From: Ceratodon purpureus
Lineage: Eukaryota; Streptophyta; Bryopsida; Pseudoditrichales; Ditrichaceae
Assembly (NCBI GenBank): GCA_014871385.1
Contig: CM026426.1
Location: forward strand, 97,676,861 to 97,740,860
Length of the DNA stretch: 64,000 nt
Direction of reading: 5' to 3'
Below, piece by piece: positions 1-64,000 of this stretch. Within the stretch, counting starts at the first letter, position 1; the number at the start of each line of letters is the position of its first letter. Under the pieces are notes generated by a model. The model was not told the origin of the DNA. It did no database searches and saw only the letters and a list, made by a program, of their open reading frames with translations. The translations under genes were made by a program, and so were the position numbers.

Positions 1-2256
1 ACTCCATTCGGTTGGTTAACGGGTTCAGTGCGTGGCATGTCACCACCAACATTGTCCACGGGTAACTCCTGATACTCATCATCCATAGTAGCAGGAGTAT
101 AATGAACTCCACCGTCGTCACCATCGCCTTCATTATCTACAACTCCGTCGTGGAATCCTTCATCTCCATCATCATCACATACGTCTTCATCGTACATGGC
201 TGGAACTTCTTCATCCGAGTCTTCGGAGAACGGTTGGTTCTCGTACCAAAGAACAGGATCCGCTCCACGTCGTTCTCGAAGGAGCTTACTGTTCGTGTAA
301 ATGTACACCAAGTCCTCTGCCTTCTTCACGGCCAATCGGTTGGGAACCTTACTGTGAACAAAGGAATACATGCTCCAATTTCGCTCACATGATGATGCCG
401 AGCATGTTAACGAAAGGATGCGCTTTGCTATCAAGGGCAACGCATCGCCCCTAACCCGCTGCCACCATTGATGAGGTAGCATCTTGGTCTGCCGAATGTT
501 TGGGGCCTCCAAAGGGCTGAATGGACCGGTGCGTTCCTCAAACTGTGTTAGCTCGAACAACACAGTATCGTGGTCCAGTTTAAGGGACTCACTCAAATGA
601 ATTAGCACTTGCAGGAGTGCACGCTTTGCAGCACTGCAGCACTCAATAGCTTGTGGCTCTCCGGGAAAATGTAGGGATTCAAAATGGCGCCTGCGTAATG
701 GAGATCTGTCGTAACATCATCTTCCATCTCTTCGTAAAATGTTTCTCAAAGCGCCCTGCTATAGCGGGGTCTAGGAAAAAAGGGTCACCCCGTAGACGGA
801 ACACATGCTTCTTCAAATTATTCATGGCCAACCATGCCCTCCCCATTGCTGGTGTTTGTCCATCAAAGGTCTTCAAGGTCACAACAGCCGGCTTCATAAC
901 ATGCATAAGATCCTCACAACGTAACCAAAATGTCTCATCGAGAATGGTACTCCGTACTTGACATGCTAAGGCGTGAGCTCGATACCCGTTTGACCGATTG
1001 AATAAAGTACCCACATATTCGTCCCATTTCGGATTGGCTACCACCTGGATTAGTGCCGCCCTCAGTTCAAGCAATCGAACAATCATCAAGTACTGGCATC
1101 CAAATCTTGTCTCCGCTGGTAACAACAAAGACAACTTTGGGCTGAATTGGCGAAACAAAGCCATGGTGACATGACGGCGACGTATAAAATTCGGTATGCG
1201 TTTTGCCAAGACAATCAGCTCTTTGAAGGTTGCTTCCTTCCCCCAATCTTCTAGTAAGAGGTCCATGATGTGAGCTGCACAACCTTGCTTGTAAATGTGT
1301 GGATAAGCTTCTACCACCTGGTCCATGGCTCCCAACATCGCACTAGCATTGTCAGAGCAAATCTGTACCACATTCTGCGGTCCAACTTCTTTGATGTACT
1401 CTTTCAATTTCCCAGCTATGTACGCTTTTGATTTCTTGTACCCCGTTGTATCAATGGAACCCAGGAATATATCTCCTGCTGGACACACAAGCATGACATT
1501 CATCAACGGCCGACAAACAACGTTGTCCCATCCATCCAAGCAAATAGTTGCCCCATACAAGCTAATACACTGCTTCGTTTTGTCCTCTATTTTCATCTTG
1601 AGAAGCTGCTTTGTTGGCTGGATGTGCTTGGTTTGCATTGCGTTGTACGCTGGTGGACGGTAGACAAAACCTGCTTTCGAGGTTGCCTCCACAGCTGCGA
1701 TGAAAGATTGATGTCTAACCACATTGAAAGGCACATTCGCTTCGTAAAAAAAGGACGCCCATTTCTCATCCAATTCATTGCGCTTTCCAATCTGATAGGC
1801 CTCGGTAAAACTTTGTTGCCGCATAGATCTTGGTGTACATGAATCGCCTCTGCTTAGAGGCGGAGTTGACTGAGACGGTTCAACTTGAGAAATCCTCTCC
1901 TCTTGGACCTCCTCCGTTCTTTGAGGCACTTCCGTAGATTGCTCAGCAGGCATAGATTGGCTAGAACATGGTGCCAAGTGTGCCTCGCCATCACCACCGT
2001 CAGTGCCGTAGATCTCCGCATGTGTCATTCTTTTTGGTATTACATTACCACAATTGGCAAAGCGCCTAAATACGGCGGTAGGGGCCTTGGTACAATGACT
2101 CTTGCTTGAACCTTCACCCCATCCATAGTGCTTCATAGCTCTTTGTTGTTTATAACGAAAAGTGAAATTGCACCACACACATTTAACATGGTCCTTATCA
2201 ATGAACGTCCACCACGGAGGCCACTCAGCCGTCGACTGACGCTGTTGACCTGCCAT
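1..2256 (-). pseudogene. hAT-family transposase (BED finger, DUF659, hAT C-terminal region), frameshifted and cut by the window edge
   Basis: Cut-and-paste DNA transposase of the plant hAT class. The ATG at 2256 opens a 525-codon frame. A BED-type zinc finger is visible near residues 12-44 (Cys26, Cys29, His43 after a WW pair). The DUF659 core follows, with the block CLDGWDNV, then CSDNASAMLGAM and GCAAHIMDLLLEDWGKE, which carry acidic residues of the RNase H-like fold. The frame stops at 679-681, but homology to the copy at 42-44 kb continues after two single-base shifts, near 681 and near 605. It then runs open to the window start through the hAT dimerisation block SSCERNWSMYSFVHSKV and an acidic tail. 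A TATA box and a GC-motif array lie upstream. The two shifts and the missing end make it a probable pseudogene. Its closest relative in the window is the truncated copy at 49.4-50.8 kb. Confidence 0.85.
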
Positions 2257-2453
2257 TCTTCGTGTCTCTCAAAAAGTACAATGATCTCCTCTCTGCAAGT
2301 GTTTGTATGACACATGTGAGAAAAAAATGGTATGTGTAGACATCAACCACAGGCCAATGTGATGCACATAGTCTCAAGCAAGGAGCCCACAAGGAGTTCC
2401 GGGACTAGAGGCCATGATTTCAAATGAAATTAGGCTTGGCCTAAGTTGGTGGC

Positions 2454-2460
2454 ATTTATA
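2454..2460 (-). promoter_or_regulatory. TATA box of the hAT gene
   Basis: On the minus strand the sequence reads TATAAAT. It sits about 200 bases before the ATG at 2256 and directly beside the GC-motif array. The same array-TATA-gene order recurs at other genes of these families in the window. Confidence 0.5.
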
Positions 2461-2467
2461 CTCGTGA

Positions 2468-2635
2468 GGGGGGGGGGGGGGGCGCGAGCTTCTCCAGGGG
2501 GGGGCGCGAGCTTCTCCAGGGGGGGGGGGGGGGGGGGGGGTGCGAGCTTCTCAGAGGGGGGGCGCGACCTACTGCAAGGGGGGGCGCGAGCTTCTGGAAG
2601 GGAGGGGGGCGCGAGCTTCTGTAAGGGGGGGAGGC
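2468..2635. repeat. GGGCGCGAGC motif array with long G runs
   Basis: About six units share the core GGGCGCGAGCTTCT and are separated by G runs of up to about 20 bases. The array lies immediately upstream of the TATA box of the hAT gene. The core is the reverse complement of GCTCGCGCCC, which builds the arrays at 4.6, 5.6 and 8.8 kb. It is likely a promoter or subterminal protein-binding array (inference). The long G runs could fold as G-quadruplexes and are prone to assembly error. Confidence 0.75.
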
Positions 2636-2785
2636 ACCCTTGTACAAGGGGCAGTCCCGGTGAATGGGCCATACAGTTTTTTAATTTTTTTTTAAAAACA
2701 TTTTTTCATTCCATTACAAAACCAACAATAGCATTTCATGTTCCACCGAGGCACGTATACGCCGAAAAAATGATTTATTAAAATA

Positions 2786-4428
2786 TTAGAAATGTGCAAA
2801 CAAGGCCACATAGGCAATCAAAATGTTCCAAACGTAAATCACTATGGAACTACAATGTGTATCTAAAACAACCATTGGGAGCTTGGAAGTTGTAAGGGGG
2901 GTCATCAAATCATTCACAACTTTTGCAAGTGAAAGCCTCTTTGCAGGATCTTCGTTAACCAAGCCATCCAACTTTGATGAGAATACAATCTTTGAGATTG
3001 AATCCTTGAAGAGTTCTGGGCATTCTTCTTCTCTCCATATCTTCTTTGCCAAATGGCCTACCAAAAATGCATCAGATTGCGTTGTACATGGATGCATCCT
3101 CTTCATGCGCTCCAAATTGCGTTCCTCATCATCTTTGTCGCCATATAAAAAGAACAACTCCGGTGCAACTCCTACCCTCCTCTCCTTTATTCGTACAAGA
3201 TCATCGGGGTTCCTCACACCATAAGGGGAGGCCTTCTTCTCAATGACTCTGCTTGCCATACCCAATCGCACACACCAATATATACTTTATCCTTGTCATG
3301 AGGTGGAAAGTGGAGTAGAATGTTGGATTGCGTTAAGTCGTTGTGGAGGATTTCAGCCTTATGGACTATGTCCATAACGTACCGAGGAATGTTGGCATGG
3401 AGTCTCATCTTCTTTCGATAAGCAACAATTCTTTGGCACTCTTCCATGGGCATTTCCCTCGACTTCAAAATTTCTTTGTAATTTGTTGCCTCGGTTGCCT
3501 TCTCATTTAATTTGAGGAAGTTGCGGAGGCAATCTCCATTCCACCACAGGGTATAAGCTTCCATGGTCTTGGAGTGAATGGCCCAAAATTTTATCACACC
3601 CGGATGCTCTACGAGGTTAACCGTGGCCTCAATCGCCCGTTGCTCTCGCTGCTCCACTTCAGTTTTAGCCTTGGAAAGTTTTCCCGCAAATTCGATGTGA
3701 ATTGGAATACGCTTCATATTGGCTATTCGCACTTTTCGCACTTTGCCATACCCCCCCTCGGCATTGAAGCCAGATAATGGCACAACTTTGGCCGTAACCG
3801 AAATCCATATCAGTGAACCATACATGTGTGCTTCCAATGCTTAATTCAACGCTTGCTCATTCCAAGGCATAATCTTTGTTTTCCCCTTGGAACATCTCTG
3901 ACATGCCTCTTGAACCGCTGTCAGTTTCTGAATAAACACTCTGTCTTGGTTGCTCCATTCTTCGCCTTGTGGTTTCTTCACATGTGATTCAAACACATGA
4001 ATGATATTTGTCGTAGCACTACTCACTTGTTGTGTCAACCACTTAGGGCTGTGAAAATACTTCGTCTTGCAATCCATGTAGAACTCTGATCCTTCCAATG
4101 CGCTCCAAAATTCCCTTTCCAAATCACGTTGGAGGTTGTAGATACCATTCTCTCCTTGATCAAGGTACATTGCCTTCATTATTCGTATGGTACAGGCCCT
4201 GTAGTACTCGACGGTCACCTTCCTGATGAAATGCGTATACTCCAATGGTGGATAACCATCATCCTTCTCGTGCGCCGCAATACTCTTCTTCTTTTTACCC
4301 TTCGAGCTAGATGAAGGAGTAGAACCAGTAGAACCATGAGGTCTTACACTACTCATAGGGTCCACCGCATCTGGAGCATCCAAGTCCTCATAGATAGGCC
4401 GCTTGCCGGAGCCTTGTCTAGAAGACAT
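2786..4428 (-). pseudogene. Non-RD protein-kinase-like gene with novel N-terminal domain
   Basis: The ATG at 4428 begins a Ser/Lys-rich segment (residues about 1-70), then an alpha-helical N-terminal domain that resembles the one in the kinase gene at 28.7-30.6 kb. An in-frame TAA at 3841-3843 (codon 196) interrupts it. The same frame then continues through a kinase N-lobe: glycine loop GGYGKV, lysine in EFAGK, the block TLWWNGDCLRNF, the catalytic loop HNDLTQSNILL and the magnesium motif CDWG. At the CDWG motif one G is missing (GGG where four are needed), so the C-lobe continues in another frame to 2786 (GVAPELFFLYG, DPAKRLSL). The catalytic Asp follows His-Asn instead of His-Arg, so the family is non-RD. 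With a stop and a frameshift this copy is probably inactive. An intron across the stop is possible but I saw no good splice sites. Confidence 0.75.
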
Positions 4429-4597
4429 CGCAAAGTAAATCTCTGAAAAAAAATCAACAACTCCCCCCCTCCCCCCCCCCCCCCCCCCCCCCAATGAAGA
4501 CTTCCCTCATAAGCAGTTCCAAGCAAGGCATGTTTTCACACGTCAGGACAAGGAGCCGCTGTGGAAAGGAGTGAGGGGGGCGAGAGATTCTCCCCAC

Positions 4598-4605
4598 CTT
4601 ATATA
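4598..4605 (-). promoter_or_regulatory. TATA box of the kinase-like gene
   Basis: The minus strand reads GACTATATAAGG, 170 bases before the ATG at 4428 and directly next to the motif array at 4616. The same GACTATATAAG string occurs at 5813-5822 in front of the divergent RING gene. The two genes therefore have matched promoters facing outward from a shared 1-kb spacer. Confidence 0.6.
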
Positions 4606-4615
4606 GTCCCCCCAC

Positions 4616-4761
4616 GGACCCGCTCGCGCCCCCCCTTGAACCCGCTCGCGCCCACCCTTAAATCCGCTCGCCCCCCCCTGTACCCGCTCGCGCCCCTAAA
4701 CCCGCTCGCGCCCCTACCCGTCCGCGCCCCCTTGACCCGTTCGCGCCCCTTCGGACACGCT

Positions 4762-4792
<31 letters not shown>

Positions 4793-4797
4793 CCCAC
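4616..4797. repeat. ACCCGCTCGCGCCCC motif array
   Basis: About eight imperfect units of ACCCGCTCGCGCCCC, 15-22 bases apart, end in a run of about 25 C. The array lies upstream of the kinase-like gene, and its orientation relative to that gene is opposite to the array in front of the hAT gene. Orientation therefore does not seem to matter. Confidence 0.8.
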
Positions 4798-4799
4798 CT

Positions 4800-5585
4800 T
4801 TTGTTTTACAACTTCTTTTTTTATTTTCTTTTTTTCTTCTGAAAATAGTCGAATCTCTACACTACTTTCTAAGAGAAAAAAATACAATAAATACTTAAAA
4901 AAACAAATTAAAAATAGAAACTCTGGGGCTTTTATACATGCACAACCTCTCATTCAGCTCTCTTCCACTCCATGCTATTGATTTAATTTTATTCCGTTTA
5001 TCTCCCAAACCAATTGCATCAAGCCCCTTCCCAACGGTTCTTTATATTTTTAATTATATGTTAGAGCATTGTAGGATCCGTATGTACAATGAAATATATA
5101 GATTGTTTTTTTAAACTCTAATCCAACTGTCTTCCACTCCGTGCTATTGATTTTATTTTATTCCCTTTATTTCTTATAATGTTTTATCTTTTTTAGTTTT
5201 CCACATCTCTTCTAATATTAATGTACTATTTTTTTGTGGTCAACATTATATTATTCATTGTGCATTAGATCATTATTCCGTTATGGCGTAACTCAGTTTC
5301 TAATCATCATGAGATTTATTCATCTTGATAACTTTTTTCATCCCATGTTATTCATCCCTTTTTATCCCGAGTCTCTTATTATAGTCATGATTTTTTTTAT
5401 ATAATTTGATATCTCATCCCCAAATTATTCAAATCAGTATTCCTTATATATTATTTCTTTGTAATATTTTTTTATTTTTTTTTATTTTTGAGACAAATGG
5501 TGAAAAAAATCCATTGCATTTCTTTGTATTATTGTCTTCCAACCTTCTTCAATGCTACTCCTAAGATTACAAAAGATTTTTTTAA
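4800..5585. other. AT-rich spacer, no gene seen
   Basis: An AT-rich, T-tract-rich spacer lies between the two divergent array promoters. I see no open frame with coding character. Two short stretches containing CTCTTCCACTCC-type sequence are partly repeated (around 4960 and 5125). Confidence 0.5.
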
Positions 5586-5589
5586 GGTC

Positions 5590-5812
5590 CAGACCCTCTC
5601 GCGCCCACCCCTGGACCCGCTCGCGCCCCCCCGATACCCGCTCGCGCACCCCTCTGAACCCGCTCGCGCCCATCCAAACCCGCTCGCGCCTCCCCCCCCC
5701 CCCCCCCCCTAAGCTGCTCGCGCCCCCCTCCCCCCCCCCCCCCCCAACCCATGCGCGCCCCCCCTAAACCCGGGCGCGCCCCCCCTGAACCCGCTCCCCC
5801 CCCCCCCCCTTG
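5590..5812. repeat. ACCCGCTCGCGCCCC motif array
   Basis: Nine or ten units of the same motif as at 4.6 kb are present, with long C runs between some of them. The array ends three bases before the TATA box of the RING gene. It is the mirror partner of the 4616-4797 array. Confidence 0.8.
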
Positions 5813-5814
5813 AC

Positions 5815-5822
5815 TATATAAG
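5815..5822 (+). promoter_or_regulatory. TATA box of the coiled-coil/RING gene
   Basis: GACTATATAAG lies right after the motif array and 340 bases before the ATG at 6156. It is nearly identical to the TATA box of the divergent kinase-like gene. Confidence 0.6.
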
Positions 5823-5877
5823 TGAAGGGGGCGCCCTCCCCCCCCCCACTTTTTAAGCTCCACCTTGGCACTCAGGC

Positions 5878-6038
5878 CTTGAACTACCTCGCGGTGGCTT
5901 ATTGCTGAGTACTTGGGTGGGGTCTACAGTATTTTGACAACGCCACGTACCTCTTTCAACCGTATTTTGTACGCTCATCCGGGAATTTGGGCCCTAAACT
6001 ACCTCACGGTGGCTTATTGCTGAATACTTGGGTGGGCC
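5878..6038. repeat. Direct repeat of about 43 bp in the leader
   Basis: A block containing ACTACCTCGCGGTGGCTTAT and then TGCTGAGTACTTGGGTGGG at about 5882-5925 is repeated with few changes at about 5998-6040. Both copies lie between TATA box and ATG, so they would be in the 5' leader or a leader intron. Confidence 0.65.
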
Positions 6039-6155
6039 ACAAAGTATAGTTAGAATACCATAATCAACCACGTAGGAAATTTGTAAAATCAATTAGGGGA
6101 AGTTTTGAGGAGTTGGTGTGTTTTTTAATACACAAAACTTTACCAGTACACCACG

Positions 6156-8534
6156 ATGGAGGGAAATCCAGCTCCGGCGGCGGAAACGCCACTCACCAAG
6201 GCGGAAAAGAAAAAAATAAGAGATCGTGAACGGAAGCGTGGTGGTAAGAAGATGAAGAAGCGGCTTCATGTGTTGAACAACCCGACGAAGTTGGCATTCA
6301 GAGGTTGGCAAGATGAGCCGGAACCGTGGAAATATTCCACATGCGAGGAATTCATTGAGTGGTGTCACATCACAAAAATATTTCCACACGATCGGCACAG
6401 AAATCACAGGATCTCTGACAAGGCTAACCTCTATTATTGCTTGAATGCGGAGTTTGTTGAACGTTCTATACAAGTTTACCAGAATCTATACAAGCAATCT
6501 TGTGTCGAACGCAATGAAGTACCATTGTTCATTTGCAGAATGGTGTATGCTGAGGTGGTGCTTCACAAAGTGGTGGATTGGTCCACCATCAAATCCACGA
6601 CGAGTGTTAGGGCGCCGACAGAGCGTGACATTCCCAAACAAAGGAAATACGCAGATGGTGGCCTTGGGAAAAGAATGAAGGTAAAAACACAAGTGCCGGA
6701 GCCTGCTACAGCAGAGTCAGAACCAGATTCTGATTCCGATGGTCGTCGTGGAGAAAGAGTGCCACGTAGAATTGCAGCACCAGCAAATATGGCTGTAGAG
6801 CCTCCAATGAACCATCCAGCGGACGTCATAGAACCTCACGACGATGCGAACATCATCTTTGTGGAAAACGATCCGAATACGGCAGCTAATTTGGAGGTGG
6901 TCGGAACTGAACCTACAATGGTTCTTGGCATGCCGGTTGTAGTTAGAAATGACCAGTCTAACCAAACCGAGGAGGTCGGGGAGTTGCAATTACAGGTTAT
7001 AGAAAAGGATGGCTTCATTGCACAGTTACAAGAGACCATCCGAAAACTACAATTGGAATCAGCAGCAAAAGATGCAGTAATATCAGATTTGCGCAATCAA
7101 TTGCAAGAACGAGAAAGACCTCAGTCTTCTCAAGCCAATGATATACCTGTAGTTCAGGATCCAATGTTGGTGGATGAATCTTACATCAACAACACAGTTG
7201 ATGTTGCAACGGCCGGTGTGTTGGAGAATATTTCCACACCAGCAAAACGACGACGAGTTGGAGTGATATTGCCTCCACCAGCTCCATACCCACGACCCTA
7301 TGTGGACATTGATGGACCATTAAGTCAAGATTCCTTGTCATTTCCACCCAATGCTCTAACATGAGAAGTGGAGACATTGATGAGAGCCAATAATGAATTG
7401 CGCCTCCTTGTTTCTAAGTTCGCTAAAGCATACTACGAGTGGAAAGTGGCAACCATTCTCAGCGTTGATCGCGGTCGCCAAATTGCATTAAAGTTCAAGA
7501 AGATCGACGAATCGTACTTGCAACACAACAGACGAAGGGATTTTGGCCTCACTTCATGGATTAACGCAGATGATATGTATCCAGATGACATGCCAATGCA
7601 AGAATTGAATCCTAAACTCATAGATTGGGCCCAGTTGGATTTCGATGTGGAGAACGCAACTTCGTGCCATGATCTTCAAATGAAGGAAGGAGTTGAAAGC
7701 AGAAAGCTTTGGCCAAATCCTCAACCGTGGGTGATGGATGGTGTAAAACAATGTATGGTATGTCTAAACACATTTGGTCCTTAGGGTGGATGGGCAGTTG
7801 GATCATGTACCCACATGTTCCATCCAATGTGTTTAATTAACATTTTTTTGGTTAGGAGATTTTGCCGGATGTGCAAATCCCCGTTCCATGAACGCTTGTA
7901 CGAGGTTTTTGGACTCACTCCATACATGCCACCAAGTCATGAGAGAAATCCCGAAAACACACCAGGTGAAGAGTACCGCAACATGTGGGGGGAAGATTTG
8001 ATTTGGAGTTGGCGGGCCCAGACTCACTCGGTCTTCAAGAGCAATGTAAGTGACGAGTTGGGGTGGGAGAATGACCCCAATCAGATTGTGAGGGTGGCAA
8101 AGAAGATAATTGGATCAAAGAAGGAGGACCAAGGGAAACGAAATTTTTTCTATCAGACTTTGAATGGATACTGGGATGCGAAGAATAAGAAGTTCCAACT
8201 TGGTACGCATCCAAAAGGCCTCATATGGAACAAGGAGGGGGAATTGGTTACAGACCTTGAAGGTTACAACACTCTGACCGCCCAAGATGCAGTCCAAATG
8301 TCTCTTTCGGAGTGGAAGTATATTTTCAAAAATGAAGCTGTTGACTTTCTTCTGGAGGAACACTCTCCACAGACATTGCGTACATTGAGAGAATTGAGGA
8401 ACTTGCAAATTTTGCGTTCTTTCAGTGAAACCGATGGCCCATTCCAGCGGACACGGACGAGAGCCAGGCGCACCTTGACGCTGGACGATGGAGCGGGACC
8501 AAGTGGCACAGCGGGAGTAGATGCAGATGAATAG
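6156..8534 (+). pseudogene. Coiled-coil/RING-H2 protein of the recurring gene set, two in-frame stops
   Basis: A 793-codon reading frame starts at ATG 6156 and is broken only by TGA at 7362-7364 and TAG at 7782-7784, both in frame. Order of parts: basic start; unrecognised N-terminal domain (about residues 30-145) ending in KVVDWSTIK; acidic linker; coiled coil (about 265-325); a block with KFAKAYYEWKVATILSVDR (about 415-475); a RING-H2-like finger from about 533 with CMVC, then SCTHMFHPMC, then CRMC; and a C-terminal domain with a basic tail. The TAG replaces a Glu that is kept in both other copies (GPEG, GLEG). A RING-H2 suggests ubiquitin ligase activity (family knowledge). Cellular target unknown. 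The kinase-like gene is divergent from the same spacer, which suggests joint function or joint mobility. Confidence 0.75.
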
Positions 8535-8805
8535 GAATAGTTACAACTTAGTACTAAGTGACTAGTTTTTGTATACTACAGTTTTTGTAATGTTTTGGTT
8601 TGAATTGGTAATGAAATGCTTTTATTTTCATAAATGTATACAACATTGCAAAGTCCATGTATTTTGGCTCACGAGTATCTCATTTTTTCTATGCTGAATT
8701 TACACATTTGTCACTGCGCTTAGCCCCAATATATTATTCTGATGGAAATGTTAGGTTTTTTTTCATTGTCAAAAATTTACTATATCTACAAAATGGGCCG
8801 CACAA

Positions 8806-8910
8806 AGAACCCGCTCGCGCCCCCCACTGAACCCGCTCGCGCCCCCCCTTGAACCCGCTCGCGCCCCCCCTGTACCCGCTCTGGCCCCCCCTACACATGC
8901 TGGCACCCCT
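8806..8910. repeat. ACCCGCTCGCGCCCC motif array, no gene attached
   Basis: Four to five units of the same motif follow the RING gene. The last units drift to CTGGC-type sequence. No TATA box or open frame follows on either side. It may be a relic promoter or the right end of the first gene group. Confidence 0.65.
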
Positions 8911-9029
8911 TTTGCATATGTGGAATTCCCCGTCATCGTTCGTTGTCCATGTCATCAATATGTTTCCCCTATAGGTAAGTTGTAAAAAAAAAAAACTAAC
9001 TTAGTAATTTTCCTCCTCCCCTCAATGTC

Positions 9030-9115
9030 CGATTATGTCCGGGGACCGACCGGTCCGTCTGTCCGTCCGTCTGTCCGTCCATGTTCGGAAATTTTGCCCA
9101 TGTCCGTCCGATAAG
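9030..9115. repeat. GTCC/GTCT tetranucleotide-like tract
   Basis: A short tract of GTCCGTCT units with several nearby ATGTCCG words. Simple-sequence repeat, no gene. Confidence 0.6.
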
Positions 9116-9143
9116 ACAACCCTGTACGTTACAATACACTACC

Positions 9144-9470
9144 TCACTTCAGAGCACTTACATCCGACCAGTGATTAATTCCAGCTGCTTCAGCTGCTCT
9201 TCTCTCTTCATAAATCTTCATTATGGCATCTCTATTAGATCTCGAACTTCCACGTGGCATGGAACCCTCTACTCGAACTTTCGATGGTATTCCAGTCATG
9301 GAGCATCGTCCTGGGAATTTTGAGAATGTGTTACCATAGAAGCTAGCATTCACGTTGGCATAAGCATGAACAATATTATGTGGAATGATTGTCTTCTTGG
9401 GCATGTGTGGCCAGCTGTTGACGACACCCACTTCTAGTTCTGAAGGTAAGGAATAGTCCATTGCCGGCAA
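9144..9470 (-). CDS. Unrecognised open frame
   Basis: 108 codons without a family I recognise. Composition is mixed rather than repeat-like, and it lies downstream of, and on the same strand as, the FCP1-like gene at 10.2-11.0 kb. It could therefore be a further exon of that gene. No supporting splice site was convincing. Low certainty that it is coding. Confidence 0.2.
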   Translation of the reverse strand: MPAMDYSLPSELEVGVVNSWPHMPKKTIIPHNIVHAYANVNASFYGNTFSKFPGRCSMTGIPSKVRVEGSMPRGSSRSNRDAIMKIYEERRAAEAAGINHWSDVSALK

Positions 9471-10150
9471 AACAAATCATTCACAGACGTTGTGAGGTGC
9501 CCTCCGAATGATATGATTTGTATCTCGAGGACAGAAACATACGTCTTTGTCTCTAAAGCCCTACCAAATTCCAACAAACTGTCAAAGTCTGCTCATGGTA
9601 GATGACACTTTACACTTAGAAAAAAAAAATCTTTCAAAATTTATTCCAAGAAGTATTTATCAACTCCCATAGTCACAGGTGCCTCTAATTAAAATATTTG
9701 TAATCTTCAAAAGTACTCACAGGTCCACTGCCATATTTGACTAAATCACTATTGCAGAACAAGTTATTCGAACCCAAATGCTCAAACAACTTGATAGCCA
9801 TGTCCTCTAGGGCCTGAAAACGGTGTGTGTCGTGCTGATCTACTAATCAATGTCTGCAGAGTACCCACGTCTCCATCGTTGATGACATTAGTAACCAAGA
9901 CTACATGCACTCCCCGCAACATACACATATGAAAACCACGTCTCCATAATGTACCTGAATAAAATAATCTCTAGTAATTCATTTGAGTGACTTCCTGTAG
10001 TAGTAACCAATAACCTAATTGAAACATCGGGCACAACATCAACATACAACCAAGACGAAAACGTGCTCATCCAATTTTACTTCATGATGAACCTTAAAAT
10101 CCAAGGAAGAGGAAAAACGTCAAACGATCAAGACCCCAATGTTTGCCATG
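9471..10150. other. No gene seen
   Basis: I see no long frame, RNA gene or repeat here. Short minus-strand coding-like pieces could be remnants of the neighbouring FCP1-like gene. Confidence 0.4.
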
Positions 10151-10165
10151 TTTAAAGTGATCACC

Positions 10166-11014
10166 TTAATCTTTTCCCTTAAAATGAACGTTCTTACAAC
10201 CACTACGAACTAGCACGGGGACACTCGGCCTGATGAACCTAGTGAACGGTTCTAGTGACTTAGAAATACGACCATTTCTGGAAATTGAGTCTTGCCCAAT
10301 CGACCTACATCCTTCAGGATCCACGAAGAGAGCATCCACAAATTCCGGGACTGACAGGACGTCCTGACTCAAACTCAAGAGTATCTTGAGATCTTTCAGA
10401 ATATCGCTGTGAGGATCATTCGAGCTTCGCCAAGGGTGAGGATGAACGCAATTATTTGGCAGATTAAGATAACACTTCAACGAGCTATCATCAACGATCA
10501 CCGTGTTCTCGGACCATGACACGAAGAGACTACTATCTATGTGCCATTGAGATTACCAACAGAGGGGAAGTTCTCTAAAAAACTCCTCGTGCAATGCATC
10601 CTCGGACCTATACATTAAATTCTTCTCCCCGTGCTTCAAGGTTGTGCAATACTCTTGAGTGAGAAGAAACATAGGCTGGCACTTCCCAAACAACCAAGAG
10701 ACTATGGGCGCTGCCATATCCTTTGCCATGCATGTCCAGACCCCTACATGTGCCATGGACGACAACTTCTGTAAAAACAGATGGACATTCGGACGGGCAG
10801 TTACTAGCCTATACGTCTCCCTTGACGACGCTTTGATAAGAGCTGGCTTCTCGTATTGAATATCCTCCTGTATGTTCACATATGTGTCTGCCGAAATAGC
10901 GTCCTTTAAGCGGACAAACGCAATATTGCACAGGACATGGTTTACATTGAGTATGATCAACCTTGTTTTATTAAACCCGGACAGGACCTTTTGAATCTTT
11001 AAAGCATCTCCCAA
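10166..11014 (-). pseudogene. FCP1/NIF-type HAD phosphatase homolog, catalytic Asp pair lost
   Basis: The sequence matches the FCP1/NLI-interacting-factor fold. A hydrophobic strand (LIILNVNHVL) takes the place of the DxDx(T/V) nucleophile motif, then ARPNVHLFLQKL, then VGVWTCMAKDMAAPI, and later SENTVIVDDSSLK, which is the conserved C-terminal Asp-Asp motif. Both Asp of the first motif read Asn, so the protein would be a pseudophosphatase. The exon probably starts after an AG at about 11016, since no ATG precedes it. An in-frame TAA at 10553-10555 splits the gene, but the frame is otherwise kept. A second, diverged copy lies at 12.5-13.4 kb on the same strand. Confidence 0.65.
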
Positions 11015-11019
11015 GCTAT

Positions 11020-12500
11020 CCTATGGAGAATAACGACACACAATATCTCAAGACCATATCAAAATAACCAAGCAAATGTAAAAACAATTTCCAGAAACTC
11101 GCATACACAATAATAACCATGTATTACTTCCAAGTAGATCTCTACTTATACATTCAGTCGACCTAGTTAAGCACTCACACTCTCTGTTTAAAAACGTTAG
11201 CACCGACTAAAGAAAAGATCTCCCAGATCGAGTAGTAGATCGGGTTCGATGGATTGGTGAAAGAGGTGAATTCCTCGCATCACAAGTGTCACTAGGAGTA
11301 AACATCGCCGTATCGCCGAAAGGGTCTCTTCTAGACAATCTTGAGTTCCTCTGAACAAAAGTAAGTACAAATTACTAGAGACAAGAATAGAAGTGCTAGA
11401 ATCATACAAAGACACAATGGAACGAAACGATTTAGATATCCCTATTCTTTCAAAATTAAATGGATTCAGATGGCCACCTTAATCTTTGATCCTAAATTAC
11501 GATGGACCATTACCAATTGTTTTATAGCAACCAGGGTGAACACGTAAACCAACAAATATGAGCAAATATTTACACCCTCACAATTATCATCTGAACGCAG
11601 TCTGAAACAAATGAAGTGAGGTACAATAGACTTGCCTTCAGGCGTCCAATTCATTCTAGTCTACTCTAAATTATATAGAAGAGATTAAGGTGACCTCCTT
11701 AAACTCTGCACCTCATGCCCTCAAACATAGAGGACATGGATTAAGAAGGTCACATTAATCCAAAACCTATTCGTAGCTCACAGCGTATAAATGACCATCT
11801 ATAATATATACTTTATGCCAGATATGAAGACAAAACCAAGCGAATGCAGCTCTGTTTGACCCAAAAATGACAACTACCAAACACCAATACATTGTAGACG
11901 AGTCGGATTAAGATGGTCACCTTAATTCTCAAAGCACGGGGGCTGTACTCTACGCTTCGTTTCGTATATAAGCAGTCTTTCGACAGTCAAATGTACTTAA
12001 AGATCGGTTACTTTTAAGACAAAGAAATTGAATGTGGGAGAAATTATACGTACGAACCGTCCAAATGACTCACACGAATACTGTACAGAATTATTATAAA
12101 AATGCGGTACATGAAACCCCTAAGTTGCAACAACCATTGGATACCATAGCAAATAAATTAAATCAGTAACAAATAACAACCAAGACCTGGACAGCGGAAG
12201 GAGGTCCAAGATTCAACGTATAATTGTTGAGTATCTTACAGAGTCTGCCAAAAAAAGAAAATCTTGAAGACATGTCTGAAATTCGAGAGCAAAACCAACT
12301 ACATTACCATGTCAGCCTCACACATACACATTGAAATAACTTCAGTGAACACAAGCAAAAACCATGTCTGCCTATTTCAATTCATAGAGACGTGTATCCA
12401 AACAGATTCGGAAAAGGGCAATTATAATGTGGAAAATGATGAACACATTTACTACAAGAAGACACCTCCTTCGGTGAGCACATTCACTACATATAGAGAC
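11020..12500. other. Intergenic stretch between the two FCP1-like genes
   Basis: Apart from four copies of the palindrome I see no gene. The small open frames here are short and overlap in several frames without family signals. Confidence 0.4.
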
Positions 12501-12509
12501 ATAACTCTA

Positions 12510-13358
12510 CTACTTCGCATGCTGCCATTTTCTGAGCTCCACTAAGACATGGGCTTTACCATCTAAAGGTTCATCACCGGGGACTCTACTACGATTCTTC
12601 TTCATGAAATCCCTAACAGGTTCACCAGAACGAGCTAAATTCTCAATGAAGGGAAACGGATTCTTCACAAGGTTTGAGTGACGGTCCAGTGGTCCATACC
12701 AAGGAAACGGGTATAACACATTCCCAGAAGAGAGAACAGTTGTTTCTCAATTTCCATCAATTAGAAGAGTGTTTGATGCATCCAGGTGCACATCCTCAGG
12801 TGGCATGGGATTGAAATTCCACTGGTAAGGCCTGGTCCACAGAGTACTCTTCAGATCTTTCAAGTAATACACGTCACCCCATTTTTTGAGGGACCCTGGA
12901 GGGATTGGTTTTCGGTGCCTAAAGCCACCAGCGTCACGCATCTCTACCATGTCATAGCAAGAGAAGATCCTACCCGGCTTTACAGTAAACTCTTGAAAGA
13001 GAAAGGAGGTTATGTCCCTAACACACGCATAAGGAAGATCACTCCAAATAACGGGGAATACGTTCTTTAGAGCACATACTTTCTCCCAAAATTCTATAAA
13101 ATTGGTTCGAACACGGACTATATCGTTCGTTCCAACGAAGGTCAGTGATACTTCGTCCAAGCAAGAATCTGCAGGACTGTGCACAAGCCCGGAGATATCA
13201 GATTCTCCAACATTCTGAATGTTTACCAGAACTCTTTGAAGTTCAAAGATCACGAAGTAAGTTTTGGTCGGGACATGTGGTACTTCAGGTGTTGGATTGT
13301 CGGGCAGCAACCTTGCCATATCGGTCCTACACAGGTCATCGAGGTCCTGTGCAACCAC
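12510..13358 (-). pseudogene. Second FCP1/NIF-like pseudophosphatase gene
   Basis: Same family as the gene at 10.2-11.0 kb. The strand YFVIFELQRVLV replaces the DxDx(T/V) motif (Glu and Gln where Asp are expected). It is followed by VRTNFIEFWEKV, VFPVIWSDLPY, a predicted linker with WTRPYQWNF, and NTLLIDGN at the second motif. An in-frame TGA directly after this (about 12747-12749) is followed in the same frame by GNVLYPFPWYGPLD and IENLARSGEPVRDF, which match the C-terminal end of the domain. The two copies are arranged head to tail and appear distantly related, so the duplication looks old. Confidence 0.6.
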
Positions 13359-13483
13359 GATATCTAAGTCACCTAAAATTGAACAAGGATTAAGGGAGCC
13401 ACCTTAAACCTAGAACAGATTTCAGGTATCACTCGAAACAGACAATTGACCAACACTTCTATGTTTTAAGATAATAGTTTAAG

Positions 13484-14122
13484 TTAAGGAAGGTCTTTTA
13501 TCATACGTAACTTCCCCTTGCTACCCCATAACTTTGTCTGGGTTTTCTCTTTATCCTTGGTCTTCTTCCCAAATGAAGGCTCGGACCCTGAACTAGAATT
13601 CAAAGCTTGATTCGTTGCGTTCCTAATTGGTTGCAACCTTAATCTCCCATCTTCAGCCACTGCATCGTCGTCCTTACTCGGAACCGCACATTTTTCAGCC
13701 GCCTTTTCTGATCGTAAACACAGTCGTAGTGATGATCTTGTAGGGACTGGTTCAGTATCATTCTTCAGGATCTCGGTTTCATCCACAGCGCGGTCATGCT
13801 CCATCTGACTTAGAGGTTGAGCATCATCAACTGTTTGATCCGAAAGCTGTTCAAGAACACCATGAGGCCTCTCCAACTCATTGGCACTAGTGGTAGTCTC
13901 TACACAATCACCGACACCGAGCTCCTTCACTCCTTTTTCTTCGTCCAACCCCTGCTCCAATTTCCCATCGACATGGTCGTTATCATCATCGATCCCCTTC
14001 TTCAGCTTGGCATCTACATTAGCCACATCATCAACTAAAGCTACCTCCGGCTCGACTTCTTCAATTGTGCACACCTTCACTACTAGGATTTGGGGGGGTT
14101 TGCAAGGTCTGCGCCGTAGCAT
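13484..14122 (-). CDS. Acidic, low-complexity open frame, unrecognised
   Basis: 213 codons from an ATG at 14122, rich in Asp and Glu with a Lys-rich C-terminus (KKTKDKEKTQTKLW). No family recognised. It lies just upstream of the second FCP1-like gene on the same strand but in a different frame, so it might be that gene's 5' exon or an independent gene. Confidence 0.35.
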   Translation of the reverse strand: MLRRRPCKPPQILVVKVCTIEEVEPEVALVDDVANVDAKLKKGIDDDNDHVDGKLEQGLDEEKGVKELGVGDCVETTTSANELERPHGVLEQLSDQTVDDAQPLSQMEHDRAVDETEILKNDTEPVPTRSSLRLCLRSEKAAEKCAVPSKDDDAVAEDGRLRLQPIRNATNQALNSSSGSEPSFGKKTKDKEKTQTKLWGSKGKLRMIKDLP

Positions 14123-14165
14123 TTTACACTAGGAGTCGATGGTTCACGGCTTCGTCAGGACGTTG

Positions 14166-15880
14166 TTAGTGACATGCCCTTAACTGTGCTGCTACTAAAG
14201 CGCTGTTTGGGGTGTAACGATAGCAACGCCAATGGCTTTCATTCGAACGGACGTTTTCGAACGAGTTTGCCGAATATTCTCGAATCTCTGACATCGCCAT
14301 GTAGCAACCAGCACAGTCACCGAGGTTGGGAGCATCTTCATGAGAACTTCGCCTTTTGAGTTCCATTTTTTATTTTGTTAATTGGGCATTTTCATCATGC
14401 ATGCTGGCCATGCATCCCCATCCACCACGGCGGGGCTTGGAGGGATACCTTCCCAGTCAACGACTAGGATTTTAGCAGGGCAACTCTATGAAAGGAATAT
14501 TTTTCTTACTCCTTCAAAAATAAATACTGTCCTAAAGCTCTCTGAAATCCTGCGAAAAATTCTCAACTGCCCCTGAAACTGCCCTGAAACTGCCCTGAAA
14601 CTGTCCAAAATCCGGGGCTTAGATCTGAAACTGCCAACTTAGATCTACTCAAATCCTGATGGTATTTTCCTAGATCTGATACAGTTTTCTACTCTCCTTG
14701 GACTGATCTACAATACCCACTCATTTAAACACCAGATCTACTGGACCCACCAGGTGAATCCACTAACCTGGTCCCTCAAGCACTCATAACTTCAATTTCA
14801 GCCATTTACACCCAATGTAATCAATTCCTTCCCTTTACTCACTGTAAATCCGTACATGATTCTGCTCCCTACTGATATCACTATCTGGACCCCCAGAGTC
14901 CTAAAAACTGCTCTAACAGCATCCTCCTACAGTCCTACAACATGTCCTACACACAAACTACCATCTGAGAGCTCTGAACTGAGAGGGAGAGAGAGAATGA
15001 GCTTCCCAGCCCCCTCTCCCACAACCCCATCCAAAACCCTAGCCGCCACCCCCAAAACCCTAACTGCCAACAGTTTTCATCCGACCACCAGATTTCATCC
15101 AACCACCAGATTTCATCCATCTGACAGTTTTCATCCATCTGACAGTTTTCATCCAAAACAGGCAGTTTTCATCCAACAGAGTTACTACAGGGCAGGACAG
15201 TAACTTAACAGTTTATTGCCCCCCCAGTAACTGCAATTTTACTGCTCCCCTATAGTTTTACTGCCCCTCTATTCTACTACCTTAAATCCCCAGTTAACAA
15301 ACTCACATCTGAGTTTACCTTGAATCCTAATATGCTCCATTTTTCATATTAAATAATTTATGAAAAACTGATTTCTGACGAATTAATTTATATGCCGCGT
15401 GGCGCCTCTAGAATGGGGAATGTTCCGCTAGGCCCCGGTGAAACGTGGCGTGATTGCATTGGTGAGGCATATGTTTAATCAATATTGAATATTTAATTTG
15501 CATATTGGTGAGATTAGGGTGTCCGTATAATCCTGAATGGCACGGTGTACGGTATTTTCATTTCGTGGTTTTGATCCAGGAATACTCTCACGCGAAATAC
15601 AAACAAAGAGGTAATTACAATTCAGAAATTCATAAACAAGATCAATATTACACTGCAATTGGAAGGAATGATAAGAACAGAGAAATGCTGTTAAACGTGC
15701 AGAAGTCACAGAAATGGCTTATAAACAGTTTGGTGTGTCTTGTGAAAAAGGTCTATACAAGACTATGCTACTTGAAGGGATCGCCGGTGTCAAAATGGAA
15801 GGGGAATCAGTCTAAAATTTGGAAGTTCAAAACAGTAGGAAAGAGAAAGAGAATGCAAGAAGACCGGCACAGGAACTGGA
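14166..15880. other. No gene seen; short tandem repeats
   Basis: The stretch holds a triple CTGCCCTGAAA repeat (14570-14605) and a run of TTTTCATCCATCTGACAG-like units (15070-15175). I found no coding region that I could support. It would correspond to sequence downstream of the Ptta-like gene. Confidence 0.45.
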
Positions 15881-15888
15881 CAGCCATG

Positions 15889-18800
15889 CTAGTCTTCGTC
15901 CTGCGAGTCGTCGGAGTCGCTCCCTGTTCCGGTCTCGTATACAGGGGCAATCTCTTCCTCGTCTTCAGCACCCCCTTCAGATCTGTCTCCCGAAGCCTCC
16001 TCAGAACTCGTGCTTTCATCTTCTCGGCTCCCCTCTGTTCCGCTTCCGTCCTCGCTGTCGCTACTTGTGTCGGATCGTTCCGAATAGTTGGAGTCAGTGC
16101 CATCGTCCTCGTCACTCTCCTCTTCATCTGAAGTTGTATCTTCCTTTTGTTTCTTTCCCTTATTCCTCAACTCCTTCGTGATTTCAGTCGCAACACGTAC
16201 TGCTTCTTGCATTTTTTCCCCACCATTGCTGAGGCGCACATTCTCCAGTGTGGCAGGGATCCCGTTTTGCTTCGCGAACAGAATTTCTTCTTCTGTCGGT
16301 GCCCTCTCAAACTCGTCCATCTGCGACATATTATGTAGACTTTAGTGACGGCAGGGAAGAGTACTACTTAAAAGCAAATTCACTTGAACACCCTCCAGGA
16401 TTCTAAGGAGTGTGGGGGAGAGGATTCATATGCATCAGTTCATATGAGGAAGATGCACCTGTAAATTGTCTTCCTTGGATAAACGTAAGACTTGCTGGGG
16501 AAAAAAACAGGGAAAATAGTGAAGGGCAGAAAGATTGCGAAGGATCAGGAAAAGAAGAGTGCCTGCAAAAGCGTTAAAAAAAAATTGGGGGGCAAAAGGT
16601 CCACAAAGTACCAGAGGAGAAGAAAAACAGGGAAAATTATGAGTGGATTAAAGATTGTGAGCAGATGAATGAGTGGGAGAAAAGGTAGAGGCTGATGAAA
16701 TGGGAGACAAAGGGGTGTGGGAGCTGCTAGGTTTAGGGAAGAAAACCAAAAAAAGAATGAAGGATTAAAAAAGAGACCTAGAGGAGTCAAGAGCAGCAAA
16801 GATACGGAATGGTAGCCAAAATATGGAGATAACTGAAAAAGGAAGGTGAAGAACTATAAACTTAAAGAGGAAGAACGGGTGATGGAGCAGGATGGGAAAA
16901 GGGGAAGCAGACATGCACAGTCAAGATTTAGGGTGGAAGCTGGTAGTGACTGTGGAAAAAATTTAAAAAAGGTCAAAGGGGAAATGATAAATGGAGACTT
17001 CAGGAGCAGTGAATATCGAAAAAGCTGGTAAAAAAAAAAAAAGAAATTGTGAATTCAAATGAAAAGAGAAGAGGGATCTAGGGACTGAATTGCAAGAGCG
17101 TAACTTCTACACTGAAATGAAAAGAGAGGGCACCATTCGAGTCAAAAAAAAAAAAACAAAAAACAGAGGGGAGAACGTGCTTACAAAGGTTGAGATCAGT
17201 CCTTGCACCCCTCGTGGGCCTAGCTTATGCGTGAAGCCCTTCCTCCTGGTGCGCTCATCGGCAGCCACCTTGCATTTGTCAGATTTAGCTAGGAATTTCT
17301 GGTTAAAGAGTGAGTCATAAATAGCATTCCAAGACTCTAACGTTACACCACCAGCCACCGGGACAATATTCTTATGGTTAGCCCTAGCAAAAGTCTTCCT
17401 TAATCGCACACGCCTCTCCTTAATGTTATTTCCGATCAGTTGCATGACATAAGCATCATCCCAGTCTCCAGGGTACAGTTTCTTCAATCTCAATTTAAAT
17501 CTCACTTTCGTTAGAGGGTCCTGCTGGGACCAGTCAACGTGCCATGGGAAGATACGCCGCTCTATCAAAAGCAAAGTCCTTCATGTGCCTCCAGAACTGG
17601 CCTATGGGTTGGGCCATGGAATTCACTACGCATGGAGGCACATCCCTCACAGCGTCCTACGTCCCTACTGAACCAGGATCAGAAACAACATGCTACAAGA
17701 TGCTGATGGGAATACAACCAGATTGGAGGAGTCACTGTTAGGGTCCCGTGCACCACCTTTTTTGGTACCCACCTGCTTAACCTTCACTGGAATAAGCTGG
17801 TTTGCTCCTCCGATCTTGTTGCCTTTTGAGCTTTCACGTGGGCTGCGGGATGATTTGCCAGTAAGCTTGTTTTTTTGCTCCTGTAATTCCAGCAGCAACT
17901 TGTTGATGTGAGCTATCGCATTGCGTATCAGGTTCTTCCTCAACCGGCTCCGGTCCATTCTTCTTCCCCACACAGTCTTTCTCCTTGCGTCTCTTCTCCT
18001 TCGTTTTCTTGGCAGCCTTGTCCCGGGCCTTGCATCCTCCACTCTGGCAGCCAGCACCTCCCTTTTTACAAGAGCACTTGGCATTCTTGTTCTGGTGCTT
18101 CGAGTTCTTCCCCGGTACGACGACCAGATCCTCGCACAGTTGAACCACACGAGTGTTGCCAGTTTTCCAGAAGCATGCGACGGGGAAGAAGGAAAGCAGA
18201 GTTTGGGAAAAGGATGATGGGATGTCAGGGAAAAGGAGCGTACCTTTCTGTTCTTCTCGATGAATGCTGCCCGTTCATTCGGTGGGAGAGTCTCGAGGAG
18301 GGATTTCAGAGAGCTCTTCACCACCATGCTGTGCACTGTTTGCCCTGGAGGTGGATTCATCCGCTTTGCAATGCTAGGGGGGACTTCCTTCGGTGGAGCA
18401 TCTAGACTGATGCCCGTACGTCTTGTCACAGGTTTCTTGGAAGGGCGGGAGACGGTACTCTTGGTTGATTTGCCTGAGGGTTTAGGGAAAGGCTGGGGAC
18501 GCATCCAGCAGGGACTGATAGGGAAGGAGGGTGATGCAGGTGACGAAGTTGCGGGAGTCAGAGCCGAAGGAGTATCAGGGGGAGCAAGTGAGAGTTCTCC
18601 ACTCCCGACTGAGACAGCAACAGGTTCCTTCGACTGTCTTGGAGGTACGTCACTGTTCGTGGGCTGGGATAAGGGATTCTGAGGGTGCGTCCTATCGACG
18701 GAGGCACGTGTTCTAAGTTCTGGGACATTTGACGTAGGGGAGGCTGGAGGAGGGTTGGACTCGGACGGATCAGGGTCAAGAAGAGCATCAGTGACAGCCT

Positions 18801-20022
18801 GATCAGGTAATCCCGGGAATTCAACGGGGGCAGCAACATCACCCTCTAACGGTGTAGGGGGGTTTAGGGGTAGCGATGGAGTTGGATTAGGGGCTGGGGA
18901 AGGTGACGGGATTGTAGGAGGGCGTAGGGGAGGTGAAGGTATGTCAAATGGATTGATGGGGGGTTTTAAAGAGGGGGGTGCAGGTGTAGGAGAATGCTCG
19001 AGCGAAGAGGGATGGAGAGGCTGAGACTTCGGTGAATTAGGGGGCGGTGTACAGGGAGGCGTTGTGGCAGCACTTGAAGGGCACAGATCCGCTTGAATAA
19101 GCAGAAGGGGGTTCAGAGAGACCGTCAAATTCGAGGAAGAGGCAATGCCGGGACCGGGTGCTGGGGGTTCGCGGCAGAGCTCCGCTCGTGTGCACCAACG
19201 CTGTTCAGGTGCTGGGGGAGCGTCTGCGACAATCCACGGATAGAGTGGTGGGAGAGGCGCCTTCGAGGCTGGTCGGTCAGAGGCTTCATCGGCTGCGGGT
19301 GGGCGCTGTTCATCAGCTCTGGAGCGCACCACTGGTGAGTGGCGTCTTCTTCTGGGAGTAGTACTGTGTCGTCTGCGTTGTGTGCTGCCCTGCGTGAGGC
19401 ACAATTGCTCCCACTACGTGAAGCAGTGACATTCTCTGCGGATCCACGCTTCGAGTGGAGACTACCTGCTGGAGCTGGGGAATCCTTGCTGCTGGCGTCT
19501 CCTTCCACCGAGGGCTGAGGCTTCGTAGAGGGCGTATGACGTGAGCTTCCTGCTCGCCTCGACAAAGGGGTCTTCTTCTTCTTCGCGGGAGACACTATCA
19601 CGAGCCTGATCTTGTGTGACTGGGAGTTAATCTCCATCTCCATTGTGTCACTTCCTTTCTTGGCGGCGGCATCAAATTGTCCCCCCAGGTCCTTGGATCT
19701 GTGCTTCTTGCGAGGGGTCGGGGCTGCAGTCACTGAGTTACGCACGGGAGAGCTCTGTCCAGCCATGTCTAAGGCGGGGGAGAGTATTGACTACAGCGAT
19801 TTTTGTGGGCGGTTTGGAGAATCTCCAGGCGCGCTTTGCTGTCGGTTCCGGGGCCTCGCGGAAGCGCTGACGACATCCAATTTTGCCTTCAGCCCCCTTC
19901 CCCTTTGTGCGCCGGCAACGTCCTGACTCCACGGATGTAGGCATACTTGGATCAACGTTCGAGGTAGCTTTCAGGGGGTCTTCCTCATTTGGGTCCTCGT
20001 GGTGGCGATTCCGCTTCGGCAT
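15889..20022 (-). CDS. CACTA-associated Ptta/En-Spm-type (Transposase_24-like) gene, multi-exon
   Basis: Coding segments occur along the minus strand in order. A Lys/Arg-rich start (ATG at 20022, or 19766) is followed by a long Pro/Ser/Thr-rich region (about 19400-18280) that ends in FIEKNRK before a GTACGC donor at about 18243. Next is a Cys cluster CSCKKGGAGCQSGGCKA (about 18080), then 17574-17107 with RRVRLRKTFAR, GGVTLESWNAIYDSLF and GFTHKLG, which resembles the plant Ptta/En-Spm transposase domain. A Glu/Asp/Ser-rich last exon (16329-15889) follows, with TEEEILFAKQNGIPATL. In plant CACTA elements such a protein accompanies Tnp2. Here Tnp2 is divergent, starting at 21.3 kb. Exon borders are only partly resolved, and the frame changes once between 19404 and 19125, by intron or frameshift. 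Confidence 0.6.
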
Positions 20023-20364
20023 TGCGCAATGTACCTGGGCAACCACTCCCAATATACTTTGAAAAACCCACCATTGCCCTAATTTGCACAATTCTGGAAC
20101 AATAACCTAATCTATGCTGAAACCACGTCTGAGTTACATTAGGAGACTGAGCAAGGTATTGAGAAGAATAGGAGCACTAGAAGAAGCAAGACTAAATCTA
20201 AATTCATAAACCCTGAGTCGTTGTGTAGAGTAACTGACCTAGGTTTTTGAGGTCGCCGAGCTGGAGAGGAATATGCAGACAGAGACGTATGGTGGTACCT
20301 GAGCAGTCGACACAGAGGTCAATTTTGAGTACGAAGCACGGCGCTGCATTCTACGATTGTGAAT

Positions 20365-21660
20365 AACTGTACATGACCAAATGGCAAATCATCCAATGTG
20401 AGAATCTGATGAAAGGACTCGCCATGGACAGGTGATCGAAAGCGCCTTGGAGGCTGTGCCGATCAGATCGGCAATGGACTAAGGACAACATCAAGCTCTA
20501 ACGTAGCAAAGGCAGTTCTAAACTTAAGCAACTCCACAAAGGACTTGAAGAACAGAGCTTTCACGAAGAAGGAAATTGGGGTCTTACCAGGTAGTGGATT
20601 GCAGACAGGTGGGCGGAATTGCTGGGCGGTCGAGGCTGCGGTGGGCTCAACTCCCGCTGTGGAGAATACCGCGAGAAACAAGCTGCACTTAGCTACTGTG
20701 TCAATAGCGGGAGATTGTACTCAAAGTCTTGCTTTGCAGGTCCTATGGCTTCATCACCCGGAGGGAGAGACCAACAAGACAGATCGCCCAAACCGCCACG
20801 AAGAGTACTAGCAGATTGAGCTCGGAAACACACAACTGCGACGTCGAAGGGATTTCGGAATTCGAAGGTACGAGTCACCATACCCGAGGAAGGATCCAGA
20901 GGCCAAGTGGAAGAAGAGGTACGTGAACCCTAACGAGAACTGTACATGATCAGGTTTCGAAATGTACAACTGTCGTACATGGTGGTGAGCCCGCGGATCT
21001 AGAGAGACTCTAAAATGTACAGAGATTTGGGAGCAGAATCTTCCTCACATGTACAGTATGTGGCTTTTAGGATCATTCCCTCGTAGGTGTCAACGGCTTA
21101 TCCGAAAGTACTATGTAGCAGAGCTTGGTCTGATTGTAAATCCAATAGACTGAAACATTTGTAGAATAAAATTGACATCTAGGGCCAGGGCCGATTTCTA
21201 CTGTACGCTCAGATTATTCTGGAATATTCGCTACATGTCCAAATTCTTCTATTCAGGCTGAATTTTAAATGAAATTGAAATAGGGCAACCATGAGGACGC
21301 ATAGGACCGTGCAAGCCAGAAATCTTGTAGCTGCGGAAGAACCAATTGGAGAAGGGGATTTACAAGAAGACAATGCGAGGGCAGGACCTAGACGAAAAAG
21401 ACGGAGCACCCATTTTGCCAGAACTGTCAACGAGGAGGGACCAGAGTTTAAGGTTTACTGTCCCTGTCGGAAGTGTGACCTGAAGAATACGCCCACACTA
21501 AGGAGAAAGAGCATTTTTGACCAATACATTGCACTTTATGGTTACGGTGTGAAGTGAAAGGTGAATTTTCCATTCTCCCATATATCCGTGTGGTCAGTAT
21601 TGTACATGATATTGCAGGATATGAATAGTTGCAAGAGTGATTTATGATTTCTTTTGTACA
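20365..21660. promoter_or_regulatory. Cluster of TGTACA-type sites between the divergent CACTA genes
   Basis: TGTACA or the overlapping GTACATG occurs at about 20366, 20941, 20963, 20976, 21015, 21050, 21603 and 21655. About one third of a chance hit would be expected for one hexamer in this length. The sites lie between the start of the Ptta-like gene and exon 1 or intron 1 of Tnp2. They are candidate binding sites for an element-encoded protein (inference from TnpA-binding motifs in En/Spm). Confidence 0.45.
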
Positions 21661-24600
21661 CATGCTTTAAATATCTTAATCAGTAGTGCAAATCAGTAAC
21701 CAACTGAGGATTCTGTGACACCTCTTAAGAACTACTTGGTAAATCAATTAGTGAAAGAATCCAATTAGTGAAACAATTTGGTGATGGTACCCGGGTTTTC
21801 AGTACCCTTAACAACTGCCACATCACATGAATTAAATGCGTCCCAGAAATGAAAGATTAGACCTATTTCAATTCCATCAGGAGTTTTAAGGGCCGTCAAT
21901 TTTATTAAATGAGATTAGCTCTACCAATCACCTCTGTTCGTCATTTTGTTTTTATTTTTTTTGAAGCCGCCATGCTGTTCTGTATGGTGGGATTTTTTAA
22001 TGTTACGAAATTTTAATATTCTCAAACAAGGACTCCTTGATTTTAAGTTCGGCACTGAGGAACTCTGTCTCCTTCACTGCACGGTGTGAGTGCTTGGCAC
22101 ATCCGTGGGTGCGGACTTGAAGGCACCATGGGCTGCAGAATTTATGTCCAGGGTCACTAATAATGGGTGGTTATGGAGCAGGCCGCCTGTGACAGCCAAA
22201 TGCTGGAGATCACGGGAGGGCAGGTCCAGGGGAACATTCCAGCGGGAGGTAGCGAGCCCAATACAGGGGATGCACCTGACGCAGAGCCCGCACGCGACCT
22301 CCCCACTGCCACCGGGGACGAATCTGCGTGGCAAGATGACCTCACATTCGAGGACATGCTTGCACACCACCGCGCCTGTGACCCTGCGGTGATCAGGGTG
22401 GAGTCCTCGGCAGGCCCAGACCCGGAGATGACTTTCTTAGAAAGAGAAGCCTCAACAAAATTGTACGAGGGGGCTACATCATCCATACTGAAAATCATAG
22501 TGGAATTCCTAAATCTGCAAGCTCGTCACGGCTGGTCGAACTTGGCCATGGATGATATTTTTAAAACAATTTCAGACCAAGTTATTGCCCCACATCTGAA
22601 TTCAAGGATGCCTCGCACTAGAGAGGAGGCCCGCAAGGTTATTACAGATGTTGGACTTGATTATACTGTTATACATGCTTGCCCATGTGAAAAGACACTA
22701 TACTGGGGCCCATTGGAGGCTGCAACATTTTGTCCAAAATTTAAACTTTCTCGTTACGAGAACAGGACACTCAAGGCCACGGTTCCCCGCAAGGTATCAC
22801 CCTCTTCCACTGCTGCAGCCATTTCTCATTAGAAATACACTGAATTTTTCAAAATGCTTGTAATGCAAATGGAGGTACTAACACTTCTTTTATATTCCAG
22901 AAAATGTTCTACTATCCGGTCATACCTAGGCTACTCGCTCATTTCAGAAGCATGGAATTAGCCCCATTAATGAAGTAGCATTCCAAGAATTATAGCGATG
23001 ATGGGATTATGAGGGTCCCAGCAGACAGCCTGGCATGGCAATCAATATTGGGGAACCCCAAATTCTCTTGTATGGCTGAGGAGCCAAGAAACGTATGGTT
23101 AGGCTGCGCCATGGATGGAGTGAATTCCTACTCCAATAATTCAACGAGTCATTCTACATGGACAATCATGTTAGTCCTATACAATCTTCCTCTGTGGCTG
23201 ACAATTCAGAACCGCCACATAATGTTGTCAGCCATCATACCAGGTATGGCTGTACGTTATAACAGTACTTCTTCTGTTGCTTCGTTTATGATCAAAACAA
23301 TATGTAATTTTTCCTCTTCTCACTACCGGAGCTGTATCATCATTTCACAGGGAAGAAGAAAGTAAAGGACATGAACACGTATCTACAGCCCATAATCAGT
23401 GAACTGCAGACTCTATGGAATACGGGGATAAACGCTGTAGATGTGTCAGCGCCACCTGCCCAAAAACACTTCAACCTAAAGGGCATGTTACTGTGGACAA
23501 TGCATGATTTCCCGGGGTACGGGGTCAGTTATTCATTGCAAACTCAAGGACACAACGCTTGCCCCCCTTGCGGGCCGGAGCAGTTAGAGTCACACAGATC
23601 TAAAGCCTTGAAAAAGGTGATCTACATGGGACATAGGAAGTATCTACCCTATGGCCACAGGTTACGCCATGGACATCATGACAGGGAATTTGGCCACAAG
23701 AAGGCTGGTAGGATACATGTTCGCACAACTGGAGACTTCTGGAAGACGAGGTGGCGATCAGTGAGAAGGAAGGAAATACCTATCAAGCAGGCTGGGGTGA
23801 AAGCCAAATCCATTTTTACCAACTTCCCTATCACAAGGTATGTATCCACCATTTATATCACAGAATCAACGTCTAGAAATGGGTATCACATTTTGAAATT
23901 GAGCGTACTGTAGTAATATTAAATGTAATAATATGTGATACCCATATGAAAATAAATCATACCTGTTTAACACAAAGCCATTCCGAACTTCCCTTCCTCG
24001 TTTATTAAATCTAAGTTCTGAAAGTGTAATTCCTCAACAAATCCTACGCTGTTCCAGAATACACATGAACAGGGCCCTTTGACTTTGGTGAAATAGGTCA
24101 CTGATCTTCTTATGGCCCAGCAACTACCCGGGGTACATGTGACGGACTGCCTGCTCCTCTATAGAAGTCTTCTGAGAGCGCCATAGAAGCTGTATTTATT
24201 TTTCCCCTGATTCTTATCCATGTGATTCCTTTTTTTTGGGGTCTCTTCTGTACTCCTGCCCGTTCTTTGACACTTCCTTTTTATTCGTTGCTTTATTGAG
24301 ATCCCTCTTTCATTTTCCCCTTAATTCTTATCCAAGCGTTATTTTTTTTGGGGACTGTTCGTTACTCCGGCCCGTTCTTTGACATTTCTTTTTTATTTGT
24401 TGCTTTCTTGAGATCCTTCTTTTGTGTTTATTTGATTTCACAATTTCTTTTTCTATGTTTTAACCAGCGTTTTGGATGTTCACCGCTCCTGAAGTCTCCA
24501 TTTCTCATTTCGCCTTTGTTCCCTACTTAATTTTTTCACTAAACACTACCAGCTTCCACCCTAAACCCTGATTGAACATCCCCTACCCCTCTTTCCCCAT

Positions 24601-26313
24601 CCTGCTCCATCGTCCGATCTCCCTCTTCAAGTTTTCCTTCTTCCCTTTCCTTTTTCATTTATTTTCATATGTTGACTACCTTTCCGAATCTTCGTTGCTC
24701 CTGACCCCTGAATTCCTCATCAAACATCTGTGTGATTCTGATTTTGTTATTCTTCTTTCTAGCAGCTCCTACACCCCTTTGTCTCCCATTTCATCAGCCT
24801 TTACCGTTTCAGCCCAGTTCATCTGCTCACAATCTTTATCCCAACTGATAGTTTTCCCTGGTTTTCTACCCCCCAGGAGCTTTGAGGACCTTCTGTCGTG
24901 TCGTTTTTTTTTGGACACTTTGGCAGGCACTTTTCCTTTTCTGATGCCTCGCAATCTTTCTTCCCATAACTGATTTCCCTGTTTTTTTCCCTTGCAATTC
25001 TTACGTCTATCCCCATGTTAGACAAATTACTCTCTAGGTCCAAGAAGACTTTTTTTCCAGTAATCACTCCCTTACCTCTTTTTCACTAATCATTGTCTTA
25101 CTTCCTTTTCACTAATGACCCCCCCCTCTTCCCCTTTTTTGGGGCGGCCTTTTTTTCCCACTGTTTTTTCAATTTTTTCGATTCCTCCTTTCGAGCTTAA
25201 CACATTCTTTTTTAAAACTCTCATCTGTCTCCCTTTGCTCCAAGTGCAGGTTGTTATTCTAAGTCACTCTTCTCCCATCCCATAGTAAAACCCCACTTTA
25301 TATGAACTGGCACTGTTAACCATCTGAACCTTTTTAGAGTTCCTTATGTCTGTGGTAATTTCAAGTGATCATTTAATGCATGGTCCCCTCAGCAACCTTA
25401 ATCCTGGGTAAAGGCTGAATGTACTGGCCCCTTGATCTAACTTAATGCTACTCCTTGCAGGATCTACCTATTCCACACTTGTTAGATCCGATGCACATAG
25501 AAAAAAACGTCTGCGGCTCTTTTCAAAACGTTCTCAAACTGCAAGGGTACGAAGGCAGATAGCCTTGGGGTGCGAAATGCCTTCAAGGAGAACGGAATGC
25601 GTGTGGATTTGCACCCACAGGAGGATGGACGGTACAGCAAGGGAAATTTGAAATACAAATATGTGAGGGCCCCGTGGATTTGGACTACAGAAGAGTACAA
25701 TTCAGTCATAGAGACCCTCACCTCTACCCGAACTCCCACCGGGTATGGTTCATCCTTTTCTTCTAAATTCAGTGATCAAAAAATTGTTGGCATGTAAACC
25801 CATGATTAATACAACCTTCTCCATGATCTCCTTCCAATAGCTATACGGGGTACTTTAACTAAGGAGATCCGAGACATTGTTTATCAACTAGGATCTCTGT
25901 TCAAATGGATTTGCTCCAAAGAAATTAAGAAGGCAGAGATTATGGACAAGAAGGTGGAAGCAGCAGAGCTGTTATGCTTAATGGAGTTACATCTACCACC
26001 CTCCCTTTTTGATATACAATTTCACTTAATTGTTTACCTTGTTGAAGAGGTAGAACTTGCAATCCCCGTCTCAGCCCGCTGGATGTACTTCCTAGAAAGG
26101 TACTTGAAATTTGACAGTATAATACGAATCCAGTATGAGAGTTTTAACACCGTCTTAATGAAGGGGAAATGGTACAATTCCATTATACGGCGGGGTTCAG
26201 CCGGTACCCTCGTACAAGACGAATGTGGAGTGGTACGCATTAAGGCTGGGAGATTCATGTCTGAATCTTCCGTTACAGACGAACCCCTGGTTTTTCCAAA
26301 AGACGTCGCTTGA
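21291..26313 (+). pseudogene. CACTA (En/Spm) Tnp2 transposase, spliced, with in-frame stop and frameshift
   Basis: Exon 1 (21291 to about 21546) carries the transposase-associated zinc-binding domain (VYCPCRKCDLKN). Exon 2 (about 22151-22793) has EASTKLYEGATSS, HACPCEKTLYWG. Exon 3 (22901-23243) reads KMFYYPVIPRLLAHFRSMEL, GCAMDGVNSY and LVLYNLPLWL, with TAG in place of the Trp usually found before His (about 22978). Exon 4 (23351-23841) has NTYLQPIISELQTLW and LLWTMHDFPGYG. After a 1.6-kb pyrimidine-rich intron, exon 5 (25461 to about 25742) has DLPIPHLLDPMHIEKNV, with a one-base shift near 25557. The last exon (about 25841-26313) has LPPSLFDIQFHLIVYLVEE and ARWMYFLERYLKF. Order and motifs match Tnp2 (PF02992). 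The 3' part of a full-length Tnp2 is missing. Probably defective. Confidence 0.85.
23842..25460 (+). other. Long pyrimidine-rich intron of Tnp2
   Basis: Donor TAT|GTATCC at 23842 and acceptor TTGCAG at 25460 join the frame ITRY to DLPIPHLL as expected for Tnp2. The intron is strongly T/C-rich on the plus strand. It contains no coding signal in either direction. Confidence 0.6.
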
Positions 26314-26319
26314 GGTGTC

Positions 26320-26785
26320 TTTGTCTCATTTCTCCATCAATATTGTGAGCCACCCCGTTCTTCTGTTTGGGTCACTCTGTGGATGTCGCTTCTAGGTATT
26401 CGGAACTACCTCAATCTCTTGATACCCCAAGCTCGTGACAGTTTTGAATGTCCTCTACCCGGGGAACCCCAAATAGGTTTGAGCGCGTGCTAGGCTTATC
26501 GCACCCCATGTTCTCCCCCTAGCATTTACGGTAGATGTTCGTGGCTGTGGTTCCCCGGTCCCGTTGCCTTCTTCGTACAAGAAATGTCCCCTAATCCTTA
26601 CTCCCTTTGTTGGAATGTAGCTGAAATAGTAGGGTAGGCTCTCATTCTCCTCCGGTTGGAGAAACAAGAGACTGATTCTCAAACCATTTTTCGGTTTAGT
26701 CCACTGGCAATTGCTACAATACTCCGCGCCTTGACAAAGTGACAACGTTGCTCCACCACTTTCAATTTTGTCACCATACCCGATC
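26320..26785. other. No gene supported
   Basis: A minus-strand frame of about 120 codons (26455-26829) is open here but shows no recognisable motif, and it overlaps the start of the BRCT gene. I leave it uncalled. Confidence 0.35.
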
Positions 26786-26790
26786 ACTCC

Positions 26791-27518
26791 ATGGCTGGAG
26801 ATGGAGGACAACGTCCGCCACGGAAGCAAAGAAAGAAACTGGGGCTGGGGATGTCATTCCAGAGATGTGCGGATAAGCTTCTCCAAGGCTGCGATCAGCT
26901 CCTGCAAGAGCTCGAAGAACTGGAGGCTGAATTCTTGGAGTTCTGGCGTTCAATACGTCCGTTCAAGGGAATTACAATCTTCCTGGCGCCTCCCATTCAC
27001 TCCACGTAAGCCACTGAAACCTAACTTCATTTCACATTTCCTTCAGGCATTCTTATCACAAATCTCTCTATGTAGATGAACTGACCTTTGCTCTCCAGGA
27101 ATCCGGACTCTCAAACAATTGCCTCGTTCACGCTACGGAGGCTGCTTAGAAATGCAAAGCTACATGGAGCGGAGTCCAATAGCACCCTCGACTACACAAT
27201 GACGCATGTCATTACGTTCCGACCCACTCATTCCAGGAACCTGGAGTCTAAAAACATTCTACGAAGGTGAAGCATCCTCCTGCCTTTTTATTCGCTGCAG
27301 CCCTTTTTGCACTGTATCTCCTTGATTTTGTATTACCGTGTGCACTAACATATCTCTGCTATAGCAGTTTGGGAGGACCGGATGTTCAACGGATTGTGAC
27401 ATTGAGCCCCTTCTGGCACACTAAAGGAGAGAGCATCAAAGTAGTCTACCACGACTGGTTAGTGGATTCTCTAGCTGGTGGAACGTTACTCCCGATTCAG
27501 TCCTATCTGGCTATGTAG
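26791..27518 (+). CDS. Small three-exon BRCT-domain gene
   Basis: Three exons join in phase: 26791-27004 (donor AC|GTAAGC), 27099-27266 (acceptor CTCTCCAG, donor AAG|GTGAAG) and 27368-27518 (acceptor TATAGCAG). The product of about 177 residues starts with a basic segment and a Leu/Glu-rich helix (LLQELEELEAEFLEFW). It then reads FKGITIFLAPP, LRRLLRNAKLHGAES, MTHVITFRP and VVYHDWLVDSLAGGTLLP, the blocks of a BRCT phosphopeptide-binding fold, and ends at SYLAM. The arrangement recalls the last BRCT of DNA ligase IV, but I cannot assign it. The clean introns suggest a real or recently lost host gene. An additional 5' exon is possible. Confidence 0.6.
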
Positions 27519-27750
27519 CTCTCTCACTTTTAAATGCAAATCCCTCTTGCTTCTCATCAGAGTTTCAACACCCTTTCCGGTCCATCTGCTTGGTCAATTC
27601 TGTCCGCTGGGACGGAGTTTTTATTACTACTCCCCTGTTCCTGACCATGCACTCCCTCATGCCTGATTACTAATGTTATATTTTCCGAATTTTGCTCATC
27701 GGCACACATTCTGCACTTATTTCTGTGGTTCCCTAAACGGATGATAGTCA

Positions 27751-28595
27751 GAAGATTAGACCGGAGCACATTGAGAGTGCACTGAAGTTGTCTATTCAGT
27801 GTCTCTCGTATTGTATTAGAGTCCGAGCGCTTCGCAAAGTGTTTGTGTCGATGAAGGGGATGTACTACCAGGCTGAAGTAGGAGGGCAGAATATTACATG
27901 GCTGACTCTACATTCTACAAGTCAGGTCTTGCCGTCAGATGTGGCTTTCCGTGTCATGTTAACGTTTTTGGAGTTTTACAAGACCCTGGTTGGATTCGTG
28001 AATTTTAAGCTTTTACTTGACTTAGGGTTGCGATATCCTCCTCTACTTGATGAGAAACTTGAGAAGGCGGCCAACGACCTTTATGGTTTCTTGGAAGGGC
28101 CTTGCGTCAGCTGCATTAGTCGCAGAGGAGGCACCCAAGGCCGCGGGAGAGGACGGAGATGCTACAATGGCGGAGCAGGAGGAGGATCCTCGAGCTATTG
28201 AGTCTCAAGTTAGGTTGGCATCATTGCACAGCAGGCTCTCAGCGATTGATAAGGAGCAAGAGAAGCCAGCATCTGTTCCAGAAACAGCCAAGGAGCCCGA
28301 GGACGAAGACACGGATTCTTCAGTCAAACTATTTAAGGAGTTCAAGTTTTTCCTAGGGAGAGAAGTGCCGAGAGAAGCGTTGCTTTTTGTCATCAGAGCA
28401 TTCAGAGGTACTGTTTTGTGGGATGGCGGGGGAGCACCTTTACCTGAGTTCGATGAATCTATAACTCATCAAATTGTTGACAGACCTACACAGGGCCACA
28501 AGTTTTTGTCAAAGGAGTATGTGAAGCCACAGGCTATGACCTCCTATGCGCCTAACCTGGGCGAATGCAAAGTTGGACCCTGGTGTTTAGAATGA
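27751..28595 (+). pseudogene. PES: Pescadillo homolog, 5'- and 3'-truncated and frameshifted
   Basis: Pescadillo acts in the nucleolus in 60S ribosome biogenesis (PeBoW complex). The frame with VFVSMKGMYYQAEVGGQ, VMLTFLEFYKTLVGFVNFKL and YPPLLDEKLEKAANDLYGF matches the conserved Pescadillo core. Near 28105 an extra G in GAAGGGCC shifts the frame. Homology then continues with an acidic linker and the BRCT part, FKFFLGREVPREALLFVIRA and ESITHQIVDRPTQGHKFLSK. It is lost after EYVKPQ (about 28530), where the residues that should finish the BRCT domain are absent. The N-terminal part of Pescadillo is also missing. An AG at 27750 could be a splice acceptor. The copy is either a broken host gene or a fragment carried by a mobile element. 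Confidence 0.8.
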
Positions 28596-28687
28596 TATAG
28601 TTATATTCAAATTGTTAGACCACTAAGAAGCGGTACGTGCGCGTTGGACAAAACGTTTCTATGGAGTTTTGCATACTCACATGTAAT

Positions 28688-30612
28688 TTATGAATGGGTG
28701 TCCCGGAAACACATATTCGCTGTTTGCACATTGTAAGGTGGTAACTTCAACGTCCTCACGACGTGTGTGACGGTTTGTCTAGCAGCCGGGTTGATTCGGG
28801 TCATTTTGTCTAAACCCTGCTCAAAGCGCATCTTAACCCTGTTAGGGTCGCGGTTCTGCTGAAATAGAACCGATGTCGAGTCGGAGTTGTAAATCTGCCT
28901 TGCGAGTACTCCAACGCTATAGGACTCTGATTTGTACGTATGAGGGTGCTGCTTTGCCATGCGACGTGGGGATTGGGATGAGCCTCTAGAGCCATGCACA
29001 TGGAACAACTCCGAAGCAACACAACTGTACATTTATATGTGCTTCTTTATCGCGTCTTTGCTTTGTACTCCGTAGTACGAAGGGGCCGATTCGGGCATGA
29101 ATGAAGCCATTCCCCAGTCACATATATCTATGAAAATAGCTCCGTCGCGGTCTGTTGGAAAGTGGAGCATGACATTGTTAGGGTGTAGGTCGCAATGTTG
29201 CACTTATTCGCCGTGTACCACATCCACAATGCACATGAGAGCCCAGGCCAAGTGAGCTCAATTTTTTCGGTAAACGACCAGCTTCTTCTGGGCCTCGAAG
29301 TCCAGACCTGCGTCTTGAGGAGTTCCATTTCATGGCTTTCCCCAAATTTCAAATCGAACGCACGCATGTTCTTCAACGAGCCTCCATTCCACCATAGCGA
29401 GTACGACTCTAGCGTCTTCCGGTTTAGGTATTGCAGCTTAATCACACCAGGGTGATCAACTGGACATGACATTGCCTCGATAGAGCGTTGATCGCGCCTT
29501 GTCTTGAAGTCAGTCACCTTCATGGTCTTCCCTGCAAAATGAAGCCACTCCGGGATGAAACATGCCTCTGCAATTCGCACCCTTTGCACGATTCCAAACA
29601 AATCCTGAAAACTATTTTCGTCTACGGGGATGGCATAAGAATCCTTCGGTAGCCACTTCAGACCGTTTCTGTCCCGAGAAGCGATGTCGTCTGCCAGAGC
29701 TCTCCCGACAAACTTCGGCAGTGTAGTCCTTCCCTTTCCCTTCGCGAGGATAGCACCTCTTTTCCAATTCTCCAGCTTCTGTAGGAGCTCGGAGTTTCCC
29801 CCACTACATCCCGAACCAGGTCCACACAACATGTTAAATGGCACTGTTGAATTGAGCAACGCTTCCTGCACCTGTTCCTCGATCCACTGTCCCCAATTGC
29901 TCTTCCCTCTATCCTCCTGGAACTCATGCCTTGTCATGCCCTCCAGCAGTAGTACCCTTAGAGCATTCGAAGCTTTCTCGAGTCCCGCCGGACCATTGTT
30001 CAAGAATGTACTCTCCAAGTATGGCATGTCCTGGCTTGCAAACCATTCCAGGATTATCTTTCTACAGCAAAGCCTAGCCTCCGTGGAATGCTGGTCACAC
30101 GCGGCTACCTTCTTCTGATGCTTGTGCTTCCTAACCTCAGAACCGGACGCGGTCGACCCAGACTCCGTTCCTTGCGACCCCCCTGCCCGCTTAGTTCCCC
30201 TACGCTCTTCAGTAAACGGCGGACATTGGTCGAACGGTGCCGATGTCCACAATACCTTAGGTAGTGGTTTAGGTGGCAGGACGATTTCCATGGCGGGTGC
30301 TTGTACTCCGCTAGAACTTCCCGAGCTAGCTGGACCAGACCTTGTGCCTTGGCTGCCGATGTTTTCCGCGGCGTGGCTCCCTATCGCGCCGTGTTGCCCC
30401 CCAGATCCATGGGTTGCATGAGAGCCGTGACTCCGGGAACCATGGCCACCCCGCGCTCCCTGCAAGTGGCCTCCTCCGAGGTTTTCCATCGGGGTGAATT
30501 CCTGATTAAACCTGGTTCTCTCTCCGCCACGCCCCCCGCCCACCCCGAGTGCTCCGGTAGGGCTCCCGTTGGAGCGCCATTCCTGATGTATGCGTCCTAT
30601 CTCGTTTGCCAT
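28688..30612 (-). pseudogene. Non-RD kinase-like gene, second copy, one frameshift and three in-frame stops
   Basis: The ATG at 30612 starts a Gly/Ser/His-rich region (about 160 residues, many GSHG-type repeats), then the helical N-terminal domain (RKIILEWFASQDMPYLEST, WIEEQVQEALLN). The kinase fold follows: WLHFAGK with the conserved Lys, HPGVIKLQYLNRKTLESYSL and WWNGGSLKNM. A one-base shift near 29310 moves the frame. In the new frame the sequence is interrupted by TGA (about 29250) and TAA (about 29205), carries HCDLHPNNVMLHF and DICDWGMASF, meets TAA at 29033-29035, and goes on to VASELFHVHGS and SYSVGVLARQIY, ending at 28688. Catalytic Lys, Asp and the DWG Asp are all present in the sequence. 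The defects suggest decay. It matches the kinase at 2.8-4.4 kb over its whole length, including the N-terminal domain. Confidence 0.75.
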
Positions 30613-30843
30613 GGTACCCTGGAAAAGAAGAAAACACAACAATCAGCAATTGGTTTTTGGGTAGGCGAGTCAGTTCAGAACCCTGATATAAATTAGCAAG
30701 GGTTTGTCTCTGAAATCGGTCCCGTGCTCTACTAACCCTCCGGACCCGCGCAGTGCTGCTATCCCGACGGACGCAACAGAGTCTCGGATCCCAACGAGAG
30801 GCCTAGAGAGGATGGGAAAGTGAGCGGAAAATAAAGGGACACC

Positions 30844-30851
30844 TTTATATA
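30844..30851 (-). promoter_or_regulatory. TATA box of the second kinase-like gene
   Basis: The minus strand reads CTATATAAAGG, 235 bases before the ATG at 30612, with the TCCGAC-type array starting about 45 bases further upstream. Confidence 0.6.
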
Positions 30852-30894
30852 GGAGACGAGGAAGATCATTGATCTGGGACGATAACTGATTGCT

Positions 30895-31200
30895 TGGCGA
30901 TCACCCTTGGAAGGGATCGGTCGGATGGCAGACGTAGGATCTAGGCCTGTGAGCGAATTAGGGTTAGCGGGTTGGTCGGATCGCACAGTCGGACTTGGCG
31001 GACTGTGAATGCGGACGAGGCGGGTCGTCGGACGGGGGGGGTTGCTATGTCCGCATGGGCTCACGATCTTATGATGCGAGCGGACGGGTCGATCGGTGAT
31101 TGCACCGCACGTACTCGGACGCATGGGCGGACTCGGACGCACGGGCAGACTCGGACTCGGACGCGTGGGCGGACTCGGACTTGGTCGCATTCGCGGACTG
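30895..31200. repeat. TCGGAC/GTCCGA motif array
   Basis: More than a dozen (C/T)CGGAC words occur in 300 bases, many spaced 11-13 bases apart. The densest stretch (31120-31190) repeats GGACGCATGGGCGGACTC-like units. The array lies upstream of the TATA box of the kinase-like gene, as the GCTCGCGCCC arrays do in the first gene group. Confidence 0.75.
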
Positions 31201-31482
31201 AAGGGATGATATTTCTCACATGGCATATATCTAGACTTACACGTTGGTGACTCTAGGTGAGTCTTCGGGTAAGGAAAAAGCCAAATGAAGTTATGTTTAT
31301 GCAATGGTTACTATACTTATGAAACAAAATAAAACATTGTTCATGGTTATCACTCTATACAGTTCTAGGAGTTTATCTCACTCCGAATCGTCTAATTGCA
31401 ATGTATCACCTGATCCAGACGCTGCACTACCATGGCCAGGTTGCGTTGGGCCCTGGGACGGCGGAATCGGCGGTGTCGGGAC

Positions 31483-34400
31483 TCAGGAGGGAGGTGCCGA
31501 CTGGCTTGGGTTCAAACGGGTTCGTAACGCATTCTTCCTGGAATTCCCCGGCGGTGTCGCGCTCTTTGGTGTGGCCCCTGAAGTTCCTGAAGTCGAAGCA
31601 CCACTCAATAGCAGGCGTTGACGACATGCGGGCTCCTTCACCTTGGGCCTTGGTCCTTTCTTATCCAGCCACTTCTTGGTAGCGGGAGAATTTTGCATAA
31701 CATTTCTTCTAAAGCGAGAATCTCTAGCCGCATCATGTGGTAACCCTGTTCGTAAACCATCTCGTGCGTACAGTTAGCATCCCTATCCCAGTTTAGAAAT
31801 CCTGCCAATACGTCGGAAGGTGTCGCAAGCAATTCTTGTGAATTCACTGGATTTGGATTGTCCCCTGGGACCAGCTGGCCCTTTGCACGGTCGTAGTAGT
31901 GTTTGCACATCTGGTAAAAGTATTGCCTGATTCCATCATCGACAGGCTTCCCTGGGTACAACAAAACGGCCGCTTGCATAATGGTCTTCGGCCTCTTTAG
32001 CAAGTCCGTAGGCTGAAATTGGTACCACATCTCGAGTTGCGACATGTGTAGTTGCCAGACCCACTCCATTGGTTTTTCCTTGAAATCCCCGAGCTTGAAG
32101 TCCTTGTCAAACTCTCTTGGATCGTACGCCCAGCCCCTGGGCATGAAATCCCTCAATCCAAATGTCAAATGCAGGCGAGGATGGAGAGGGGCTGAGCAGA
32201 TTGGACACGCACGTCTCCTTATCATCATCGGTATTAAACAATATGGGTGAAATCCATGTTTGCAGGTCCCCAGTTGATAGCATCCCTCTGGGCCAAAAGG
32301 ATTAAAGCACACGATGCAATTGGATCCGTCACTTGTCATTTCGTGCGGGACGGGCCAAGTCAGCGCCTCCAGCTGCTCTTTGGTCTTGCCCATCCCCCAT
32401 TGCTGATCCCGCTTCCATTGATGATCCACCTCAGCAACATTCTCCCACTGAATGCTGCCTGTACCGGACCACATCTGCGGACTGTCCTCCCATTCCGGAG
32501 GGTACATCGTCTGTAAAGGCGGCCAATAGGCATAGAGCAAGTGTCGCAATTGTCCATTCTCCGCCCACTCTTTCTGAATTGCCTCGAATTCTTTCTCATA
32601 CTGAAGTTGCCCCGCTAATGCAACAATAGCGATCATGTACATATCCTCCGTTTTTTGGAGCGCACCCAGGAGTAATGCCTTCTGCTCCTGAGTTAATGAC
32701 TCGGACCAGCCCTCGATTGGATCATCGTTGGCACCACCTTCATTCACAGCGCCAGTGGCCTTCCCAAGCCGTGTTACCTCCTCTAGTAGTCGCAGGTTCT
32801 CTGTCTCCAATTCCACCACCTTGGCATTGTTTGCTTCTTTCTCCGCCTCTGCCTCCGCACGTATCAAGTTGTCGCTCGTCGTAGCGACTTCCCGGAGCTC
32901 GTTTAGTTTATCCTGCATTTTCTTTGCCAAAGCTATTGCGTCCGAAGCCTTCTTCTTATGATCTTCCATTTTGGACTCCATTGACAGGATGATCACTCCT
33001 TGCTTCGATGAATTCTTCTTCTCCTCCTCCAGTTGGCGAGACAGTCTCCGACATTCGTCTTCCATTGCCTTCGCACGTATCTCGGATTCCTCTAGTTGGA
33101 CACCCCGCTCCGTGGATCTGGCTTCCGCCGCTATTGCTCGCTTATTCGCATCTTCGAGTCAGACGCTCATCTCCCTCGATTCTGTTTCCAACGCCAGAAT
33201 GCGATCCTCAGCGTCCGTGAGTTGGCCATTTAACTGCGTGGTCAGGTCCTCGGCCGATTTCGCTGCGTACATGGAGGCTTTCATATCCTTTTCCCATGCA
33301 TTAGCCCGTGCCTCTGCTCTCTCAGCGGATCTCAACGCCTCGTCCCTATCTCGCATCAACTCTGTGTCCGGCGTTCCTGCGATCTGGTCCTTGCTGTCGG
33401 ACACGCGAAGAGCCTCTATCTTCAGTTCCAAACCTCCTATTGTTGCTTTTAACTCGCGAACGTCCGCGTCATGTTTGGCAAAAACTTCCTCTAGCAGTCG
33501 CCGCATTATCGGGTCTGCTCCCAATATAACATTTGCTGCACCTCTCGGCTGAGGAGGATCGTGATGGGCAGTGGTAGTTGTCGCACCTCGTCCAAAGAAC
33601 CCGTGTTCCGATCCGGGCATCCGCCAATCCCGTGAGGTTGTCGGAGCAATTCTCCCACCGAATCTGTGGTCCGACCCACCTAAACCCTCGTCCGACGCAC
33701 CCAAACCGTCGTCCGACCTACCTAAACCTGGGTCCGCATTCTCGATCCCATCGTGCGCCATGTCAAGGTCTATGTCAGCTCCAGAAAAGGAGGCTACTGT
33801 CGCGTTGACGATTTCTTCCAATCCGACCATAGCTACATCTGGCCCGGAACTCTCCTCACCAGCCTCGGATGGTCCCCATGCTGATCCCGTCCAATCGTTC
33901 CCCCCGTCCCTTGCATGGGATGCAGTTGCCGCGCCCGACCCTTCTCCCGCACTCCCGCCAATGATGGGGTCCGACCCACTTCCCTGCCAATCAGATCCGA
34001 GCATGCCAGCCATCTGATCCTCGTACGTCGCATTCTCTATTGTGCGTTGCCGTGGTCTCCAAGCCCTCGACGGTTCCCTGTCTGTCGGTATCGGACCCAC
34101 TAGATCTTCAACAAGGGAAGGATTACGCTTGAACCATTCGGGCACATCTATATAAGGTATGTGCACCGGCTTCTTCGCTGTCAATTTCTCTCCTAGACCT
34201 CCGAAAGAGAAGCCTGGAGTCTTTAAGGTAGACCAGTCGACCTTCTTCTTCAACACATGCTCGGCATACATCAAGGAAAGAATAGCCTTCGGGATCTCGT
34301 TCTTGGGCCACTTCGATTCATTGGAAATTGCGCGAAGAATGCAGAGGAATCTCCACTTCACGTCCACGTCTGTCAAGGATGCGTATTTCGCGTTCTTCGA

Positions 34401-34679
34401 CTTACAGTGTTGTGCGTGCAAATTATCTCGCCAAAGCCGATCGAAATGAGGAAAGTCAACATAACGCATAGCCATTGCAGCGTCCCAAGGCTCTGGCACT
34501 TCCTCCCAGCCATCACCAACCGGTATCGCTCGATTGTGGAAAACCTCCAGCTGCAAATCTAGTTTTTTGCGGGCTCTCTTCCCGGAACCACTGGCGGACT
34601 GCAATCCGCCGGCGGACTCATCTCCGCCCGGTCTGCTTGGCCTCCTTCTAGAGGGAGTGCCCGATCCGTCGGTGGACAT
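31483..34679 (-). pseudogene. Coiled-coil/RING-H2 protein, second copy, one in-frame TGA
   Basis: The ATG at 34679 opens a frame that runs to 31638 (1014 codons), broken only by TGA at 33159-33161 (codon 507). The C-terminal tail probably continues to 31483 in another frame (basic, Ser/Pro-rich). Order: Arg/Ser-rich start; the N-terminal domain shared with the 6.2-kb gene, ending in LKKKVDWSTLK; a Gly/Asp-rich linker with repeated GLG.SD units; a very long coiled coil (about residues 390-640); and a RING-H2-like finger with CIVCFNPFGPEGC, CKHGFHPYC and CPIC. A C-terminal domain with FMPRGWAYDPREFD follows. It stands upstream of the kinase-like gene on the same strand, whereas the two are divergent at 2.8-8.5 kb. 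The coiled coil continues across the TGA in frame, so the stop is a point mutation or is read through. Confidence 0.75.
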
Positions 34680-34968
34680 CCTTGTGCTGCGAACTTCGGA
34701 CCTGCTCGCAGTATCTTGGTTAGCTCCTGATACCAATATTCTTAAACCCTAAACGGACACTTCGCATATGCTGGGTTCCGGGGAAAAAATTAACATTAAG
34801 TATATAATGTGACAAAGCACACGAATAGGGTCAATTTAGTACTTACAGAATATTAAGGTCGTATAAGGACCCCAAGCTCACCCTGCACCCCGCGCGCCCG
34901 CACACTCAGAGAGAGGCAAGCGGTTTGGGTGCAAAAGTCGAGAAGTGTGGAGAACGAATGTGCGTCCG

Positions 34969-34980
34969 AACTTGCCTTTT
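34969..34980 (-). promoter_or_regulatory. TATA-like box of the second RING gene
   Basis: The minus strand reads GAATAAAAGGC, about 295 bases before the ATG at 34679 and beside the motif array. It is weaker than the other TATA boxes of the set. Confidence 0.4.
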
Positions 34981-34984
34981 ATTC

Positions 34985-35470
34985 GAGTCCGCCTCTCCGT
35001 TCCGCACCCGCCCGACCCACTGCCCATCTTGCTCTTGCCCCTTCGCATTACTCGCTCCCTTCCACATCCCGCGCTCCCTGTCAAGTGCACAACGTTCCCT
35101 TTCCGTTCGAGGGCGGTTCGGACCAGGAATCCGACGTCCAGTCGGACTACTGATTCGCATTCCGATTCGGATTTGTCAGTCCGGCTTGCAGTCCGCAGTC
35201 CGCGCTACAATCCGGATTGTAGTCCGCTGTATCGCGGACATGCGCGAACGTTTCAGAGTGACCTTGTCCGACCTCGTCCGTCGTATCGCCCTTCCAAGCT
35301 TTGGTGCTCCCCAATTATCACGCCATCCGTAACAGGGTTCCGCTGCGTTGGTCCGACTTGTTTTTTTATCGATTAAAGTTTTCCTTATTACTTTTTCATT
35401 ATCTTTCTTGGCTGTTTTTTGTGCCAAAGAGCAAACTTCATCTCAAAGACCCGATTGAGGTCCTCGTCGG
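34985..35470. repeat. GTCCGAC-type motif array
   Basis: GTCCGCC, GTCCGAC, CCGATTCGGA and related words recur, densest at 35100-35285, upstream of the second RING gene. It has the same motif class as the array before the second kinase gene. Confidence 0.65.
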
Positions 35471-35479
35471 ACGACTTTT

Positions 35480-36600
35480 CACATAGAAGATAGGATACTA
35501 AAGCATTGTACATGTACAAAACTATCACCAGTTCGGAGGTATTCCTCAAGTTTATAGTTACGGATCACGATGAGGATGAGTTCGAATTGCAAGGATGTGT
35601 CCGCCCGGTGTTGGATTAATCGTTATACAAGTACTCTGTGATGATCAGCTCTACAGTGAGTTCTTACTGGACAGTTGCACATTCAGAATCGTGTTCGAGA
35701 AAAAAAGGAAGGAACCATATAGATGGAGGTTGCATGCAAGAGTTTTTTTTGTTTTTTGACGCAAAGGAATTCCATTGCAAAAGATAGATTACAAGCCCGC
35801 ATGCGAGAGTCTTTCACACATTGCCCTGGCTAGAACACCAGTATCGTACATGGAGAGGATACATAACATACGCAAAAACTAATTAGGGATAAGGCAGGCA
35901 CATGACACTCGTCAGAGCCAGAATTCCATAACGCAACGCGGACTCCATATCACGACAATGAATGATCCGAGATTTAATGCACGCCGCCAACTCCATTGGA
36001 CGAGAATCTTACAAAATTGGGACTTTATTGGACGTTGCCAGAGCGCTGTTCTATACATAGTAAAAAGGGACATAAACTGATAGTAACAACATGTCTAGCA
36101 AAGGTTCGTGCAAGATTAGAAAAGCCAAGTAATCCAATCTAGGATCACTTTCCGTAAATCAAAAATAGGAACTGCAAAAAAGGGATCTGTGAGACGTAAG
36201 TTACAGTGAAGAAAAGTTCTCAAAATGAAGCTTAAAAACTGCAAAGCTCATTATGCACCGCAGCTCCAGCAGACCCTCAGAAGAGGCGGATTCAAAGGAA
36301 GTTGCATTCCATCGCTGGCGGATTCATACTTCAACAAAATTGTTCGTTCGAATGCAGGTCCACCCCTTCCATTGCGCGGATACCCGCTCCATTCTAATAA
36401 GCCCATAAACTATTCCACTTCATATGGCTCCGTAGTGTCCACTTACAAATGGATTAATAGTTACACGTACAATCCGGCTCCGACAGAAGATCCACGAAAT
36501 CGGTCTGCGTTCCCTGGTCGTGGATCCGCGAAAAGCACGAAATGGAAGAGAGATACCTTCGTAATCGCGACTAAGCCGCCGTTTCCGACTTCTGCGATGC
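35480..36600. other. No gene supported
   Basis: One plus-strand frame (36225-36695) is open but has no recognisable motif and overlaps the better minus-strand frame. I see no RNA gene or repeat. Confidence 0.35.
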
Positions 36601-36608
36601 CGTGCGAC

Positions 36609-36971
36609 TCAGCCACCTTCGGCGAGAGTCCGTGTAGATATGCCCGATCGGATTGGAGCGGAGATGTCCGTCTCGCGATGTGCGCTTGTGGGTGATCCGG
36701 TCTGCGAGTTCGTGGGAGTTCCGCTCTGCGCGTGAGCCGAGTCGTGTGCAGTTTGATCTCCCGAGTTCGCAGCTCTGGCTGCGAGTAAACTCCGTCGCAC
36801 CCAAGTGTAGTTCAACACATTGTTGACGTTGGTGAACTGCTCCTGCATAATGGGCGTCCACTGGAAATCACGAGAAGTATTCAACAAAGACCTCACAATA
36901 TCCTGGTGATCTAGTAAATACTGGACATCTCGAATCTCGTACATCACGCGGGTTACAAGCAGCCACTGCAA
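36609..36971 (-). CDS. Unrecognised open frame behind a TCCGAC array
   Basis: About 120 codons. The first half reads like ordinary protein (YLLDHQDIVRSLLNTSRDF, FTNVNNVLNYTWVRRSLL) and the second half is Ser/Thr/Arg-rich. A TCCGAC-type array lies about 400 bases upstream, as for the other genes of the middle groups. No family recognised. It could be the start of another member of the gene set. Confidence 0.3.
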   Translation of the reverse strand: MQWLLVTRVMYEIRDVQYLLDHQDIVRSLLNTSRDFQWTPIMQEQFTNVNNVLNYTWVRRSLLAARAANSGDQTAHDSAHAQSGTPTNSQTGSPTSAHRETDISAPIRSGISTRTLAEGG

Positions 36972-37374
36972 AACATGGCGGTCTCAGGGTGCGGGGAGGA
37001 CTCTGTCGGACTAGGCATTCTAAACGAGGAGCTCCCGGCCATGCTACAAGACGATGCGGAAATCAAGAGAGTCAAGTGGGAGTCTCAAATGACAGTCTCA
37101 AAAATAAGCACCCTGTTCATTCTAAAACGAGAGTCTCAAGAATAACCAAAAATACTATACGCATATCGTGGAAGAGCCTATGTAATCTACCATGTAGACT
37201 GAAGACTGCCGTTGTAGAAGAATGAGTGAATAATGACTGAACAATGCATTTGACTGATATCCGAGAGCAAGGATAGAGTGACAATGATTAGATCAAGCAT
37301 GTTAATCATAAGTACTGATGTTTTAGTAGGAGTGGAGACATATTAGTGCATGACTTAAAGAAGAACGTCCACCC

Positions 37375-37560
37375 AAATCCGACATTGCAATCCGTCGTTC
37401 GACCTTCGTATCCGCGCTCTCCGCATCCCGTCCGCTTGAACCGGAGTGCATTTGGATCCGACAAGAGCACGCTCTCGACCTGTCCGACCCACTGACCGCG
37501 TAATTCCCAGTGTTGAACGCAGATTCCGATGGGTCAATCGCTCCGATTCTCCGATCACAG
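37375..37560. repeat. TCCGAC-type motif array
   Basis: Words such as ATCCGAC, GTCCGAC, GTCCGCTT and ATCCGCG recur in less than 200 bases. The array stands upstream of the open frame at 36.6-37.0 kb. Confidence 0.5.
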
Positions 37561-37806
37561 CGATTGTCACGGACCACGCAGCCAAGAATAAACAAAAATA
37601 TGAAATTCATGGAGAAAAGAAAACGCTATGAATGAAGAAGGATGAATAGGCGTTTAATAAGAAAAAAAATTAAGGAAAAGTTATAGAGAAATTATGAAAT
37701 AATGTTTAAATAAGGATGATATAGAAACAAATTTGTGAATGATAAAGGAATGAGGTGGGAGTACAGAAGAGAAATATATTAAGATGAGAGCTAAATAATA
37801 TATTAA

Positions 37807-38658
37807 CCCCTAAAGTTCTGAGGGTATTTTTCATCAAAACTGCCTGAAAACAGCTCCTCTTCAAAGTAAGGTGGATTCTGCAAACTTGGGGTTTTTTTTT
37901 TAACATCTAACCGTAAGATCTTGTAGCTAACTTCTATGTCTACATGTACACCAAATCTCACACACTCATTCTTCTCTGATTGCAAGATCATAACGTTCAA
38001 AGTAGGAAAACAAGTTTTTATTCCCTGCGAAAAAAGGGGACATCAGAGTCTTGAAGGCCCAAAAAACCATTTTTCTGCATTATGGAATTTGGGGGTTTTG
38101 ATGCACGTCAAAGAAGACTGAGTTAGCTAATTGTGTTGAGAAAATTATATTCAAAAAAAGTTGTGAAACGTTGCCAAAAAAATCATTTTCCGCTAGGGGG
38201 TATTTTGAAATTCACAAACAAAGGCCTTTTTTGGACAATAAAAGTAGCATATGGAAAATTTCTGGATTGGAAATCGGAACGGTGGGAACATGCTCTACTG
38301 TCTTCTCTATGCATAGAAATTTTTATTTTTAAAAAATATAAAAACCTCAATTTTTGGTGGAATTTCAAAGTTTCGTCTTTGGGCAGATTTTGGCAGTTTT
38401 GGGCAGTTTTGGGCAGAATTTGCTGCATTCACAGTGGCTTCGAAACATTCAGCAGCTGCCCAACGAGCAGCGTTTGACACTTAAGCCTTCATAACTTTTG
38501 ATCCCGATGTCGGAATTGAAAAATAAAAAAACCGATAGGAAGATCTCCAACCGGACCACCTACAATAAAAATTTCAGAAAATCCTGATATAAATTGCATA
38601 CATACGTACATGCCCAAATTCAAAAAAAGCCCAAATGTGGCAGATTGTCCTTTAGGGG
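37807..38658. mobile_element. piggyBac-like non-autonomous element (852 bp) flanked by TTAA
   Basis: The left end reads TTAA|CCCCTAAAG and the right end CTTTAGGGG|TTAA, giving 9-bp terminal inverted repeats starting with CCC and a TTAA target site on both sides (37803-37806 and 38659-38662). TTAA sites and CCC-starting ends are hallmarks of piggyBac elements. The interior shows no transposase. A small frame in it (38133-38477) is low complexity, so the element would be mobilised in trans. Confidence 0.6.
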
Positions 38659-39060
38659 TTAAAAAGGATAAATACAGAGTGATTACTAACGAGAGTATTG
38701 GAACAATATTAAAAATAAAATTAATTGGTGGCAATTATCAATTAGATGGCATAAGAGCGAAAGTAGACAAAAAAATAATATAGAAGTCCAACAACAATAA
38801 CAATGAGGACAATTAAATTTCCTTAAAAATTAAAACGACCGTATAAATTATACTACGATGTATGACTAAGTTCGTTGGCGTGTATGCAAAAGGTATAACA
38901 TATGTAGGCCAAAAGTTTTGGATATGAAAGGCGTTTCAATTAAATCTTAACCGCAACTTACCGCAACGTTACATTGCTTTGAACAGTAAGTTGCCACATT
39001 GCTTGACGAGTATAGTGGTACGACAACGTCCAATCTAATGGTAGTAAAAAAGCCCAACCT

Positions 39061-39228
39061 CCCTTAACCATAATGATTTGCTAAAGTTACAAGTTTTTAG
39101 CGTCATTATTGTTCTTGGATGACGATTAAATATTTTGTGTATTCAAAGAATGATTCACAAACAACATATGACTTTTAACAAATTGAGTTATTTAGCAATG
39201 TTAAATTTGATGTGTTTATTATACGTTT
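39061..39228. repeat. Direct repeat copy 1 (168 bp)
   Basis: Starts CCCTTAACCATAATGATTTG and is almost identical (about two mismatches) to 39572-39739, at an offset of 511 bases. The pair could be terminal direct repeats of a small non-autonomous element or a segmental duplication. Confidence 0.8.
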
Positions 39229-39571
39229 ATTTTTACCTTTTTAATTCATAATTGACCAAATATATATATCTTTTGTTAAACTTTATATTAAACTTTGATG
39301 TGTTTAACAGAGGAACCAGCAGGACTTGCAATTGGCTATGTCATACTAAAGCTAATATACCAAAGCTAGTAAATCTTCAGGTCGACCCAAAGTCACCTGA
39401 AGATCCTCTAAGCGCTTGAGTTCAGCTGATGATTCGTCAATATCCATTGTTTCAAATGTAGCAGAAGACATGGCCATCGTGGAGAAGACGTTTTTATTTT
39501 TATTTTTTTTTACTTTTAGTTCCTCCAACCTCCCATACTAATGTATTATATTTCAGTGTAGTCAATTCTCT

Positions 39572-39739
39572 CCCTTAACCATAATGATTTGCTAAAGTTA
39601 CAAGTTTTTAGCGTCATTATTGTTCTTGGATGACGATTAAATATTTTGTGTATTCAAAGAATGATTCACAAACAACATATAACTTTTAACAAATTGAGTT
39701 ATTTAGCAATGTTAAATTTGATGTGTTTATTATATGTTT
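39572..39739. repeat. Direct repeat copy 2 (168 bp)
   Basis: Second copy of the 39061-39228 repeat. The unique stretch between the copies (about 340 bases) has no open frame of note. Confidence 0.8.
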
Positions 39740-40095
39740 TTTTTACTTTGATGTGTTTATTATTCATTTAAAGATAAACAGATGTTGATATAGATTTGTT
39801 TTAAAGAAGTTTTATTTTAAATAATAGTATTTTAAAGATGATATAGATAAAAACTCGTGAAAGATAAAAGAAATAAGTGATAGCACATAAAATAACACAA
39901 ACAGTTAAATAAGATATGATGAATAACTAAAAAAATGGTTATTCATAGCGTAATCGAAATAATAATAAAAATAAAATAAAATGGTGGATATGATCGATGT
40001 TATGGCATACGAGTGAAAGTAAACTGATACAATAATGGAGATGACAAGACACAGTAACAATGACGATAATGGGATTTGGGTTTAGAGAGGACGTG

Positions 40096-40148
40096 TGCAC
40101 ATGTTTGTTATATGCACATGTTTGTTATATGCACATGTTTGTTATATG
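40096..40148. repeat. 17-bp tandem repeat, three copies
   Basis: ATGCACATGTTTGTTAT is repeated three times in a row in an AT-rich region. Simple minisatellite. Confidence 0.85.
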
Positions 40149-40351
40149 AATGTAATTACTATACTCATGTGTTCGTTGCATAAACAAACATTTAAAAAAT
40201 TATTTAAAAATATATCTCCAAAGATTTGAGATTTTATAGGAATCTTGGAATGTAAATGCTGAAATTAGTAAATGATTGACACACGCTTTAATAACTTGTT
40301 ATTTGTGCTTTTTTAAAACGGATGCCAAAAAATTCCAATGTTTTCCTTATT

Positions 40352-40481
40352 CACTAGTAGAAATGTGGTCCATAATGACTCGTCCATAATGACTTAAATG
40401 GTCCAAAATGACTCAATTGAGTCATTTTGGACCATTTAAGTCATTACGGTCAAGTCATTAAGGACCATATTTCTACTAGTG
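40352..40481. mobile_element. 130-bp CACTA miniature element, full-length hairpin
   Basis: The ends read CACTAGTAGAAAT and its reverse complement, and ATT is duplicated on both sides (40349-40351 and 40482-40484). This matches the CACTA terminal sequence and the 3-bp target duplication of that class. The whole element is nearly palindromic, with a perfect core around TCAATTGA, so a transcript would fold into one long hairpin. Confidence 0.85.
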
Positions 40482-40734
40482 ATTCCATTTGTTTTTTATA
40501 ATACAGATTCTCACTCTGTTTGTAAATCACGTACAATTACATCCAGATGTGGAATACTATACCAAATGGGACTTCCCACGATGCATGCTCTACGAACGAA
40601 TGATATTTTTATTATTCGGAACAGGATAAAATAGACAAAATTGAGGGATGGACCGCGGAGGGTGCAATCTAATACGCACGGAAGGGAATTGAACTGTACG
40701 CAAACGGGGACGAAGATTACAATGCACCCCGTCT

Positions 40735-41130
40735 GACCTGCAGCGGACATCCGGCAACGGGATCGGACAAGTAGCCTCCGAGATCATCCAATCAGTCTAG
40801 GCGCCGGATAGTGAGTCGGACAGTGCCATATCCGGGGAAGCCAAGAGTGCATGTCCGACACAGAAGTGAGGATGGCGCGAGGGGAGTGCGAGGAGGGGGA
40901 GTGGGAGTGGGAGAAGTTTCCAGGGCCGCGGGACGGGAGGGGCAAGACACAAAACACTAAAGGATCCATGGCGGACGAGGTCGGAGAGCCACCAAACGGG
41001 GATATTAATCGTGGGCGGACAGAGGTCGCACATCTGTCGCGGAGCAGACCGATTCATGCGCTGACGGGTCACGAGGTTGTCGAACACGGCTCGGATAAGT
41101 ACAGAATGGAGGTCTCCTCATATCGTAGTA
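40735..41130. repeat. TCCGAC/CGGAC motif array
   Basis: Words such as GTCGGAC, CATCCGG, GTCCGAC and GGCGGAC recur. It belongs to the same motif class as the arrays at 30.9 and 35 kb. Its gene is unclear; the frame at 41.1-41.7 kb lies beside it but points toward it. Confidence 0.45.
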
Positions 41131-41148
41131 TGAAGACTAGGCGAGCGT

Positions 41149-41721
41149 TCACTCTCGGATCCGAACAGTTGGGTCGTTGGCTTCGTCGCAACGTCGGTCC
41201 TCCTCGAATACATCTGTGCTCATGTTGTCATCAGACCGCGGACTTCTAGTGCTTAGACGCAACTCATTGTCTCTGGTGATAACTAGCTTCTTCGTTGGAC
41301 GGGATCCTTGGGGGTCGCGTATTCCATTTTCATCGAGTTCTGGTCTACCTTCGGAGTTCTCAGGTTCGTACGGGGCGAAGCGCGATGCAGTCCCTTGGAA
41401 CCTTTTCTTTCGCTTTACACCTCTTGTTGTTCGTTGGATAACACTTCCCCTTGCAGGACCACTGGACACTCTTTCCCCAATCGTGCAACTAGATGCACGT
41501 GCCGCAACGTCCCGTATCGACGTAGATGGAAACCATTTCCGCACGGGCCGGCTGCGTGAAGAAGACACGGTCAGAACAACGGACTGGCTACCGTTGGTTA
41601 CAGCAGATCCTACTGCTCGGCGTCTGCGTCCCCGGCCGAAGGTCTGCTGCGGAAGGATGTGACCCCTACCAGCAGGGGTAGAGAGCAGGGCAGAAGCTGG
41701 CTGTTGCTGGTTTACAGCCAT
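41149..41721 (-). CDS. Unrecognised basic open frame
   Basis: About 190 codons from an ATG at 41721, Arg/Ser-rich (FGRGRRRRAVGSAV, GVKRKKRF), ending in an acidic segment. No family recognised. It follows the hAT gene at 42.1-44.4 kb on the same strand. It may be a further component of the gene set or a chance open frame in GC-rich DNA. Confidence 0.35.
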   Translation of the reverse strand: MAVNQQQPASALLSTPAGRGHILPQQTFGRGRRRRAVGSAVTNGSQSVVLTVSSSRSRPVRKWFPSTSIRDVAARASSCTIGERVSSGPARGSVIQRTTRGVKRKKRFQGTASRFAPYEPENSEGRPELDENGIRDPQGSRPTKKLVITRDNELRLSTRSPRSDDNMSTDVFEEDRRCDEANDPTVRIRE

Positions 41722-42132
41722 ACTTCCGGACGTACTAGCAAGGCTTCGAGTTATGGGACGGCGTATTTCCTCAGACGGGGTCTGAACTTCCTAATCGGCC
41801 ATCCTCCTTCTCGAATCTTCCTCGGTTATTTCATCTCTCCGGCTATTGATAGGTGGTAAATCCTCCTGAAAAACTATTCGAATCTCTCCCTCCATGTTCG
41901 CCAGGTTCTTGTCGAAATCCCTCTGGCCGAATGACAAAGAATCACTCCAAGGCAGCGAGAAGTCCGTGTCGACGATAGGTATCCTCCGGGCCGGACTACC
42001 ATCTCCTCTGTCCGGCTGTATTTCTGCTGCGTTGATCGGACTCTGAGCTCGACGCTCACCTCCAGCATACGCCTGCCGCTCGACGCGACTATCCTGGCGG
42101 AGGATATCTTCAACCGCATCCCGGCGGTGTCC

Positions 42133-44394
42133 TTAGTCGAACATATTGTGGAAGAGCTCGGCAATCCGGACATCGCCACCGTCGTCATGGTCAGATCCTG
42201 CGTCGTCCGATCCGGATTCCTCAAAGTCGCTCTCGGGTGGATCGTCGTCCGCAAGTCCGACACCCCCCATGCCCAATCCGCCCTGTCTGACACCATCCAT
42301 GCGGGCATCGTCCGCCACATCGTCCGCTACATGGTCTCCTCCCTGTCTGACGTCTTCCTCCTCGTCATCCACGTCCGGATCCTTGCCATCGAGGTCATCG
42401 TCGGAATGAACCTCCTCTAAGCCATACCACTGTGCCGGACGCGGGGCCCGGCGGTGACGAACGAGTCTATTGTTCGTGTAGATATACACGAGGTCCTCCG
42501 CTCGTACATGTTTCAATCTATTGCGCACCTTGCTGTGCACGTAGGAGTACATGCTCCACTTGCGCTCACACGCAGACACGGAGCATACTTGTCCAAGTAT
42601 ACGTCTAGCTATTGTTTGGAGAGCCCGGGCTCCACCTCCCATTGCGTCCCACCATTCGTGGATAGCAATGCCGTGCGCCTGGGGATCGGTTGAATCAGCA
42701 AATGCCCCCCGATTCTCGAGGAAATCCTGATACTGGACAAGGATCTGGACGTAATACACCTCGTTAGACGATAACTTGCGAAGAACCCGGTTTAAAATGA
42801 TCCTCGACTCCTCGTGGTTATGAAGTGGCGCCCATCCCTGTAGGGTCGGGTTGAGCATCGCACCTGCCCAATGAAGATCTGTCAACATCATAGCCCATCT
42901 ATGGTCAAATGCGACCATGGCGTCTGCTGCCAGGTCCGCGTTCAATCTGAACGGAGGGGAGGAAAATCTGCGGACGTGGTTCTTCAAATCGTACATCGCC
43001 CTCCAAGCTAGGCCGATTGCAAGTGCCTTCCCATCAAAAAGGCGTAATGCCTTCACCACTGGGATGACCATGTATAAGAAGTTATGGGACGTGTTCCAGA
43101 AACCGTCCGCACACACATACTTCCGCATCAGGCGGACCTTCCTCCCCGCTGAGCTGTTCACATCAGGATAGGTTGCTAAAATACCTGCAAACGCCGGATC
43201 GATGACCATTCTCTCAAATGCATTCCGAAGTTCCACAAGACGCTCGATCATAATGAAATTGGTCGCAAACCGCGTCTCAACGGGCAAACGGATGGTCAGA
43301 TTGGGACACATCCTGCGAAACAAAGCCATTGATGAATGATGATTTCTAACCCATAGACAAATAAGTCTCGCCTTTCTGACTATGTGCTTCATCCAATCCT
43401 CCTTCCCTCAATCTTCGAGTAACAGATCCAAGCAGTGTGCGGCACACCCTTGAACATAAATGTGAGGATATCGTGTCTCGAGCATCCGACTGGATCCAAG
43501 CATGTTCGGAGCATTGTCAGTGCAAACTTGGACAACATGTTGCGGTCCGACCCGATCCACAAACGGACGGATCTGAGAAGCAATATAATCGCTATCTTTG
43601 TAATGTCCCGTCGTGTCTATGGTTCCAAGGAAAACGTCGCCTCTGGTCCCACTCTGGATAACATTCAGAAGAAGACGACTCTGGACGTTGTCCCAACCGT
43701 CTGAACATATCGTAACACCGTATTTCTCTGTGGAATTGCCCGTGAGTTCCTTTACTTGTCTCACCATTTCCGCCTTTCTCGCGGTCAACAATTTTGTGCG
43801 AATAGCATTCATCAATGGCGGCAGGTATGCCGGGAAGCGAGATCGCACTGTTTCCCGAACGGCGTTAATAAAGGCAGGATGCTTAATAACGTTGAATGGG
43901 ATATTGGCTTCGTAGAATGCCGTCGCCCACACTTTATCTAATTGAAGCTTCGTGGAAGCATTGAATCCTTGCACAATATTCAGTTGACGCATTTCCCTGG
44001 GTGGAGAACACTGGGGTGCCATATCGGGCTCCTGCATAGCTGGCCTATCATTCGCGCGCGCCCCCTCGTTATCGGGAGCTTGAGGTATTACCGGATCTGG
44101 GACCCCGTCACCTCCAAAGCCAATGTCATGAACATCATCGGGCTCTCTTCTAGGAACTTCACCTCCGCAGTCTACGAACAACCTCCTCACCCGCGCACTC
44201 GGTAATCTGCAAATTTGTATACCGTAGTTACCTGGACCACCTAAAGGTCTGTATCCAAAGTGGGCGAACATTCTATCTCGACGGTACACAATAGTCACAT
44301 TACAAATTCTACACCTAACCTGTCTCTGAGGCCTCGCACCCACCACGCCCAAGTCTTGCCACCACTGATCCCAGGCCTCTACTCTTCGCGGCAT
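42133..44394 (-). pseudogene. hAT-family transposase, near full length, one in-frame TGA
   Basis: The ATG at 44394 opens 754 codons, interrupted once by TGA at 43408-43410 (codon 329), where the two other copies have Trp (LLLEDWGKE). Parts: BED finger (CRICNVTIVYRRDRMFAHF), a Pro/Asp-rich linker, DUF659 with ICSDGWDNVQSRLLLNVI and VCTDNAPNMLG, GCAAHCLDLLLED before the stop, MALFRRMCPNLTIRLPVETRF, and the dimerisation block SACERKWSMYSYVHSKVRNR near residue 640. A long acidic tail ends in a second helix (IAELFHNMF). This is the most complete transposase in the window, and one base keeps it from being a continuous frame. It lies in the second lineage, with TCCGAC arrays. Confidence 0.85.
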
Positions 44395-44429
44395 GCCTGC
44401 GACAGAAAGCAAGAATCTGGAGGGTGAAC

Positions 44430-44437
44430 GCACTATT
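44430..44437 (-). promoter_or_regulatory. TATA-like box of the hAT gene
   Basis: The minus strand reads CTTAAATAGTG, about 40 bases before the ATG at 44394, with the TCCGAC-type array further upstream. Confidence 0.4.
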
Positions 44438-44539
44438 TAAGGCGAGATGGACCTATTACAGAAATTGCGCCCGTCAATGCACTTCTAGCGTCGTTGAACG
44501 AGGGTGGAGGGATGGACTTGCCCTGATCATGTTCCAGAT

Positions 44540-45370
44540 CTCCGATGGAGTTCGGACGGTCCGTTCCAGTGGGCTATGCTTGACCCCTCGCGCACACTTG
44601 GGACTCATGCAGAGGAACCTCACACGAGACCCCAAAGTCTTGAGACACGCAGTGCAAAGAAGGGAGAACAGATCGTGGTGAGTCGCATCTTTTATGGCAC
44701 TCCCCGAGCGTGTCCGGGACCAGGAAGCGGAACATCGCGGAGTTGTTCCGGGTGTTGCGGACGAGGTCGGACGAAGGCGGGATCGATGGCGGTCCAGTAA
44801 CCAGATTCGATTTTGGTCCGCGTTCTGCATATATATGGCACTCGTGTGCTGACATTGGGGCAGTGGTTCGCACTCCGTGAGATTGGCCCATGTACGGAGA
44901 TGGATCAACGACGGACGGGCGGACTACCTGAAATCCGATCGATTTCCGGAATTTGGTCGCTCCGCAATCGGACATGGACGAGGTACCCCGACGGATTAGA
45001 GGCTCGGACGTGGTCCGCCGATCGAAACGTGCGCGTCCTGGAATCGGTCGGACGCGACCTCGAGGCAGGACTGCGGCGAAGGCGGACATAGTTGATTACA
45101 GGGACGATTAAACAATACCGCGTCGTTCTTCTAGAGCACAGGATAGGGGTCGGAACTTTGCGAAACATAATCCGACTTCGGATAGGCGGATTGTGTCTGG
45201 ACAGTGAAAACGGCGCCGGATAATACGAACCTCGCACATCCGGCCTTTGGCAGGAGATTGTGCCGGTCCGGTCTAGCGCGGATGGTGATCTGATACGATC
45301 GGATAGGGGCAGCAGGCAACGTACGTTCGGATTCAATCCGAGGCAGCGTCGTCCGGCAAAGGGCGAATGG
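44540..45370. repeat. TCGGAC/GTCCGA motif array
   Basis: About 25 words of the type TCCGAC, GTCGGAC, TTCGGAC or GTCCGG are spread over 830 bases, in both orientations, between the hAT gene and a possible divergent gene at 45.5 kb. A TATATATGG string at about 44828 lies inside it. Confidence 0.65.
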
Positions 45371-45486
45371 CGGATCATAGTGCGCGAGGTATGCCATGAT
45401 ATACAAACGGGAAGTGCGATAACACAGGTCCCTTTTGATGCAGTTAGCCCGCAAGTTATTGTGGACGAGTCCTCCCCAGTTTCAAG

Positions 45487-45789
45487 ATGGATCCTTGTGA
45501 CATAACTAGTCTAGAGGATGAGGTATTAGAGTTCTTGCTCTCTTGGAATGCCGAGAGGAACGAAGTCGTTGGGGACACTGATAAGGAAACTGCTCCAGGA
45601 GCGGGGAGTGGAGACAAGGACATCAACGTAGACAAGGTACAAGTATTGGGGGGAGGTCTATGCATTCCAGCTAACGAGGGGTGCAAGTGGAAGGACAACA
45701 ATGAGTACGGGAAGCCCGGGGAAGTAGTAATGGGAGGTCATCCCCAGCACAGGGAAGGAAGCATTCCACCGCTGCTACAACCGCGATAG
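45487..45789 (+). CDS. Unrecognised small open frame, divergent from the hAT gene
   Basis: 100 codons from ATG 45487 with normal amino-acid composition (MDPCDITSLEDEVLEFLLSW). A TATA-like ATATACAAA lies about 90 bases upstream, next to the motif array, so it could be the divergent partner of the hAT gene. No family recognised. Confidence 0.35.
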   Translation: MDPCDITSLEDEVLEFLLSWNAERNEVVGDTDKETAPGAGSGDKDINVDKVQVLGGGLCIPANEGCKWKDNNEYGKPGEVVMGGHPQHREGSIPPLLQPR

Positions 45790-46278
45790 GTCCGATACAA
45801 AGGAACATTCTGCATCCGCCCTTATGGATCTACGAGATTCCAGCGCAGCGTCTCCCGCTTCCATCTCCAATGAAACCTGGCCAACTCCTCTGATTCTATC
45901 CCGGCGGAGTGGCGTCGTCCTCGTCCGACTTCCAGCCCTCCACCATCGGGCATGCGCGCATGCACACTTCTCACGCACTCGATCGCTCGATGGACCCCCA
46001 GGCCGTGTCCGCACGATCTTCCGACCCTCCTCGTCCCCCCGGACCCCACTTTGCACCACCTGTTCCGCTGGAATGCGCACGCGTATCGGATGCATGATGC
46101 CTGTGCAGTTCGCCATGGATTGGAACAGCAACACTGCGACTGGGTCCCAGTTCGACGCCCACAGGCGGGTCTCCATGAGGCGCACGGCGGAGAAGTCGGG
46201 ACACAAGAGGCGATACTCTTCTTGAAACGCGTCGACGGATTCGAGCCAAGTCCGTAGACATTCCTGGGATCTCGGCAC
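45775..46278 (-). CDS. Unrecognised open frame
   Basis: 167 codons, starting CLRTWLESVDAFQEEYRLL and later Arg-rich. A second minus-strand frame overlaps it almost completely, so one of the two must be chance. No family recognised. Confidence 0.25.
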   Translation of the reverse strand: MPRSQECLRTWLESVDAFQEEYRLLCPDFSAVRLMETRLWASNWDPVAVLLFQSMANCTGIMHPIRVRIPAEQVVQSGVRGDEEGRKIVRTRPGGPSSDRVREKCACAHARWWRAGSRTRTTPLRRDRIRGVGQVSLEMEAGDAALESRRSIRADAECSFVSDLSRL

Positions 46279-46403
46279 ATCCCTCGCATGTTGATACTCC
46301 CCTCCCCTTCTCCTCGCTGCATCAACCTACACTGGAAAATCCGCGGATTCGTAGTCCGATCAGAGAAACTCGCTTAGGCACCGGCTACTCCCTTCCATAC
46401 AAG

Positions 46404-46556
46404 ATGGCGGGCACTCGCGCGAGCAAGCCATCGGGCACGGCTCGAAATGAGTTGAGGTTGGTGAAGGTCAACGTGCAGAGAATAGACAACGCTACACCAC
46501 CCAGGAAGAACGTTTTCCGCAATGGTGCTGCATTACCAATGGCGCTGAACACATAG
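46404..46556 (+). CDS. Short basic open frame
   Basis: 50 codons from ATG to TAG (MAGTRASKPSGTARNELRLV). Low certainty; listed because its codon use looks protein-like. Confidence 0.15.
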   Translation: MAGTRASKPSGTARNELRLVKVNVQRIDNATPPRKNVFRNGAALPMALNT

Positions 46557-46559
46557 AAG

Positions 46560-47100
46560 AAGGGAGGCGATGATCATCATAGTTCCAAATGGGCATTTAA
46601 TTTTCCCTCTCAATTGCAATAAAACTAGTAATCCACCTAGATTTTGGATTATGAAATCAATCCCAAATTGCGAACAGACGTATACGCAGTTATAACAGGG
46701 CCGACGGTATAATCATAAAACGGAACACGCTCGATACGTCTAGGGATTATGATATCATTCATTTTACACCCTATCACACGAGTATCATTCGAGAACAGAA
46801 TTGATAGTCGCCCCCGGACATGTATTGGCATCATGAACTTATTAGTGACCACACATGTAGAAGTATGATTACAGTATCATCAATGCTTTAACAATTAAAG
46901 TATCATGATGCCAATACTTAAGGATTCGATATCATGATAAACCAGCCTTATTCGGCTGCAATGCAATGTCCGACCCGTTGTCCCATAGGTGCCGGACAAT
47001 GGTCGATACCAATCCGACCATCGGTGACCTGCAACTACGCTAAACCCTAAGCCTTGCAGGTCTTGATGTGCTAAACTGCGATATTCGGTACCCTACACCT
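46560..47100. other. No gene seen
   Basis: AT-rich stretch with several short TATCAT/ATGATA words and no usable frame. Confidence 0.4.
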
Positions 47101-47122
47101 TAGTGTTTCAACGAACAATATC

Positions 47123-47470
47123 CTATGACTCGTCTTCAGAATCCATATAAAGCCGCAGGTTGAATGCAAGTCGGCTCTGGTACCAACGTGGCTGAATATC
47201 CACAAAGTTCCTCCACCCCCTGCAAACACAACAGAGGACAGTGCATATTCTGTAGTTCTCGATGTCGTCATCCTCGACCATCAACATCTTCCAGATGATG
47301 CCCTCCGAGACGTCTCCCGGGATGGCAGGTAAGAAACTCGGCCTGACTCTCGTCCCCATCTCCACGATCGCCAAATACTCTTCATCGTCGCTAAAGTCTG
47401 AATCGTTCCTAAACTGGGCTGGCCCGAACAAGGCGATAGGACTCCCTGGAATCCCAGCACTGTGAGCCAT
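47123..47470 (-). CDS. Small F-box-like protein
   Basis: 115 codons from ATG 47470. After an acidic segment comes FLPAIPGDVSEGIIWKMLMV, then CTVLCCVCRGWRNFVDIQPR. The LP, spaced hydrophobic and VCRGWR positions fit an F-box, the SKP1-binding motif of SCF ubiquitin ligases. No substrate-binding repeat follows; the frame ends soon after. A TCCGAC-type array lies 170-500 bases upstream. With the RING family, this would be a second ubiquitin-related gene behind the same array type, but F-box motifs are degenerate and the match is by eye. Confidence 0.45.
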   Translation of the reverse strand: MAHSAGIPGSPIALFGPAQFRNDSDFSDDEEYLAIVEMGTRVRPSFLPAIPGDVSEGIIWKMLMVEDDDIENYRICTVLCCVCRGWRNFVDIQPRWYQSRLAFNLRLYMDSEDES

Positions 47471-47639
47471 CGCTAAAATGCAGTCAAAGTGTCACGTTTC
47501 AACGAGCCGTTGCCGCTATGCGAAGTGGAAGATAATGCACCGATTCCTAGAACGACCATGAAGATAAAGCAAGTGTAGCATAGTACGCCAGTCCATTTGA
47601 TGGGAGGCGAACCGGGATATGTTGCCGGACATCGAAATT

Positions 47640-47985
47640 CGATATGCGTCGGACCCGAACTCAGGTCGGAACTTGACAGTCGAAGGTACGATGTCAGGAT
47701 AGTGGCCGAACCAGGGTCCAAGGACGAGGAGTGCAAGAGAATGTAGCGGACTTCATCGGAGCCGACAGCAATCGGATGGCGGATAAGCGCATTGAGGGAT
47801 GCCGAAATGCGGACGAGATCACCAAGGCCCGTCGGACGACGGGGCATCGATCCGGCGGAAAGCGGATGTCGGATCGGACATCGGATTGGGTATCGGATCG
47901 TGCAGGGTGGCGCGGACGAAGCGGACAAGTACTGGGGCCCACCAGTATCAGACCACCTTTATCGCAGACGTGGACATCGGCTGTC
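47640..47985. repeat. TCGGAC-type motif array
   Basis: GTCGGAC, ATCGGA, GGCGGA and GCGGAC words recur, with a dense ATCGGA series at 47865-47900. It lies upstream of the F-box-like gene. Confidence 0.6.
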
Positions 47986-48451
47986 CGAGGTGCCGCCAGG
48001 GCGGAAATGTAAAAGTGAAAATGTTGCCGTATATATTCGGGCCGTCGCGATAAAGACCAAATGGGACGTCCGGTCGTGACTGTAAACCGTTGTGACATCC
48101 CGACATTATGACGCGAGAGGCTCACGTCGCGACCGAATAGAAAACCCTACACGGCACGTGTAATTTGGCAATACGTACACTTTGAAGGCAAACTGACGTC
48201 TGGGTTTTTACAAACGAGTGAAACCAAGGAATCACTGCACCAAATATCCCGATAAATCAGGCAAATCACTTCAGTGAACAGATCCTAATAACTCGGGTTT
48301 CTCTTTTACTGTATTTACCTCATCAGTAACAAAATATTTTTTCCGTGGTAACTTTCAAATTCACCTAGATGACTCCGCTGACTTGGCGAGGTAGTTCCAC
48401 CGTGGCAATGGGTTGCGACACTCACCCAGTCCTACGTGGAAAATGTGCCAA

Positions 48452-48551
48452 ATTGACAGAAAAATCGACTAAACCCTGTCAATTACTTGTCCGAATCAGG
48501 GTCACCTAACCTATTGGGCAGTTGACAAGATTTAGTCAAATTTCTGTCAAT
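48452..48551. repeat. Inverted repeat, about 30-bp arms
   Basis: ATTGACAGAAAAATCGACTA at 48452 pairs with the complement of the sequence at 48521-48551 over about 30 bases with few mismatches, leaving a loop of about 37 bases. It lies just beyond the end of the kinase-like gene. It could be a small fold-back element or a hairpin RNA source. Confidence 0.65.
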
Positions 48552-49411
48552 TTCCATGTCCAACTTCTTGTAGTGTCCGCTCCGTGGTATGCCGTGCACA
48601 TGTTGCCGCGGTTGATCTTTGCCGCAATTTTTGCAGTTGCAAAATCCTCCGATGCAATACCCAAATCTGGAATGATTTGAATATCTTGGTTTTCCTTGTA
48701 TACGTATGCCACACAAGGATCCACCTAGTATCGCCTTCTCAAAATCTCCTCCATCTGATGGGCTCTCTCAAAAAACAAGGGCGACCTTCTCGGCTCATCT
48801 ATCTTCGTCATGAAGCCCCCATCACAAACCCCGATGTAGATCTTGGACTCATCTTCCGGAAAGTGAAGTAGGATGTTGTCTAGTGACAAATCATTGTGGA
48901 GAAAACCATATTTGTGCACCGCATCCATGATGTTACACAATGCCCAAGCAAACTCTGTACTCTTACTTTGGAAAAGTCGGAGACGCTTTCCTTGTATCAG
49001 ACTGTCCTCTGGATTCCTACTGAAGGTGTAGTGGATGTGGAGGTTGTGCGAGGCCTCATGGTCTCTTTGTAGCATGTCGTGGAGGGTCCCGTCGTTCCAC
49101 TATTACATGTATCCAATATGTTCCCTCTAATGAATGGCCATAAAGCGAATGACACCATGATGGGGAATTCTTATCGCAAGTGATTCGTTGTTGTGGTCCA
49201 CGCGTGCCAAATCCGGCCTCATAGACCAATTGAGTGGCCGTTTCTTAGCAAACTCCCAAGCAGGATAAGTTTCAGAGTTTAACTCGATGCTAACTCTACA
49301 TATGGTTGCATAACCACCTTTTTGAATTTTTTTGTCCAAGTAATGGACAATTGCGTTGTCAGACAACACAGTCAAATTTCGTTTGCGTAAGTTGATCTCA
49401 CTTTGCTGCAC
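48536..49411 (-). pseudogene. Kinase-like gene remnant fused behind a truncated hAT gene
   Basis: One frame runs from 49411 to 48536 without any shift but with four in-frame stops: TAG at 49127, TAA and TAG near 49100, and TAG at 48725. Visible parts: glycine loop KGGYATICRV, EFAKK at the lysine position, HHGVIRFMAIH, WNDGTLHDM, AWALCNIMDAVHKYGFLHND, then NILLHF. The magnesium motif reads CDGG where the other copies have CDWG. The N-terminal domain is absent. The sequence starts directly at the break in the hAT gene, so a deletion or rearrangement joined the two families here. Confidence 0.7.
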
Positions 49412-50811
49412 GCATCATCACGGATTGTTTGACGCACTAGGCTTGCGCGTGCATGATTACGCACCCCCTCGATTTGGTTGAATAGACCGTCGACATACTC
49501 GAACCACTCCGATGCCATGACCACTTGCTCCAAAGCAAATTTAACGTCGATAAGGCGCTCTATCATCAGATAGTTACAAGCGAATCTGGTTTCAGCGGGA
49601 ACCACCAAGGACAACTTCGGTTCAAATTTGCGGAAAAGGGCCATGGGAACATGATGTCTCCGAATGTAATGACACACGTGTTTAGCTTTGGCGACCAAAT
49701 CCTTCACAAAGCGTTCTTTGCCCCAGTCCTCCATAAGAAGATCTAGAATATGGGCACAACATCCCTGCTTGTACATGTGAGGATACTCCTCTAGGATATT
49801 ATCCATGGCGCCAAGCATGTTGCTTGCATTGTCCGTACAAATCTGGACAACATTCTGAGGGCCAATTTCTCGAATATACTTCTTCATCTCCCCCGCAATG
49901 TATCCCATTGACTTCTTCTCGCCAGTCGTATCAACAGACCGAAGAAATACATCGCCTGCCGGACATACTAGCATGACATTCATCAACGGTCGGCAATTCA
50001 CATTATCCCAACCATCGGAGCAAATGGTAGCCCCGTATAACTCTGTCGACGTTTTCGTACGTTCATCAATCTTTGCCTTGATTTGCTTCTTTTTTTCCTT
50101 GATGTGCGTTGTTTGCATCGCGTTATAGGAAGGGGGATTGTAGTCTAATCCGGCAGCCGACGTCGTGCTCACTGCCTTTATAAATGTTGGGTGCTTGGCC
50201 ACGTTGAATGCGACATTGGCTTCGTAAAAGAAGGATGCCCACAACATGTTCAGCTCCTTTCGCTTGGAGATCTGGAGTGCTTCACTCATGTCCTGTTGCC
50301 GCAAGCTCCTAGTGGTATTCAAACCAGCCCTACTAGGTGCAGCACTGGAGACATTTCGGTCCTCGTCGGTATCATTGTACGAGGGTTCGGATCCACCGTA
50401 CAGAGTGCCGTGTGTGGAAGCACTAGAACACGGACGTTGAACTGACGCGGGGAATGTTGGCCTCATACCATCCATCTCCTCCTGTGTCAAAGGGCCGGGA
50501 ACCTTTCCACCGCAAAACTGAAACTTCCTCTTCACTACGGTAGGTGCCATTTGGCATACCCTTGAGAGATTGGGCTGGTCCCAACTATAATGCTGTAGGC
50601 ACCTTGATGTCACGTACGAAAGCTTGTTCCAGCAATACACACATTGGGCTTCCTTAATTGACAGTGACCCTTCCTTGAGCTTGACCGTAAACCATGGTGC
50701 CCACTCTCTCGTACCGAGACTCGGAACGGCTCTAGCCGGTGCAACCGCTTCAACCGGATCCATAGTGAATGATTTGGAAAGTCTCCGGACTAATAGCCCG
50801 CAATTGGGCAT
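49400..50811 (-). pseudogene. hAT-family transposase, 3'-truncated
   Basis: The ATG at 50811 (or 50763) opens about 470 codons without a stop. BED finger with CVYCWNKLSYVTSRCLQHY, Ser/Thr-rich linker, DUF659 with ICSDGWDNVNCRPLMNVMLV and ICTDNASNMLGAM, then GCCAHILDLLMEDWGKE and ETRFACNYLMIERLI. Homology to the copy at 0.7-2.3 kb ends after VRQTIRDD at about 49412, where kinase-like sequence begins. The C-terminal dimerisation region is gone. Apart from this truncation it is the best preserved of the three hAT copies. Confidence 0.8.
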
Positions 50812-50828
50812 GGTGTTTCACACATTGG

Positions 50829-51074
50829 GCATAGTGTTTTAAGAGGGGAAAAAAAAAACAAAATAAAAGAGTGTAGGAGTATTAAATAGAAAATAAGGGG
50901 ATAGGATGGGGGAGTGGTGGAATCAGAAAAATGAACGGGCGAAATGAGAGAAGGAATTAAATGAAAGCATAGTGTTCTAAGAATGGGAAAAAAAAATCAA
51001 AAAAAAAATTACTGAGTGTAGGAGTATTAAATAAAAATAAGGGGATAGGATGGGGGAGTGGTGGAATTAGACAA
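50829..51074. repeat. Tandem duplication of about 105 bp in the hAT promoter
   Basis: The block from GCATAGTGTTTTAAGAGGGG through GGATGGGGGAGTGGTGGAAT at 50829-50930 recurs at 50967-51074 with small changes. Each copy contains an AT-rich stretch (TTATTTAA-like on the minus strand) that could act as TATA box for the hAT gene. Confidence 0.7.
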
Positions 51075-51099
51075 ATTATTTCAGTGATCTTGTTGGAGT

Positions 51100-51473
51100 G
51101 CTCGGGCGCGTGCAAAACGGGCGTGAGCACTGACGGGCGCGGGCGCGTACGAGCGCGTGCAAATGGAAAGAAGGAGTTTGACGGGGGAAATTTGTTGCAT
51201 GATATAGTTCCAGTGCTCGCGCGCGTGCAAAGACGGGCGCGAGCAGTTGGGGGCAAGAAAAACGCGAGAGACATTGTGGAGGGGGAAATTAGTTCCCTGA
51301 TTCGGAATCCGTGCACCCGCCCGTGGCACGACGGGCGCGATCAGTACACGCGTGCGCGTACGGGCTTGTGCAAATGGACAGAGGGAGTTCGAGGAGAGAA
51401 ATTAGTTGCATGATATGGTTGCAATGCTCGCGCGCGTGCAATGACGAGCGCGAGCAGAACACGAGAGACATTG

Positions 51474-51504
<31 letters not shown>

Positions 51505-51690
51505 AGAATGAGTTTCTACGATTCGGTATCCGTGCGTGCGCTGTTGGTTCGACGGGCGCGAGCAATTCGCGCGCGCGCGTACGGGCGCGTTCTTGTGTTC
51601 ACAGAAGAGTGTTCTCGCTGGGGACTAGTGTGCGCGCGCGCGGGGGCACGCACACTACGGGCGCGCGCAAACGCGCTCGTGCATGCGAGC
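51100..51690. repeat. GGGCGCGAGC/GCGCGTGC motif array
   Basis: About 20 units of GGGCGCGAGCA and GCGCGTGCAA, in both orientations and mixed with ACGGGCGCG, lie upstream of the truncated hAT gene. A G run of about 27 bases sits at 51477-51504. The core is identical to that of the arrays in the first gene group. Confidence 0.75.
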
Positions 51691-51699
51691 GAGTTCAGG

Positions 51700-52100
51700 G
51701 TTTAAATCCACGTAACATAAAATTCAGTCCATACCTTAAATACACTTACCATAACTTCAGTTTTCTTACGGTGACTTAAATCCACTGACCATATTAAACA
51801 TTTTGGTGTGCACCAGAGTTATTTATACACTTATCATACGATGGAAGGAGAAGAGACAACGGACGAAATGAACAACATGTTTGGCAATGAAAATACGAGA
51901 GACCAATGTAGGAAGAATAAAAGCGTCTTGGGAACCACGACAATGATTCCGGAAAGAAAATTAACATCCATTGTTTGAGTTTAACAAACATTAAACATGT
52001 GAATGTAACCCTAAACCTATCCAATTCCCTATGCCTTCTACATGTACTTATATTCCAAAATCTTTTTACAAAACGTGGTCTTCACTCATGGATCTCCACG
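51700..52100. other. No gene seen
   Basis: AT-rich spacer between the motif array and the end of the interrupted RING gene. Nothing coding recognised. Confidence 0.4.
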
Positions 52101-53085
52101 ACGTCACGTGCCCGGTGCAGAGGAACTCGATCCACCCTCATCGTGTCGTGCACGAGAGCTCCCCGCTGCACTACTTTTTGCCCCATCGCTAGCGATGAGT
52201 TTCCGCTTCGCAGAACGGGTTCTCTTCGCTATGCCATCTCCTCCATGCATTGCTACTATGAAGTTGCAATCGCGCATTCGACGGAGCACTGTAAGGGTGT
52301 TCGGACTATGTTGCGCGCATAGGAAATCCACGGCTTGACCTTTGAACAATGTATCCCATTTAGATTCCACGGTCATCAAGTCATTAGCGATCTAGAATTC
52401 CTCTTTATTCATTTCGTGCAACTACTTGTACTGATCCGCAACCGGTTGCCCTTTGGAATTCCACCTAAATCCAAGAGGATGGGCGCCGTACTGGAATGTA
52501 TTGGTATGAACATCCCAGTACCCTCGTAGCACTTGGTAGAAAAAATTCCTCCTTCCTCGAGTTTGTCGTCTGCTCGCCCCTGATGAGTTCGTGGCAGATC
52601 CTTACAATCTCCGCAGGATCCTGGTCCCACCTCCACTGCGCGCTCATTTCACAAGCATAGGTCTGGTGCATTCCCATAAGCCAATTCCAAATCAAGTCCT
52701 CACTTCACTTGTCCGGATAGTCAGGAGTATTTTCCTTATTTTGCTCCCAATGCGGTGGCATGCAAGTCGCTAAGCCGAACTGCTCATAAAAACGCTTGTG
52801 TAAGGGGGCCTTACATATTGCACACCACCGACGTATCATGGCATGGGAAATCAAGCATTGTGGATGGTACATGCACTGACAGGATCCCAATGACCAGCCA
52901 CCCTCTAGCCCAAACGGATTGCAACAAACGGGACACTTGGTTCCATCCAACACATACTTCGGTGGATTGGGCCAGAGCAATCTTGGCTGTATAGTACTAT
53001 TCTCAGGGATCTTCTCATTAGATTTGGCGGTCTTGTACTCCCACTCCAACTGCGTCCAATCTATTGCCCTACCAATCATCCACTA

Positions 53086-55504
53086 GAGCAGAACAGTGTC
53101 CAAAGTGACGTTGTTTAACGCGGTTTTTAACACGGTTTAACGCAGTTTAACGTGGACAGTTTTTTTGACGGAAAAATGGCAAAAAGGTCACGGACGTCGC
53201 ATTGGTTTGACGTGCTGCGTCAACCTTATGTTAAACCGTTTAACAGGAGTTGACGTTATGTTAAAAGTGACGCAAACACAGATTATGGAAGTTACCCAGG
53301 GTAAGTAACTTTGAGAGTAAGTTTTTTGCCACCTGAGCAGTTCCTTCCTTTTTGCATTCCACGTTGCATGTGACATGGACATTTCCCAATGTTAATTAAT
53401 TCCTGGTCAGGTATGACGTGGGCAAGGCTCCGTCGTCCTGATGGATGAAAAAAATTCTGATGTGGCATGGAAATCTGACGTGTCATTTAGGTTTTCAATG
53501 GCCTAGATTGTGACAAGTGGAGTGATCGTGGATTGAAGATATATTTTCGCATCAAATTTGGGATTTGTATTATTTTGTGTTTATGTAAACGCAGTGTGAC
53601 GTGTTTTGGAAGTGCGTCTTGGACGTTAACTTTGACACTGTTTGATGCTGATAAACACATGTACCACTTATTTTAACGCGTTTACGGAAACGTCTTTAGA
53701 CGTAGGATGATGTCTGCCATGTCAATAGTGACGCATTCAATTTGAATTTTTTGTCAAAAGAAACACAATGTAGTGTTCAACTTGACGCTGATAAACACAT
53801 ATGTCACATATTTTAACGCTTTTCGGAAAACGATTTTAGATGTAGGATGACGTAATGTAAGGGGTTGCTCATGCTGGATCCTCCTTAATCTACACACCCC
53901 ACATCACTGTGCTCACGGTGAGTTCATAGCAACACATCATTCAAGGAACAAGGGAAGAATGGAGACAAGAAGAAGATGGAGAACAAAAATAAAGTTAGGA
54001 GAAACCCCAACCCCCCTCTCCCCCCCCCCCCCCCCCCCCCCCCCCCCGGATTTTATTGAAGTACCTTTTAGTTTATAGGTCGCCATTACTCCATCCTTGA
54101 TTGGATTACGGCGTGCCTTAGCTTTTTGGAAAGCTAAGTTGATTGTGCATCTACCCTCAAAATCTCAAGATCATAAGATCAAAATTCAAAGACTGATTGC
54201 TAAAAATCCGAGACCCTTCTCCCAGCCGCACTCCTTTGACAACCCCAACTTTGGTAGGCGATATCTCACTCCCTATAACTTAGAATTGGACGTGCTTACT
54301 ACCATTGGAAAGCCCTACAAGAGATCTACAATTCTTTCAAATCTCAATCTACTTGAACAAGAAACGAGGGACTGATAGGGAAAACAATGGGAGACACTCT
54401 ATGGAGTAAGAAGAAAACACAAAAAGCTTGAAAACAAGCTCTCAAATACAAGATAAGAAGCCGCCGAAGTGGCGGCTCACCCTAACGCTAAACCTAGGCT
54501 TAAAGCCCTAATCTAAGACCTTCATAGATGAATGTTTCCACCAAAGAATGAACAATGGAAACATGAGTTAACGTGTACATCACCAAAATCCTAGCCGCCA
54601 CGTCAGCCATAGCCTCTACGCACATCTGACACGTCAGCTATGAGATTACGTTTCTTGAAATACAATTTAACGCAATTTATGTCACTTCAAACGCGTGTGT
54701 CACTATTGACACCCCCTAGGATGTTGACCAAGTCAAACCATAGCTGCCACGTCAATCACGGCCTCCATGCACATGTGACACGTCAACTATGTCAATATGT
54801 TTCTTGAAACACAGTGTGACGCATTTTTATGTCACCCAAAACGCGTGCGTCATTACTAACACCCCCTAGGTTGTAGACCAGGTCATAACCTAGCCGCCAC
54901 GTCAGCTCTAACTTACACGCATAGGGGACACGTAAGCTATATCAATATGTTTCTTGAAACACAGTGTAACGCATTTTTATGTCACCCATAACGCAGGCGT
55001 CACTATTGACACCCTCTAGGATCCGAAACCTACGTTCCAGGTCAGCCGTATCCTCCACGCCTTTGTTCCAAGTCAGCAGGGCATTCCACGTAGGATCTGT
55101 TAATATGTTTTTAGTAACATAGTTGAACGTTTCCGATGTCACCTTAAACGCCCTCTATGTTAAAAGAAACGTGTTGACGTGGGATGTGACTAAATTTAAC
55201 CATTAAAAAACTATTGTGAGGTAAAAAACTCTCCAAAAAAGTTACTTTCCACAATGCAGATTTATATTTAAGCTGACGCGATGTCACTCATGTTGTTATT
55301 TTTAACACTGAACCGTCACTTCAAAATTCAAGTTGACACTCTTTGACAGAAGCCGTTAAAGCAACGTCAAAAGTGACGCGTGCACGTTAAAACCTTTAAC
55401 GTGCAGTATGTTTATTTGGATCACATTTCCACACTAATTTCCATAAATCCAGGTTTATTTTTCTGATGACGCAGTTTAACGCAGGACAGAATGCTGTGCT
55501 GCTC
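53086..55504. mobile_element. 2.4-kb inserted element with GAGCAG terminal inverted repeats
   Basis: The RING gene is split between its EWKIA-type block and its IDW block. At the break points the sequence reads TA|GAGCAGAACAG on the left and CTGTGCTGCTC|TA on the right, giving short terminal inverted repeats and a TA duplication. The interior holds many GTTTAACG-type words near both ends, a C run of about 29 bases at 54019 and a triplicated unit of about 150 bp. No transposase is recognisable. The TA target suggests a Tc1/mariner-like or related superfamily, but the family is uncertain. Confidence 0.6.
54590..55020. repeat. 150-bp tandem repeat inside the inserted element, three copies
   Basis: The units end in CACCCCCTAGGATGTTGACC or a close variant at about 54710, 54861 and 55010, and share ATATGTTTCTTGAAACACAG and GCATTTTTATGTCACCC. 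Spacing is about 150 bases. Confidence 0.75.
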
Positions 55505-57368
55505 TAATGATCAGTATTTCGTCAGGGAACATTTCATCTGGAACTGCCCACGAGGTAAGTCCAATATCTCTCTTGGAGTTAAGCTTGAGGTAGTCGCGGT
55601 CAATCCTCTTGAACTCATTGTACATCTGTCTGTGACGGTCAACATTCAGAATGCATGCAATCTTCCATTGGTAGTATTGTCTGCTCATCTGGATCAGATA
55701 CGCTTTGAGCATCCCGTTGGTGGCTTGCAATTTGGAGACAGTGGATACCGCTGACTGTTGAAATCCCAAAGAGTCCTCCGTCTCTTGAGAATCCACGAAC
55801 ATGATTTGCCGCTGGAAGGGGTGCATCACTTGACTGGATGATGCGAATGGGATGATTGGCTTAAGGGGAACTCGGACCCAGGGAATCTTCCAGGAGACCG
55901 TGCATGGCCAATTCAATGATGGCATTCACGTCTTCCATGTTAATTCCAGGGCTACCAGGGATTGGAGCCTGGCTCACCTCGGGTACGTTAATCGGACTCT
56001 TTGCAGCTTTAAGTTGCTCAATCTCTTCATTCTACTTCCGGATAATCTCATTCATCCTATCAGCTTCGGCGTACAAGTTCTAGATAGTCTTCTCCATCTT
56101 AGAAATCAACGCATTTTTTACTTCCAGCTCATTACGCAATGCGTTGCCTTGCAGGCCTTCGGCATCATCCCCGGTTAATGTAGCCTCCAACTCAATTGCA
56201 AACCTAGCAACATCATCTTCCATTACATTGCTCGGGTCAGCAATGTGTGGATTCAATACAAGAGGAGCTACATCAACATTGCTCGGGCCCGCAATCTGTG
56301 GAATCAATATGGAAGGAGCTACATCAACATTGCTTGGGCCTCCAACAATTGCTAGAGGAGCCTGATGAGCAATACCCACCCCAGTAGGATTTGCAGGCGG
56401 TGCACGATTCCTCGTCGACAAACACGCAGCTAGCTCAGGATCCTTCTTTTTTAACCGTGTGATTCTAGCATTAGTCGCTGATTTTGTTTGTCACTGAGCA
56501 AGACGGTCTAGCGTACCATCAGAATCATTATCCGATTCTGAGTCACTCCACTCAAGAGGCGCAGGATCCTCGGGATAATCCAAGTATGCCCAGTCCACAC
56601 CTGGAAATCTTCGGATTTCTGTATGTATCACCATCTCTCGTGGACGCCGCTGGACGCTAGGAGTCTACCATTTGGTCCTCTAATCCACCTGCCAATGAAG
56701 CATTACCTCGGCATAAACCATTCTACAGATCAAGAGTGGAATCTCGTTTCTCTCGTTGATCGCCTATCTATATAGAACCTGGTATACCTCCAAACACCGC
56801 CTCCCAAACTGACAGTTCTTGCACCATTTCATGTTCGCCTTGTTTGAAGTACGATTTTGTTTATGGCGATGCAACGGGAAAACTTCCCAATGTGGCACCA
56901 TTCAATGAATTCTTCACACGTTGCTAGACTCCACATTTGCAGTGCGGCTTCCCACCCTCTGAATGCCAGCTTTGCATGATTCATTAAGACGTGAACCCTC
57001 TTAGGTTGGAGGTTTCCATGCCTTTTCCGGCCTGCATCCTTTTGATTTTTCCTCTATTCTGCCTCCGTGGGCGGATTTGGTCGTTGCTGTTCCATCTCTG
57101 CTCGAGGTAGATCGTTCTTCGAAGTCGTCCAAAAGTGCAAAATTAAAAGCCTACGACTACCCCAAAACCTCAATCACATTTACAAATTATAAACATTTAC
57201 AATATTTTCAAATGTACCACACAACCACCATAGAGTTTTGAAGAATATAAGCGATAACAAGTGTGAAAGTGCTGGGACCCACCGGAGTACCAAGCAATGA
57301 GCTACCCGGAGGCTGTTGAAGGCGAGGTGCTCAAAGGGGGGGAGTGCAAAATGAGGGAGCGGATCGCC

Positions 57369-57376
57369 CTTTTATA
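57369..57376 (-). promoter_or_regulatory. TATA box of the third RING gene
   Basis: The minus strand reads GACTATAAAAGGGCG, about 275 bases before the ATG at 57095 and directly against the motif array. Its GACTATA start matches the TATA boxes at 4.6 and 5.8 kb. Confidence 0.65.
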
Positions 57377-57730
57377 GTCACGAGCGCCAGGGAACGGGCG
57401 CGAGCAAAGACCCTACGGGCCTGCGCGGGCACCGAAGGCGAGGTTTCGGCCGTGTATACCTTCGCGCCCGCGCAAGTATCAACAGGCGCGTGCGGTTCCC
57501 ATGGCGGGTATATGACGGGCGCGAGCGAGTTTTATCGCGCGAGCGCAGGTATCGACCCGGTCTTCATCAGGCGCGAGCGGATGTCGTCCTCGTATCAAAG
57601 GGCGCGCGCGCGGATGTCGTCGCGGGCGCGCGGATATTGATCGGGCGCGACCATCGGGCGCAATCGCTGGATGAACAGGCGCCAGCAGTAATCCAGGACG
57701 GGCGCGCGCATTCTCGATAACGGGCGCCAC
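57375..57730. repeat. GGGCGCGAGC motif array
   Basis: About 14 units of GGGCGCGAGC, AGGCGCGAGC, GGGCGCGCGC or GGGCGCGACC, spaced about 25-30 bases, lie upstream of the third RING gene. Same core as the first gene group. Confidence 0.8.
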
Positions 57731-57843
57731 CACAAACTAGAACACTGTTAAAAATCAGAGTAAACCAAAGAGAACCTGCAAATTCAGGGTTAAAAAAAAT
57801 ACTTTATTTATTTTGAAAATTTATCACTTCATTATAATGTCAA

Positions 57844-58149
57844 TTACAGTGCCATGCACTCTAGGTACCTGTCCTCTAGGTCTTTCAAGTGCATCTGGAA
57901 ATGGTTTGTTTGAGCACTAGAGACAATATTGGGGACACAAAGTATTGCCATCTCCTTCTTCTGTTCTTTGATGAGATCGCCAATCTCACAGTCAAGTTCT
58001 TCGACAGTTGCTTGGGTTGCCAACTGCTCTTCAGTGGTTGGAGGCAGAGGGCGTCCATTCTCTGCGTAGGCCATCAATTTGTCGCGGCGAGAGATCCAAT
58101 CCTCGAACAACTCGATCAGTTTCCGAAGTCGCTCCAGCATTGACCACAT
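57844..58149 (-). CDS. Unrecognised helical open frame behind a GGGCGCGAGC array
   Basis: About 100 codons, rich in Leu, Glu and Lys (MLERLRKLIELFEDWISRRD, LDCEIGDLIKEQKKEM), likely alpha-helical or coiled coil. A short motif array begins about 100 bases upstream, so it fits the array-plus-gene pattern and could be a fourth gene type of the set. No family recognised. Confidence 0.4.
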   Translation of the reverse strand: MWSMLERLRKLIELFEDWISRRDKLMAYAENGRPLPPTTEEQLATQATVEELDCEIGDLIKEQKKEMAILCVPNIVSSAQTNHFQMHLKDLEDRYLECMAL

Positions 58150-58244
58150 ACTTTTGTGCGTTCGCTATTCAGTGCCCGGTGGGGTGGCACCATTCGTTAA
58201 ACTCATGTACGACTTGATTTGTTGGCAATTGCATGCGTTGGAAT

Positions 58245-58400
58245 TCATGCGCGCGCGAGACAGACAATGTGCGCGATCAACCACAGCTGGCAGGCGCGAG
58301 CAGGCGCAGATACGCGCGCGGACGCGACGACGGGCGCCATCCATGGTAAACAGTAGTAAACTATGAGGACAGTAATTTTGCTCGCGCGGGGGAGCCCGTC
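58245..58400. repeat. GGCGCGAGC-type motif array
   Basis: About eight GCGCGAG, GGCGCGAGC or GCGCGCGG words lie in 155 bases, upstream of the open frame at 57.8-58.1 kb. Confidence 0.65.
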
Positions 58401-58409
58401 CGATAACCG

Positions 58410-59300
58410 TTCGTCACCTCCGTCACGTGACTACACGACAATTTTAAGGCCCGTCCGTTTATTATGACAACCGTGGTTTACAAAGCTCTGAAGAGGACAC
58501 ATTTTTCTTTGTCGAGAAGGTACATGATATCGTTCAACGTATTGTTTTTGCCGTTTGGTACCGAGGGAGACTTGTATGTGAGCAGAGAGCGGAGAGCGGA
58601 GAGCAAAGAGCAGAGATTTGGAGAGCGAAGAACAAAAAATAGGGTCCGGATCCCAAAAATAGACATTTTTTTACTGAAAATAAAATACAAAAATTAGTAG
58701 ATTCGAATATTCTTAGTATATTTTAAGAAAATATCTTTTTTTAGTAATATAATTGACCCTATAACCGTGGACTAATTTACAGTATTTTCATTAAATCTGT
58801 GATGAAATTTCTATTTTCTTGATGATTATTTTCTCTATTTGTTCATTTCATATTTTATTTTTGGTTTTGTTTTCCCATTCTTCTTGACTCCTTACTTCTA
58901 GTTGTATGTTTTGCTTTTATATTCTTAACCTTCAATTTTTTTTTTCCTTTTTTTTAATTTTTTTTTTAAATGCATACTCAAAGGTTGGAAAGATCCCACG
59001 GGGAACCTATTCTAGAGAATCAGTGAATCGGAGGCGAGGAGGTGGGCCACTATTGAAACGTTCCTACCTAGGACACTTGCCAAGTGTGGGACCAAAAGTG
59101 AATGTGAATGTAGTTTGTTCTGTAGTACAGTCAGAGGTTGGCGGTCCTGTTGATAATGTAGTGGGCAAACCTAAATGTGTTAGATTCAAAGATTAGGACG
59201 TCTAATAACAAGTATATGTTGGCTGAGATGAAGGGCACATGTCAGTGGGTACGAGGTACATAGTGCACTTGTTCAAGATAGAATATGTTGAAATGGAATG
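58410..59300. other. AT-rich stretch, no gene supported
   Basis: Contains a GAGAGCGGAGAGCGGAGAGC-type simple repeat (58580-58630) and T/A tracts. A plus-strand piece at 58980-59195 (GKIPRGTYSRESVNRRRGG) may be coding but is not recognised. Confidence 0.35.
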
Positions 59301-59354
59301 CAATCAATGTGAACGACAAAGCCTTTATAAAGAGAAGAGGCGTTGTGGGGCGAC

Positions 59355-60210
59355 CGACTTCTTCTGCCCGAGCTAGAATCCAGCTGCCTCTAGTGCACAA
59401 ATTTCTGTGATGTTGAAGTTTGTTCCTAGCTTTACTGGCCAAACGGCTAGAATCGGAGGCCTCTCATGGTCTGCAGAGTATTTAGCAATACACTTGCGTC
59501 TTGCGCCCTTCACGCATTTCTCAATGTGATTGGAACAGAAGAAGAATTCCGTCCTTGATGTGTTCTGGCGTATGTTAGTTCAAACTCCAGTGTAGGTTGG
59601 TCCTACGGTAGCGTTCGCGCCCCTGACGATTCTCTCAGTACATTTCTTCTTAGTGAGTACCATCTGGTGGGAAAACCATCTGCCTGATATCAACATCAAG
59701 AAAAGTAGATCCAAGAGTAAATGCAAGAGTCGGAAGAGTCTGTTGTCGCATGCGGGCGTGTTACACGGGGTGGGCCACCATGCCCAAAGTCTCCAGGGCG
59801 CTGGAGACGTCATTTTCTACCACTTTTTTGAGTGAATATCCTACCTAAAGAAAGCCAAGTTTCCTTGTGGTGTTTGATTTGTATATCATGTCATTCCCTA
59901 AGCCCATTAACTATGCCGCTTCCTTCTCGATGCTTGAATACGTGACAACAGCTCAGGCGCAGCTACTACAGTATCAACATGATCTATATCTCGCTCAACC
60001 CACGACACCTGATATCTTCCACCACTCCTACTTAGGACCATGCAACTTAGAAGCACTGCTCTCAAGCACAGACGCGTGTTCACTCACATATGGGTCTACG
60101 TCAAAGTCCAACTCCATTTGGCCTTGATTGTCCTCCCACAGATTGTACAGAAACATCCTTGTACCATGGTCCTTCATACCCGCAAACTGCCTAACTACCA
60201 CATCTTGCAT
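59355..60210 (-). pseudogene. MORC-type GHKL ATPase fragment, multi-exon and decayed
   Basis: The exon at 60210-60028 reads VVRQFAGMKDHGTRMFLYNL, then EDNQGQMELDFDVDP. This fits the part of plant MORC (CRT1-like) ATPases that follows the GHKL domain, with the typical DHGT, YNLW and ELDFD blocks. A following segment reads EDIRCRGLSEI, meets TAG, and loses similarity. Further downstream on the same strand, 59575-59355 holds an open stretch with FFFCSNHIEKCVKGARRKC and a WPVK.GTNF block that I cannot place. MORC proteins act in heterochromatin and transposon silencing (family knowledge). No intact ATPase domain lies within the window, so this is a remnant. Confidence 0.5.
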
Positions 60211-60264
60211 AAGGGTCTACACAATTCAACCTCGTCATCATCCTCAAGACGCAGCCTCAGTTGG

Positions 60265-60480
60265 GGAGGTGATGGCTTCTGGAGGCCGCTGTCTTCTCCG
60301 ATAGGGCCTCCTCGGGCCTCAACCTCCATTCATAATTTTCAAAAAAAATCACACAGATGACGGCACCTTCCCTAGGGCTCAAGGAGGGTGGAACAACCTC
60401 GGCCACGGAGGTGATGGCCCTAGCAGGCCACTGTCTGCTCCGACAGCGCCTCCTCGGGCCTCAACCTCCATTCACATTTT
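60265..60480. repeat. Direct repeat of about 70 bp
   Basis: GGAGGTGATGGCTTCTGGAGG... to CCTCCATTCATA at about 60268-60333 recurs with changes at about 60408-60476 (same GCCTCCTCGGGCCTCAACCT core). Confidence 0.65.
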
Positions 60481-60509
60481 AAAAGAAAAAACCCAACTCA
60501 ATGCACCTC

Positions 60510-61055
60510 CCCTAGGTTTAGAGCAGACATCACTCCACAGAGCCTCCTTCACCAAAATTAAAGCAAATTTTTTTAAAAAAAAAACCCAAAAACAGGAGTC
60601 AAGGGGAGGAAAGATGGCGCGGCCGTAAGGAGGGTCGAGCCTGTTGAGGTGCTTTCGGAGCAGACACCACTCCATAGGGCCTCCTTCACAAAAATTAAAA
60701 AAGAAATTAAAGGAATAAAAAAACCCAAAAACATGAGTCAAGGGGAGGTGAGATGGCGCGGCCAGAAGGAGGTCCAAGCCTGTGGAGGTGCTTTTGGAGC
60801 AGACATCACTCCACAGAGCCTCCTTCACTAAAATTAAAAGCAAATTAAAAAAAATAATAATCCCAAAAACATGAGTCAAGGAGAGGTGAGATTGAGCGGC
60901 CGGAAGGGGATTTGAGCCTGTAGAGGTGCTTTCGGAGCAGACATCACTCCAATGAGCCTCCTTCAAAAAAATAAAAATAAAAATTGTGGAGGTGCTTTCG
61001 GAGCAGACATCACTCCTTTACCAAAATCAAAAAAAAAAAAAAAAAATCAAAAAAA

Positions 61056-61099
<44 letters not shown>

Positions 61100-61145
61100 C
61101 GTATAGGTGCTTTCGGAGCAGACATCACTCCTTCACCAAAATATA
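60510..61145. repeat. Minisatellite with GGAGCAGACATCACTCC units, six copies
   Basis: The phrase GGTGCTTTCGGAGCAGACAT followed by CACTCC starts or is centred at about 60519, 60652, 60792, 60930, 60998 and 61114, with AAAATTAAA tails. Unit length is about 130 bases for the first copies and shorter for the last. A-runs of up to about 40 bases lie between the last copies. Not coding. Confidence 0.8.
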
Positions 61146-61199
61146 AAAAAAAAAAAAAAAAAACTTCCCTACCCCTAGGGGTGGGTGGGCGGGACATCC

Positions 61200-62490
61200 C
61201 TTTACAGGGCAGCTTTTATCACCTTCCTCACCAAATTTCATTCTCAATCAACCCATTCTCAATTCAAACCTAATCAAATCTGTACACTCTCTTGTAATTC
61301 CAAATTACCAATATAGACACATAGTGCTTTTCACCAAAGAATTCTCAATCAACACACTACTTACAATATAGTAGTGTATGACAAAACAATCCAAACAATA
61401 GAGAAAAGTTTGTCTTAAAACTGACAATACAAGATCAAACACAAAATAGTTTGAGTCTCCAGAAATCTTCTCATCCCTTGAATGTTGGTGTAGTAAAGTA
61501 AGAAAAATCCAGAGGTAAAGGACCTCACCTGTCCCCATAAACACAACCAAAACCATAGTTAGGATTATATTTGTAGACAAGGTGTCAACAGCCCTTTACA
61601 GCTTGTTATTGCAGTCACAAGAAAAATCAAACCCTACACCAAACATACAAATCAAAGGGAGAGATGAAAGAGTCTAATTGCAATCATAAATTAGAAGACC
61701 TGAGTAGTAGTTCTACAGACTCAGCCATGTTGCACTTTGCTTCAGCTCTACACCACCATATACCAAAACTTCACAAGCTCTAAAAATCTCTCACACACAT
61801 GTAGCAAACTAGAATTACTTTCAAAGCATACAAGTAAACAGATGCATATGGCAAAGAAACTCCCATGGTTTTATACCCTCAAAGAAGTTTCTAGAGATTC
61901 ACTTGTTTGTTATATGGACAGGAATAGCCTCGCAAGTCCAATCATCTCTGAATCTTAGATGAAGGTTAACCTAGATCAAATGGTCATAAATTAGTGACTT
62001 GCTAGAGTAAAGTTCAAGCTTGTAGTAAGCCCAAAGTAAAGTAAGCCCCAAGTAAAGTAAGCTTCAAGTTTGGAGTAACTACTAGTAAACCATGTGTAAG
62101 GGAGGTCGGTGGGTTTCACTAATTTACACCTTATTCAGCATATCATGCCATAATAAAGTGACTACCTAATTGCTTGCAAAGTTTTACAAGTAATGTGCAA
62201 ATTTATTTTGCAAGCCTACAGAACTGAAGAGTGCAACTTCTGTCTGAATCATTGTAATAAAAAACTTATTTAGAAAAGAAATTCTAAATTAAATACGGGT
62301 ATAAGATCTTCCCAATATTTAAAAAAAAAATAAAAAAAAATAAAAAAAAATAAAAAAAAATAAAAAACTTGTGGAGGTGAGATTAAGGAATGGATGTATG
62401 TGTGTGATTAAGGTTAGGTTCTTTACGCATGTGATGGGCCTTGGTGTGGGGGATGTTGGGTTGGGATATTGTGTTATGTTGTGTTGACTG
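61200..62490. other. No gene seen
   Basis: AT-rich, with a TAAAAAAAAA series at 62318-62366 and a short AAGTAAAGTAAGC repeat near 62030-62060. The longest frame (minus, 61305-61580) is hydrophobic and AT-driven. Confidence 0.4.
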
Positions 62491-62494
62491 TGCA

Positions 62495-63848
62495 GGAAAA
62501 GCGGAAGGAGATTAAAAAGCTAATTGCAAATCAGAGAGGGAAGTCGCAGCAGATTTAGAATTTGGAGAATGAGCACAAGGTGCAGCGACGGAAGCTGGAG
62601 GCTTGTATTGAGCACCAGTTGGAGAAGATTTGTGCGCTTGAAGTCTAGCTTTCAAATCAGATCACTCTCCATCAACAGGTAGTTCCACCACTTTCAGTTT
62701 TCTACTTGAATTGGTTGGAGAAGTTACTATCATTTGTAAAGAAGAAAAGGCCTCAGCATGCAACAACAGCAATTATTAGGGTTTGGGCTTCTACCCAGGA
62801 GCTCAAATCGTAAAACTGATTTGCTGAAAAAGAGTGTTTGATTAGGTTGTGAAGGGAATTTGGTAGCTTACAAGGCATGAGCGACAGTTGTAAATAGAGT
62901 CACTGAAACAAAGTATTTGTCGACAGGCATGAGGGCAATAATTGCACTCTGTTGTCATCATATTTCAAATTATTAACCGACATTGTGCATGGTTGATGAG
63001 ATCGAGGTGGAATTTTGCTCTGGAACGTAGTGTAGGAGCTGCAAACACAAGCGTATGCATTTGCTGCCTGGCTTTGGAAATGTGAGAACAAAAGTGCCAG
63101 CAGCTGGTGGCTGTCAGGATGGAACATGCTGCCACTTTGGCGTCTACTAAGGACCATCATCGTGCAGAACTCAGCCAAGTAAGCCCAACTCATTTGAGAA
63201 GAGTGCCGAGGGCGATGCAAATGGGTGCGTTCATAGTCTTGACCTTGAGGCAGGTGCCTAACCATGCCAAAAACTAGTCCAGGCCTAGTTGATCTATGTC
63301 CTGAGTCTCAAGAGAGCGGAGGACGTAGAAGCGAAGGCGAAGGCGTTGGAAGCGGAGGTCGTGGGGTTGAAACAACGCTTCACAGACACCCAAGACTTGA
63401 TTTGGAGGAAGGCATGCAAATTTCCTTACTCTAAGTTTTACTTTGATATGCTTTGTTGATTTGATCACAGAAATCAGGAGCTAGCATTCAATGCTATAGT
63501 CATGTTTCATCATGTTGTAATTTTGTGATATAGAAAACCACGCTCCAGTCTGGTTTTCTAAATTGAGTTATATTATGTTTGTGCGTGCAAATATGTTTAA
63601 GTTAATTATGATGTGGTTGTGCAACTGCAGGATGAAGAGTGTAGTATGAAGATGGATAGAATGAACCAAGTACAAGATCTCAGTATAAACTTGCACGCAT
63701 ATTTGCAAGTGATTGAATGAATTAGGTGGGGTGGTTCTAATTAATAGATGGTGACAGGGATGCTGACCTAATTCTTTGAATCCAGGATCAAGACTCAAAA
63801 AAGAGAAGGTTGAGCTAGAACGAGTGAAAGTGGAAGACATGCGTGCAG
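62495..63848 (+). pseudogene. Exons of a coiled-coil host gene, with stops
   Basis: Four exon-like pieces with GT-AG borders share a charged, heptad-like composition. 62495-62678 (after TGTGCAG, before GTAGTT) reads KRKEIKKLIANQRGKSQQ, a stop, NLENEHKVQRRKLEACIEHQ. About 63303-63410 reads KRAEDVEAKAKALEAEVVGL. 63631-63690 (after CTGCAG) reads DEECSMKMDRMNQVQDL. 63786-63848 reads SRLKKEKVELERVKVEDMRA before GTTTAT. A further acceptor lies at 63995. The first piece carries two in-frame TAG codons. The parent protein was a long coiled coil; I cannot name it. The gene continues past the window end. Confidence 0.45.
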
Positions 63849-64000
63849 GTTTATAACCAAGCAACATACCTTGGAGTTACAAAGCTAGAAGATGCAGAAG
63901 GTAATAGATATATGAGCATGAGGTAACGCTTGCCCCATTCCAAATTGTTACCATATCTGCCTAATTCTGTTCCTTACATTCGTGCTTTTGAGCAGGCAAG

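Follow-up and report, generated by a model that had tools for sequence, protein, structure and literature searches.

Three families of hAT transposons in the moss Ceratodon purpureus carry a predicted non-RD kinase and a coiled-coil RING protein together with the transposase

hAT elements are the textbook single-gene cut-and-paste transposons. Larger mobile units are found among the fungal Starships (changing cargo plus a tyrosine recombinase) and the Mavericks/Polintons (viral genes), and the VANDAL transposases belong to a Mutator-like superfamily. The Ceratodon purpureus elements described here resemble Starships and Mavericks/Polintons as large units with genes besides the mobility gene; they differ in having a small constant gene set and a hAT transposase. 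With Ac, Tam3, hobo, Hermes and the plant hAT elements they share the DUF659 and Dimer_Tnp_hAT domains, short inverted ends and 8-bp target-site duplications (TSDs). In a survey of plant and green-algal hAT elements (PMC6027215), the longest consensus is 7,144 bp (Gulliver of Chlamydomonas), and no hAT sequence was found there for the moss Physcomitrella. Compared with the usual hAT layout (one transposase gene in a few kb, up to ~7 kb in plants), the Ceratodon units have three genes in 10.9 to 23.5 kb and a transposase of ~1,100 aa. The Arabidopsis VANDAL elements (PMC10398659, PMC5735166) are likewise DNA transposons with accessory anti-silencing genes; the comparison is one of function and not of relationship, and VANC proteins are sequence-specific binders whereas the accessory genes in Ceratodon encode a kinase and a RING protein. 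A literature search, with the main Ceratodon genome paper outside its scope, found no multi-gene hAT carrying both a kinase and a RING gene.

The window (the whole stretch of 64,000 nucleotides analysed) lies on the V chromosome, the male sex chromosome, of C. purpureus (110,524,308 bases). All nine hAT, kinase and RING gene copies of the original prediction were found, with some borders shifted, and eight of the nine are members of three large hAT DNA transposon families. Each unit in each family encodes a hAT transposase (~1,080 to 1,150 aa), a non-RD kinase (~520 to 640 aa) and a coiled-coil RING protein (~790 to 1,110 aa). Unit sizes are 10.9 to 11.7 kb (family 1), 23.5 kb (family 2) and 15.2 kb (family 3). 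The gene set is common to the three families even though protein identity between them is only ~23 to 49%. The single family of multi-gene mobile elements proposed earlier thus holds as to multi-gene mobile elements; the families are three, related to each other. The hAT and RING genes of each family are present in dozens of genome copies, so the nine copies in the window are not a chance finding. The window copies are decayed: compared with intact copies, eight of nine frames (a set that includes ORF313 of family 2) have 1 to 10 in-frame stops, and the only one free of stops, the family-1 hAT, is frameshifted. A Pfam scan of 18 frames, ORF313 not being among them, found no tyrosine-recombinase captain, polB or capsid domain. 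A long inverted-repeat element is also present at 16.5 to 25.0 kb, with no convincing target duplications.

The family-1 element (10,887 bp) runs from -1762 to 9124, its left end lying beyond the window, which holds 1 to 9124. It is flanked on both sides by the 8-bp TSD TACGTTAC (-1770 to -1763 and 9125 to 9132) and is colinear, at 89 to 94% identity, with a complete copy on contig C4 (12215135-12226856). The hAT gene (1 to 2256, minus strand, reading on to -1017) encodes DUF659 and has a frameshift near 670 to 700. The non-RD kinase gene (2853 to 4428, minus strand) has frameshifts near 3262 and 2900 and one in-frame stop; the coiled-coil RING gene (6156 to 8534, plus strand) has two in-frame stops and 93% identity to a 793-aa open frame in the C4 copy. 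The right terminal inverted repeat (9085 to 9124) reads CAGGGTTGTCTTATCGGACG inward and abuts the TSD at 9125 to 9132. A GC-rich minisatellite of ~22 bp is found within the element at 4618 to 4795, with sister arrays at 2468-2631, 5593-5806 and 8807-8892.

The family-2 copy (28536 to 48148) is truncated at 28536, where its left end is missing, and its right end is exact except for the last base. Relative to the 23,450-bp C4 reference it lacks 729 bp at 45806/45807. Its three genes, all on the minus strand, are the kinase (28691 to 30612, 92 to 93% to a 644-aa C4 open frame), the coiled-coil RING-H2 protein (31381 to 34673, 86 to 87% to a 1107-aa frame) and the hAT transposase (41152 to 44394, 94% to a 1081-aa frame). 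The right terminal inverted repeat at 48109 to 48148 (AGGGTTTTCTATTCGGTCG...) has its terminal base changed. ORF313 was considered as a fourth gene of this family and dropped because its dN/dS of 1.02 is neutral-like. ORF417, a frame with RING-like sequence (E 6e-7 against RING3), was seen in one family-2 copy only and matched no family in the Pfam scan.

The family-3 copy (49384 to 58475) is left-truncated within the hAT gene and has lost its own kinase; its right end is exact. What is left of the hAT gene is the N-terminal part (49384 to 50796, minus strand). The RING gene (52107 to 57095, minus strand) is interrupted and has 10 in-frame stops, and the right terminal inverted repeat at 58436 to 58475 has the sequence CACGGTTGTCATAATAAACGGACGG. 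Between the family-2 and family-3 copies lies a decayed kinase of a fourth type (48596 to 49321, minus strand), outside both adjoining elements. It has internal stops and 27 to 33% identity to the three family kinases; a relative (84% DNA identity) is found near the C4 family-1 copy. For these reasons the third gene group of the window, to which this kinase had been assigned, is not one three-gene element, while in other family-3 copies the three genes do form a single element. The gene groups as originally drawn were therefore partly wrong, although every gene copy in them is real: whole-element alignment gives other borders, and the hAT gene at 42 kb, which had been set apart from the kinase and RING genes at 28 to 35 kb, belongs with them to the one left-truncated family-2 element.

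Complete three-gene units with inverted ends and perfect 8-bp TSDs were found in each family, which shows that the kinase and RING genes move together with the transposase: the window and C4 copies of family 1, a C4 copy of family 2 and a C2 copy of family 3. When the C2 copy and one TSD were removed in silico, the retroelement that had received the insertion regained one continuous reading frame, at least 1,228 aa long. Perfect TSDs were present in five of 10 further copies, which makes nine of 14 copies with nine different sequences, a tally without the family-2 and family-3 copies of the window, which are truncated. In the other five, one end was not found (four copies) or the flanks differ (one copy). 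Three of these five are the further family-1 copies, none of which gave matching TSDs (one end not found in two, differing flanks in one). The shared termini and target duplications proposed as a check on complete groups are present, and gene order, previously read as a sign of shuffling or of separate units, is a property of each family.

Assignment to hAT is supported by DUF659 in the transposases of all three families (Pfam, E 5.6e-32 to 3.2e-37) and by Dimer_Tnp_hAT, which scores above its cut-off in the family-2 and family-3 proteins; the scanned family-1 piece stops short of that region. Sequence comparison of hAT3 with PDB gave no significant match. The terminal pattern of plant hAT elements is [T/C]AGNGNNG (PMC6027215). 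The family-1 end CAGGGTTG fits it, the family-2 end CAGGGTTT is off at the last letter and the family-3 end CATGGTTG at the third. Beyond the region of hAT homology the transposases have a tail of ~380 to 480 aa that is rich in acidic stretches. Family-2 copies on C4, C11, C12 and C13 are 98.9 to 100% identical in sampled stretches, and 601-base kinase-3 stretches on C3, C5, C13 and at a second C2 site are identical to the reference; such near-identity indicates probable recent movement of these family-2 copies and kinase-3 loci.

Genome-wide, hAT and RING positions are not independent. In family 2, 66 of the 90 RING2 loci listed have a same-strand hAT within 30 kb (permutation mean 2.4, maximum 8), none has an opposite-strand hAT alone, and 46 of the 66 pairs are 10.0 to 11.5 kb apart. 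A hAT lies within 20 kb at 32 of the 57 RING1 loci listed (permutation mean 0.6, maximum 4) and at 30 of the 52 RING3 loci listed, all on the same strand (mean 0.5, maximum 4). Among the matches listed, 24/90 RING2 and 43/109 hAT2 loci have no same-strand partner within 30 kb, and 25/57 RING1 and 22/52 RING3 loci have no hAT within 20 kb. The kinase adjoins hAT in 30 of 30 family-1 loci fetched (among at least 82) and is present in 10 of 10 family-3 loci, so that it is in place in all 40 examined. RING was found at the predicted spot in 18 of 20 family-1 copies and in nine of 10 family-3 loci. Among the matches listed, RING1 is on all 13 large contigs and RING2 and RING3 on 12 each.

In the kinase alignment HND replaces HRD and DWG replaces DFG, with no R before the catalytic D; the family-2 kinase has HCD. 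The G, K, E, HND, N and DWG columns are kept in 25 relatives except for three single cells. The protein is a predicted non-RD protein kinase with the catalytic K, E, HxD, N and DxG residues present. Its model has a mean pLDDT of 78; PDB matches numbered 1,492 at E <= 0.001, the 50 best being protein kinases by title (one is titled phosphotransferase). A sequence search of the PDB yielded nothing stronger than a weak match to a kinase (E 0.009). Database relatives amount to 40 proteins, two from Ceratodon itself, and include no named plant gene from elsewhere. One relative sits on a contig of 2,043 bases that the database assigns to a Bacilli MAG. Pattern-matching stretches in GTDB genomes (24) and viral contigs (14) yielded no confirmed kinase relative. 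For RING2, the first homologue search returned one protein. The eight zinc ligands (C3H2C3) are kept in 10 of 13 rows, those that reach all ligands; in two of these 10, as in RING3, one ligand H is replaced by C. The RING Pfam scores are below the curated cut-offs, the model is poor (mean pLDDT 53) and a fold search against PDB gave 24 rows, most of them RING domains and none significant, so the ubiquitin ligase activity of this protein is putative.

Selection was estimated with a simple counting approach that left out stop codons and took the partly decayed window copies as reference, giving dN/dS of 0.28, 0.38 and 0.41 for hAT (families 1, 2 and 3), 0.52 and 0.32 for the kinase (families 1 and 2) and 0.37, 0.58 and 0.59 for RING (families 1, 2 and 3). 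Fisher p was <= 0.012 for each of the eight comparisons. When RING2 was compared with three other loci on C6, the signal was weaker (0.66, 0.70 and 0.92). These estimates indicate that the kinase and RING genes are under purifying selection. Their divergence between families tracks that of hAT, and for each of the three genes it is families 1 and 3 that are nearest to one another. Together with the retained catalytic and zinc-binding residues, this argues that the three-gene set was probably co-inherited and not repeatedly captured.

Autonomous multi-gene hAT transposons, with the kinase and RING proteins as selected accessory products, are in our judgement very probably the best explanation. 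Separate single-gene units, clustered by a common chromatin preference or by tandem or segmental duplication, would suit a window on a repeat-rich sex chromosome with an unrelated decayed kinase between two elements (48.6 to 49.3 kb). The narrow RING-hAT spacing with near-constant orientation, the shared termini, flanked by a different TSD at each site, and the dispersal over 12 to 13 large contigs leave this next to no probability, and the TSD-bounded complete copies refute it for the three families. The two genes might also be passively captured host genes, a Pack-type cargo without a role. DNA transposons can internalise host genes (PMC5718144 discusses cargo genes), and both the neutral-like ORF313 and the highest RING2 value at C6 would fit. 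We regard passive cargo as improbable: Pack-type pieces are recent, unselected and vary from copy to copy, whereas here the set is constant, and both genes recur across three families with deep splits between them, diverging together with hAT and under purifying selection. Among the 40 database relatives of the kinase, which share its catalytic pattern where aligned, there is also no named gene from a plant elsewhere, and none was confirmed in the GTDB genomes or viral contigs searched.

Under the multi-gene transposon reading, the transposase would move the whole three-gene unit by cut and paste, and selection would have retained the kinase and RING genes as boosters of the element's own spread. 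They are most likely accessory anti-host or transposition factors. The proteins would most likely phosphorylate and ubiquitinate those host proteins by which the element is silenced or repaired; the ubiquitin and phosphorylation pathways of the host are plausible putative targets, which suggests a selfish element shipping host-manipulation tools. Less likely, the two proteins would regulate the transposase itself. Action on the transposase (activation, turnover or control of overproduction) in place of host defence would agree with the origin of all three proteins in one unit, and the acidic hAT tail could be a substrate. Within families the RING gene changes faster than the hAT gene (0.37 to 0.59 against 0.28 to 0.41), a weak indication that host-directed conflict fits somewhat better, and we hold regulation of the transposase to be rather unlikely. 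More tentatively, and with slightly less than even confidence, the elements may represent an old multi-gene hAT lineage, widespread in mosses, whose dedicated phosphorylation-plus-ubiquitination module would disarm host silencing or DNA-repair control, with the non-recombining U and V sex chromosomes serving as a store of old copies. If so, a cut-and-paste transposon would behave more like a small endogenous parasite that is equipped with effectors.

A hAT lineage retaining a kinase and a RING gene through deep divergence would be a natural experiment on the host functions that a transposon depends on or has to block, and the small gene set makes gene-by-gene testing feasible in moss. On the Ceratodon sex chromosomes some fragments of these elements carry host-gene annotations, so the numbers of genes given for these chromosomes may include genes of transposons. 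The two examples are KC19_VG094700 and M758_UG149200 (175 aa each), which are 91 to 92% identical to the family-3 kinase.

The hAT transposase, the non-RD kinase and the coiled-coil RING protein are co-mobile, as the original prediction had proposed as one possibility for the kinase and RING genes: whole units flanked by perfect 8-bp target-site duplications were found in three related large hAT transposon families (families 1, 2 and 3). The predicted coordinates of all nine gene copies in the window were borne out by Pfam and by alignment to intact copies. Each of the three hAT copies has a Pfam match to DUF659 (hAT). The Pfam similarity of the first kinase to protein kinases and of the second RING copy to RING fingers is weak and does not reach the curated cut-offs; the remaining gene copies were confirmed by comparison with intact copies. 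In a test set beforehand, the proximity of RING and hAT genes was far above chance in each family.

In family 1, full comparison of the window copy (-1762 to 9124, the negative position lying left of the window start; 10,887 bp) with a copy on contig C4 (12215135-12226856; 11,722 bp) revealed one colinear unit with 89-94% identity. The window genes are oriented hAT (-), kinase (-) and RING (+). Both copies have inverted ends CAG(G/A)GTTGT, and each is flanked by a perfect 8-bp duplication of its own, TACGTTAC for the window copy and GCGCGGAC for the C4 copy. The C4 copy has open frames for hAT (1,094 aa) and RING (793 aa) and a kinase with one frameshift. For the hAT1 frame at 679-2256, at least 82 copies with approximately 95% identity were listed (82 scored out of 1,237 first-look candidates). 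The kinase adjoins hAT1 in 30/30 loci fetched (300 nt or more; window locus counted). RING was at the predicted place in 18 of 20 further minus-strand hAT1 copies, picked by rank order with C1:4295362 skipped; the nineteenth has element DNA there and the twentieth nothing. A listed hAT1 is found within 20 kb of RING1 in at least 32 of 57 RING1 loci, 29 of the 32 oriented like the window copy (permutation mean 0.6, maximum 4 in 1,000). Matching duplications were found in none of three further copies whose ends were fetched (one end missing in two, differing flanks in one). Arrays of a GC-rich minisatellite of about 22 bp are located between the genes (2468-2631, 4618-4795, 5593-5806 and 8807-8892). 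At C11:11133404-11152916 family 1 copies form an inverted pair with the RING ends facing each other, and close inverted hAT1 pairs are also present on C7 and C3; local or paired transposition is possible.

The window kinase (28-31 kb), RING (31-35 kb) and hAT (41-44 kb) are colinear with one family 2 unit of 23,450 bp on C4 (10866903-10890352), which has ends CAGGGTTTTCTAT(G/T)CCGTCG and the duplication ACTAGCGG. Its genes, all on the same strand, are a RING-like frame (417 aa), kinase (644 aa), RING (1,107 aa) and hAT (1,081 aa). The RING-like frame (L038:306-1556 of this reference; E 6e-7 to RING3) may have arisen by duplication of the RING gene. In the window, the family 2 copy is truncated on the left at 28536, and its right end is at 48148. 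Four further copies (C11, C12, C13 and a second C4 site) are 98.9-100% identical to the reference in the stretches sampled; three have both ends and matching duplications, and one end of the fourth was not found. Among the matches listed, hAT2 lies within 30 kb of RING2 on the same strand, upstream every time, in at least 66 of 90 loci (10.0-11.5 kb away in 46 of the 66 pairs), and allowing either strand added no pairs. On the large contigs, either strand, 62/83 were observed (permutation mean 2.4, maximum 8).

The family 3 copy on C2 (1813096-1828308; 15,213 bp) has ends CATGGTTGTCATAATGGAC, the duplication CATCTGGA and open kinase (522 aa), hAT (1,148 aa) and RING (867 aa) genes on the same strand. 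Its host site is presumably an LTR-retrotransposon gag frame; removal of the element and one duplication in silico joined the flanks into one open frame of 1,228 aa or more. In the first ten minus-strand hAT3 copies that lie on large contigs and have frames of 1,000 aa or more, not counting the reference, the kinase is in place in all ten and RING in nine; the stretch fetched for the tenth is element DNA immediately beyond the RING gene. Of three further copies, two are flanked by matching duplications, and one end of the third was not found. A listed hAT3 lies within 20 kb of RING3 in at least 30 of 52 loci, on the same strand in 30/30 (permutation mean 0.5, maximum 4). In the third predicted group, hAT and RING indeed belong to family 3 (49384-58475), but the kinase does not: this copy is truncated within hAT, its own kinase is therefore gone, and the kinase at 48596-49321 is of a decayed fourth type. 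Such a kinase of the same kind suggests one or more additional element families. About 1.7 kb outside the C4 family 1 copy lies a relative of it (84% DNA identity).

The kinase and RING genes are constrained, as judged from substitution counting between window and intact copies. The dN/dS values are 0.28, 0.38 and 0.41 for hAT (families 1, 2 and 3), 0.52 and 0.32 for the kinase (families 1 and 2; the window has no family 3 kinase) and 0.37, 0.58 and 0.59 for RING, all eight below 1 (p from 0.012 to 2.5e-10). ORF313, an extra family 2 frame without homologues, served as control (1.02). Against three other C6 loci RING2 gave 0.66, 0.70 and 0.92, and short kinase 2 stretches at two of them gave 0.28 and 0.33. 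Across 25 aligned kinase relatives, only three single cells deviate in the columns of the glycine-loop G, lysine, glutamate, H-N-D, N and D-W-G. RING ligands are intact in 10 of 13 aligned rows, those reaching all ligands; two rows have C for H at one ligand. The kinase model has a predicted protein kinase fold with an additional N-terminal helical part; the RING model was poor and a fold search with it found nothing significant.

The hAT transposase would move the whole unit by cut-and-paste, and the kinase and RING would work for the element itself. That they are passive cargo is quite improbable. We lean slightly toward host targets (silencing, repair, cell cycle); action on the element's own transposase is a less likely alternative. 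In mode of action, the nearest precedent for a plant DNA transposon with accessory genes directed against the host is VANDAL/VANC (PMC10398659, PMC5735166), which is no relative of the moss elements.

In common alignments, families 1 and 3 resemble each other most in all three genes: hAT (46.7% vs. 34.2 and 37.7% identity for the other pairs), kinase (49.2 vs. 33.1 and 32.9%) and RING (41.7 vs. 26.7 and 23.4%). Because the three genes diverge in step, a single three-gene ancestor would best explain the families, which is suggestive and not proof with three taxa only. Scoring the best 8,000 candidates by shared words in each search, we found at least 38 kinase relatives with 29-69% identity across the aligned part, in addition to two entries from Ceratodon, and at least 12 RING relatives, one 93% identical to RING3; a separate search added one more. 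The three-gene lineage is probably wider than Ceratodon purpureus. One kinase relative, filed under a Bacilli MAG (2,043-base contig), is taken for mis-binned DNA; neither the prokaryote nor the viral sequence collections searched yielded the kinase.

The window (G000:C6:97676861-97740860) belongs to the V (male) sex chromosome, since C6 (110,524,308 bases, 30% of the 362-Mb assembly) matches in length the contig that carries the kinase relative named KC19_VG094700; its near twin M758_UG149200 is on a 112,179,120-base sequence. An excerpt of a commentary (PMC9273592) gives Ceratodon sex chromosomes of 110.5 and 112.2 Mb with about 80% repeats in the order U, V; the protein names instead assign 110.5 Mb to V. 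With intact autosomal queries, C6 holds 18-19% of listed loci (RING1 10/57, RING3 10/52). With decayed window queries its share among matches listed is 60% for RING2 (54/90), 53% for hAT3 (47/89) and 68% for hAT2 (74/109); hAT1, also queried with the window copy, runs contrary to the trend with just 26% (21/82 listed). Older copies may persist on V, a hint only because listed loci were chosen by similarity to the query.

Elsewhere in the window, long inverted repeats at 16477-25012 (arms approximately 16477-17079 and 24411-25012, blocks 78-94% complementary) enclose open frames in an interval of about 7.4 kb. This is probably a further DNA element; a search for its target duplication found none convincing. 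Minus-strand open frames at 10553-14122 look, by eye, similar to an FCP1-like phosphatase. A tandem array of units of about 138 bp with poly-A tracts is found at 60252-61161.
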